The notes under the pieces were generated by a model. That model worked only from the letters and a program-made list of their open reading frames with translations. It was not told the DNA's origin and did not search any database. This document shows, piece after piece, positions 1-64,000 of a stretch of 64,000 nucleotides of DNA. The position numbers and the translations under genes are program-made. The stretch is taken from contig CAMPDV010000015.1 of the NCBI GenBank assembly GCA_946699065.1, forward strand, positions 372,001 to 436,000, written 5' to 3'. Position 1 is the stretch's first letter, and every line of letters starts with the position of its first letter. Source of the DNA: Loxodes magnus. Its lineage: Eukaryota; Ciliophora; Karyorelictea; Loxodida; Loxodidae.

Positions 1-2133
1 GTAAAGTCATAATATTAAATTTGCCCTCCAGGGAATCTTTCTCCTGACTATTTAACGATTTTATAGTCATAGATTTAAGTCTATTATTCGTCATTATTTC
101 TATAAATTAAAAAGTGGTTCTTAGTAGGTATGAAGATTGCTGTAGATGAGCTTTTTAAAGTTAAAACCTATTGGCAGTCAATCCATTCATTTTTTTATTC
201 TTCATATATTTAGATTTTATCTACAAAGGTATTTTGCTACTGATTATTTCCACCAAAAACATGGATTTACTAATTATTTTAATCGCACCCAAAGAATGCA
301 ACAGGTAATTTGATTGAACTAATAGTTTAGAAATTTTTTTAGTTTAGATTGAAGACTTCACATTCAGCAACATCTAAATATATACCATTTTCCATTTTGC
401 AACCTGAGATTATAAAAACCGTATCTTTTTTATTAAAATTAGTTCTATGCCATTATCTTTGAAATTACATTTAGAATTCCTCTTTACTTTCAGAACGCAG
501 ATCGAATCGAGTTTTTTGCTAGATTGACCCACCTGATATAATATGAGTTTAGTCCTTAATTTATTCTATTTAAATATCATATAAATAGTTTTGTTAAAAT
601 TCATTTAAGTCTTCAACCTATAATTTACTTTCATCTATTTTGTATTACTTCTTTTTATCTTATTAAAAGTCAAGTGTTGATATATAATTGAACTCATACC
701 CTTTTTAAACTGGTAATTATTCTTCTGGCTGATCTTTTATCTCTATTTTCACTTGAAATGTTTCATTCATTTACTACTCGATTTGTTGATTAGAAGGATT
801 TAATTGAATCGGTATTGATAAAAATTCTATATTTTATACTTATGGAGAAGATGGCAATTATATTTGAGAATTTATTTTACATAAAACCCGTAATTTCTCA
901 ATTATATCATTCAATGTTAGCCTATCTTGGGGATTTTAATTCCAGCATCCTTCTATCAGTTCTGCAAATTCTTTTGGACAATCTTCAGGGATTTCCTCTC
1001 TTTCACCCTACTTAACACTCTACATTATTATTGTATCTTCTTTTATTTCACAATAAGGGATTTTTCTTGAAGCTATTTCCCAAAAAACTATACCTAGAGC
1101 ATAAACATCTGACTCTTTACTAATTTTAGGTTTTAAACCCATTGTTTCAGGAGCCATTCATCTTATAGATCCCTCTATCTTTACCGATGTTCTAGTTTTA
1201 GTTTCTGTCTTCACTTAAGAAAGACCAAAGTCGGTAATTTTAGCTAATTTATCTTTAGTCAAAAGTACATTTAAGCTTTTGAAATCTTTGTGTAGAATAT
1301 TTTGATTATGAATATATTTAAGACCAGAAGCTATTTCAAGACTTATTTTGTATCTTAAATCCCAAGAAATTTACTCTTTACTATGCAATAAATCAAATAA
1401 AGATTAATCCATCAGCTCCATAACTAGTGATAACGGTTGTGGACAATATCCGAAAAGTTAAATGACATTAGGATGACGAAGATTTGCCATTATATTGATC
1501 TCATTTTAGAATCCCTCTAAGAGTTCTTGACTTAATTGCTGTAAATGTAAGTATTTTATAGCTACTGGATTTGTATAATCCATTTTTCCTTTCCATACTG
1601 TTCCAAAGCCTCCTGATTTAAGTTCTTATTCTTTCTACAGTTAACTTTCTTAAATTAGAAGGTTGTTTTATAGAGTAAGAGCCATTATTATCTATTTTTC
1701 TTTAGATTTAATAAAGAGTTAAATACCAGAATTCAACAGGAATGGCAAGTATTATCATCTACTTTTAAATTAATTTACGTTTTGATGAAAAAAAGTAAAC
1801 TTGAGAAGCATTAGTGTTATATTCTATAGAGAAGGAATATTAAGCGATATGCTGGCTTTTATTATTATTTTGACTCTTTTACAGCTTGTAAAGTATATAA
1901 TCCAAATTTTATTTGTCACCATTTTTGTGAAAAGCTAAAGTTGAATATTTTAGAAGTATTTTTCATTCAAGCGTAATCAACAATGGGAGTTTAGTCTTAG
2001 ATGCTATCAGCATATAAAATGATCATAAAGATCTGATTTTTGCTTGAAATTTAGTATGCTAGCGTGGATATGATAAGGCTGAAAGTATATATTATACTTA
2101 GTTTGATTTATAAGCGTAAAGGTTATTTTTCAT
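1..2133 (-). CDS. Protein kinase (TKL-like) with kelch-like C-terminus, 3' end outside window
   Basis: Read on the minus strand with TAA/TAG as Gln. The start ATG is at 2133. The first ~165 residues match no domain I know. The kinase domain begins near 1635 with a glycine loop (SGGFGTVWKG), then VAIK lysine, LRHPNV, the catalytic loop HKDFKSLNVLL (Lys in place of the Arg of HRD), DFG at about 1235 and GSIRWMAPE, which points to the tyrosine-kinase-like (Raf/DLK/plant TKL) group. It ends near 890 (CWNQNPQDRLTL). Downstream, residues such as IHVFGGNN and Q-x-YEEQKNEW look like kelch blades and continue off the window. The N-terminal frame and the kinase frame differ by one base near 1637. Joining VERI to ELKSGGFG needs one A skipped, so this is a frameshift, a sequencing error or an unrecognised event; I found no GT-AG intron of suitable length. 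Probably a cytosolic signalling kinase; substrate unknown. Confidence 0.8.
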
Positions 2134-3018
2134 CAGATAAGCTTTTCTAATAAGTAAAATAAAGATCTTAGTACTAATTTATACTATATCTCGTATCCAA
2201 AATTTGGAAAAGAAAGAAAAGCCTGGAAGTTTATCCCAGATTAAAAGGCTAAGATAAAATATTTCTAGAAATTTTATAATGAAGTGTTGATTAAGCTCAT
2301 TTATACCTTTAAGATTATTTCTAAGGAGTTTAATTCAGTGAAAGCAATAAGAGCCTCTCTTCTATCTCTATATGAATAAGGCAATCTCAGCTTAATTATA
2401 AAGAGACTATAAAGATGTTAGGTAATTATAACCCTTTTTATTCTTATTTTCTTATTTTCTTAAAATAATTTTTACATATAAACTTTAAGGTTGCTAAGAT
2501 AAAAATACATGAGAGTTAGCTTCTTGAAGATCTTTAAATATAGCAGAGGACTAAGTTTTAATCTAACTCTATTTACTAACAACTTATTCTTTATAAGCTT
2601 TAATTACCTTTTTATTTCTCTTACTATGCTTATACACAACATTTGTTAAATATAAGCTAAAATATTAAAACATTCCTTGGAGAGATTTTATTATAAACGT
2701 TTAAGCACTATCAATCAATTATTATAACTAATGAATATTAATATGAATTTAAGGAAATCTAAAGTATAAATTTAATAGCCTTTATAAGAGTTTTAGTATT
2801 TGATTAAATAGTAAAGAACTAAACCTTAAAATTACTTATCTCTAGAACCATTTTAAATTATAAAAGCATATCAAAGTAAAGTTTAGACATTATGACACTT
2901 TTGGCTTTAATCTTCACTACCCTTTTAAAAAAATGATGTAGAAAGATATTATCAAACTAAAAAGTATAGAACATAGCAAGATCGAAATAAAATTGAGAGA
3001 AAATCTCAATTATTTTCA

Positions 3019-3030
3019 CTTTTATGAATT
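3019..3030. repeat. Target-site duplication of A1 (partner 3868-3879)
   Basis: CTTTTATGAATT, perfect over 12 bases on both sides of the 837-bp unit. The same sequence occurs once, uninterrupted, at the homologous place in block X on the right (about 49203-49214, reverse strand). Confidence 0.85.
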
Positions 3031-3867
3031 AATAATAATAATATACTGAATTAAAATGTTTGTATCTCTGGGGATTTTAAACCCCTTCAATACACACCTC
3101 CAGAGTTCGTTCCTTGAGGTTTAAAATAAAAGTTCGGGACTCCCAGTTTTTTTGGAGTTCTGGCACTCCCTTGAAAAAGCCTCCTTCTAAATATTCTTCC
3201 ATCATTGTCTATATAAATTCTTGACAGTTCTCTCCAAATCTCTTCACTATTTCTTCTCAGTTTATCCAAATATACCTTACATCTCTTGTATGTGTGGAAT
3301 CTTGATTTGTACAGGTAGCACAGCTTGACGATCCTTCTGGTAGGAGTTATCTCTATGGGTTTTGTGTATTCTAGTTCCATTTTATTTTCAGCTAAGGCTT
3401 AAGGTTAAATTCCTTTTTCTCCCAAAAGTTTCACTTCGATTTCCTGTTTCATTAATCTTTCTTCATTGTTTTAACTTTTCTATAATAATTTTTGGTTTTC
3501 TTTCTTTAATATTTAAACTTCTTCTTATAGGTTACGGATAGATTTCATAAATTATTCTATTATTAGCTATTCATCATTTTTCTATTTCTACATTATTTTT
3601 TAGTTACCACTTTTCATGTAGTTGCTTGATCGTGGCTATGGGAGTAAAAAGTCTCGCTTGCTTTAGTCAGTTTCTGTTGGTTTAATTTCTTATTCAATTT
3701 AAGATTATCTTTATTTTTCTAAATTTGGGGGTTAAAGAGCCTAAGAAAATGATTATGTTATTAAAGAAGACATGGTAGAAGAAGAATTAGAAGTCTCTAG
3801 TTTTTTTTCTTTTTTCTAAGGAGCTGGAAAAAAACCCTTCTTGAGACCTTCTGCCATTTTTTATATC
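3031..3867 (-). mobile_element. ORF1-only non-LTR-type retroelement, copy A1 (837 bp)
   Basis: A self-contained unit. It is flanked by a perfect 12-bp target duplication, CTTTTATGAATT, at 3019-3030 and 3868-3879. On the minus strand it has about 10 bases of leader, an ORF (3087-3857) and a 3' tail of TTA repeats next to the target. The homologous site in block X at 49190-49215 lacks it. The structure (short leader, one ORF, A/T-rich simple tail, TSD) fits retroposition by a LINE-type machinery. No reverse transcriptase is encoded, so it must be mobilised in trans. Confidence 0.85.
3087..3857 (-). CDS. ORF1-like protein of A1: coiled coil plus degenerate CCHC knuckle, 256 aa
   Basis: Complete ORF from ATG at 3857 to TGA at 3087-3089. 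The start MAEGLKKGF resembles copy A2 (MVEGFKSGF). Residues ~1-100 are Ser/Gln/Pro rich, ~105-170 form a heptad-like coiled coil (LQEEVQILKKENQKLL), then a zinc-knuckle-like stretch C-x2-Y-x4-H-x4-C near residue 190 has Tyr in place of the second Cys. A conserved C-terminal segment (EIWREL, DGRIFRRR, KKLG) closes the protein. LINE ORF1 proteins of this layout bind element RNA; that role is inferred from the layout. The frame is uninterrupted, so the copy looks young. Confidence 0.75.
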
Positions 3868-3889
3868 CTTTTATGAATTGAGTTAAGTA

Positions 3890-4855
3890 TATTAATAATA
3901 ATATAATTTTCCGTTTTAGGGATTTCCAACCCCGTCAGGAGGACAGCAGTTCATGCTCCCTGCTTTTAAATATAAATGTTTGAGACGTCCAATTTTAGCG
4001 AGATTGGGAACTCAGGTTTCTCCATGTTTCCTTCCTTTTACTTGATATGGTTCCATCTTAATCTTGTATATTGAACCATCCGGGTTTCAATACATTATTT
4101 TCATTCTTGCTTCTTCTTTTTTCTTCTTTTGTTGTTCTTTTATCCAATAGTTTCTTTATTTCTATTAGAATTTCTAGCACTTCCGATAAAAATGTCATAC
4201 GCTTCCACAGCCGAAACATTTCTTTTTTATTTTGAAATATTTTCCTTGATTTGTTTACTCTTTCTAGGCTTCGATTTCCATTTGTATAGCTCCAGTTTCG
4301 CTTTACTCTTTCTTAAAAGTTTACAATTTCTCTTCTACTTTTCCGAGTCTGTTATCCAGTTCAGTCTGTTTCTAAAGCTAATTTTAGGATTCGTTAGTCT
4401 GATTTTGTGAGATATTCCAAAAGGCGTTAAGATCTCTTTCCTAGGACATAAGTCTTGACTCAATTCCTTCTGCTAAGTCTAACTTTGCCATCAGCATATC
4501 ATTGTCCTTCTTCAATCTCTTGACCTCTTCCTGGAGGTTCAGTACCACTTTGATGAGCTACTCCATGCTCATCTGGTCAGAAGGGTTGAACTCTGATACT
4601 CCTGGTGGAGAACAGACTTCATCTGCTTCCTCGGTTTCTCGCTTGAGGTTGGAGTTTCCGTGTGTATATTCTTCAAGGTTGGCTTTCGTTCGTTTTGTTA
4701 GATTCCAAGTTGTTAGTTCAGTGTTGGTTAAGGTTGTGATAGAGAAGATTGTTAAGATTAGAAAATATTGGTTTCTTGCTTCCTCCCTTCCTTTTTGGCT
4801 TAGGAAGAGGTAGTTTAGAAGCCTGACTTGAAGCCTTCAACCATTTTAGATTTTA
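3890..4855 (-). mobile_element. ORF1-only retroelement, copy A2 (966 bp), with intact CCHC knuckle
   Basis: Second insertion, 10 bases from A1, flanked by AGTTAAGTA at 3881-3889 and 4856-4864. On the minus strand it starts with ATG near 4845 (MVEGFKSGF), then a Gln/Ser/Pro-rich region, a long coiled coil (NLQEEVKRLKKDNDML) and a perfect zinc knuckle C-x2-C-x4-H-x4-C (CFGCGSVWHFYRKC; the Trp is TGA). The C-terminal motif KIGRLKHLYLK aligns with A1 KLGVPNFYFK. The sequence after the aligned TGA (GGGGTT..AAATCCC) is shared with A1, and the tail is a TTA tract. The N-terminal and coiled-coil parts lie in different frames, so at least one frameshift is present. Confidence 0.8.
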
Positions 4856-5339
4856 AGTTAAGTAAATCTAACTAAATTTGTTCATTTTAATAGTTGAGTA
4901 TTTAGGTTTGTGGTAAATTGGATGTATAAAAAGGCTAAACGATATAAAACACTGATATTTCTTTACTATTTTATAAAAACCTAATCTCATCTAAATAAGC
5001 TAACTAACTATATTAATAACATGAAATTGTCATGAACTAATAATATATAACAAGGCCATTTATTTCATTGACATTGCTTAATAGCAAAATTTATTTTAAT
5101 TTCCCTATATCAAGGGGTATTTTTCACTATCCATTACTATTTTCTAAAACATTTTCTTTAGTTTCGTATATTTATTTTTATTACTTGTGAAGGTATTCAT
5201 TTAAACTTTATTTCTTTAACTTTTAAGTTAGATTTAAATTAAAAATAAGGAAATAATTATGAAAAGCTTTATCTTAACATTTAAATTGAAATCTAATATA
5301 AATATCTATAGTATCTTTTCAACTATTAGGCTTAATGGG

Positions 5340-5654
5340 TCAGGCTTTAATTTCTATCCTTATACAGTCTTTTACCGCAATATATATTTGGATTTATAAT
5401 TCCACCTTTATTATAATTTCTGTAACTAAAATTATTTTTAATGATTTTAATTTGGTTTTCTTTACTATCCATTCTAGTCTATTTAATTATAATACACTAA
5501 ACAAATTAATCCTTTACAAAAGTTAATTACAGCAATATCAAATCTAATAGTTTTGTTGAATTTCTATCCTTCTAACTTCGTATATTTGTTTTCATCTGGT
5601 CACAGTAACCTTTATTTAGAATGAGTTTTAAATTATATCTATCTTATATCTATA
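5340..5654 (-). pseudogene. 3' fragment of a multi-pass membrane-protein gene (paralog of 46510-48723)
   Basis: Reverse complement of 48409-48723, the last ~105 codons and TGA stop of the membrane gene on the right. The fragment begins abruptly at 5654, where it abuts an unrelated fragment of the giant surface-protein gene, so the 5' part is missing. No promoter or start is visible. It is best seen as a gene end carried along with block X. Confidence 0.7.
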
Positions 5655-6655
5655 GCTCTTATAGCAGTTTTTAATTAGGAATTTTCGATGTTAAACTGCA
5701 CTTTATTTAAAAATATAGCTAATTAATGCTTTCATGGTTTCTCAGAAATATTCTCAATCTATCATTTAATACACCAGATTCGAAGGATTTAAGGGAGTGT
5801 CCATATAATCTCAGCTATCTTCATATTAAATACTCAACTGCAGTTTCTTAAGTAACATAGCTTTGTATTCTGGTAGTTTGATTGAAGCTAATCAAGACTA
5901 TATCTAAATGGAAAATTGTGATTTCTTTAATAACTCTGCAGAAAATGGAGGTATAATTTCATTCTAGTAAGTAATAGGTAGTTTAAGCTTCATTAATAGC
6001 TATTAAAATAAAGCAAGTGTTGGAGGTACACTGAAAGCTATTGATTCTTAAATAGTAGTTTATAGTTCGTTATTTAAAGACAACTTAGCATAATATGGAG
6101 CTGTTTTTTACATCTAAAAGACTAATCTAAACTTTTATTCAGTTTCTTGTGACAGAAACTAAGCATCAAAGTATGGAGGAATAGGTTACCTTTAGCTAGA
6201 TAGTAAATTATAGGTAAAAAATTCTGAATTTGCAAATGAAGTTGCCTCTTTATATTTACAAGGTGCTTAGCTAAGTTTAAACAACGTATTTATTGTAAAT
6301 AATACTGCTAAGTCAATGGGTATTATTAACCTACGAGTATCGGGAAAGAAAAGATGAAATAAGATGTGTAACGTATTGATCTCTGACAATTATGGCTTTA
6401 ATTCAATAGCCTTCACTCATAAAAGCTTAATAAAGCTCAAGGTGCTATGTTTCATTATAATTAAGCTTAAGAACTAACTTCTGGTATCTTAATATTTGAT
6501 TCTTAGCTTACTATAATTAACTCTTCGTTTTTTTGTTAATAAGCGTAAACAGACACATTTATTATGAGTAAATTTTGAGCTGAAATAAATAATCGATTCT
6601 TAGTCCAGCAATAAAAAAGGAAGACTAGGAAGTGTTCTTTATCTAGCAAGCTCAT
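5655..6655 (+). pseudogene. Displaced 1-kb fragment of the giant beta-helix surface gene
   Basis: Closely similar, in direct orientation, to 22385-23395 inside the left giant surface gene: the same run of N-x-A-x-x-GG beta-helix repeats and the same GTL-K-A-I core. It has lost a short segment near 6210-6230, has small indels (near 5710 and 6590) and lacks both ends of the gene. It is less similar to the two large copies than they are to each other, so it split off earlier or escaped their recent homogenisation. It has no start and no membrane part. Confidence 0.8.
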
Positions 6656-7076
6656 TAATAAATATGACTAAAGTATTTGACTGATAAGTAAATTTTATCT
6701 TTAAATGAATATAAGTTCTAATTATTATAAATATATATATTCTTTAAAACCGCCATAGTTGTTCGAAGGTGAACAACAAGGTCATCTTCATCAGAGGTTG
6801 GGGAAGTTAAGTACCCATAATCGACTTTATGTCTTCCTCTGCTTTGGTTTGGCCTCGAGACATAAGATTCTTAGACCTTCGACACTGGCTTGGCTTCGTT
6901 TATTTTTAATTCTGGAACTAAAAAGAAATAATATTGCGAGCTTCATCAGAGGTGGGGAATTTAAGTACCCATAATTGACACATGTCGTCCTATGCTTTGG
7001 TGATGCAATGAGACACAATCCTGCCATGTCCTTGGACCTCCAACAAGTAGATAAGATTACGAGTATTCTAAAATTA

Positions 7077-7195
7077 TATCAGTATTGAACATTTTTATCA
7101 GTACTGAATAATTATACCAGTATTGAACAAGGTTTATCAGTATCTGATAATTTTATCAGTAACAAACATTCTTGTCAGTATGAAACATTTTTTTT
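7077..7195. repeat. Degenerate ~20-bp tandem units inside element B
   Basis: About six units of the form TATCAGTAYTGAAYAATTT, alternately spaced by 18-22 bases. The same series lies at 59245-59365 in the other copy, so it belongs to the element and is not a local expansion. Confidence 0.7.
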
Positions 7196-7198
7196 TAA

Positions 7199-7232
7199 AG
7201 AGCTGCGCACCAACGAGAGTGCTACGCGCTCT
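7199..7232 (+). other. 3' hairpin shared by element B and the LINE
   Basis: AGAGC...GCTCT with inner complementary GCGCAC/GTGC-type pairing, followed by CTATAATCAAATTTA. Found at 7199-7232, 57296-57330 (LINE) and, reversed, about 59208-59242. Stem-loops at this position are known recognition sites of LINE reverse transcriptases. Confidence 0.65.
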
Positions 7233-7259
7233 ATAATCAAATTTATTTATTTATGAGGC

Positions 7260-10200
7260 AAAAAATAATGGAAAGTGAATGAGTTTACCATCTAAAATCT
7301 TCAAGCATTAAATCCTTATTTTAATCTTTCATACTAATACCTATAATTTTTGTAGTTATTGTTTGAATTTATATTGGGAGAAATAAATTATCTCTTGTTT
7401 TATTATCTAAATAAAGATTTCGTTGTAAAAGCCTAAGCTTTTGAAAATGTAATATTAGTGTTTCAGAAACTGAGTCTGAAACAAATTGTTTTTCCGAAAA
7501 AATGTATTGAGTATCCTTCTGAATATAAAAAGACATGACAAGACTTAAAATAATTTAATCTGAATTAAATTAGTAAAACCAAAGCTTTAATATTATATTT
7601 TGCAATATAGAGTTAGAATGAAAATTAGAAATATTTAGTATAGAATCAAACATAGAATAGAATCTAAACCCTGACTCTACTTTAAAGCTAAAGACAGCAT
7701 AATTATTAGCTTTAATGCTTAAAAAATAATCATAAATATTCAATTGCATCCATAATGCGAAATATAAAGCTTTAGATCTTTCAAGAGGCTTTAAAAAGCT
7801 CTAGATTCGCATACTTAATATATTTACTCTTATAATTTCTCTTTTAAACAGCATCTTTCCTAGCTTCTCTTAATCTCAAGTTACAATCTTATATTCTACA
7901 AAATATTTCAATCCTTAGTCTAAAATTAGCAAAAATCAGATAATATATTAACTTCCTTAAATTTATTTCAAATCTTTTATTAGAAAATGTTTATATAGGG
8001 ATACTTAACTAGCCTTTTAAATAGAAAAATAATAAGTTTTTAACGTGCTTAAGAATCTTCGACAGCTTGTTTTTTAGTAAGATTTAAATAATTTTTATTA
8101 TGTTTATTTGGTTTTATAATTGTCTATAATTAAAATACTTTAGATAGCATTTTATTCTGATTGAGATGCTTATTTAACTTAAAATTAAAACTAAATAGTT
8201 ATTAAGTCATTAATTTTTATCTTCTCATAGTTTGAAAGAGCTATAAAATTTTTATGACTGAGAAAAAAATCGCTGATTTTCAATCTAAACTGCTAAGCTA
8301 TCTTGCATCATAGTCTGTCGCATTCTATTTATTTCCTTCTAGTTTTGATTTTATTAGATTAAGTTATCTTACTATTCTTAGATCTGAGTTTGTTAGAGTT
8401 ATTAGTTCAATTTTTTTGACGAACTTGCAAATGTGTTTGCAACTTATTTTTGATTAGATGAAAGTGAATTTTCGTTCATGTACTTTTACCAAGCAAGAGA
8501 AATGTGCTATGCTTATCTGAAGTCTCCCTATTAAGCTTATTATGCTGATTCATCATTGCATTGCTTGCTAATACTTCCATATTTATGTTTTATTCAGATT
8601 TACCTATTTCTTTTGTAACTGTTCTGACCTAAGTAAATACTCTGAGGTTTTAAACTCCATCTAGAGTTTTATAATTTACAGTTAACTAAAAAGGTATTTT
8701 TTATTGTTCCTACAACTCTTAATTTTACTATAATTTGTTGTTTTCCTTTTTTGTCACTTCAAATGCTACTTGTGAGTCAGAATATACATTACCTATTTCC
8801 TTTGTAACACTAGATCCCCCTTACTCAAGATATACTTCATTTCTAAACATAAGTTTTTTATGCAATAGCATAGTTAGAGAAACATTAGTAGCAATTACTG
8901 GTCTTTCTAGTATATTTATACGCTGGTATGTATTTACAATGGATTTACTTTAGTTATTATCCTCCTGTATCATAGACTAAGGAAAGTAATCTTTCAAGCT
9001 TACATTCTTAACCCTTAATTCAGATAATTGAAATTTCTATTCCTTTTTCTTTAGCTGAGTTGGCACAGCTTTGATAAAATTAGTTTCATTTAGCTTTATG
9101 CAAATTGCCAACCCCAAGATTAGCAACTCCGTCGTACAGATAATAATCTTTGATCCAGGCTATTAGTCTCCTAGCATCTCGATTGCCATGAAAAGAGCAG
9201 GACCTAAGGCTGTATTACCAGAAGGAACTAACTTTTACAATTTATCTATCAGATCATTACAGGAGGTTTAAATGTCTGTACCTAATCACTTTTAATGAGT
9301 TCCTTAGACTATACTACTTAATAGTTTAGTTCTTTGTAAATATTCATCTTTAACTATCTAACTTTCTTAGGTTCCATCTCCAATTATATTAACACATCCA
9401 GAAAAAGTAATTAGCCCTACATTTTGTTAAGGTTACAGCTTTGCCATACTTAAAAGATGTTCTTTTATTTATTCTTTGACGCATTAAATTGGATTTATTT
9501 ATTGCTAAGTATTTTAGCAAGATGAAATATCCATTGACCCTGATATATCTATAACAAAAATAACGCTAATTTCTTTTTAATTTTATCCTTTGCTTATTTG
9601 TCTGTTTTCTTTCAAAATATAAGTTAAAGGCTCTTGTTAAGGTTTCAAGTCTTCCTTGATGCTTATTAGATTCTAATAATCACATAATTAGCATTTTCAT
9701 TCATAAGAATTCTATTACTGATTATTTAACTCTCTGAATGAGTTCAGAAAACCTTTGCATTATTAGCATTAAATAGTGTTTTCAGTTCCGTTTCAGTTTC
9801 TTACTATAAAAGTCCAAGATTAACGGAAAATACATTAGCATCAACCACCAAATGATAATTCTTTTCAGACTTAGAAAATGTTTAATATGGATGTATTTAC
9901 TAAAAATATGCATTTTACTAAGGCTGAGTCTAATATTAAGAAGGATATTATTAGGCCTATTGTTTTCATTAGTTAGGCGGAGCACTAAATTGTTGCTGCT
10001 AGTTATAAAATTACTGGAAAGGCTTCTATTAAGGATATTGATATCCAAAATTCATTTAATTGACTTAAGAGTTATAAGGAGACTATGAACTATTATATTT
10101 TAATATTTTAACTTTTTTATTAAAATCCAAAAGAATTAAATTATTATATTAATTGATTCTATTAATTTGGATATGGTATTTACTACTAGTTTAAATTTTG

Positions 10201-13200
10201 ATTAAGGTTAATCATACTAAAATCTTACTTTAGAGGAGCTTGGTTACACTAGTTAAACTAATGCTGAGTCTGCTCCATGTTCAAATGTTGCATACTAGAA
10301 TTTGGAGATTCTCTAATTTCATTATTTAATGAAGATTGAGTATTTACAAACATGTTGCTTTGAGGCGTGAACAATGTATTTTAATTCTGAGCTAGTGAGT
10401 TTAGATCTTAATTTTATAACAAAACAAAAGACTAACTACCTTGACTCTAGCTAGTTTAGTTGCTTTAATCTTACTTATTTTCTTCAACTTATTGATTCTA
10501 ATTTTAAATCACGTTTTTTAAATCGGTTTCTTGAAATTAAGACTGAATAAGCTGTTATTTCAAAGATTGGTCTATATCTTGATTTGACATTTAGACTAAA
10601 GCTTTCTCTTCTTATTTTCCAACAAAAACAAATTCAGAAGCAAAGCTAAACAATTCTGAATCCATTTAATTTATTAATACTTTAAACTAACTAGAAGCTA
10701 TAAAAGTTCTGAATAATCATTTTTATTTAACTCCCAAAATAAAATTTGTATATTAGTGGCTAGAAATTTTCGTTAAAAATATAATAATTATTAACTTTTG
10801 TGCTTTCAAGCTTATTAAAACCTATTTAAAATTAAGTTCTTTAACCAGTTTACATTAGCTTTTAAATAAAACTTGCTTACAATTTTTCTTTATAATGACT
10901 TTGAGATTTTAGACTTAGAGCTATTTAAAGAAATAAAATATATAAATAGTCTTAAGATTCTTGTTCATGGTGGTATTTTAAATTAGTGTATAAGCTTTAA
11001 ATACAAGTTAAGCATAAATCCCTTAGTTTATATAATAATACTTATAAAGTATACTATATGCTTCTTTATTAGCTTTATATCATTCCACTTATATTCTTAT
11101 CTAATTGATCTTTTATTTTGATATAACTATTGGAGTATATCTACAATTAGATTCTGGTACTTTAGAATCTAATAAGTTTAGAATAACTTTTATAACGTTT
11201 GTTGAATGAGGGGAATTTAATATGCTAATGCAGATTACCTTAGAAGAAGTTCAGAGTATTTAAAGGTTGATAGCTTGGGGGTGGAATCATTAAAAGATTT
11301 GTCTTTTAGTAATAGAACTATTTAAAAAAAGCTTTACGTTACTTTTTAATCTTTATACATTAAGCTAAAAAAGAGTTGTGATGATCAACCAAAAGTTGTG
11401 AGTAAAATAGTTAATAGTATCAAGGAGTAAAAGAGAAATATACTAAACAGTCAAAATTTCAAGAATTAATTTAAAAGAAAAGCAATAAAATCCTATGAAG
11501 ATTTAGAAATGAAATAAAGCTTATTTAAGTATTAGGAATTATAGCTATATTATTTATATATTTAGAATATAAATTTATCATAGTCATGCTACATCTTATA
11601 CACATATAATTAGTTAAATTTAGTAAATTATTACTTTAATTAAATCTAATACAAATTACCTAAGATACTTATTCATATTTATTATTCTATTTGGACTATA
11701 TTTAAGTCAAATAGGGTATATTTAATATATTTAGTTTCCACCTAAAAACGGTTAGCATAATTCATATTTTTATTTTTGTTTATTTTTCTCTTTATTTAAT
11801 ACCTTTAAGCCAAATGTAGAAGTATTCACATTATCATTTAATCTTTATAAATAATAAAGTATTAAGCAAAAGAAATAAATATTGGGAATAATTAACTTAT
11901 TCAGTTATAGCTTTTACTAAGTAAATCAACATTTAATTTAACTTATCTACCATTTATCTTAACCAATGCCTTATTAGTTGATCCAATATCCAAATGTATT
12001 ATTTTATAGCTTCTTGAATTATCTTAATAAGAAGTTATTCGTAAATTTTGCAATAGATTGACAAAAATCTTCACTAACTTAAAGATTAGATGATTCTTTA
12101 TCTCATTTTCAATAATAAATTTTATGGAATAGATTAAAACTGAAGATCAGCTTTACAATATAATCCTCTATTACCAGAATGCATTCTATTTATAAAGATA
12201 TTAAAAAGCTTGTAAAATTAATTCACATTACTAACCTTAAAGCACTCATAAACTTAAATTATATAACTTATTCTCATTAGAAAATTAAGATATCATTCAT
12301 ATCCTAGTTATCTTTACCTCTCTACACATTAAATATTTCATTATACTTGTTATTTTAAGCTTAAGTTAATAAAAAGAATAGATATCTTTTTAAAGCTTAA
12401 TCTACTTCTGATATATTTAGTTATTTTTATAAATCTAGCATTAATATCCTTTATATCTTATAAATATATCATAAAGAAAAATATAATAATAGGCTAGTAA
12501 GCATAAGGTAAAAGAGAATATTAATTAAGGCACTTTATTTTAAATTAACTAGCCTTTATTAGTTTTATTTTGGTAGGTATTATAAAGATTTCATAGCAGA
12601 ATATGAATTATTTAAGTTATTTAAAATCTAATTTAGAAAGGAAATTATTATTACTTTTTATAGAAAGTTCAATCTTATCTTTTTCACTATTCTATCCCAT
12701 ATCATAATAAATTAATTATCATTATAATCAGGCTAAAAGGCTCAATTTCTACTAAATATTGGCATGTAAAATATCAGCTAATCTAATATTTTCTCCTTTT
12801 ATTATTTATTTTAAAGCAAATGCTTGTATGATTAGAGTTCCATCAATATTTTTATAGATAAGAAAAGAAATTTGAGGAATAAATATAGTAGAAACTTGGC
12901 TTTTTTCAGCTAAACTTAATAACAGATTCCTTTTATTTGATTTAGTAGGTCATCAGTTATAGTTAGCGATGTATTCTATCTGAATCTTATTAGTTTGTAT
13001 ATTATAATTATTCTTTCTTATATCAAAACAAATTGCAAGCTAATAACTATAAGTAACTTGAATTTGTTACATATCGAATAGAAGATCATCATAATGATTT
13101 CTAGATATCGTTTAAATTTGCAAACTAATTAAGCTGCCTAAATAATTCCATTTCCCAACACTTCATTATAGTTTCCTTGCTTTATATATTAAACCCTTTT

Positions 13201-13240
13201 TTCCATATCTCTTGCTCAATTAATTATCATATAAATAACT
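7260..13240. repeat. Block Y, left copy of an inverted segmental duplication
   Basis: Matches 50150 to about 56000 in reverse complement. The match is good over the vWA gene and its upstream DNA, and weaker but still alignable toward 7260. Indels of all sizes separate the copies. The part downstream of the vWA pseudogene (7260-8206) shows no gene. The left end abuts element B. The right end (13240) is the point where the other copy switches to block X. Confidence 0.8.
8207..10665 (-). pseudogene. Decayed copy of the zinc-finger/vWA-domain gene
   Basis: Paralog of the intact gene at 52586-55051. The start (MDSELFSFASEFVF) and the Gln-rich N-terminus are preserved, but several single-base indels shift the frame. 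One lies in the Gln-rich region near 10105, others around the former zinc finger (about 9700-9770), and one just before DGVANLG (near 9130). The zinc-finger cysteines are not recoverable in frame and the MIDAS motif reads DISGS instead of DTSGS. Several short deletions are present near the 3' end. It lies convergent to its functional partner through the inverted duplication. Function lost, in all likelihood. Confidence 0.8.
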
Positions 13241-13520
13241 ATAATAAATGCTTTAAAAATAATTAAAATTAATCTAAAAGGTAAAGGATTTAGCTGATTT
13301 AAAATAAAGATGCTATTTAATTGAGAAACTTAGAAATAAGAATTCTTAGAGGACTTTTGTGGAGCATTTTTTATGTTCCGCTTAACTAGGAAAATTAAAA
13401 AAAGAAAGGATACAAAGAGGATAAACAAATCTTGACTAAATATTATAATACTAAACTCATAAAACCTAACTCTAGCTCTATTATATCAGTTATCTATGAT
13501 TATAGTGTAACCATGATTAT
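10666..13520. other. Non-coding DNA between the vWA pseudogene and the membrane gene, mostly block Y
   Basis: About 2.6 kb of this is matched by 50150-52585 on the right. Frames here are interrupted by indels that differ between the copies, so I call no gene. A stretch at about 11206-11320 is present only here (see findings). 13241-13520 is unique and should hold the promoter of the membrane gene starting at 13521. Confidence 0.5.
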
Positions 13521-15254
13521 ATGAGTTCAAACTTATCATGGTTTCAAATAATACTCAGAATAAAAAAGAATATTTAAAAGCAAATAAATTAAAGGTTTTC
13601 TAAATATGACTATATAAGGATTTGTTATGACTATTTAAAATCTAAAGCAATTTTATAGCTTCAATAGCTTCTGGTTAGATTATCAATTGATAGTTGCATC
13701 TGAACTGAGAAAATCAGCTTATATAATAAATGAAAATTAAACTATTAAACTAGTTAAAATATATCAAAACTAAATATATTAGAAAACTATTTTACTATTT
13801 AACTTAGCTTTTGCCTATTAACTTTGACCTTATTATACCTATATCGTTTCTTTGGTATAAACATGAGCTACACTATATTCCATCAAGCAAACCAAAAAAT
13901 GGGTAAATTTAGATCAGAAAACTATAATTCAATCCACCTAAGTATTATAGGAGTATTTTCAACTTAATAGTGAGAAATTTACATCCGCAATAAGAAGAAA
14001 ATTCTTACTATTAAAGCAAGAAATATAGAACTAAATAACTTACTGGAGATCTAAATAAACTCTAAAATATTTTAGCTTAATCTGAATATCAAATTTTATA
14101 TCCTTTTATTATATATCGTAAAATAAGCAAGATATAGAAATTTTAAATCCATTGAAAGATATTTTAAGATCTTACTAGAATCTTCTGAAGCACTAAACTA
14201 ACAATATAAAGTTCTTGCTAAATGAGGAGAGATATTTAGTTAATTTAGGTATTTAGGTTAGTAAGTTATATCTATAAATAATATATCTTAAATATATTTC
14301 TAGGATAAAAAGCCTCTCTTTTAATTTTTAATATCCAGTGTCAAAGTGAGAATTGCAATGCTTTTTACTTTTAATTAGAAAATTAAATATACAATCATTT
14401 TTATTATGAGTATTTATTTAATCATAAGAAAGGTAACTTAAACCTTTACCAATTATAAAACCTTTGATTAAAAATGGTGGAATTGCCTTTAAATCCTTTC
14501 TTTTTATTATATAAGCAACTTGTTTGAAGCATTTCTTACAAAACCTTTTTACCGCAAGAAATTTACATTACGTACTTAGTAACTTATTCCTTGAAATCTA
14601 TATAAAATAAACAAAAAACAAATAAGAGAAAAATATAAAATTTGGATTAAGTATTCCTTTCTCATATATTTAGAACTAACCTGAAAGGCTTAATTCAGTG
14701 ATTTTAATATTTATGACTATTGACTCTGCTATGTTCTGCAACTTTATTTAGGCAAATTTTTAAGGAAAAAATAGAGCAAAAAAAAAATTGAATTAGATAG
14801 AACTCTATTTTAAAATAAAATTAAGCAGCTTAATTAAAAAGTATTATACATATTGATGGTATTTAAAGAGATTTTGTCTGGAAAATATTATAGAAGTTAC
14901 TATGAGAAAGTAAAGAAATAATTTAACACCATTAAGTAAACTTAGGACTTAATATATTTATATTTTCTAGCGACCGAAAGAAGTCTAGCAGAAATAAGTT
15001 GATTACTTAAATTTGGAGAAATAGTTTTGATTTAAGTTAAAAGTTAAGGAGTAAATCAAGACATAGAAAAACTAAACTTGAATCTAATTTATGTAAGAAG
15101 TATTGCTTTTCAATTATGCAATGTAAATATAATCTCAATAATTACTTTTATCTACTTTCAACATTAGAAAGCATGATATAATATCCCTAAACCATATTTA
15201 TACAGCAAATTTCATAGTATATAATTTCTAATGTAAGCTTTTCTTTATTAATGA
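13521..15254 (+). CDS. Multi-pass membrane protein, unrecognised (about 577 aa)
   Basis: One frame from ATG 13521 to TGA 15252-15254 gives a protein-like sequence with several hydrophobic segments (for example LSFCLLTLTLLYLYRFF near residue 97 and IIFIMSIYLII near residue 295) between Lys/Asn-rich loops. Internal TGAs fall at Trp-like positions. I do not recognise the family. Layout and composition resemble the other membrane genes of this window (28469, 34430, 46510) and the large ciliate proteins with a multi-span N-terminus and helical-repeat C-terminus, but that is only a resemblance. The TGA at 15252 could also be Trp. Coding-like frames resume at 15372, and a retroelement lies at 15626, so this may be the 5' half of a broken longer gene. 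Confidence 0.5.
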
Positions 15255-15371
15255 AAAGACTTGTCTATATCAATTAAAGAAGATTGCTTAAAAATAGTAA
15301 AATAAATCCGCATATTAAGCTATATAAACAAAAGTTCTTAATAAATTAACTTCTTTTAGAATATTTTTATA

Positions 15372-18260
15372 TATATAAATAAATAATCGATAACACCTAT
15401 GATGGAAATTCTCGTAGCAAGAGAAAATAAGAAGAACAATCTGAAGATCTATCTGACGCAAAGAAACTACTTTCTTTTCATCAAGCGATGGGAAGTGACG
15501 GAGAAAGCAAAAATTACTAGATAAAAGCTTATATATTATTAGAGAAAAAAGAATCTTACAGACATTTGAAAAATTTTCAAACTTCTAGCCAAAAAGCAAT
15601 CTATTTTGAATTGAATGCTATTAATTATATAAAATTAAATTAAATGCTTAATAGAGTTCGCTTCTTTTCGGGCATTTAACCAAATTTGGAGCTGCCAAAC
15701 TATCTCTGTGAATGGAACCACTTTATTCTTCTTTATTATTCAAGTTCCAATTCAGATTTTAATTTCTTCTTAATATTTTTCCTTGATAGGTACAATATAC
15801 TTTTCAAATAATTAGATTTTTTTATTTTTCTTTCATATCTTTTATGCTAGCATGCCTTTAACTTTTTGTAGAATAATCAACTATGTAATTAAAGGTCTTT
15901 TTTACTCCTAAATTTGTAGTAATTCTTTACTGATAGATTAACTAGCTTCTCCGTGTACATAGAGGCAGTATCTTTTTTCTACATCTTTTTTAAATCCAAT
16001 TTCATGTTTTGCTTTTTAGAGTTTTAATTGTCATTTTAGCTAATTCTTTTCTAATTTTTTTTGTCTTATTTCTAATTTTATCTGGCTCTATTTCTAGCTT
16101 TATGATTAATTTATCGAGTCTTATGATATACTTCAGAAGACTTTTATGTCTCTTTTTTAAGTCATAAATCTCATTCTTCTTTTCTATTTTATCAAATCTT
16201 TCCATTAAATTATTTTTGTTTTTTTTAAATTTTTTAACCTCTTCTTGGAAGTCCTCAACATCTATATTTAGTCGGTTATAACTTATTTACTGTTCTGAAG
16301 TGAAATCTCAAATTCTGAGTCCATATTGTTATTAATAATGCAAGTTATTAAATTAGATTATCTCTTCTTTAGCTAAAATATCTTGAGACTTGTAATAAGA
16401 TAAAAAGCCTAAGATACTATCTTCTTCCCTAATGCCTAGTAGCATTTTATATAAGCTCTTTTACTGTAAATGGAAGTTAAAAGACGGCGTAGTAGTAAAA
16501 TTATACTTACAAGTTAAATTTTTCAAGTATATTGCAGATAATCCTTTATTACTTCCTTAGATATGATATATGCAATAATTAGCACAGTGAGTGACTATAA
16601 TGTTTAAAAGATAAATGAGATTGTAAGAGATTACTAGTTGGTAATTATAGAGGTACTAATGCTCATATAATGAAAAGCCAAGCTATTAAATATAAGTAAT
16701 TTTATAAATAAGATAGAACTAAAAACAACCAGAAACTAATTCAAAATTTATATTCCAAAACCTACTAAAGAAATTATTCGTTTTCCTAAAATTTACTATT
16801 TAGAAACAAAGAAAAGTATAAAGTAAGCCAAATAAAGCAATTTAAGGGAACAGTGGAGCTTATTTTTAATAAATTTAAGTTAGGAATAGAAAGCTTTGAT
16901 GGCTTAAATCAATAAAGCTTATAATTAACATTATTTAAATAATATTTACACTCTTTAAATTTTGGTTTATAGAAATTGCTGTGAGAAATCATTAAAAATA
17001 ATTAATTAGTAAATGAATGAAAATTCTGGTGAAGTAACTTTATTAGCAAATTAGACGAAATATTCTATACAGTGTAGCTTTAAGCGTAGCTAGTTAGTTA
17101 TATATAACTTAATCAATAAAAAAATCTAAGTTTTCGTTGAGAAGCTATTAGGTTTGGAGATACTAAGGTTAATTCAGGAACAGAGAAGAAGAATTAATTT
17201 ATTTATCTTCTTTTTTTTAATTAAAAGAATCTAGATTGAGAACTCTATTATTAAAGAGTCAATTAATCCTTTACTTAATCTTAAGAAGGATAGTATTAAG
17301 AATGAATTGCAAGTATTTTAAGCTACCTAGAAATATAAGCTAAAGTTAAATTAAAGATGCTTTAGAATTTTTAAATTAGCTTTCGTAGTAAATTTAAATT
17401 GGACTAGCTAATTTTAATGATTTTCTAAATAAAGCAAAAATATAAAGATGATGGTTAAGAAAATCAGAAGATACCTATTAAATTATCAGATGAGGCTAAT
17501 TGATATAAGAAAGGATAGAAAATAAATAATAATCTATAGACTAAAAGTTAGAATTGATAGTGATAGAACGAAAGATATTAGAAGTAAACCGCTCAATAAA
17601 TATATTACAGGATTTATGTTTGAAGTAGTACTAAAAAAACTAAGGAACTTCTGCTAATGTTCACTTAACTTTCATTCTAAACAAAATAAAGAAAAAAGCT
17701 TTACTATTAAAGCATTCTTAAGTTCTAAAAATATCAAAAAAGTTAAGAAAATTGGAATAATAGAAAGTGTGAAGTTGTGGTTTTGGTAGCTGAAAGTAAT
17801 TTTAAGGTTATTACTAAGTATTTGGATTTCAAGCAAATATCTTATATTAACTCAAAAGACGAAGACCATTGAAATTCTTCCTAATTTCAAATAATTGAGA
17901 CTGAAAATACTTAGAATAATTAAAAAATCGAAGATATCCTTTAGTTCATTTTTATTATCAAGTTTAAGGAAACTAATTTAAGCTCTAACAAACACCGAAA
18001 TAGTATGTTCAAATAATCAAGCAATTTATGTGTCCAAGAAGGTAAATATTTTAAGATATTTAGTGCTAAACAAGCGGTAAATAAAAAAATTTTAGAGTAA
18101 TAAACCAAAAGAACTCGCAAATAATCTAGATATTACTGGTAATTTAAAAAAATAGGTAGCTTGAGTCAATTATTGCAATTAAATGATAATAATAATTTAA
18201 GTTTTTAGTTAAGATAAGGATACTATTACTAGGATAAGTATACTAAAGCTTAAAAGATTA
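15372..18260 (+). pseudogene. Coding remnants downstream of the membrane gene, split by retroelement A3
   Basis: Protein-like stretches occur on the plus strand at 15372-15625 (SEDLSDAKKLLSFHQAMG) and 16600-18260 (for example ESFDGLNQQSL, NEWKFWWSNFISKLDEIFY, RYLLNYQMRLID, CEVVVLVAESNFKVITKY). They sit in different frames that change at least twice (around 17000-17100 and near 17770) and are interrupted by A3. The helical, Leu/Gln-rich character fits the C-terminal part of a large ciliate membrane protein, so these may once have continued the gene at 13521. No domain recognised. Confidence 0.4.
15626..16335 (-). mobile_element. ORF1-only retroelement, copy A3, degraded
   Basis: Minus-strand unit with ATG at 16323 (MDSEFEISLQ), a coiled-coil region (16250-16002, KKRHKSLLKYIIRLDKLI), basic C-terminal part ending in QRQFGSSKFGQMPEKK, and a TTTAA-type tail at about 15630-15648 like A4 and A5. 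The reading frame changes several times and a zinc knuckle is not clear. TATTAAT occurs at both edges (about 15620 and 16330) and may be a short target duplication. Assignment rests on layout, tail and weak C-terminal similarity. Confidence 0.5.
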
Positions 18261-18813
18261 TCAACTAAGTAGTTAACTTATAGTCTCCTGTTTTTTTTAT
18301 TTTCCTTTTAATTTAAAAGTTTATATATTTCTTTATTTTGTAAGATAGAAACCTATTAAGGATTTTATAGGCAACTATAATGGATATAATAATCCCCTTC
18401 TATAGATAAAAAGTAAGCAAAAGGAACATTTCAACTCTTAAACAAAAGGAATCTCAATAATTGAAGATTCTTTCTTGCTTAGATATTAAAGCCTTTAATT
18501 TATTTTTAAGGTTGATATTTTATTTTCCCAAGTATCTCTAAATAGCAACAATTCCTTAAAGGATTTTCTGAGTTTATTTGAACTGAAAAAATGAAGCAAA
18601 GCCAGTGATAACTTGCTAGAATTTGACTTTAAATAAAAGATAGTAAAGAGAATAAATTAACTTATAAGTGATTATATGATCTAGTTATCTTTAAGGACTT
18701 CCTAAAAATAAAAAAGCAAGAGCTTTCAGTAATTTTAGCATTCATCAATATCAACAGAGAAAGGCTTTTTATACTTCTATTTATTTAATTCCATTTAAAT
18801 GGTCTTTTAATAA
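18261..18813. promoter_or_regulatory. Upstream region of the left giant surface gene
   Basis: Roughly 550 bp of AT-rich DNA between coding remnants and the ATG at 18814. It is expected to hold the promoter and 5' leader. No specific motif could be recognised, and it is not obviously similar to the DNA upstream of the right copy (45177-45590). Confidence 0.3.
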
Positions 18814-21800
18814 ATGTAGATAAGCAACTTTGCAAATCTACAAGTCTTATTATTGATGCTCTAAGCTTCTCTCTCCTAGCCTCAAAACTAGGATATCTAT
18901 GTTACAATACCTTTATTAAAGAATGAACTGCATTTTATTGGAAATAAAGGCACTTTGGAAAATCCGTTTATAAGCATAGAACAAGCGTTATAAATTCCCT
19001 AGAAAAGCTTATAAACTAAAATTTGAATATCTCCTCATTCCCATTAACTAAATTGCTCTATAAATTGAGATGTTTGCGAGCTATTAAGAGGAAGTAATAC
19101 AGAGCAAGGACCTAAAAATATAATAATAAAAAAGTTTGATTGTGAATAAAATGATTGAGTTTAAACAATGTGCTTTAATAGCAGAAAAATAGCCTATATT
19201 TTAATTAAAAGTCCTTTAGTTACTTTAGAGCTTTGTTAAGATACGCTAGTTATATAAGATATTACATTTATTGGTGATTTCCAACCTTGCTTAGAAAATA
19301 ATTGTAAGAAATATAACGAAAATATATTAATAAGCGCTTAGAGTTCCAATCTATAATTAATAAACTCATCTTTTTAGAACTTTTATCAATAATTCTCATA
19401 ATATCTTTACATCTAAAACTCAAATTTAAGCCTAACTAACGTACTCGTTAAATCAATTAGTATTGGTCCCTTTGGATATTTCTTAAAAGCGATCTCATCA
19501 AATATAAGCTTAAATAGATGTGATTTCATAGAAATCTAAGGAGACTTAATTGTAAGTTAAGAGAGTATTTTAAAAATTAAAGAATCAGTGTTTAATAATA
19601 GCATTGCACAATTGAATTCTATATATTTAGTATAATGCTTATTTGAGCTGTCGAATTCTTTTTTCTATAATAACAAAATTATATATCAGTCTGCTATATG
19701 AATGGATAGCTCTACTGCTAATTTATTCCTTTGCTTGTTCTTTAATAATTCAGCGAATTCAGGAAATGGGATCATTATTGCTTAAAGTTCAGAAATAATT
19801 CTTAATGGAAGTCAATTCATTTAAAATAATGCTTTAGATGGAGGAGCTCTTTATTTCACTTAATCAACAAATTTGATAATCTTAAACTGCCTATTTTAGT
19901 CTAACGTTGCTTATCAAAGAGGTGGAGCAATAGTAATAGATTAATCTTAATTAGTCTCGTTTGAAAGTAACTAATTTTTAAACAATTAAGCTAATATATC
20001 AGGAGGAGCAATTTTTGCTTAGTTAAGCTTCATAACCTTAATAAAAAATTGCACTTTTATAAATAACAAGGCACAGGATTCTGGAGGAGCTATATATATC
20101 TAAGAATCTAATGTAACAGCAATTTTAAATACTTCAGCTTAAAATAATCTAGCTGAAATTTCGAATGGAGGATTTTTAAGTTCCTTATAATCAAAATTTG
20201 ATTTAATACAATATAATTTATTACAGGAGAATAAAGCTTAAAATAATGGTAGTGCTTTTTCCTTTTAATAGAGTGAAATTATTTCTATAGATAATAACAT
20301 TTTCAGGTCTAATTTTGCATATCTTTTAGGGGGAAGTATTAGCTTTGCTAATTCGACAGTAGATTATATTTCAAGCAATTCTTTTATTTCAAATTGAGCC
20401 AATTACTTTGGAGGAGCTATAAGTATATATAATAGCAGTATAAATTGGATCGTTAGTTGTTTATTTAAAAACAATTAGGCGGATTAGTTGTATTGTGGAG
20501 CTTTGTTTATCTAAACAGCAAACGTAACTTACATTTCTAATAACGTAGCTTTACAAAATTCTGCTAAGAATGGAGATGGAGGCTTCATGTGCATTGTAGA
20601 TACTTCTTTAAACTATTTGCAGAATAATTAATTTTTATAAAATAATGCTTCTTAAGCCGGAGGGGCTTTGTTGATTTATAAAAGTTGAGTGAATATCATT
20701 TCTAACAATTTTTTTGAAAAGAACGAAGCATAATATAAAGGAGGAAGTATCTGCTTCTAATAAACTTGAATAAATATCTTTAAAAATAATTCCTTTGTAT
20801 AAAACTAAGCTTAGTTTGGAGGGGCTATTTATGCAAGTTAGCTTTATATAAAGTAAATATCTAATAGCAATTTTAATAAAAATAAAGCAAATTAGTCTGG
20901 TGGCGCTTTATTTGTTGATCAGTCATAAATAGGAATATTTATAAATATAACTGGCTTTTTAAATATTGCTCTTAAATCAGGTGGATTACTTCTTTTATAG
21001 TAATCAAGTTTAGAACTAGTAGCTGATAGTATATTCGAACAAAACAAAGCAAGTTATAGCGGAGGAGTTTTTTATCTAGTAGATGTAATAATTAATATTA
21101 CGTAATCAAGCATATTTTAGTAAAATAGTGCAGAAATTGAAGGTGGAGCAGCTTATTTTGAAAATGTCTAAATAAATTTAATTGATAATTAGTTTTATCA
21201 TAATACCGCTTAAAAATACGGGGGAGCTATAAGTGCTATAAACTCTATTTTCTAAACTTTTAGAAATTGCGAATTTGTTGGTAATGGAGTGACTATGTTT
21301 TGTGGAGGAGCTATCTTTTTATAATATTCATAAACAGATAAAATCTCAAATATCAGAGCTAGGAATAACATCGCAGAAAAAGAAAATGGAGGATTTGCTT
21401 GCTTTTAATGAACTAACTTTTCCTCCATAATAGATAGTACTTTTATTTAAAACTCAGCTTAGCAAAAAGGAGGAGTTTTTTACATCTTAGCACATTAGTC
21501 ATAAAGATCTAGAATAAGTAGTTGTGGTTTTATGCACAATACAGCAGAACAAGGAAGCGCTGCTTATTTTTCTTAAATTAGCTTAAATTTAACTGATTTA
21601 GTGATTATACAAAATAACGCTTTACAAAATGGAATTATATTCCTTAGCTAATTAACAGCCGAAATATCAAATGTATCAGTTTCTAGTAATTTTGCTTAAA
21701 GGGGGGCTTTTTTATACAGTTTTGGTTCTAATTTTACAATAAAAAATATAGTAAGCTAAAATAACTCTGCTTAAATAGGAGGAGGAGCTATTTATTCTGA

Positions 21801-24800
21801 AAAAAGCTATTTGGAAATTCAAAATTTCACTGGCTTAAAGAATTAAGCTTAGTATGGAGCCTGCTTATACTTAGAAAATTCTACTGCCTACATTTTTAAC
21901 GCTTATATAATAGAAAATAAAGCAGATATATATGGAGGGTTTTTATTTGGTTAGCTAGCAACTGTTTATTTAAATTAGAGCGAAATACGAAACAATAACA
22001 GTACTAATACTGCTGTAATATACTTATCTAAATCATATCTAATTCAATCTACCAGTTAGATAATTCACAATTTTGCTTAGTATGGGTCAGTTATTACCTT
22101 AATTTAGACTAAGGCTTTTCTGGGGCTAATTAAGTTTGAAAATAATACTGCTGAAAACGGAAATGTAATAGAGGCGAGTATATCAGATATCTTGCATTTA
22201 GATAGCTGTAAATTCATTAGTAATAAAGCCTATTCAGTTATAAGTTCGCTTTACATAAGTTAATTTTATATAAATGAAAGTGAGTTTAGCAATAACTAAG
22301 CCAAATATGGAGTCATCGAAAATAAAAATACATACTTAGAAGCTTGGAAGACTACTATGCAGCATAATGCTATTAATATTGGAGCTCTTATAGAGGTTTT
22401 TAATTAGAACTTTTTGATTTCAAACTGCACTTTATTTAAAAATATAGCAAAATAAGGTTTCATGGTTTCTCAGAAATATTCGCAATCCATCATTTAATAG
22501 ACCAGATTCGAAGGAAATGAAGGATTTAAGGGAGTGTCCATATAATCTCAGCTATCTTCATATTAAATACTCAACTGCAGTTTCTTAAGTAACATAGCTT
22601 TGTATTCTGGTAGTTTGATTGAAGCTAATCAAGACTATATCTAAATGGAAAATTGTGATTTCTTTAATAACTCTGCAGAAAATGGAGGTATAATTTCATT
22701 CTAGTAAGTAATAGGTAGTTTAAGCTTCATTAATAGCTATTAAAATAAAGCAAGTGTTGGAGGTACACTGAAAGCTATTGATTCTTAAATAGTAGTTTAT
22801 AGTTCGTTATTTAAAGACAACTTAGCATAATATGGAGCTGTTTTTTACATCTAAAAGACTAATCTAAACTTTTATTCAGTTTCTTGTGACAGAAACTAAG
22901 CATCAAAGTATGGAGGAATAGGTTACCTTTAGCTAGATAGTAAATTCCAGGCCAGAAATTGCGATTTTGTGAACAACTTCGCAAATGAAGGCGCCTTTTT
23001 ATATTTGCAAGGTTCTTGATTAAACCTAGACAGCGTACTTATTACTAATAATACTGTTAAATCTATGGGTATTATTAATCTATGAACTTCGGGAAAGGAA
23101 AGATGAAATAAGATGTGTAACGTAAAGATCTATAATAACTATGGCTATAATTCAATAGTCTTTGCTTATAAAAGCTTAATAAAGCTTGAAAACGCTACAT
23201 TTCATTAGAACTAAGCTTAAGAACTTACTTCAGGTATCTTGATATGAGACTCTTAGCTTACTATAACTAACTCTTCGTTCTATGACTAATAGGCGTAAAC
23301 AGGCACGTTTATAATGAGCGACTTTTCAGCTGAAATAGAAATAATAGATTCTTAATTCAAAAATGGAAAAGGAAAACTAGGAAGCGCCTTTTATTTAACT
23401 AACTCAACACTAAATTTAAGTTAAACCAAATTTCTAGGCATGAATTCTAACCAGGGACTTATTTATAGTAGCTAATCTAAGCTAAAAATATCACAAGTGA
23501 TATTTCAAGATAATAACTCTACTGAATAAGGTTCAATTATGTATATAAAAGAATCTTAAATAGTAATGGAAAATTGTTTGCTAAGTAACTATACAAGCAC
23601 TGCTATTTACATTGAAAGCAGTTAAGCAAATTTCAGTGGCAATACATTTATCCATGGTGAAAGCCATGAAAGTTATGGAAGTGCTATTTATTCTAAAAAC
23701 TCTCATCTAAATATGTAAAGATGCAGATGTTCGGATTAAAAAGCATAGACAGGCTCATGTTTTGCGATCTTAAATGATAAGCCACAATAATAGTATTTCT
23801 TTACTAGCAACTCGTTTTAAAATTGTTAGGCAAAGTAGCATGGAGGTGTAGGATTTGTTCAGAATGCAAATGTAATTTTCATAAAAAACTTATTTTAGGA
23901 CAATAAAATAGATAGCGAGTAAGAGTCTAAAGGAGGAGCATTAAGACTTATTTGTGATAAATACTGAAAATGTGACTATACACTTGACAATAATTAATTC
24001 ATCAATAACCAAATAAAAAGCAAATTAGGGGAAGGAGGCGCAATTTCATTTTAGGGAGTCTTTCCTAATTTTGTTCCCTAGTTAGAAGATAATTAATCTT
24101 GTCTTCTATACTAAAATAATTCAGCATACTATGGAAATCATTTTGCATCTTTCGCTTTTAAACTAGCAAATAGATCAACCGATGAAGTTTTATCTCACTG
24201 CTATAAAGGAAAATCAAATAGATAAATAACCAATTAACTGCCAGGCTTTTAATCTCCTCCTTCTATATTCTATATTGTAGATATATTTGGGCAAACCGTG
24301 AAAACTGACGAAAACTCTTACGTTACAATATACTCAGACGATGATGCGCAGATAGCTGGTAAAACGAGAGTATATGCTGAGCAAGGAGTTTTTAATGTAA
24401 GTGATATTATAATAAAAGCTAAACCAGGAAACTCTATTAACTTGAAGCTAGAAACTGATGCCATTGACAAATCAAATGTATTTGCAAACATAAGTTCTTT
24501 AAATGTAATCGAACTGAAACTGAATATCACAAGTTGCTTACGTGGCTAAATCTTAGTAGATGGAATATGATGTCAAAACTGCTTATATGGATAATATTCT
24601 TTGAATATAAACTAAAACTCGTGTAAAGAGTGTATGAAAGGTGCTCGATGCTATGGTAATGATTTAGTGTTACCAATTAAAGGATATTGAAGATAAAACT
24701 AAACTACGGAAATAATTCATAAATGTCCTAACTAATATTCTTGCTTGGGTTCTTAATTAAGATACAGCTTCATTTAAAAATATATCCAACTAACAGATCA

Positions 24801-26967
24801 GAGGCAAAGAGAAGGTAAATAGTAGCAAATAAAGTGAACAGGTTATTGTGAAAAGGGATATAAAGGAACTTTATGCGACGTATGTGAGTAAAATTGAACG
24901 AAAGATGGTCTTAGCAATTGCTAAAAATGTCTAGAACGAAATTCGAGCATAATTTTGGCTTTATTCCTTTTTACTTTTTTTATACTCTATGTTATTTATT
25001 TAGTCAGATACACCTTAAAGTCAGCTTACGAATAAGATTCGTACTATGGTGTTTATTTCAAGATACTTACTAACTATATGCAGTTTTCGGTTCTGATTTA
25101 AAACTTTAAGTTTAACTGACCGAAAGCATTAAAAGAAATATTCTAGATAAATAGTCAATACATAAGCACAACTTCGAGTATCTTTAGATTTGAGTGCATT
25201 TATAGTGAAGGAGAGTAGAGATACTATGACAAAGTGATATTTTCTTTATCTGCACCTTTCATAATTTTAGTAGCTTGCTTACTGCTTCTATTTCTCTACT
25301 CTCTATTAAGCAGAAAGCTATTCAGTTAAACAGTATTTATTACAATAATGAGTGTTACTTTCTTCTAGCTTATCACTAATCTAATACTTACTGTTTTTAG
25401 TGCTTTCAGCTGTTATGAAATTTCATAAGACTTTTATGTTTTAAATGCCTATACTGACATCGAATGCTGAAAGGGAAAGCATCTATAGTTTGTCCTAAGC
25501 TTTGCGTTACCTGGACTTATGCTGTATGGAATTTTAGTTCCTTTGATAGTAGCTTTATATCTATACAAAAAGCGACATGTTATTAAGACCATTCTGATTA
25601 AATCTTAATTTGGGTTCTTAACAATAGGCTTTAACGAGAAGTTCTATTACTGAGAGTTCGTAAAAATGTATGAGAAATTTGCAATTTCTCTGATCTTCAT
25701 TTTCCTATAGAACGCTACTATAATCTTCTAATTTTGGTGTCTTATCTTAATCCTAATAATTTGCATTTATCTCTAACTTAAGTTCAAGCCTTTTGTGAAG
25801 GAAGAGCTAAACACCTTGGAAACTAATTACCTGCTTATTTCCCTTTTCATTTTGTATTGTGGTACTTACTTCGATTCAGGTCAGAGTTATCAAGTCGTTG
25901 ACCTTACCATCTTCATCCTTTTAGCTTTAGTAAATGGATTTTATATCTAAAGTTGGATTCGTTAGGTTATCATAGAGTTTGGCTATGAAATGTAGCAAAT
26001 GTCTATTAAATGGTATTCCTACCTAACCTGCTTTCATAATAAAATTCCATTAAATGATCTAGTAGATAAATGAATGAACCAAGAAAAAATTAGCAAGAAA
26101 CAGAAAAAATCAAACAAGCAAGAAAGAACCAGCCAGATAGACTAGGATTATTATGACTTAGACTAAGATAATAAACACTTTAAAAGGTTGTATGGAGCTT
26201 GCTAGTAAGATGGCTTAGCTAAGTGTTTCAAATAAATGGAATGATTTCTTTTACTAGATACTAGTTTGCTAGATCTTTATAACCAAGTAAACCAAAGCCT
26301 TTTATTAACTTAGTCTAAATACTGAAATAAAAGAGTTAAATTATTCCTTCAAAAGTACAAAAACAGAAAACTCTAAGATAAGACGTATCAGAGTAACTAA
26401 TAGACCTTTTAAATGCCAATACGAACTGTTAAAGTCGATAAAATAGATCACAGTATGGATAAATGTAATGTTAGCAGAGAGAAAGAGGATTTTATTATAG
26501 AAGACTTATAGGATGAAAAAGGAAATTAATTAAGAGAATCCAAAAATACTCTATAGACAGATGAATATTCATAAGTTTATAACAAAGAACAAATTAGACT
26601 TTAACTATCACTTCTCAAGAAGAAAATATAAACCAATAAATGCAATTTTTAAACAAAATAAGCATGACTATAAGACGAAACTTATTGAGATCAATAATAA
26701 AACACCAACTTGCAAATGCACGCATAAGTAATCAACTATAGTGAATTTAATTAACCAAACGATCAAACCTAAACTTCTTTTATGATGAGGAAGAAAAAGC
26801 AGGAGAATAAAAATTTCGAGGAGAGGATGAAGCTTGAGAATAGCAGATTTAGTTAAATATTATATTTTAATATTCCAAAATATATGAAAATAATAAGTCT
26901 ATCAAGTTAATTCTTTTTACTCAATTCTTTGTTTAGAAACATTGCAACTAAATTTGCTAGGTTATGA
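18814..26967 (+). CDS. Giant beta-helix/7-TM surface protein, left copy (about 2,717 aa)
   Basis: Start ATG 18814, then a signal peptide (VLLLMLQASLSQ). From residue ~30 to ~1830 there are dozens of parallel beta-helix turns of the form NN-x-A-x-x-GGA(I/L)-(Y/F), as in pectin-lyase-fold and chlamydial Pmp-type proteins. Then comes a Cys-rich module (GIWCQNC, CKECMKGARCYG, GYWRQNQ, CPNQYSC, CEKGYKGTLCDVC; residues ~1910-2045), about seven hydrophobic spans to ~2400, and a Lys/Gln-rich cytosolic tail. GYWR modules before a membrane domain are common in ciliate surface proteins. The Trp of GYWR and of GIWC is TGA. The first in-frame TGA after the tail is at 26965. Likely on the plasma membrane; ligand unknown. 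From codon ~410 on, the DNA is almost identical to 37038-43965. Confidence 0.85.
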
Positions 26968-27988
26968 GTAACTAAAGCAATTTTAGTTCTTACTAAATAT
27001 CTAGCATTTTATCCTAGTTAGTTATAAACTTGCTAATAGAAATTAAGAAAGCTATTTCAGTATACTGTTACTAAGCAAAATAGTGAAAGTCTATAAGCCT
27101 AGGCTGCAATATTTAGATTTAAATGATTGCTAAGTAAAGAAGAGCTGATTAAAATTTCTTCACTTAATATAGAGCTTGTACTAGGGTAACTAAGTTGAGA
27201 AATAGAAATTTTAGAAATTCGTAATTGCGCTTTTTGAAATATGCAAGAAGAAGAAATGCTAAGCATTCAAATTCGATTTACTTTGGTTTTTTATAAAAAA
27301 CACTTTACATAGAATAGATGAAAGCTTTTTGCTAAACAACTGACCTTTCTGTCATTGGGTACCTAACTAAACTTTCTTTTCCAGCTTTAGAGAAACTTAT
27401 TTTATATTGCTTTTCTCGGAACTTATAAACTTCAATTATGAGAGCTTTCTATTTAACTGCATAGCAACCAATTTAAAAGATTAAGAATTAAAAGCTTTCA
27501 TAAACTAATTTTAAAAGAGCAGTATTGTAATCAGTCTTCAAGCTTAGTGGTAGATCCCTAGCTTAAGGTATTTAGAACTAATATCTTCAATAAATAACTC
27601 AGGTATCAAGAGTATAGCTTAAGAAAGAGATTAATGGAATTTAGCTTTAATCCAGATTCTAGCTAAAGCTATTTGATTTCGAAGCTTAGATACGATTAAT
27701 GCTAAAGAGTATGTTTGCAAATATATCAAAATTTTAATTTATCGTAGATTAAAGGTACTAAAGCTTAATACTTAGGTTAGATAGCTTTAATACGAATAAG
27801 AGGAGCATTACTAGTAGACTATTAAGATGAGATAGAATATAAGCAAATATTATAAAAAAGGATTTATCACAAGATTTATCAAAGAACTTGAAGAAAACTA
27901 AATGATAAAGAAAGCTTTTAGAATTATCTTCAAAAGGTAGAGCTGTTTATTACATTTCAGAAGCATAAAAATTAATTATATAAAGCTG
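20040..27988. repeat. Left arm of a near-perfect 7.95-kb inverted repeat
   Basis: Every position x pairs with 64005-x in reverse complement at 36017-43965. I noticed only four base differences (near 21780, 22133, 24831 and 26721) and no indel. The outer boundary lies inside the giant surface gene, where both sides continue as homologous but diverged coding sequence. The inner boundary lies in the LRR frame, which continues here but is cut off in the other arm. Confidence 0.95.
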
Positions 27989-28399
27989 CAAGATAAGCAA
28001 AAGAAAAAATTAAAGTTGAGAACATATTAAGATTTGAATATCAAGCTTATTAACTTTGTAAATTTATTTAGAGTAAGAAAGACAGAATTTCAAGAAAGAA
28101 TTAATAATACAAATGGAAATATTTTAAATAGCATACGACTATAAATAAAAAAGTTCTTAGATCTTTTAAATCTAATTAAAATACATAAAGTTATAGCAAG
28201 ATACACTTATTCTTATCAAAACTTTAATAATTATCTTTGCTTAACTAAGATTAATTCTAAAATTTAGCATTCAAATGATTCCTTTTAATTTAATTTAAGA
28301 TGCATAATTTTTGTTAAATCAAGGAAAACTTTTAAATCAATTTATGTATTTTTATCTCTTTTGATACTTTGTATATAGTAAATTAAAATAGACTTATGA
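26880..28399 (+). pseudogene. Leucine-rich-repeat reading frame behind the left surface gene, no clear start
   Basis: A continuous frame (shifted by one base from the surface gene) gives leucine-rich segments such as LCLETLQLNLLGYEQLKQF, RLQYLDLNDC and SLRYLELISSINNSGIKSIA, typical of RNI/LRR proteins, and ends at TGA 28397-28399. No in-frame ATG precedes the first repeats, and its 5' end overlaps the end of the surface gene in another frame. It may therefore be a 5'-truncated gene, a gene whose start needs a frameshift, or an extension of the surface gene. Coding character continues past 27988, so this is the undisturbed copy. Confidence 0.5.
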
Positions 28400-28468
28400 T
28401 TAAAAGTTTCTATTTATAATTTAACTTAGTCGTAGTTCTTAATAGCTTCCCAGATCAAAAATTTCTAT

Positions 28469-31389
28469 ATGGATTGATTTAAAATAATTTGAAATAAATC
28501 AGAGCTTCGAAATAAATTTAATAAGCCTGCGTTCTTGGACATAACTCTACGATTGTATTTTAATGATCTAAACTACTAAAATGTTGAATATAATTAGCTA
28601 GAAAAGTATAAGAACTTAGTATTAGAACTATACAAAATTACTTTATCTATATCTGGATTAATACTCCATTCTTCTGCTCGTTTATTATTAATGATTGAAG
28701 ACAAAAAATAATAGTATGATGTTCTTCGGATTCTTCCTATAAAAATGGAATAATCACTACTAAAATTAAACTTTTACATCTACTTCTGATTGCTCAATCA
28801 AACCGTTTTAAGAAGGTAACTTGCTTAAATACTACTGCTATAATTTAATATCACCTTGTTATACCTTAAATACTTTACTTTTTTCTTCTTTGACTTACTA
28901 AATTGAATTTTCTTCTTAAGATTTTAAGCATAAAAGGGTTAGAGAGCTGAATAACACCATAACACCCTCATTATAAATAATGTATATCTAGCTAATTTTT
29001 TATACCTCTTAACTATGTTTTCATTTATATAGGTTGCATACTATCATTCCTATCAAACTTGCTTGTAGCTCAAAGCTTTTTATTATACAGTTAGATACAT
29101 TGTGTATATAAATTTTTGCTCTTAATTAATTTTGCTACTGAAAAGAGATATCAAAGTTTAAAACCTAAGTTACTTTGTATCTAAAATAAGAAAATGCGTC
29201 TATGTAAAAAGTGTAAGAAGTAGAAATTTTGGAAATATAAGAAGCAAGGAAAATTAATAAAGAGAGAAAGAGATTAAATCTAGTGATTTTTACGTAACAC
29301 TATAGAAATTTAGTGATATATGAATATTAATTCAGAGCTAATTTAGTAATACAGGAAAGTAGTGCTAAAGCATAGCACTTAAATGCGTTATTTAGAAGAT
29401 TCTAAAACATAATTATACTGAATAACTTCAAAATAGTACTGGAAAGATAAAAGTTTCAAATGATATTAGAAATAAGTTCGTTACTATAAAATATTAAAAG
29501 CCAAGCCATTTGGAATAAAAGCAACCTAAAAGAGCTCACTATCTGTTTAAAGAATTTATTCTAAGAAAATGAATCATAATACCAGAAATAAGATATTTAT
29601 ATTAAAGGAGATATGGAAAAGACTAGCTGAGAGAGTCAAATAGAGTAATTTAATTAAGAGTATTGATTTGCATTGAATTTAGTTATTATTAGATAGAAAT
29701 TTAATGTTTGGATATGGTTAAAAGATTCATTTCGATTTAAAGTAAATTAATTAAAAATTAAGCCGAAATATAAGTATTTTTGTCGGCTATATATGTTTAT
29801 ATTTTGCTTTAAATAAGGGAATAAATGATTTTGAGAGTTACTAAGTGCTTACTAAATAAGAATCTGAAGTATATCTTTAGCTTCTTTCGTATTCTATTTA
29901 TGATAAAATACTTTAGAATTTTTCCAGCACATTAATTATCTTATATCTAAATCTATCTAATAAACGAGAACATAAGTAGTATATTGATACCCTATTAACA
30001 AACTCGAATATTAAATTTGGTGGATAGATCTATAATAAATTATTGTAAGATACATATATTGACTTCTGTTCTAAATTTGATTTTGTTAATTCAGATTAAT
30101 TAAAATACTAATTATATAATAATTAAACAAGCAATAGTTATAAAAGTTATTTCAACTTATCTTATCCCTTATTCTTTATCATTCTATTCTTTATAATCAA
30201 TATCTAGTGCTTAATTCCATAAATACATCACTTTCAGATATATTAATATTTATATTAATGCCATTTACTTTTCTATCCTATAAGCTCATATTTCGATTAA
30301 AGGATTGAATCCTTATCCAAAGAAATGCTTTCTTTATTGCCAAAATTTAAGATATAATTACTAAGCAGTAGGCTATTTTTATCATATCTGATTGTTATTA
30401 AACTTAGTATTCAATTTGGTTGTACTCTAGATTAAGTATTGCTAGAAGTTCTTTTATTTAGATGTGTTACTTAATTAAGGTTGAGTTGTATAATTTCTAA
30501 CTACCTTTCATAAACATTTATATAATTTCAGTTTAGTTACTATCTTATAAAAATAATACCTAAAAGCATTTTATGCAGATTTAATTCCTTAGTGATAGTA
30601 ATATCAATCATATATAACACCTTGTAATATGAATTTAAATAAATAAAGCACAAGCTTAAATTAATAGCTTAGATAGGTTAAGGCACTAATAAGGAAATAA
30701 TAATGAAAGGTTCGTTGCTTAAATATGAAAAGATATTTGAAATGATCTTTGACAGTTAATAAAATAGATATATAAAATTACTAGACTAAGATTAAAGATC
30801 TTTATTGGAGATCAACTAATTTTAGAGATTAAGAATAGTAAAAGATTTACTAATATTATTCAATTGAATCTTCTCTTTCTTTTCCCCCACCTTGTTTATA
30901 TTAAGTTAAAGTTATTAATTGAGTATAAAGGAATCTCTTATGCTTTTATTTTATTACTATTTAATATCTATTATTTGTCTTTATAATTTGGTGGTTACTA
31001 ATTCCATAATAGCTGTCTAAATATACCTTATTATTGTATGAACTTTGCTATATCTATCTTTATCAACTACTTCGCAAATAAAAAATAAGATAAAATGTAT
31101 TTGATTTGTTTATCTAGCCTGTATAACTTTAATTACTATATAAATATATTTAATCCCTATAATCTAACTGTATTTATTCCAATAAACTCATTTAGTTTAT
31201 CACTAGATAAGAGTTAATAACTGAGAGTTGTTCTATAAATGACTTCTATAATTAATGCTAATAATTTCATTATCTAACTTATCTTCTTAGTATTTCTCTT
31301 TTAGTATAAGCAACGTAGAGTCTTTTGTTCTTTATTTTGATGTTCTCTACTCCATTTACTAAATATCTTATTTTTGCTAGTAGATATGA
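28469..31389 (+). CDS. Large multi-pass membrane protein with one apparent frameshift
   Basis: Starts at ATG 28469 (MDWFKIIW). Coding character is strong in this frame to about 29560 (hydrophobic spans near YLKYFTFFFFDLLNWIFFL and LYLLTMFSFIQ) and continues without break in the next frame (positions congruent with 29194) to TGA 31387-31389. That part has further spans: LSYPLFFIILFFIINI, LILFNWIFSFFS, and a hydrophobic run near 30930-31090. The frame change near 29560 has no recognisable intron. It is either a frameshift or an indication that the gene starts at a later ATG (29566, MNHNTRNK). The family was not recognised; it is one of several similar membrane genes in the window. It ends 70 bp before the actin ATG. 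Confidence 0.55.
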
Positions 31390-31459
31390 TAAAGAAAGGT
31401 GTAAGCGGAAGTAAAATGATTTATCTTATATGATTTTATTATTTTTATAGTTAAAAGAA

Positions 31460-32587
31460 ATGCAAGAGACAGAGCATGCTCTTGTATTAGATAATGGATC
31501 AGCAGTTTGCAAGGCTGGTATATCTGGAGAAGATTCTCCAAGATCAGTGTTTCCTTCTATTTTAGGTAAACCTAAATCTTGAAATATTATGGCATGACAG
31601 TCAAAATAGGACTATTATGTAGGTGATGAAGCAATGATTAGGAGAGGGATCTTAAAGTTGAATTACCCTATTTAAAATGGAATAGTGACTGATTGAGAGG
31701 AAATGGAAAAAATATGGCATCATACTTTCTATCAAGAACTTAAATAAGAACCTGAAGAGCATCCAATTATGCTTACTGAAATTCCTATGAATCCTAAATA
31801 TAACAGAGAACGTATGACCTAAATTATGTTCGAAACGTTTAATGTTCCAGCTATGTATGTTTAGATTTAAGCAGTTCTTTCTTCATATGCTTCAGGACTT
31901 TATAATGGTATTGTGGTAGAACTAGGAGATAGTGTTAGTCATATAGTTCCTATTTTCGAAGGTAATTCTCTTCCTCATTCTATTTTAAGATCTGAAATTG
32001 CAGGAAAAAGTTTAAACGACTATTTGGTGAAGCTTTTTTAAGAAAGAGGACATACTTTCACTACTTCTGCTGAAATGGAAATAGTAAGGAATATAAAGGA
32101 AAAATTATCCTTTGTAACTTTGAATTATGAAGAAGATATGAGATTTTCAAAAGAATCTAGTACTCTAGAAAAACCCTACGAACTACCGGATGGCACATCC
32201 ATCATAGTAGGATCAGAACGATTCCGTTGTCCTGAACCTTTATTCAGACCTTCATTAATAGGAAAAGACACTGTAGGAATAGGACAAATGACCTATTTTT
32301 CAATTCAGAATTGCGATTCGGATTTATGGAGTTAATTATACAGAAATATAATTATATCTGGAGGAACTAGTATGTTTGTAGGACTTGAAGAAAGGTTAAC
32401 TGTAGAGGTATCCAAGCTAGCTCCACAAAGTATGTGGGTTAAAGTTTTTGGTGGACCTAATAGGAAATTTGGAGCATGAATGGGAGGATCTATTTTAGCT
32501 AGTTTGAATTCATTCTAACATATGTGGATTACGAGAAGCGAATATGATGAGTCAGGCCCAGGCATAGTACACAGAAAGTGTTTTTGA
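31460..32587 (+). CDS. ACT: Divergent actin, 375 aa
   Basis: Exactly the length of conventional actin, collinear from [10 protein letters not shown] to [11 protein letters not shown] and without introns. Conserved blocks include [64 protein letters not shown] and GGSILASL. It is a fast-evolving form: Gly15 of phosphate loop 1 is Ala (DNGSA), and loop 2 DSGDGVTHT reads ELGDSVSHI, so nucleotide handling may differ; Gln137 and His161 are kept. Four codons at conserved or Trp-like places are TGA (including WEE of DWEEM and WMGGS), while TGA at 32585 ends the gene 36 codons after the last internal TGA. TAA/TAG encode Gln throughout. It could also be called an actin-like protein, but no ARP-specific insertions are seen. 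Role presumed cytoskeletal. Confidence 0.93.
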
Positions 32588-33399
32588 GTGTAAACTATAT
32601 TCAAGTGCGAAGTCTTTAGGAGGATAAGTTTAGAGCTTATTCTTGAACTAAGCTTTTGCACAAACTTTTTCTTCTTAATTTATGAAAGCATTCTAATTCT
32701 TCTTTTAACATATCACTCATACATTATATCTTGGAATATTAAGTTTATCCTTTAAACATGTTTAGTAATATTAAATATCCGTCTATGAACTTCTACTCTT
32801 TTAGCTATTTTAGTTATAATATTTTATTTTTAATGCTAAGTTTAAAGCAGAAATATTTAATAAATATAAGAGAATAAAAGTTAAAACATCTTGAACAATA
32901 AATAAAAGGAAGCATCTAGAAATTGCATGACGATAATAAAGCTAAGTAATTGTATTTTTAAAACTTTACTTTGTAACCAAAATTTTAAGAAGCTCAATAA
33001 TTATCATTTTGGTTATTTAAATTTTAGTGAACTATAAAATAGAAAAGATATGAAAGTAAATAGAGAAATAATTTACTAAAATCTTAGTTGATGATTCTTT
33101 CCAATAATATGATACACCAAAAAAATATTTTTTCCTATACAAATATGAATTTGAAGGCTATTTTCATATAGAGGAAAATGTGATTTATTTGAAATAAATA
33201 AACTTCAATCATTTAAGTTGAATGAAGAAAGTGAATCAAATAATTTAGGTAAGATCTAAATAATTGACTATTAAAAACATGGAGTTATTTTGCTTTTCAA
33301 CTCTGTAAAATTGAGTTGTATGAGATCAATAGTTTAAATAATAATAGCCAAGATAATTTTTGTTAAGTATAGATAATTTTTATATTAGTTTATGCTGTT
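32588..33399. other. Intergenic region between convergent actin and SDR genes
   Basis: About 810 bp of AT-rich sequence between two convergent stop codons. It should contain the 3' UTRs and polyadenylation signals of both. No reading frame of protein-like composition and no repeat was seen. Confidence 0.5.
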
Positions 33400-34419
33400 T
33401 CATTCTTTCTTTCCTGCTTCCTATTTCTACTTGCTTTTTTCTATCATCTTTTTCATTGTTTTATTCATCTGACTATCGGTTATACAAGAAGCACAAGGAA
33501 TGTTTTCATATGCCCATTTCTAAAAAGCATGGAGCCAATGTCCTTTTGTAAAGCTCCTTCTTCCTAGAGCTTTCATTGCTCCACTTACTGCTTGAGGTAC
33601 TTAAACGTATGTTTTGAATTTAACAGCTCTAGATTGAACAAGGTTTGGTGAGAAGCATAGAAAATCTATTTTCCCATTATCTATGCTTTAAGATTCCAGC
33701 TGTAAAGTTTCAGTCAACTATCTAATATAAGCCTTGCAAGCTCCGTATGTAGCTGTTCCTAGATTGGGTATTGCTGAGAGTCCTGATCCTAGATTAACTA
33801 TCGCTGACTTCTTATTTCTCTTAAGCATAACAGGGATAAAGTACTAGCTTAAGAAAGTAGTACTTAATATATTCTTAGCTATAGTCTAGTAAGATGTGTT
33901 CATAGTCTCTTCTTTAAAGTAATTGGGATCTGCAGCAGTTCCTCCTATATTGTTTATTAGAATAGCAATATCCAATTTCTCTAATTATGAATAGAGCCCT
34001 TGGTAAAAGCTTAAAGTGATGGTATTGAAATCTGCCACTATTACTTAAGTCTTTACTTAATACTTTTTCTCTAGCTCCTATGCTTTAGCTTCTAGACTTT
34101 ATTTATTTCTACTCAACAGACAAATATTGAACTTCTTCTCCGCAAAGAAATTGGCAAATCCCCATCCAAGACCATCTGTAGCTCCTGTTACAACAACCCA
34201 TGAATCTTTATCAAAGTATTATTTTCTGAAGTCGATATGAGACTGTAAAACATAATGCCAAAACCCACTTAAGAAATCCATTAGGAGTTGAATAATTTGG
34301 TACAAGCCTATAATCACAAACGCGTAAAAGCAGTACCTAGTATATTAGCAGTTAGACAGCTAATCTTAATAATGGTAATAAGCATATATTGCGATGGCTA
34401 ATAGAATAGCACTTTTCAT
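33400..34419 (-). CDS. Very-long-chain 3-oxoacyl-CoA reductase / 17-beta-HSD12-like SDR, 339 aa
   Basis: Start ATG 34419, stop TGA 33400-33402. An N-terminal hydrophobic segment (residues ~1-60) is followed by an SDR Rossmann domain: TGATDGLG (TGxxxGxG, near 85), NNIGG (the NNxG motif), catalytic Ser in NLGSGLSA, and the YxxxK pair in TATYGACKAY. A lysine-rich tail ends GKKE. Length and membrane anchor fit the KAR/Ifa38/HSD17B12 family, which reduces 3-ketoacyl-CoA with NADPH in fatty-acid elongation at the ER; the substrate is inferred from the family and could be a steroid. Catalytic residues are all present, with no frameshift or intron. Many TAA/TAG codons are read as Gln. It is divergent to the membrane gene fragment at 34430. 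Confidence 0.88.
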
Positions 34420-34429
34420 TTCTTTAAGG

Positions 34430-36016
34430 ATTTATTAATTACCTTAATTAATTAAATACAGCAGCTTTAACTTAGGCATTCTAAAGCATAGCTAGAACCT
34501 ATTTATTTTATATTTTAAATCTTTAGCTTTAATATTAAACTAGAGATTAAGATTTGCTCTAAAAGGAGAAAAAGCTAGTAGAGAAGACTCTCGTCTAAAA
34601 AGGAGATCTAGAACTGTATAGCAATCAAGTCTTTAAGTAGTTAATATATAATTTATGCTTAGTTAGTTATGAAGATTAATAATTATTAGCCAGCTTTAAA
34701 GACTTATACAAGCAAGATAAGCCATAGATTGATAGCCACTTTCTTAGTTATTTATAAAATCTAAAATTAAAAAGCTAGATCTGCTTACTTATTATGATGC
34801 TTCAAACGTATCAAATATATAAAGAAAGCTATTTTCAAAGGTTTAAATCTTAGTGTTGCTCAATAACTAAATTTTAGAATGACTTAAGAATTTTATTTCT
34901 GACTTCGAGTTTCCATACTTTGATGTATTTGGTTAAAATTAAAGATAAATAAGCTGAAGATAACTTATAAAGATAGGTAATAAAAGAAATTCTAAAGCAT
35001 GAATTCTCATAAATACAGTAGATAATAGTAAAGCATATTGATGAATCCTTTAAGCTTTATATCTAAAATAAAGATATTTTCTTATATACAAATGGAAGAT
35101 TTACTATAATTAAAAATAAGAAATTTAAGTAGAAGTAGAGGGAATATAAAAAGGAAAGAAGCAAACATAAACAGTTGAAAGCTAATATCTGCCTTAGGAG
35201 TTTCTAAGGATCTAAGTATTCTAAAATTCTGTCAAAGTCCTTTAAGAATAAGTATTTGTTTGGTTTATCAGTGTAGATACATCTACGTCTGTAAATAAAT
35301 ATATCCTTTGCATTTTTAGTTGTATTTAGTATTTTTCAAGTATAGTTATTTGATGATTATGGTTATTTCTATAATACTTAGTTGTATGAAGAGATATAGA
35401 TAATAGGATTTGAACATAAAAAGTAACCAAATTATAGTAAAATAATAGAAAACGGAGTTATTTTGGTAATTTAATTAAGTAACAAAATTATAAGGATATT
35501 AAGACATAGTTAAAAGGATTTTTCTAGTCAATATTTACATACATATAGCTATCATATTACAAGTTCTTTTGGTATTAGAATCAATAATTATAATTCGAGT
35601 TAATAAAGTCTAATTAGAGTAAATACTTATATATAATAAATGATTCTTTAGATTAAATAAAATTAATTGAAAAATATAAAAGGTTTTTAGTATAAAAGGA
35701 TAAAAATTAACAAATTGGGGATACTTTTAGCTATAACTCAAGAAGAAATTGATATACAAAGTAATATCAATTAAAAAATCTCCTTATATTCTAATATTAG
35801 GATATTTAAGAAAAATCTACGAAAGATGGAATCAAAAAATAAAGCATTATATTTATAATATGAGACTCTCTTATCACATTTTAAATAAAAAATCGTTAAT
35901 TTTCAATATAAGGCTTAGCAAGCCTTTCAAGTTACAAATATTATGAAGCTAATTAATTTATTATAATATATCTACTTCTATATCCTCTATATTCATAATA
36001 ACTACATGATTTATTC
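34430..36016 (+). pseudogene. Membrane-protein gene truncated at the right arm boundary
   Basis: A long plus-strand frame of protein-like composition runs from about 34430 (FINYLNQLNTAALTQAFQSI) through 35960, with a hydrophobic span near 35305 (NISFAFLVVFSIF) and segments such as LFDDYGYFYNTQLYEEIQ and GIRINNYNSSQQSLI. No clear start ATG was found; the first part overlaps the upstream region of the SDR gene. The frame stays open across 36017 but there enters the antisense of the right arm, so its original 3' end is missing. Unrecognised; similar in style to the other membrane genes here. Confidence 0.4.
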
Positions 36017-37125
36017 CAGCTTTATATAATTAATTTTTATGCTTCTGAAATGTAATAAACAGCTCTACCTTTTGAAGATAATTCTAAAAGCTTTCTTTAT
36101 CATTTAGTTTTCTTCAAGTTCTTTGATAAATCTTGTGATAAATCCTTTTTTATAATATTTGCTTATATTCTATCTCATCTTAATAGTCTACTAGTAATGC
36201 TCCTCTTATTCGTATTAAAGCTATCTAACCTAAGTATTAAGCTTTAGTACCTTTAATCTACGATAAATTAAAATTTTGATATATTTGCAAACATACTCTT
36301 TAGCATTAATCGTATCTAAGCTTCGAAATCAAATAGCTTTAGCTAGAATCTGGATTAAAGCTAAATTCCATTAATCTCTTTCTTAAGCTATACTCTTGAT
36401 ACCTGAGTTATTTATTCAAGATATTAGTTCTAAATACCTTAAGCTAGGGATCTACCACTAAGCTTGAAGACTGATTACAATACTGCTCTTTTAAAATTAG
36501 TTTATGAAAGCTTTTAATTCTTAATCTTTTAAATTGGTTGCTATGCAGTTAAATAGAAAGCTCTCATAATTGAAGTTTATAAGTTCCGAGAAAAGCAATA
36601 TAAAATAAGTTTCTCTAAAGCTGGAAAAGAAAGTTTAGTTAGGTACCCAATGACAGAAAGGTCAGTTGTTTAGCAAAAAGCTTTCATCTATTCTATGTAA
36701 AGTGTTTTTTATAAAAAACCAAAGTAAATCGAATTTGAATGCTTAGCATTTCTTCTTCTTGCATATTTCAAAAAGCGCAATTACGAATTTCTAAAATTTC
36801 TATTTCTCAACTTAGTTACCCTAGTACAAGCTCTATATTAAGTGAAGAAATTTTAATCAGCTCTTCTTTACTTAGCAATCATTTAAATCTAAATATTGCA
36901 GCCTAGGCTTATAGACTTTCACTATTTTGCTTAGTAACAGTATACTGAAATAGCTTTCTTAATTTCTATTAGCAAGTTTATAACTAACTAGGATAAAATG
37001 CTAGATATTTAGTAAGAATTAAAATTGCTTTAGTTACTCATAACCTAGCAAATTTAGTTGCAATGTTTCTAAACAAAGAATTGAGTAAAAAGAATTAACT
37101 TGATAGACTTATTATTTTCATATAT
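35993..37125 (-). pseudogene. Leucine-rich-repeat reading frame behind the right surface gene, 3' truncated
   Basis: Mirror copy of 26880-27988. After the arm boundary at 36017 the frame reads only seven further codons before a TGA at 35993-35995, whereas the left copy continues for about 135 more codons. The LRR frame was therefore cut when the right arm was formed. It has the same missing start as the left copy. Confidence 0.5.
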
Positions 37126-40100
37126 TTTGGAATATTAAAATATAATATTTAACTAAATCTGCTATTCTCAAGCTTCATCCTCTCCTCGAAATTTTTATTC
37201 TCCTGCTTTTTCTTCCTCATCATAAAAGAAGTTTAGGTTTGATCGTTTGGTTAATTAAATTCACTATAGTTGATTACTTATGCGCGCATTTGCAAGTTGG
37301 TGTTTTATTATTGATCTCAATAAGTTTCGTCTTATAGTCATGCTTATTTTGTTTAAAAATTGCATTTATTGGTTTATATTTTCTTCTTGAGAAGTGATAG
37401 TTAAAGTCTAATTTGTTCTTTGTTATAAACTTATGAATATTCATCTGTCTATAGAGTATTTTTGGATTCTCTTAATTAATTTCCTTTTTCATCCTATAAG
37501 TCTTCTATAATAAAATCCTCTTTCTCTCTGCTAACATTACATTTATCCATACTGTGATCTATTTTATCGACTTTAACAGTTCGTATTGGCATTTAAAAGG
37601 TCTATTAGTTACTCTGATACGTCTTATCTTAGAGTTTTCTGTTTTTGTACTTTTGAAGGAATAATTTAACTCTTTTATTTCAGTATTTAGACTAAGTTAA
37701 TAAAAGGCTTTGGTTTACTTGGTTATAAAGATCTAGCAAACTAGTATCTAGTAAAAGAAATCATTCCATTTATTTGAAACACTTAGCTAAGCCATCTTAC
37801 TAGCAAGCTCCATACAACCTTTTAAAGTGTTTATTATCTTAGTCTAAGTCATAATAATCCTAGTCTATCTGGCTGGTTCTTTCTTGCTTGTTTGATTTTT
37901 TCTGTTTCTTGCTAATTTTTTCTTGGTTCATTCATTTATCTACTAGATCATTTAATGGAATTTTATTATGAAAGCAGGTTAGGTAGGAATACCATTTAAT
38001 AGACATTTGCTACATTTCATAGCCAAACTCTATGATAACCTAACGAATCCAACTTTAGATATAAAATCCATTTACTAAAGCTAAAAGGATGAAGATGGTA
38101 AGATCAACGACTTGATAACTCTGACCTGAATCGAAGTAAGTACCACAATACAAAATGAAAAGGGAAATAAGCAGGTAATTAGTTTCCAAGGTGTTTAGCT
38201 CTTCCTTCACAAAAGGCTTGAACTTAAGTTAGAGATAAATGCAAATTATTAGGATTAAGATAAGACACCAAAATTAGAAGATTATAGTAGCGTTCTATAG
38301 GAAAATGAAGATCAGAGAAATTGCAAATTTCTCATACATTTTTACGAACTCTCAGTAATAGAACTTCTCGTTAAAGCCTATTGTTAAGAACCCAAATTAA
38401 GATTTAATCAGAATGGTCTTAATAACATGTCGCTTTTTGTATAGATATAAAGCTACTATCAAAGGAACTAAAATTCCATACAGCATAAGTCCAGGTAACG
38501 CAAAGCTTAGGACAAACTATAGATGCTTTCCCTTTCAGCATTCGATGTCAGTATAGGCATTTAAAACATAAAAGTCTTATGAAATTTCATAACAGCTGAA
38601 AGCACTAAAAACAGTAAGTATTAGATTAGTGATAAGCTAGAAGAAAGTAACACTCATTATTGTAATAAATACTGTTTAACTGAATAGCTTTCTGCTTAAT
38701 AGAGAGTAGAGAAATAGAAGCAGTAAGCAAGCTACTAAAATTATGAAAGGTGCAGATAAAGAAAATATCACTTTGTCATAGTATCTCTACTCTCCTTCAC
38801 TATAAATGCACTCAAATCTAAAGATACTCGAAGTTGTGCTTATGTATTGACTATTTATCTAGAATATTTCTTTTAATGCTTTCGGTCAGTTAAACTTAAA
38901 GTTTTAAATCAGAACCGAAAACTGCATATAGTTAGTAAGTATCTTGAAATAAACACCATAGTACGAATCTTATTCGTAAGCTGACTTTAAGGTGTATCTG
39001 ACTAAATAAATAACATAGAGTATAAAAAAAGTAAAAAGGAATAAAGCCAAAATTATGCTCGAATTTCGTTCTAGACATTTTTAGCAATTGCTAAGACCAT
39101 CTTTCGTTCAATTTTACTCACATACGTCGCATAAAGTTCCTTTATATCCCTTTTCACAATAACCTGTCCACTTTATTTGCTACTATTTACCTTCTCTTTG
39201 CCTCTGATCTGTTAGTTGGATATATTTTTAAATGAAGCTGTATCTTAATTAAGAACCCAAGCAAGAATATTAGTTAGGACATTTATGAATTATTTCCGTA
39301 GTTTAGTTTTATCTTCAATATCCTTTAATTGGTAACACTAAATCATTACCATAGCATCGAGCACCTTTCATACACTCTTTACACGAGTTTTAGTTTATAT
39401 TCAAAGAATATTATCCATATAAGCAGTTTTGACATCATATTCCATCTACTAAGATTTAGCCACGTAAGCAACTTGTGATATTCAGTTTCAGTTCGATTAC
39501 ATTTAAAGAACTTATGTTTGCAAATACATTTGATTTGTCAATGGCATCAGTTTCTAGCTTCAAGTTAATAGAGTTTCCTGGTTTAGCTTTTATTATAATA
39601 TCACTTACATTAAAAACTCCTTGCTCAGCATATACTCTCGTTTTACCAGCTATCTGCGCATCATCGTCTGAGTATATTGTAACGTAAGAGTTTTCGTCAG
39701 TTTTCACGGTTTGCCCAAATATATCTACAATATAGAATATAGAAGGAGGAGATTAAAAGCCTGGCAGTTAATTGGTTATTTATCTATTTGATTTTCCTTT
39801 ATAGCAGTGAGATAAAACTTCATCGGTTGATCTATTTGCTAGTTTAAAAGCGAAAGATGCAAAATGATTTCCATAGTATGCTGAATTATTTTAGTATAGA
39901 AGACAAGATTAATTATCTTCTAACTAGGGAACAAAATTAGGAAAGACTCCCTAAAATGAAATTGCGCCTCCTTCCCCTAATTTGCTTTTTATTTGGTTAT
40001 TGATGAATTAATTATTGTCAAGTGTATAGTCACATTTTCAGTATTTATCACAAATAAGTCTTAATGCTCCTCCTTTAGACTCTTACTCGCTATCTATTTT

Positions 40101-43100
40101 ATTGTCCTAAAATAAGTTTTTTATGAAAATTACATTTGCATTCTGAACAAATCCTACACCTCCATGCTACTTTGCCTAACAATTTTAAAACGAGTTGCTA
40201 GTAAAGAAATACTATTATTGTGGCTTATCATTTAAGATCGCAAAACATGAGCCTGTCTATGCTTTTTAATCCGAACATCTGCATCTTTACATATTTAGAT
40301 GAGAGTTTTTAGAATAAATAGCACTTCCATAACTTTCATGGCTTTCACCATGGATAAATGTATTGCCACTGAAATTTGCTTAACTGCTTTCAATGTAAAT
40401 AGCAGTGCTTGTATAGTTACTTAGCAAACAATTTTCCATTACTATTTAAGATTCTTTTATATACATAATTGAACCTTATTCAGTAGAGTTATTATCTTGA
40501 AATATCACTTGTGATATTTTTAGCTTAGATTAGCTACTATAAATAAGTCCCTGGTTAGAATTCATGCCTAGAAATTTGGTTTAACTTAAATTTAGTGTTG
40601 AGTTAGTTAAATAAAAGGCGCTTCCTAGTTTTCCTTTTCCATTTTTGAATTAAGAATCTATTATTTCTATTTCAGCTGAAAAGTCGCTCATTATAAACGT
40701 GCCTGTTTACGCCTATTAGTCATAGAACGAAGAGTTAGTTATAGTAAGCTAAGAGTCTCATATCAAGATACCTGAAGTAAGTTCTTAAGCTTAGTTCTAA
40801 TGAAATGTAGCGTTTTCAAGCTTTATTAAGCTTTTATAAGCAAAGACTATTGAATTATAGCCATAGTTATTATAGATCTTTACGTTACACATCTTATTTC
40901 ATCTTTCCTTTCCCGAAGTTCATAGATTAATAATACCCATAGATTTAACAGTATTATTAGTAATAAGTACGCTGTCTAGGTTTAATCAAGAACCTTGCAA
41001 ATATAAAAAGGCGCCTTCATTTGCGAAGTTGTTCACAAAATCGCAATTTCTGGCCTGGAATTTACTATCTAGCTAAAGGTAACCTATTCCTCCATACTTT
41101 GATGCTTAGTTTCTGTCACAAGAAACTGAATAAAAGTTTAGATTAGTCTTTTAGATGTAAAAAACAGCTCCATATTATGCTAAGTTGTCTTTAAATAACG
41201 AACTATAAACTACTATTTAAGAATCAATAGCTTTCAGTGTACCTCCAACACTTGCTTTATTTTAATAGCTATTAATGAAGCTTAAACTACCTATTACTTA
41301 CTAGAATGAAATTATACCTCCATTTTCTGCAGAGTTATTAAAGAAATCACAATTTTCCATTTAGATATAGTCTTGATTAGCTTCAATCAAACTACCAGAA
41401 TACAAAGCTATGTTACTTAAGAAACTGCAGTTGAGTATTTAATATGAAGATAGCTGAGATTATATGGACACTCCCTTAAATCCTTCATTTCCTTCGAATC
41501 TGGTCTATTAAATGATGGATTGCGAATATTTCTGAGAAACCATGAAACCTTATTTTGCTATATTTTTAAATAAAGTGCAGTTTGAAATCAAAAAGTTCTA
41601 ATTAAAAACCTCTATAAGAGCTCCAATATTAATAGCATTATGCTGCATAGTAGTCTTCCAAGCTTCTAAGTATGTATTTTTATTTTCGATGACTCCATAT
41701 TTGGCTTAGTTATTGCTAAACTCACTTTCATTTATATAAAATTAACTTATGTAAAGCGAACTTATAACTGAATAGGCTTTATTACTAATGAATTTACAGC
41801 TATCTAAATGCAAGATATCTGATATACTCGCCTCTATTACATTTCCGTTTTCAGCAGTATTATTTTCAAACTTAATTAGCTCCAGAAAAGCCTTAGTCTA
41901 AATTAAGGTAATAACTGACCCATACTAAGCAAAATTGTGAATTATCTAACTGGTAGATTGAATTAGATATGATTTAGATAAGTATATTACAGCAGTATTA
42001 GTACTGTTATTGTTTCGTATTTCGCTCTAATTTAAATAAACAGTTGCTAGCTAACCAAATAAAAACCCTCCATATATATCTGCTTTATTTTCTATTATAT
42101 AAGCGTTAAAAATGTAGGCAGTAGAATTTTCTAAGTATAAGCAGGCTCCATACTAAGCTTAATTCTTTAAGCCAGTGAAATTTTGAATTTCCAAATAGCT
42201 TTTTTCAGAATAAATAGCTCCTCCTCCCATTTAAGCAGAGTTATTTTAGCTTACTATATTTTTTATTGTAAAATTAGAACCAAAACTGTATAAAAAAGCC
42301 CCCCTTTAAGCAAAATTACTAGAAACTGATACATTTGATATTTCGGCTGTTAATTAGCTAAGGAATATAATTCCATTTTGTAAAGCGTTATTTTGTATAA
42401 TCACTAAATCAGTTAAATTTAAGCTAATTTAAGAAAAATAAGCAGCGCTTCCTTGTTCTGCTGTATTGTGCATAAAACCACAACTACTTATTCTAGATCT
42501 TTATGACTAATGTGCTAAGATGTAAAAAACTCCTCCTTTTTGCTAAGCTGAGTTTTAAATAAAAGTACTATCTATTATGGAGGAAAAGTTAGTTCATTAA
42601 AAGCAAGCAAATCCTCCATTTTCTTTTTCTGCGATGTTATTCCTAGCTCTGATATTTGAGATTTTATCTGTTTATGAATATTATAAAAAGATAGCTCCTC
42701 CACAAAACATAGTCACTCCATTACCAACAAATTCGCAATTTCTAAAAGTTTAGAAAATAGAGTTTATAGCACTTATAGCTCCCCCGTATTTTTAAGCGGT
42801 ATTATGATAAAACTAATTATCAATTAAATTTATTTAGACATTTTCAAAATAAGCTGCTCCACCTTCAATTTCTGCACTATTTTACTAAAATATGCTTGAT
42901 TACGTAATATTAATTATTACATCTACTAGATAAAAAACTCCTCCGCTATAACTTGCTTTGTTTTGTTCGAATATACTATCAGCTACTAGTTCTAAACTTG
43001 ATTACTATAAAAGAAGTAATCCACCTGATTTAAGAGCAATATTTAAAAAGCCAGTTATATTTATAAATATTCCTATTTATGACTGATCAACAAATAAAGC

Positions 43101-43965
43101 GCCACCAGACTAATTTGCTTTATTTTTATTAAAATTGCTATTAGATATTTACTTTATATAAAGCTAACTTGCATAAATAGCCCCTCCAAACTAAGCTTAG
43201 TTTTATACAAAGGAATTATTTTTAAAGATATTTATTCAAGTTTATTAGAAGCAGATACTTCCTCCTTTATATTATGCTTCGTTCTTTTCAAAAAAATTGT
43301 TAGAAATGATATTCACTCAACTTTTATAAATCAACAAAGCCCCTCCGGCTTAAGAAGCATTATTTTATAAAAATTAATTATTCTGCAAATAGTTTAAAGA
43401 AGTATCTACAATGCACATGAAGCCTCCATCTCCATTCTTAGCAGAATTTTGTAAAGCTACGTTATTAGAAATGTAAGTTACGTTTGCTGTTTAGATAAAC
43501 AAAGCTCCACAATACAACTAATCCGCCTAATTGTTTTTAAATAAACAACTAACGATCCAATTTATACTGCTATTATATATACTTATAGCTCCTCCAAAGT
43601 AATTGGCTCAATTTGAAATAAAAGAATTGCTTGAAATATAATCTACTGTCGAATTAGCAAAGCTAATACTTCCCCCTAAAAGATATGCAAAATTAGACCT
43701 GAAAATGTTATTATCTATAGAAATAATTTCACTCTATTAAAAGGAAAAAGCACTACCATTATTTTAAGCTTTATTCTCCTGTAATAAATTATATTGTATT
43801 AAATCAAATTTTGATTATAAGGAACTTAAAAATCCTCCATTCGAAATTTCAGCTAGATTATTTTCAGCTGAAGTATTTAAAATTGCTGTTACATTAGATT
43901 CTTAGATATATATAGCTCCTCCAGAATCCTGTGCCTTGTTATTTATAAAAGTGCAATTTTTTATT
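36017..43965. repeat. Right arm of the 7.95-kb inverted repeat
   Basis: Reverse complement of 20040-27988 with the few base differences listed there. The inner edge at 36017 joins a truncated membrane gene (34430-36016). The outer edge at 43965 lies inside the surface gene, where homology to the left copy continues at the protein level only. Confidence 0.95.
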
Positions 43966-45176
43966 TATAGAATGCTACTTTGAAATGCAAAAAGCGCACC
44001 TCCTATAAATTATACATAATTGGTAATAAACTAATTGTTCTCCAAAGAGACCATTTAAGCTTGGAATAAAAATATACTACCACCACCCCCTTATGCATTG
44101 TTAAGCTAAAATATACAGTTTAAAACTTCCAATCTTGTCGATTTTTCAATAAAGATAGCTCCACCATTTTTTGCCGTATTATTGATGAACTTATTTCCCT
44201 TAACACTCATTGATGAGTTCTTCGCCTAAATAGTTCCGTCGCTATTTGTTGCTAAATTATTAGAGAATTAGCTTAGGAGTATTTGAATGGAAGAATTATT
44301 CAATTATATAACAGAATATTATAGAGCTGTGTTATTATCAAATCTAGAGTTTACTATTTCTAACGAGGAATCTTCTAAGAGTAATGAACCCTATCCCGCA
44401 GTATTTTTATAAAAATTCGATCTTAGAATTGAAAAATTACTACTCAAGCCTAAAATAATATTTCCTTTGTTTTCAATAAAGCTACAATTATTTAAGCTGA
44501 TGTTTGATTTTAAAGATAATAGAAATTATCCAGATGTTTGGACGCTGTTTTGTCAAATAAACACGTTAATTAGAATAAAATTTGAGTCTTTAATGGAAAA
44601 ATATGATAAGAAGTCTGCCTAAAAGTTTGTAAAAGATGAGTTTATAAGTGTTAGACTGGAATTATTTGCTTTTATTAATGTATTATTTTTATAATCTTCA
44701 CAGTCCATATTTTAACAGGACTCGAATTTACCTCTAAATACAACATCTTATATAATAAGCTTTTCTTAAAAAAGTATCAAAGTAATGGAAGGATCTTAAA
44801 TCGAAATTTAAGCTATTTTGATGCTATTTTTGCACATTGTTTCAACTAATTCCTGTTCACAATCAAACTTTTTAATTATAATATTTTTAGGTCCTTAGGT
44901 TGCATCATTTTCTATTAGAATTTCGCAAGTCTCTTCATCTCCAGAGCATTCTAGTTCATGATCATGAGGAGATATTCAAATTATATTTTTTTAGTTTTAT
45001 TTAGTCATTTATAGTGCTTTTTCTATGCTTACTAATGGTTCTGCCAAAGTGCCTTATTACAAAGCGTTATAAACTGAGGGTGATGTAACATAAATTTCCT
45101 AGTTCTGAGATTTTGGAAGAAATGCAAGGAGTAATAAAACTAAGATAATTAGATTTGTATACTTACTCATCCACAT
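37038..45176 (-). CDS. Giant beta-helix/7-TM surface protein, right copy (about 2,712 aa)
   Basis: Paralog of 18814-26967 in opposite orientation. ATG at 45176 (or the second Met at 45170) begins a good signal peptide (KYTNLIILVLLLLAFLPKSQ). Residues ~30-405 are homologous to, but clearly diverged from, the left copy: shared landmarks are QEIYVT, a GTL-x-x-P-x-x-SIE block, ISPH, and GPKNIIIKKFDCE. From residue ~405 on (43965 downward) the two are virtually identical, including the beta-helix, the Cys-rich GYWR module, seven membrane spans and the tail, down to the TGA at 37038-37040. Predicted surface protein; function unknown. The open frame over more than 8 kb argues that both copies are functional. 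Confidence 0.85.
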
Positions 45177-45590
45177 TTAATATAGACAAGGCTTAATTTA
45201 TTTTTAAATAAAATAGGATTCATTCTAATTTATTGCTAGTAAATGATGAACTTTGTAATTATCTCAAATCCTTGCTTTTTATTTTTAGATGCTTTTAATA
45301 TATAAATCTATATCATATCTTCACTTATAAGTTCGTTTAAACTTACCCCTCCTGTAATCGACTCTAGATTTTTTATACTTTTTAATGTTTTTTTTATATT
45401 TTCTCAGTCAATTAAATTAAAAAATTTCCTTAAGATATTATTTTTAGTTGTAGTGTTAATGATAATAATGCTTATACTCTAAAAAAGAAAGGATTGATAA
45501 GGAATGTTCAATAAGTATGGATTAGATTAAATTTCTTATTAATTTATATTAAAAGACATATCTTTTCTTCTTTTGGTAGAGTTATTATAT

Positions 45591-46420
45591 TCATTAAGTT
45601 TTAAGCTAAAAGTATACAAATAATTATCCCTTTCTCTCTGATTTTACAGAAGATAAGGATTTAAATTAGCAGGAAATAAATTAAGTTAAGAGATCATTAA
45701 GCAACTAAACGTCTTAACCTTTCTTCTTTTGATTGAATTTTACCTGTTCTGTTCTTTGGTTACATTGAAAGCCGAAACTAGCTTGAATAAAATTATCTAA
45801 TTACTTTAATTTCTTTTAAAGCTAATGATTCTTCATCTCCACCCAGTAAATCAAATTAATTTGTCTATCCTTTATGCTTAATTCTTTAAATTTTTCTACT
45901 TATCCATAGCTTGGTGCTTTCAGGCTTAAATATTTTATCTTTTTCTATATTTCAAACGCTAATCTAATTTCGACTATCTTGATTTATTAGACATTTGGGT
46001 TTAAATTTTTTTCTAAGCTTGATAATAAAAGCTGAATAAATGGATCTATTTCCTAATTTTCATTGAACTAAAAGTTTCCAATCTTTTAAGGCAGATAACT
46101 TTGATTTTCTTTCTTTGTCTACAAACAAATATTTAAAGGCAAGCTAACTTTCTATTACTATATATCTTAGATGCTAGCTTTACTAGTTATCTGATACTTT
46201 CTCTTTATTTCTTATCCTTCATTGCTAGTATTTCCTTATATTACATATCTATCACTCTTTATGCTTTATCTTATTAGTTTAATATTTAAATAAAAACATA
46301 ATAAAAGGTTAAATCATAAACAGCTTATTTAGTTATAAAAAATAGGCTGAAGACATAAAGAAAATTTAGACTTAGTAACAAGAAAGAGTTCAGACAAAGA
46401 GCATTTTTAAGGTTTTAGTT
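45591..46420 (-). CDS. Hypothetical protein upstream of the right surface gene
   Basis: A minus-strand frame ending at TGA 45591-45593 has protein-like composition over about 220 codons (for example KIGNFQFNENQEIDPFIQLL, IKIVEIRLAFEIQKKIKYLS, KLKQLDNFIQASFGFQ). The start was not found; the frame stays open through about 46420, where a hydrophobic stretch appears (WFNLLLCFYL). The Leu/Ile spacing is LRR-like but no clear consensus is visible. It overlaps the possible 5' part of the divergent plus-strand membrane gene. Family not recognised. Confidence 0.4.
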
Positions 46421-46509
46421 AGCTTAGTTCATGAATTCTTATATATAGTAAGGCGATTAGATTAATTTGGAAAGATATAGGAAAATTAGATGCTTTGGAT
46501 AACAATTAA

Positions 46510-48723
46510 ATGCTTTCAATGAATTAAATTTAAAGAGCGTCACAAATAAAGATATGAATAGTTCTAATATTTAGATGGTTGTTATAGTTTGAGAATTTTT
46601 GCTGCAACACTTATGATTACTTCTTTATTCAGATTTTTACACTGAAAAAATAGCTATTTAATATACTTATTTTATAAGTTAAGAGTTTCTCCATTTTTAA
46701 TGTGTGTTAGAGTTTAGTCTTAATACTGAGTTCTTTTCAACTACATCTATCTTAATACTATATAGCCTTCTAATTCTTTTTATCGTGCTTATAGCATTTT
46801 GGCAAAGATTATTTTCTCTTCCACATTATTTAAATCTGTTTTTTAGCAATCTATTTTGCATACTTAGCCCTCTTTGCTTAAATCTATTTTAAAGGTATTT
46901 TATTAGTTAATTTCTGATAAAGCTTTAAATTATTATTTTCAGTTACTTATTTCTAAATACAGTGTATTGATCTCCTAACACTACTTACAGTTCTTTATAA
47001 AGAGGGCTCTAATTTTAAAAAGTCTCCAACTCTTGATAATTCTTAAAACCAAACTCAATCATCAAATTCACTTTCTTGAACCTCTAATTCCATTTTCACT
47101 AAGCTTTATTCTATCTTCTACTCACTCAAAATAAAAATGTTACTTTAGGCTGGAAGTTAGAAGCATAGCTAGTAAAGTGAAGGAGATGAAAAATTAAAGA
47201 TATAAATAGCTTAGTAAATGTTTTAAAGCTACAGCAGAAATTTATCTAATAAAGAAACTATTGCATTACATCTAGCAATTTACTTAATTTTATTTACTAT
47301 CTAAGATAAGTTTTTCTTACTGTTATAGCATCTAAAATAGAGTATGAATCTTAAGGAATATATTAATAGTTCTCATTTAATGTCTTAGCTTTTTAAGAAC
47401 TCTATTTTTGATGCAGCTAATAGTTAAATAGAGAGATGCTATATAAAGAGTTATATTTAAATCTCAAGATAAATTTAGGACTTAAATTCAAGAACATCTA
47501 TTATGCTAAAGTAAGCATTCTCTTTGTATGTTTACCTTCTTCGTTTGACTAAAGCTATAAGCCTCTATGAGTTAAATTTTCAGCAATTTTTTAACTTACT
47601 ACTATCAGCTATTTATTTCCTAACGAGTATACTTAACTTCCAAGACTACTTAGATTCTAATTTTAAAACTGCTAACTCTTGCTATATCTTAAAGCCATAC
47701 TCAGACATCTGGCTTAACATTCTTTAATCTTTAATTCCATTTTTAATAAAATTTATTCTTTAATTCTCTCTGAATGTAGATTAGATATTTCCTTATATTT
47801 AGGAAATAAAAAAAAGTAGAAAAAAAAGATGGATAAATATAAATTAAAGTTGTAATCCAACTTAGTAAATAAGAGCCAAAATGTATAGCTTAATTAATCT
47901 AAATAAGCTAAAATAATATCTCTAATTTAATCCAGAAGCGCCTTTTTATAGAAGCCATTTGCTTCTTAGTAAGCTTTATGATAGTATTCTTAAGTGATTA
48001 GATCAAAAAACTGGTAGAGATAGAGTTTTAAAGTATAAGAGATATATTGTAATGTAAGCTAAAGGGATATAATAACTAAACAACTACTATGTATTATTGG
48101 ATAAAGCAGAATAAGGTAGAGAGTATTTACGAAGTATCAACTAATATCTTCAAATTATCTTTTGCTGCTTAAATAATTTAATGCAGTAGATATTAAAAAA
48201 AATAAAGCAAAATGATTTCAAAATATCACTAGCTAATAAATATCTCTCTTAGTTAAGTCAAAGAGATATATAATAAATTTAAGTAAATCTATTAGCTAAA
48301 TTAATAAATTTAAGGACCTGGAATATTAGATTAAGGTATCATACGATTTAAATAAGTTTAATTGACTAGTTAGATTAAAAGAGATATGTTATAAGAAAAA
48401 ATTCTCAATGTATAATAAATTATAGATATAAGATAGATATAATTTAAAACTCATTCTAAATAAAGTTTGTAATGGCCAGATGAAACCAAATATACGAAGT
48501 TAAAAGGATATTAAATCAGCAAAATACTAGATTTGATATTGCTGTAATTAACTTTTCGTAAAGGATTAATTGTTTAGTCTACTATAATTAAATAGACTAG
48601 AATGGATAGTAAAGAAAACCAAATTAAAATCATTAAAAATAATTTTAGTTACAGAAATTATAATAAAGGCGGAATTATAAATCCGCGGTAAAAGACTGTA
48701 TAAGGATAGAAATTAAAGCCTGA
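46510..48723 (+). CDS. Multi-pass membrane protein, unrecognised (about 737 aa from ATG 46510)
   Basis: One frame runs from ATG 46510 (in-frame sequence upstream to about 46290 is also protein-like, so the true start may lie earlier) to TGA 48721-48723. The first ~160 residues contain several hydrophobic spans (IWIVLIFRWLL, FLAIYFAYLALFA). A Ser/Gln-rich loop follows (NSQNQTQSSNSLSW), then helical segments (FQSYSRNLSNKETIALHLAIYLILF, LYELNFQQFFNLLLSAIYFL). The C-terminal part has NPEAPFYRSHLLLSKLYDSI and ends in a Lys/Arg/Gln-rich tail. The last 105 codons recur as a fragment at 5340-5654. Probably an integral membrane protein of a ciliate-specific family; not identified. Confidence 0.6.
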
Positions 48724-50110
48724 CTCATTAAACCTAAAAGTTAAAAGATACTATAGATATTTATATTAGGTTTCGGTTTAAATGTCAAGATAAAGCTTTT
48801 CTTAATTATTTCCTTATTTTTTATTTAAATCTAATTTAAAAGTTAAAGAAATAAAGTTTAAATGAATACCTTCACAAGTAATAAAAATAGATATACGAAA
48901 CTAGAGAAAATGTTTTAGAAAATAGTAATGGATAGTGAAAAATACTCCTTGATATAGGGAAATTAAAATAAAATTAGTTATTAAGCCATCTCAATGAAAT
49001 AAATAGCCTTGTTATATATTATTAATTCATGATAATTTCACATTATTAATATAGTTAGTTAGCTTATTTAGATGAGATTAGGTTTTTATAAAATAGTAAG
49101 GAAATATAAGTGTTTTATAATTTTGCCCTTATATGCCTTCAATTTACCACAAACCTAAATACGTAACTATTAGAATGAACAAATTTAGTTAGATTACTTA
49201 ACTTAATTCATAAAAGTGCAAATAATTGAGATTTTCTCTCAATTTTATTTCGATCTTGCTATGTTCTATACTTTTTAGTTTGATAATATCTTTCTACATC
49301 ATTTTTTTAAAAGGGTAGTGGAGATTAAAGCTAAAAGTGTCATAATGTCTAAACTTTACTTCGATATGCTTTTATAATTTAAAGTGGTTCTAGAGATAAG
49401 TAATTTTAAGGTTTAGTTCTTTATTATTTACTCAAATACTAAAACTCTTATAAAGGCTATTAAATTTATACTTTAGATTTCCTTAAATTCATATTAATAT
49501 TCATTAGTTATAATAATTGATTGATAGTGCTTAAACGTTTATAATAAAATCTCTCCAAGGAATGTTTTAATATTTTAGCTTATATTTAACAAATGTTATG
49601 TATAAGCATAGTAAGAGAAATAAAAAGGTAATTAAAGCTTATAAAGAATAAGTTGTTAGTAAATAGAGTTAGATTAAAACTTAGTCCTCTGCTATATTTA
49701 AAGATCTTCAAGAAGCTAACTCTCATGTATTTTTATCTTAGCAACCTTAAAGTTTATATGTAAAAATTATTTTAAGAAAATAAGAAACTAAGAATAAAAG
49801 GGTTATAATTTACCTAACATCTTTATAGTCTCTTTATAATTAAGTTGAGATTGCCTTATTCATATAGAGATAGAAGAGAGGCTCTTATTGCTATCTCTGA
49901 ATTAAACTCCTTAGAAATAATTTTAAAGGTATAAATATGCTTAATTCTTTTTATTTAACACTTCATTAGAATCAAAGAAATATTTTAACTTAGCCTTTTA
50001 ATCTGGGATAAACTTCCAGGCTTTGCTTACTTCTCCAAATTTTGGATACGAGATATAGTTTAAATTAGTACTAAGATCTTTATTTTACTTATTAGAAAAG
50101 CTTATCTGAT
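48421..50110. repeat. Block X, right copy, without the retroelement insertions
   Basis: Reverse complement of 2120-5654 minus 3031-4855. It contains the 3' end of the membrane gene and about 1.4 kb of apparently non-coding DNA (48724-50110). At 50110-50150 it joins block Y. The sequence around 49190-49215 is the unoccupied target of the A1 and A2 insertions. Confidence 0.85.
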
Positions 50111-52585
50111 GAAAAATAACCTATTTTTAAATCAAAGCATTATAGTTATTTATATGATAATTAATTGAGCAAGAGATATGGAAAAAAGGGTTTAATATAT
50201 AAAGCAAGGAAACTATAATGAAGTGCAAGGAAATGGAATTATTTAGTCAGTTTTATTAGTTAGCAATCTTAGTCAATATCTAGAAATCATTATAATGATC
50301 TTCTATTCGATATGTAGCAAACTCAAGTTACTTATAGTTATTAGCTTGCAAGTTGTTTTGATATAAGAAAGAACAATTATAATATACAAATTAATAAGAT
50401 TCAGATAGAACATATCGCTAACTATAACTGATATCCACTAAATCAAATAAAAAGAATCTGTTAGTAAGTTTAGCTGTAAAAAGCCTAGTTTCTACTATAT
50501 TTATTCCTCAAATTTCTTTTCTTATCTACAAAAATATTGATGGAACTCTAGATCATACAAACATTTGCTTTAAAATAAATAATAAAAGGAGAAAATATTA
50601 GAATGGCTGAAATTTTACTAGCCAATATTTAGTAGAAATTAAGCTTTTAGCCAAATTGTAATGATAATTAATTTAGTTATGATATGGGTTAGAATAGTGA
50701 AAAAGATTAGATTGAACTTTCTATAAAAAGTAATAGTAGTTTCCTTTCTAAATTAGACTTGAAGTAACTTCAATAGTACATATTTTGTTATGAAATCTAT
50801 GATTATACCTAATAAAATAAAACTAATAAATGCTAGTTAATTTAAAATTAAGTCCTTATTAATATTCTCTTTTACCTTATGCTTACTAACCTATTATTAT
50901 ATTTTTCTATATGATATATTTATAAGATATAAAGGTATATTAGTGCTAGATTATGCAAATAACTAAATATATCAGAAGTAGATTAAGCTTTAAAAGGATA
51001 TCTATTCTGTTTATTAACTTAAGCTTAAAATAACAAGTATAATGAAATATTTAATGTGTAGAGAGGTAAAGATAACTAGGATATGAATGATATCTTAATT
51101 TCTTAATGAGAATAAGTTATATAATTTAAGTTTATGAGTGCTTTAAGGTTAGTAATGTGAATTTATTTTATAAGATTTTAATAGCTTTATAAAAAGGAAG
51201 CGTTCAACAATAGAGGATTAATATTGTAAAACTGATCTTCAGTTTTTATCTATTCCATAAAATTTATTGTTGAAAATGAGATAAAGAATCGTCTAATATT
51301 TAAGTTAGTGAAGATTTTTGCCAATCTATTACAAAATTTATGAATAACTTATTATTAAACAAAGTTAAGTTAGATAAAGAAGTTATAAAATAATTGATTT
51401 GGGTGCCTTATCAATTAATAAGGAATTGATTCATTAAGATACATTGATAGATAAGTTAGTTTAAATTTTGATCTATTTAGTAAAAGCTATAACTGAATAA
51501 AGCTTAATGATAGCAATATTAATTTCCTCTTTTTAGTAATTTATTATTTATAAATGTAAATGACAATATAAATAATTCTGCATTTGGTTGAAAACGGTAT
51601 TAAATAAGGAGAAAGTATACTAGCATAAATAAATTTCTGGATATTTTAACCATTTTTAGGTGGAAATTAAGTATATGAATCATACCTTATCTAACTCAAA
51701 TATATTTCAAATAGAAAAAGAGTGTTGATTAAAGTAACTTGGTAATTTAGTTGGATTTAAATAGAAACCTTTTAGTCATAAAATAAATGTATTATATGTG
51801 TATTAGATAAAGCTTAACTATTATAATAAATTTATTTCTAAATATATTAATAATATTGCTATATCTCTAAATCTTCTTAGTATGTTCCTGTATTAATTCT
51901 TAAAGTTTTTACTATTTAATATATTTTCTCTTTTACTGCATGATATTGCTAGTTATTTTAATTACGATTTTTGGTTGAGTATCATTATTCCTGCTTTAGC
52001 TTATTAATATAAAGATTAAAAACTAACTTATAAGGCTTTTTTATAAAGCTCTATTACTAAATTCCCCTCATTCAGCAAGAGTTATAAAAATTGATATAAT
52101 CTTATTATATTCTATAGTACCAGAATCTAATAGAGATATAATCGAATAGTTATATAAAAATAAAAGTTCTATTAGAAAGAATATGACTAGAATAGTATAA
52201 AGCTAATAAAGAAAGCAAACTTAATTTACTTTATAAGTATTATTATATAAACTAAGGGATTTATACTTAAGTTGTATTTAGAAGCTTATACACTAATTTA
52301 AAATACCAGTATAATTAGCAATCTTCATATTTTATATATTTTATTGCTTTAAATAGCTTTAGACCTTAAATCATCAAGACATTATGAAGAGAAATTGTAT
52401 AATAAGCTTATTAAAAGCTAAAATAAACTGATAAAAAGATCTAACTTAAATAGATTTTAATAAACTTAACAACATAAATTTGAAAATCCTTATCTATTTA
52501 AGGAAAGTTTCTAGTGGTTACTGTATAAAATATTATTTTAGAACTTTATATAAGTTAAAGCTATTTCAAAGTATTAATAAATTAA
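50111..52585. other. Long non-coding stretch upstream of the vWA gene
   Basis: About 2.5 kb, alignable to 10666-13240. Although frames are open under this code, the copies differ by many indels that are not multiples of three, so I call no gene. The part next to 52586 should carry the promoter and leader of the vWA gene; no motif was identified. Confidence 0.5.
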
Positions 52586-55500
52586 ATGGACTCAGAAATG
52601 TTTAACTTTGCTTCTGAATTTGTTTTTATTGGAAATCCCGAAGAGAAAACTTAAGTCTAAATGTCAGACCAAGATATAGATCAATCTTTGAAATAACAGC
52701 TTATTCAGTCTTAATTTCAAGAAATCGATTTAAAAAACGTGATTTAAAATTAGAATCAATAAGTAGAAGAAAATAAGTAAGATCTAAACAGCTAAACTAG
52801 CTAGAGTCAAAGTAGTTAGTCTTTTGTTTTGTTATAAAATTAAGATCTAAACTCACTAGCTCAGAATTAAAATGCATTGTTCACGCCTCAAAGCAACAAT
52901 TAAGTTAATACTCAATTTTCATTAATTAGTGAAAGCAAATAATCTTAGAATTCTAATTAGCAACACATAAAGATAGAACAACCTCAGTATTAATTTAACT
53001 AGTAAAACCAAGTTCCTCTAAAATAAGATTTTAGTATGATTAACCTTAATCAAAATTTTAACTAGTTGTAAGCACCATATCCATATTAATAGAATCAATT
53101 AATATAATCATTTGATTCTTTTGGACTTTAATAAGGAAACTAGAGTATCAGTATGAACTAGGGTTCATAGTCTCCTTATAACTAATAAGTTAATTAAATG
53201 AATTTTGGATAGCAACCTCATTAATAGCAGCATTTCCAGTAATTTTATAATTAGCAGCAGCAATTTAATCCTCCGCATAACTAATGATAGCAATAGGCTT
53301 AATAATATCCTCCTTAGTATTATAATCAACCTTACTAGAACGCATTTATTCAATAAGTGTGTCCTTATTAATCTTAATTCAAGTCTGAAAAGAAGTATCA
53401 TTTGGAGGTTGATGCTAATGTATTTTCCGTTAATCTTGGACTTTTACAATAAGAAACTTAGATTGAACATGGAAATCCCACTCAATGCTAATAATGCAAG
53501 GGTTTTTTGAACTCATTCAGCGAGTTGAAAAATCAGTAATAGAATACTTATGAATGGAAATGCGAATTCTGCGATTATTAGAATCTGATAGATATCAAGG
53601 AAGACTAGAAGCCAAAACAAGAGCCTATTACTTATATTCTAAAAGATAACAGACAAGCTAACTAAAGATAAAATTAAAAAGATATTAGCGTTATTTTTGT
53701 TATAGATACATCAGGATCAATGGGCTTTTCGTTTTACTAAAGCTTTTAGTAATAAATCAATCCGATTTAATGTGTTAAAGAATCAATAAAAAGGCACCTT
53801 TTAAGTATGGCAAAGCTATAACCTTAACAAAATGTAGGATTAATTACTTTTTCTGGATGTGTTAATATAATTGGAGATGGAACCTAAGAAAGTCAGGTAG
53901 TTAAAGATGAATATTTGTATGACACTTAGCTATTAAGTAGTATAGTCTAAGGAACTCATTAGAAATGATTAAGTACCGAAATTTAAACCTCTTGTAATGA
54001 TCTGATAGATAAATTGTAAAAATTAGTAGCTTCTGGAAGTACAGCATTAGGTCCTGCTCTTTTCATGGCAATCGAATTATTAGGAGAATAATAACCTGGA
54101 TCAAAAATTATTATCTGTACAGACGGAGTTGCTAATCTTGGAGTTGGTGATTTGTATAAAGTTGAAGGAGACTAATTTTATCAAAATTGTGCCAACTCAG
54201 CTAAAGAAAAAGGAATAGAAATTTCAATTATCTGTATTGAAGGTTAAGAATGTAGACTTGAAAGTTTACTTCCCTTAGTCAAGCATACAGGAGGATAAAT
54301 AACTAAAGAAAATCCTTTGTAAATACACACAAGTGTATAAAATATACTAGAAAGACCAGTAATTGCAACTAATGTTTCTCTAACTATGCTATTAAATAAA
54401 AAACTTAAGTTTAAGAATGAAGTATATCTTGAATAAGAAGGATCTAGTGTTACAAAAGAAATAGGTAATGTATATTCTGACTCACAAGTAACATTTGAAG
54501 TGACTAAAAAGGAAAATAACGAATTATAGTAAAATTAAGAGTTGTAGGAACAATAAAAAATACCTTTTTAGTTAGCTGTTAAGTATAAAACTCTAGATGG
54601 AGTTTAAAACCTCAGAGTATTTACTTAGGTCAGAACAGTTACAAAAGAAATAGGTAAATCTGAATAAAACATAAATATGGAAGTATTAGCCAGCAATGCA
54701 ATGATGAAATCAGCATAATAAGCTTAAAAAGGAGACTTTCGATAATCATAGCACACTTCTCTAGCATGGCAAAACTACATAAACTAAAATTCACTTTCCT
54801 CTAATCAAAAAAGTGTTTCCTAAACTTATGAAAGTTAGTCAGCATATCTGAACTAATAACTTTAACAAACTCATATCTAGGAGTAGTAAAATAACTTAAT
54901 CTAATAAAATCAAAAGTAGAAGGACATGAATTAAATGCAGTCGAATTAGATGCAAGACAGCTTAGCAGTTTCAATTTAAAAGTAGCTATTTTTATCTCAG
55001 ACATGTCCTAATTATATCCCTTCAAACTATGAGAAGAAAAAAACCGAGTGACTTAATAATTATTTAGTTAAAATTTTAAATTAAAATAACATGCTAAACA
55101 TAATAAATGCTATCTAAAGTATTCCAAATTATAGGCAATTATAAAGCCAAACTAAGGCAATAAAAATTATTTAAGTCTTACTAAAAATCTCAAATTGTCA
55201 AAGATTTTTAACCATGTTAAAAAAAAAATATTACATGCTTATTTACAAAGATAGTTAAATATTCTTTTATAAACAGTCTTTAATATCATATCTAAAATCA
55301 AATTAAGAAAGGTAATTTTGTCAATATAACCTTGCTAGTTTAAGACTAAGGATTAAAATACTTTTGTAGATTATAGGATTTAAATAAGATTGGAGCTTTA
55401 GTTTAAGTGAAAATAGAGAATAGAAAGGTTGATAATTAGAAAATAAATTAACAATATAAGAGTAAGTATATTAATTTTGAGAATTTAGAGTCTTTTAAAG

Positions 55501-56000
55501 TTTTATTAAGAAAGTCTAAAACTAGGACATTGCACAGTATGCTTATCTATAAATATAAATGATTATTTTTTATATATTACTGATTATGTTCAATTTTCTT
55601 TAGCTTGCAAACTGAAAAATATAATCCATATTCATCCTAAAATAGAAAGACATGATAAAAGTGTGCTTTTTTAATTTAAATTAAATATTTAAATCTAAAA
55701 TACTAACAATCTATTAATTAATATAGAGCTTGGAACTAAATTAGCAATATTATGTTTTAGAATCATACAAAGAATATAATCTTAACCCAACCTCATTAAA
55801 ACAGTCAGCTTCAGACTCAGTTTCCAAAGCACTATTTTTATAAATTTTATCAATGCTGAGATTTATACAATAAAATCTATATTTAGAACATAAAATAAGA
55901 GAATAAATATCTTCTATCATTGTAATTCAAATAGTAGCAAGAATTAAATTTTGATATAGTAAGAAAATTTAAAATAAGGATATAATAGCTAAAAGAATTG
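50150..56000. repeat. Block Y, right copy
   Basis: Reverse complement of about 7260-13240. It contains non-coding DNA (50150-52585), the intact vWA gene and its downstream region. Relative to the left side, the X-Y order is swapped: here X is followed directly by the 13240 end of Y. Confidence 0.8.
52586..55051 (+). CDS. Sec23/24-like zinc-finger plus vWA-domain protein, 821 aa
   Basis: ATG 52586 to TGA 55049-55051, uninterrupted. Residues ~1-285 are very Gln/Asn rich (mostly TAA/TAG codons) with Pro-Tyr patches, as in Sec24 N-termini. A C-x2-C...C-x2-C zinc finger follows (CQQC near 315, CEFC near 340). A von Willebrand A domain starts at ISVIFVIDTSGSMG (~375) with a complete MIDAS: DTSGS, a conserved Thr region, and CTDGVANLG. 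A beta-rich region, then a Gln-rich tail, ends the protein. The order zinc finger then vWA-like trunk matches Sec23/Sec24 coat proteins, but the gelsolin and helical domains of that family are not evident and a true MIDAS is more typical of other vWA proteins, so the role is open. TGA encodes Trp at three places (for example HQKWLS). A decayed paralog lies at 8207-10665. Confidence 0.85.
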
Positions 56001-56589
56001 AGAAAGCTAATTTTTTCATCCATGATTAACTATTTTCTTGCCCCCAGGAAATATACTGTTTGAGAGATAAGCATGATTTATCAATTAAAATACATTTAAT
56101 CTGATTAACTTTAGAAGAAACTTAAATCTTAGCTATTAGAATAAAAAAGTCTCTCATACATTTAATTTACTATTTCTTTACCATCTCACTATGAAAGAAG
56201 AGTACATTCTATATTTATAAAGCAAGCTCATTATTCATATTATAGGCTTCATAGATATTTAATCAGACTAATCTGTTTTCTATTCCTGTAAACCTCTAGA
56301 TGCTTGCATTTATTAATTGTCAACTTAGATAGCAATTATTTAACAAAAGTAAAAAGTACAAAATAAGCTTTAGCTGAAACTTTTAGACATACAAAATGTT
56401 AAATACTAATCACAATTACAGAAAAGAATACCTTTTCTCCATATATTTTGAAAACTGATTATACATTAAGCTTGATATGCCTTTAGAACTATGTAAATAA
56501 ATAATGGTTATCTATCGTTGCTAATTCTAATTATGCAACTAGAGATATAAAAATCTAAGTAAAACGATATTAATTAATAAAATCATTAT
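55052..56589. other. Intergenic region downstream of the vWA gene
   Basis: About 1.5 kb. The first kilobase aligns with 7260-8206 on the left with many changes. From 56000 to the LINE fragment the sequence is unique. A weak plus-strand coding character appears near 56060-56560 (IVANSNYATRDIKIQ), possibly older LINE sequence, but not enough to call. Confidence 0.4.
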
Positions 56590-57352
56590 TTTATGAATAT
56601 GTAGTAGGATCACCCAACTACCTGAGATATAATAAAATACAAAAGAAGAAATATATTACCTATTTAGAATAGGAACGAGATGTAATGGGAACTAGGATTG
56701 CTTAAAAGAAAGACACCTAGTTATGACAAGTCAATACCCTTTCTGTAAAAATGCTAGAGAAAACGAAAGGCATATCATAGAAAACTGTTCAGAATACAAA
56801 GAAGGAAGATAATAATGTATCTGAAATCTTAGAGCAATAGGAGTAGAGAGATAAGGAATGGAACTATTTGATATAATATTATGAATGGCTAAATTCGAGA
56901 AATTCATTAGAACCTAAGAAGAGTAAAAAAGAACTAAAGCTGACTTGATAATAAAAGATTATATCAAAGATATATTAGAAAAAAGGAAAAGAGAATATAT
57001 AGAAAAGAAAATTTAATAAAAAAATAAATATGAAAAGACTATAGAGCAGGAAAAGGATAATTTTTATGAGTGTATAAAAGCTTGATCAAGAAGAAAAGAA
57101 TTAGAAATGAAAATTAGTAAGATATATAAGAAAAATTAAGCTTGTAATAAAGATCTAATAAAGAGTAGATAGATAGAAGACAGAAGAACAAGAGATAATA
57201 TAGAGGAAAATGAGGAAGATATGTAATTAATAAGAGAAGAATTTCTATTACCTGAAGGCTTACTTGAAGAAACGGACATATATTGAGATATTTAAAGAGC
57301 TGCGCACCAACGAGGTGCTACTCGCTCTATAATCAAATTTATTTATTTATAA
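56590..57352 (+). mobile_element. 5'-truncated LINE: C-terminal zinc-binding domain of ORF2 and 3' end
   Basis: Plus-strand frame with RIGTRCNGNQDC, then CKNARENERHIIENC: the Cys/His pattern of the zinc-binding domain that follows the reverse transcriptase in many LINEs (zf-RVT type, C-x-x-x-[AR]-x-E-x-x-H-x(4)-C). A ~190-residue Lys/Glu-rich coiled-coil C-terminus follows and reads into a GC-rich hairpin (57296-57330) and a TTTA tail. The reverse transcriptase proper and endonuclease are absent, so this is a typical 5'-truncated copy. The hairpin and tail are the same as in element B, identifying the likely driver of that SINE. TGA is read as Trp within the frame. Confidence 0.82.
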
Positions 57353-58062
57353 TCGAAGCAAAAAACAAGAGAGAAATGAAACCAAACTTTTAGACATATA
57401 AGATAATGAAATAAGTCAATCATATTAAAATGAACCAGCTGCAAAAACCATTTGATATTTATTAAATTTTTTTAGAAATAAGAAAATAAATAGAGAGCTT
57501 GACAAGTTTTGGAAAAAGTAAAAATTAATTGAGAGATTAAGGAAAATATTAAATTTCCAATTGGAGTAATCAGTTCACCTATTTAAGTTGAAAAGTGGAG
57601 AAAGAAATAGAGAAAAAAATAATAGTAGCAAGAGGAGTTAAATTCTTCATCAGAAGGTAAAGTTATGATCGGATCTATAGAGATAAGAGAATCTAAGAAT
57701 GAATTTGATCAAAAAACTAAAGTAATCTAAAAGTATGAGAAAGCAATTTTTAATTAAGAGAAAAAGCCAGAGAACTAATAAGTGAATAATGACAACCAAA
57801 ATTATAAGTTATAAAGGCAATGCCGTCAGCTAATCAAAAATAAATTAATAGCAGAATAATAGCTTTACTAGCAATAAAAAATTGATAGATATTTAAAGAA
57901 TAAAGCATGATTATATAAAATTAATGCGCTAATTGAATTTGTCAAGAAATGAATCAAGATGAAAAAATTTAATAAGTTTAATAAAGAGAATTGAATGCCT
58001 GAAAAGAAATATTTTAGAAAAAATTCAAAAAAATAGACTTAAAACTTCTGATACTGCAAATC

Positions 58063-58074
58063 AAATAACTACAT
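58063..58074. repeat. Target-site duplication of A4 (partner 58913-58924)
   Basis: AAATAACTACAT, perfect over 12 bases. It falls inside the zinc-knuckle codons of A6, showing that A4 landed in A6. Confidence 0.85.
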
Positions 58075-58912
58075 TAAATTAAATTAAATTAAAAATTTTA
58101 AGGCTAATGGAGTGTTCCCTTAAAAAATCCATAAGCCTCTGTATTACCTTTTACAGGGTCTCGGACTCCTCGGTGTCTCCACCCAAGTTCACTTCCAAGC
58201 TTTCCGAATGGTCTTTGAGTTATCTTTTTCCGTCATAGATAACCATCCGAGGACGGGTAAAACGTAGTCAATTCGTTTCAAATCTTTTATCTAATTTGCA
58301 TATTCTCCTTGCATCGTCTTCAAAGGTGATATTAGCTGCCGCATATGTGGTACTTTTTTTTGAAGAACTTTTATTTAGTCATGGGCTGTTCTTCTATTAT
58401 CATTTGATCTTGATTTTTTTAGGATTGTTAATTCTCTAATTTTGCTAATCTTTATTTAATTTCTATAATTTGCTAGAAGGCATTTTCATATTTTTGAAAA
58501 TCTATTCCCATTTGTTCATCTAGCCTTACAATATCGCATTCTATTTCTTAATTCCTATTATTAATGTCCTATTTTGTTATAAATTCAGGGTGCGGCTTCT
58601 CATCTTCGACATGATCTTGTAATTCTTGTTATATGTTTATGACGTAGTGTTCGAGATTCTCTACTTTATCGGTGTAGTCGATAATGATCTCTACAAGTTA
58701 TTCCTTATCTAACTTCATTAGTTACTCGAATGTATGCCTCTTTTTTGGAATTTTGGAAGGTAGTTATTTTTCTTCTGAGATTTGGCAATATCTTTTTTTT
58801 AGATCTTGGTTGATGTTTTTTAGTTCTAGAAAGAATGATCAGAAGTGCTATGGATCGTCTTTTTATAAGAAAACCTTTGTTCCAACTCTCCATCTTTTTT
58901 TTTCTTTTTATT
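58075..58912 (-). mobile_element. ORF1-only retroelement, copy A4 (838 bp), nested in A6
   Basis: Bounded by a perfect 12-bp target duplication AAATAACTACAT at 58063-58074 and 58913-58924. On the minus strand it has about 20 bases of A-rich leader, ATG 58893 (MESWNKGF), then after a frame change a coiled coil (QLVEIIIDYTDKVENLEHYV; FQQIIEIKQRLAKLEN). A knuckle Y-x2-C-x4-H-x4-C follows (YHICGSQYHLWRRC, first Cys replaced by Tyr), then the C-terminal EL-x(5)-SSDGYLWRKK and a TTTAA tail. Its size equals A1 within one base, which defines the unit length of this family. At least one frameshift lies in the 5' quarter. Confidence 0.85.
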
Positions 58913-59175
58913 AAATAACTACATATTACAAATAATTGATTTGAAAAAACTTCAGATAAGAGAGCAATAAAGAATATGACGGATGTTTAATTAACTGTGA
59001 ATAATTGAAACTGGAGTATATAAATAAAAAATGTATTCAATAGCTGTAGATAATCAGTAGTAACCTTACAAGAAGAAAATTCGATTTTCATTCACGTAAA
59101 AAGGTAGCAGGTACATTAGTGAAAATCCAAAAAAAGCAAAAATTCTAACACTTTATTTTATTATTATTATAATTC

Positions 59176-59690
59176 AAATAAATAAATAATAAATAAATTT
59201 GATTATAGAGTGCGTAGCACTCTCATTGGTGCGCAGCTCTTTAAAAAAAATGTTTCATACTGACAAGAATATTTCTTACTGATAAAATTATCAGATACTG
59301 GCAGACCTTGTTCAATACTGGTATAATTATTCAGTACTGATAAAAATGTTTAATACTGATATAATTTAAGAATACTCGTAATCTTTAATACTTGCTGGAG
59401 GTCCAAGGACATGGCAGGATTGTGTCTCATTGCATCACCAAAGCAGAGGATGACATGTGTCAATTATGGGTACTTAAATTCCCCACCTCTGATGAAGCTC
59501 GCAATATTATTTCTTTTTCGTTCCTGAATTAAATTAAATTTAAATTAAGCCAGTGTCGAAGGTCTAAGAATCTTATGTCTCGAGGCCAAACCAAAGCAGA
59601 GGAAGACATAAAGTCAATTATGGGTACTTAACTTCCCCAACCTCTGATGAAGATGACCTTGTTGTTCACCTTCAAACAACTATGGCGGTT
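59176..59690 (-). mobile_element. SINE-like element B, right copy
   Basis: Inverse-oriented copy of 6747-7255 with the same parts: paired ~60-bp repeats (59415-59480, 59570-59660), the degenerate TATCAGTA units (59245-59365), the hairpin (about 59208-59242) and a TTTA-type tail (about 59176-59205). Differences include a short TTTAAA-rich insertion near 59525. It is sandwiched between A6 and A5. Confidence 0.75.
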
Positions 59691-60265
59691 TTATATAATA
59701 TAATGGTTGAACATCTCCACAAGCGCTATTGGACAAAGGAGGAAAAAAATGAAAAAAACAATGAGTAGGAGTGACTCATATAATTACTACTCCCCACAAG
59801 TCACAAAAGCACGAATATGAATCAGGGCAAAGACTTTCCTATTGCCCTGAAAAAGCGACTAATAAAACCTAATCTCCTTCAAAAATTAGAATTTTTATTC
59901 TACAGCCTACGTGCAAACTTGCCATTGATGTGAAAAGAAGCGGAAAGAATATGAGCCGATACCAAGAAACAAGATAAAAAATATTACTATTGCTAATCAA
60001 CTTTACACCTTCTGCGGTAATGCAAGGAATATAAAAATTCTAACAAAGAAAGTAAGTCGAATTATGAGAAAAAAAAATCGAAAAGAAAAAAAATTATTAA
60101 GAAAAGCGAAAAGATTATTCTACTAAGGAGGAAATTTCTATAGAAGCAAGCTAGCAAGAACATTGACATATCTAAGAAGAACCATACCTTTAGCAATTTT
60201 TTAGATAAATCTCTCTCAGCTCTTTAGTACAAAGTGAGAAGTAATTTTATTTAATTTAATTTAAT
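59691..60265 (+). mobile_element. ORF1-only retroelement, copy A5
   Basis: Plus-strand ORF from ATG 59703 (MVEHLHKRYW, compare A2 MVEGFKSGF). It has a Trp/Lys-rich middle and a knuckle Y-x2-C-x4-H-x4-C (YYYCQSTLHLLRQC) aligned with A4, then a very basic segment (KKKSKRKKIIKKSEK). It runs into a TTTAA tail at about 60234-60258. Compared with A1 it lacks most of the coiled coil and the usual C-terminal motif, so it is a divergent or internally deleted member. No unambiguous target duplication seen. Confidence 0.6.
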
Positions 60266-61592
60266 TATAATTAAATGTGAGATTCCAGATTAATGATTTA
60301 CTAAATTTAAAGGAGTAAAGAAATAATGTAAAATGAAGATTAGAGTGTAGTTTCAAATAGTTAATTTACTTGAATATTTAAAAAATTAATTTAATGGAGA
60401 TCCGTTATCAAATATAATTGAGTGAATAATTTATAAAAATTGATTTAGAAATTTATCATTTATAAATGAAGCAACATAGTTACTATATATAAATTAATAC
60501 CTTAGAAACAACAGACTTCTCTTAGCAAATATCTTAAAAAATAAGAAGAATAACACATTTAGACTGAATGCAAACCTTAATAATTATAATACATTAATCT
60601 TAAGAGTTGGTTACACAGTTAATGCATAAAATAATAGTAAACCTATAATAAAAGCTAAATATCAAAAATAAAGAATTTTAAAACTTGAAATAAAACTGAA
60701 AAATAGGAGAAGAATTAAGTCTTTAATTTCCATTTATTGAGGAGGTAATAAGTAAGATTTGATCTCAAATGGGACAAAAATCAAATAAGATTGATTAATA
60801 ATTCAATCAAATACCTCAGGATTCTTAATTTTCATAGTTATAATATTAAATAAAAGTACTGTAGTAAAAACATGTATTATAATAGGAAAAATTCAAAGAG
60901 TCTATGGATAATAAGGATATGTTGCTATAGATATAGAAGAAAATTATTTGCTATATATGTTAAAAGCAACACCATTATAAAAGAAGCTAAAAGAATAAAA
61001 AAATTTGTTATTAAAAGTAAATAGTCCTTTTTTAATGATTTATTTAAAATTTGACCAACAAAAATCGGACTAATCTCTATCAAGAAATTCTACAATTCGA
61101 ATTTTAATTAACCTAAAAATAGTTTAGTCAAGTTTCCAGGTTACACTTAATAAATTAATGCTAGAAAGCAAGGATGTCGGACTAAAGAAGACCAAAGTGA
61201 TTTTTTAGTTTAGAAAAATACAAATGCAAGATTTTATGATTTATAATTTCCTCTTCTAAAACTATAAATCCAATTTTATCTGTTTTGAATCCAAAGATTT
61301 ATTAACTTTGATTCAACAACGAAAAATTTATGGAATATTAAGTATTAAGTTTTTTCTATCAAATGTAACTTTTTTTATATTTTATAGAATAACTCTAACT
61401 TATTCAATTTTTATTAATTTTGAGTTCTGTTTATAGTGAAACTCTTTCTCTTTAAGATAAAAAAATATTTTTTTTATTTTTTAAACTAAATATTTTGTAT
61501 TATTTAATTATTTTATATTAAATTATTCTATTATATTTTTAATTTATACTTCATAAAAATATTTAAATTGTAAATTTCGCTTTGGAACCCTG
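60266..61592. other. Intergenic region before the RING-LRR gene
   Basis: About 1.3 kb of AT-rich DNA with long A/T runs near 61370-61560. No frame of convincing protein-like composition and no repeat shared with the rest of the window was found. The end next to 61593 should include the 3' UTR of the RING-LRR gene. Confidence 0.4.
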
Positions 61593-63905
61593 TCAAATGT
61601 TGTTACTTAACTGAAATTAAATTTTATTGATTTAGCTATCCATATCTCTTTCCTCTAAAAGCTCATGAATTATTTCTATTTATTTTCATTTTTATTTCAA
61701 CTATATTATGAATTATTCCGATAGCTAAGGCATATCTTATATATCAAGAAATACTAGGTTTTTGTAAAATTCTATAGATTCTCTTTATTAATCGAAAGCT
61801 AAAAATGAATTTTCTGAAATATTCTCATTATCTCTCAAACTCAATTTGTCCAGTTTTTTACCACTTTTAATTATTTTTTGCACTTCTATATCTGTTACTG
61901 ACAAGCATTATGCTAAAATTAAAGTATTTAATTTCTCTATTTTCATTATATCATCAATTCAGTTTTCACCTAACACATAGCATTCATCAAGCTCCAATGA
62001 TATTAACTATTTACACATCTAACTAATCAATTTGATTGTTTCACCTAATAAATCATTATTCTTTTTAATGCTTATTTTTTAAAGGTTTTAGCATTAATAG
62101 AAAATTTAATTTAAAGTTTCAATAGAATAAATATTCATATCTCCAATTACTAATACTTTATAATTTTATCCATATCTACCTATATATTAAATTCCTTAAT
62201 CTAAAATCATTTCCAATCCTTACAAATCGAGTTCTTACAATTTTGGTGTATTTTATAATAGCAGAAGTAAGTTTTCTTCATCGAAATTTTCGCAATAATT
62301 AATTTTTACAATCTCCAAACTATTTCTCACTTTACTAAAATAACTTGAAAAAGCCAAAGAAGATAAATTCATATGTTTGAGTTCCAATTATTTAAGATCA
62401 AACTCCTTTATAATTTATAAAAATCTATCGTTAACACTTTTTCCCTCTACTTTAATAATTTTAACTTACTAGCACAGATTTATAAAGCACTCTATCTAAG
62501 TATTAGCGTTTATTTAGATGTATTCTACTATATTCCCTTTTATTTATAAATATTACTTTAGCTTATTAAATTATATTATTTCGCTTTATATTTCTATCTT
62601 CTTTAAATTTAAGTCTAAACAGAAATCTAGAAGAAAGCTTCCTTTTATTTATTCGTTTCCTTTTAGTTCGATAAATTCCAATTATTTCAAATGTTGCATG
62701 AAGCTAAGTCTATTATCACTTAAAGACGTTTGATGAATTTTCAAAATTTAAAGATTTTAAAATTATTAAAAATCAGGAAATTCGATTAAATTCTCTTCAG
62801 GCTATTCACAAAAATGAAAACCTTTTATTTATTTAATACTATTAGTCTGCTAATTTTATACTTTATAACTGATTATTTTATTGAACTCTGTCATTATTTA
62901 TGAATTTAATTAGTTTGAAAATTATCCTCCACCGATAGTTAAATTTTAAACATCACAAAATTTGAGTGTTTTTAAACTTCATTCTATCCTGCTTTTAATA
63001 TAATTTTTATCTTATCCTAAATAATGTCCTAGTTAAAGTTCATGAGCTATTCAGTTAAATTGATAGAGATATTTATTTGCTTACTATAGCCTGCTAAAAT
63101 CTAATTGATTTAGAAATTCAAATATTAGCTTAAAAATTAACCTAGCTTAATATTAATTCTTTTATATAAACTCTACTAATATAGATTGCTTTTTGCTTGA
63201 CTATATCCAATTTAATTAAGTTTTATTATTCATATCTTCCTAATTTCTTATTTTTTCTCTTATCCATTCAGCCTTTTATTATTCTGCTCAGTAATACAAA
63301 TTTTATTAATTTAGTTAAAGTATATTTATCAGTTTTCTTTGCTATTCTTCTAAATTTACTAGTTCCCAGTTTGTTTAATTTAATAGATCTTATATTTATT
63401 TCTATTTAATCAACTGTTATTCTTTTTCACTTTCCATTTTCATTTTCTAATTCAAGCATTCATTTTAAGGAATTTCTAATATTTATATATTTTGATCAAG
63501 TTCAAATAGCTTTTATTAAAGTTAGCTCAGAATTTTGTTACTACTACTAAATATTAGTTCTTGGATAATCATGTCTAATTTCAGCTTAGCTGCATTTTGC
63601 TTTTCTTGAACTTTGCTTATTATTTCCTTTAGTTTTTCTTAATAAATTCTATTGTTTTAATTACTTAACATTTTTAATTAAATCTAGTCTTTGATATTCT
63701 AGGATTACAGCAGTGTCTATAAATTTATTATTAACTAGGAGGATTTTTCTTTAGTTAGACAAAAGCACAAAAAGCATTTAAAATATCCTTTATCACTTTA
63801 CTCTCTTTAAATACAATAAATGCAACTAGAATGTCCACATTCTAGGATAAGAGGTATTCTTATAGAACTATAATAAACTAAGCATGAAGAGCATTTCTCT
63901 TCCAT
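61593..63905 (-). CDS. RING finger, coiled-coil, leucine-rich-repeat protein, 770 aa (probable E3 ligase)
   Basis: ATG 63905 to TGA 61593-61595, one open frame. Residues 5-47 form a C3HC4 RING: C5-x2-C8, C23-x-H25, C28-x2-C31, C44-x2-C47. A ~190-residue coiled coil follows (KLKEIISKVQEKQNAAKLKL; EEQQRKLINILQLN). Next is a short helical stretch (FEFLNQLDFSRLQQANKYLY) with F-box flavour. From ~320 to ~740 there are LRRs of the RNI type (LKIHQTSLSDNRL, LELKHMNLSSLAF, LQELDLQGLEMIL, LISLELDECYVLG, LDKLSLRDNENIS). The layout is TRIM-like at the N-terminus with an LRR substrate-binding half, so ubiquitin ligation is inferred. All RING ligands are present. Upstream DNA to 64000 is too short to define a promoter. 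Confidence 0.85.
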
Positions 63906-64000
63906 TTTATTCTTAAATTATATAATATTTAGTTATTTAAAGAAAATAACTAAAATTAAAAAATTCTAGTATAACTAATTTCATTTCCTTTTAATCTAAA

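Follow-up and report, generated by a model that had tools for sequence, protein, structure and literature searches.

The paired genes and their products

The window analysed here is a stretch of 64,000 nucleotides of a Loxodes magnus contig (CAMPDV010000015.1, positions 372,001 to 436,000), and was read with translation table 27, the karyorelict code, in which TAA and TAG stand for Gln and TGA for Trp or stop (the double meaning of TGA is given in the excerpted text of PMC11441545). With this table, two convergent continuous frames are obtained, starting at 18,814 (gene A) and at 45,176 (gene B); a standard-code reading of the window was rejected because table 11 gave no ORF of 150 amino acids. 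Both genes look complete, and their lengths (~2,717 aa for A and ~2,712 aa for B) agree with the original prediction of two convergent genes of ~2,715 residues, their ends being a few codons off those first proposed. The TGA at codon 2,718 of A (26,965-26,967; mirror positions 37,038-37,040) is probably the stop. In-frame TGAs of three relatives (L039, codon 2,690; L041, codon 2,687; L048, codon 2,666) lie directly after the last well-aligned stretch, where A carries none, and codon 2,718 was taken because it is the first TGA of A after these positions. Feature coordinates are listed in Table 1.

Table 1. Coordinates of the features of the paired genes and of the related fragment (positions of the window)
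Feature	Positions	Strand	Remarks
Gene A	18814-26967	+	Read with table 27; stop position probable; layout: signal-like N-terminus, Pmp-like beta-helix ectodomain, Cys-rich stretch, multi-TM region, tail
Gene B	37038-45176	-	Architecture as A; convergent to A
5' flank of A	18653-18813	+	Diverged, still alignable to B flank 45,177-45,339; blastn alignment starts at 18,653
Diverged head of A	18814-20039	+	Codons 1-409
Diverged head of B	43966-45176	-	Codons 1-404
Homogenised tract, copy 1	20040-27991	+	A codon 410 to ~1 kb past the stop
Homogenised tract, copy 2	36014-43965	-	Mirror of copy 1
Cys-rich stretch of A	24535-24930	+	Codons 1,908-2,039, before the membrane region
Multi-TM region of A	24931-25947	+	Codons 2,040-2,378; from hydropathy; conserved in the family
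Decayed body fragment	5655-6675	+	A codons 1,191-1,538, two reading frames
428-bp block	5782-6209	+	Identical to A 22,519-22,946

Pfam searches matched Beta_helix in B (2.6e-34) and Chlam_PMP in A (1.7e-9; below the cut-off in B), Beta_helix not being listed for A though the two bodies are nearly identical. No 7-TM family was found among the Pfam matches of A and B, and hydropathy profiles gave 6 distinct segments, or as many as 8 on visual inspection; of the beta-helix/7-TM architecture initially put forward, the beta-helix is thus upheld and the number of seven segments is not established. Weak similarity to DUF7630 was detected in the C-terminal part (Cys-rich stretch) of all 9 members compared (E up to 1; best value 8e-5, A itself 0.14). 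Sequence searches of the PDB returned nothing useful (no match in one search, one match at E 0.31 in another), and a structure predicted for the A head, starting at codon 28 and without relatives, had a pLDDT of 33.7, too low to be of use. The motif FxxN occurs 41 times in residues 1-1,800, for 14.5 expected, GGA[ILVF] occurs 13 times in the protein, and N-glycosylation-like sites number 51 in the first 1,980 residues versus 6 after. Taken together, the FxxN/GGA repeats, the beta-helix, the N-glycosylation-like sites and the multi-TM C-terminus suggest large surface proteins; A and B are predicted on this basis to be adhesins or receptors, whose N-terminal domain would face the ligand.

Repeated FxxN and GGA(I/L/V) motifs, a beta-helix-type ectodomain and the organisation in a multigene family are common to these proteins and to the trichomonad and chlamydial Pmps, whereas the Cys-rich stretch and the 6-8 TM segments after the ectodomain, as well as the size of ~2,700 aa, set A and B apart. 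According to the excerpted text of PMC6701047, the C-terminal transmembrane domain of trichomonad Pmps carries an ATPITK motif, and an autotransporter domain is present in the chlamydial proteins. No autotransporter domain was detected in A or B with Pfam (E up to 1), a multi-TM region occupying its place, so that A and B are Pmp-like in their ectodomain and not Pmps of the chlamydial type.

The spacer between the inverted copies contains a short-chain dehydrogenase gene (33,403-35,577, minus strand; adh_short 3.8e-24).

The step between diverged heads and homogenised bodies

The arms of the inverted repeat (19,789-27,991 and 36,014-44,216) show 106 differences in 8,203 positions. The first 251 bases (19,789-20,039) account for 97 of these and the remaining 7,952 for 9, of which 2 are synonymous, 4 are nonsynonymous and 3 lie past the stop. 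The switch coincides with the final base of A codon 409. The abrupt, mid-gene transitions originally placed at 20040 and 43965 are therefore exact to the base, and the near identity claimed for the remainder of both genes also covers ~1 kb past the gene; the divergence of the heads was likewise found, with the last head difference at codon 409 of A and not at 405 as first stated.

Over the 404 codons compared, the heads of A and B share 45% amino acid identity, with a dS of 0.74 and a dN of 0.41 (424 differences in 1,212 aligned bases). Synonymous changes amount to ~120 in 255 synonymous sites in the head versus 2 in the body (Fisher P ~3e-107, with a round estimate of 1,400 synonymous sites for the body), and chance is excluded as the source of the step. 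Upstream of the start codons, the flanks can be aligned over ~160 bases. Diverged homology is thus present on the 5' side, in the heads and in the 5' flank, and no similarity was found past 27,991. The distal end of the tract is consequently not bracketed by homology, and may correspond to the limit of the old duplication or to a join.

A decayed fragment of the body is found to the left of the pair. The fragment is ~82% identical to A alongside a 428-bp block of complete identity, with homology on both sides of the block, which is putatively a second conversion trace. The surroundings of the pair (2,102-13,261 and 48,421-59,702) form inverted duplicates in permuted order, with pieces 73-95% identical; on the left, the order is the 50,136-48,421 block, then the body fragment, then the 59,702-50,122 block. 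The heads of A and B are more diverged than any of these duplicated pieces, which means that the heads predate this duplication or that the pieces have since become homogenised. A Sec23/vWA-like gene (Sec23_trunk 3.1e-6) lies at 53,969-55,048 (plus strand) and has a left copy at 8,215-9,285 (minus strand); the two copies share 53% protein identity over this stretch and ~83% DNA identity in the wider segment, a possible sign of decay in one of them. A scripted search located no start for the gene near 52.6 kb.

Heads and bodies across the gene family

The genome searched consisted of 705,730,643 bases in 7,843 contigs. Using the A head as query, at least 102 scored places were retained from 1,415 candidates, and using the A C-terminal region at least 102 from 2,194 candidates; both counts may include alleles. 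The C-terminal region is 49-68% identical to A in 8 relatives. An identical head score (158.7 bits) was obtained at 15 places on 14 contigs (C2189, C2261, C2264 and others), which suggests that a head gene is part of a repeated unit present in many copies. An inverted arrangement of family members was not significant (22 of 35 neighbours within 60 kb in opposite orientation, P 0.18); contig C421 carries ten copies of the C-terminal domain, with 8 of the 9 neighbouring pairs opposite in orientation. Three members (L050, L051 and L043) have frame breaks inside the gene, and are decayed genes or contain very short introns. Among the titles listed by literature searches (ciliate Pmp, beta-helix seven-TM protists, Loxodes surface proteins, concerted evolution), none concerned this Loxodes family, and no paper was found on Loxodes gene conversion or on a ciliate mating type combining beta-helix and transmembrane parts.

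The direction seen in A and B (old head, younger body) is shared by L040/L041 (both on contig C253) and L039/L041, as a gradient and not as a step, dS falling gradually from ~0.5-0.8 in codons 1-600 to 0.13-0.32 in codons 1,001-2,600. For L040/L041, dS is 0.52-0.79 in codons 1-600, 0.39-0.53 in codons 601-1,000 and 0.13-0.27 in codons 1,001-2,600; for L039/L041, it is 0.68 in codons 1-600 versus 0.25 in codons 1,001-2,600 (P 9e-17). L041/L048 and L039/L048 show this gradient less strongly.

The heads of A and B are under net purifying selection: their maximum likelihood (ML) omega is 0.39, and 0.52 for codons 1-200, values that are less than 1 at P < 0.01. Omega in codons 1-200 is also below 1 in L039/L041 (0.58), L040/L041 (0.50) and L041/L048 (0.29). 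The pair L039/L040 (near-identical relatives on contigs C448 and C253), which are perhaps alleles, has patchy bodies (~74-100% identity per 100 bases). In its codons 1-200, nonsynonymous changes number 42 and synonymous ones 3 (omega 3.75, binomial P 0.011; the ML estimate is 3.06, P 0.039 against 1, and 2.94, P 0.051, for codons 24-200), versus 134:103 in codons 401-2,600 (Fisher 5e-7), these uncorrected P values applying to one of 13 windows in one of 5 pairs, tested after it had been seen.

This comparison was widened to 23 close pairs (at least 75% amino acid identity in one fixed frame), which are not independent. Omega in codons 1-200 was above 1 in one of them (L011/L012) and undefined in 3 with no synonymous change, most of the rest having few head changes; hypervariability of the heads is thus unsupported as a family-wide property. 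The set lacks L017/L018 and the L022 pairs, whose DNA is near-identical, probably owing to short introns or frameshifts; for L033 and L038, in which no start was found, reading began at about codon 50. In pairs from contigs C229, C538 and C421, conservation of the head equals or exceeds that of the body, and in L025/L036, L019/L021 and the C421 pair the heads share 95-100% DNA identity and the bodies are more variable. Mosaic identity blocks are present in other family pairs, with conversion breakpoints that vary among pairs and are not at one codon. Conversion patches are thus scattered over many positions; of the steps observed, that of A/B is the sharpest, and it does not mark a fixed cassette border.

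A system of alternative recognition heads on a common body, which the pair was originally said to resemble, is supported only in part: the fast head of L039/L040 speaks for it, and the omega of A and B, the reverse pattern on C229, C538 and C421 and the varying breakpoints speak against it. The dN/dS comparison of the two halves and of paralogue N-termini that had been proposed as a check gave a mixed answer, one pair at 42:3 in the head and A/B at 0.39.

Origin of the step and its significance

In partial ectopic gene conversion, or concerted evolution of paralogues, diverged sequence gives way abruptly to sequence that is identical even at synonymous sites. In A and B, there is an abrupt border between diverged and near-identical homologous sequence, and both synonymous and non-coding sites are homogenised. 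As protein constraint cannot homogenise synonymous sites and ~1 kb past the gene, DNA was copied; the step itself separates a body and ~1 kb beyond it, copied recently, from heads and an adjoining 5' flank that represent an older split. The heads look like unconverted remnants, because the B head is the best genome match of the A head (298 bits, the next match having 183; A head as query) and because the 5' flank can still be aligned. A head swap from another paralogue is unlikely, given this same best match. The divergence of the tract (0.11%) is below the heterozygosity of ~0.6% reported in the excerpted text of PMC11441545, which suggests a recent event. The relatives compared have a dS to A of ~1 or more, or saturated, and include no close outgroup, and the step is known from one assembly.

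Partial gene conversion or one-ended copying is considered the probable explanation. The partial conversion advanced in the original prediction is well supported by the abrupt switch, by the homogenisation that extends past the gene and by the mosaics elsewhere. A and B would be an old convergent paralogue pair of a large family of giant Pmp-like beta-helix, multi-TM proteins. A recent homology-directed repair event between the inverted copies, ~8 kb apart, would have replaced one copy by the sequence of the other, starting at codon 410 and reaching ~1 kb beyond the stop, where the shared sequence ends, by gene conversion or one-ended copying as judged from the sequence, and the heads and adjoining 5' flank would have escaped. 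The length of the tract (~8 kb), the inverted copies and the karyorelict host distinguish this case from general paralogue conversion.

One recent inverted duplication or break-induced copy, in place of conversion, is unlikely. The head-bearing stub of an old paralogue would have been fused, in the middle of the gene, with 8 kb of inverted sequence copied from the body and 3' flank of the other gene, up to a non-homologous join at 27,991, as the unrelated sequence on both sides of the distal end and the permuted inverted duplications of the region would allow. However, in-register joining inside homologous coding sequence requires homology, making this nearly the same event as conversion, and the internal mosaic blocks of the fragment and of the relatives have homology on both sides.

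Programmed switching, in which variable heads are mounted on a common body with silent fragments as donors, in the manner of variable antigens or mating-type genes, appears quite improbable. The 42:3 changes of L039/L040 and the decayed body fragment nearby are in its favour, but this fragment carries body and not head, both genes look complete, the breakpoints are not fixed, and the head data (omega of 0.39 in A/B, one of the 23 close pairs above 1 with 3 undefined, and the conserved heads of C229, C538 and C421) point the other way. An assembly artefact, by collapse or cross-polishing of the two bodies, is very improbable: the 7.9-kb inverted repeat is a hard case, and the assembly consists of unphased Falcon primary contigs polished with Racon (excerpted text of PMC11441545), but 9 private differences were kept, the step falls at one base, mosaics occur on other contigs too, and polishing reads were filtered for mapping quality according to the same excerpts. 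Purifying selection holding the bodies alike and leaving the heads free can practically be dismissed, for although codons 1-200 of three relative pairs have a higher ML omega (0.29-0.58) than the corresponding bodies (0.21-0.25), protein selection cannot erase synonymous and non-coding differences, and A and B keep only 2 synonymous body changes and 3 changes in ~1 kb past the gene.

Besides conversion of the A/B body, a recognition function was considered for one clade. It is doubtful, though conceivable, that this clade forms a Loxodes recognition system (self/non-self or prey) operating without the DNA editing used by other ciliates, in which a small N-terminal domain (codons ~24-200) would diversify under positive selection and repeated conversion would keep the beta-helix and membrane body uniform. 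Among ciliates, the MTA/MTB genes of Tetrahymena are also pairs with type-specific segments, a shared TM segment with Cys-rich furin-like repeats, and recombination within the shared part, as described in the excerpted text of PMC3608545. According to the same text, they are arranged head-to-head, and a germline array of incomplete pairs is joined and deleted in the soma, whereas A and B are convergent and both look complete; for Loxodes, the excerpts of PMC11441545 report that no extensive DNA editing was detected. A mating role for A and B would be an argument by analogy alone. The Paramecium surface antigens likewise constitute a large, recently duplicated family of ciliate surface proteins; as characterised in the excerpted text of PMC9788069, they carry a GPI anchor and periodic Cys residues, and their ends are more conserved than their middle; TM domains occur in one group. 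The predicted multi-TM C-terminal region of A speaks against a GPI-anchored surface antigen.

The A/B pair would thus represent a base-exact, apparently recent partial gene conversion within a family of giant membrane proteins, in a ciliate in which editing of the germline and somatic genomes appears to be largely absent. It indicates how giant genes can drift at their ends and yet keep a uniform body. The fast head of the relative pair L039/L040, should several strains confirm it, would provide a testable recognition candidate in karyorelicts.
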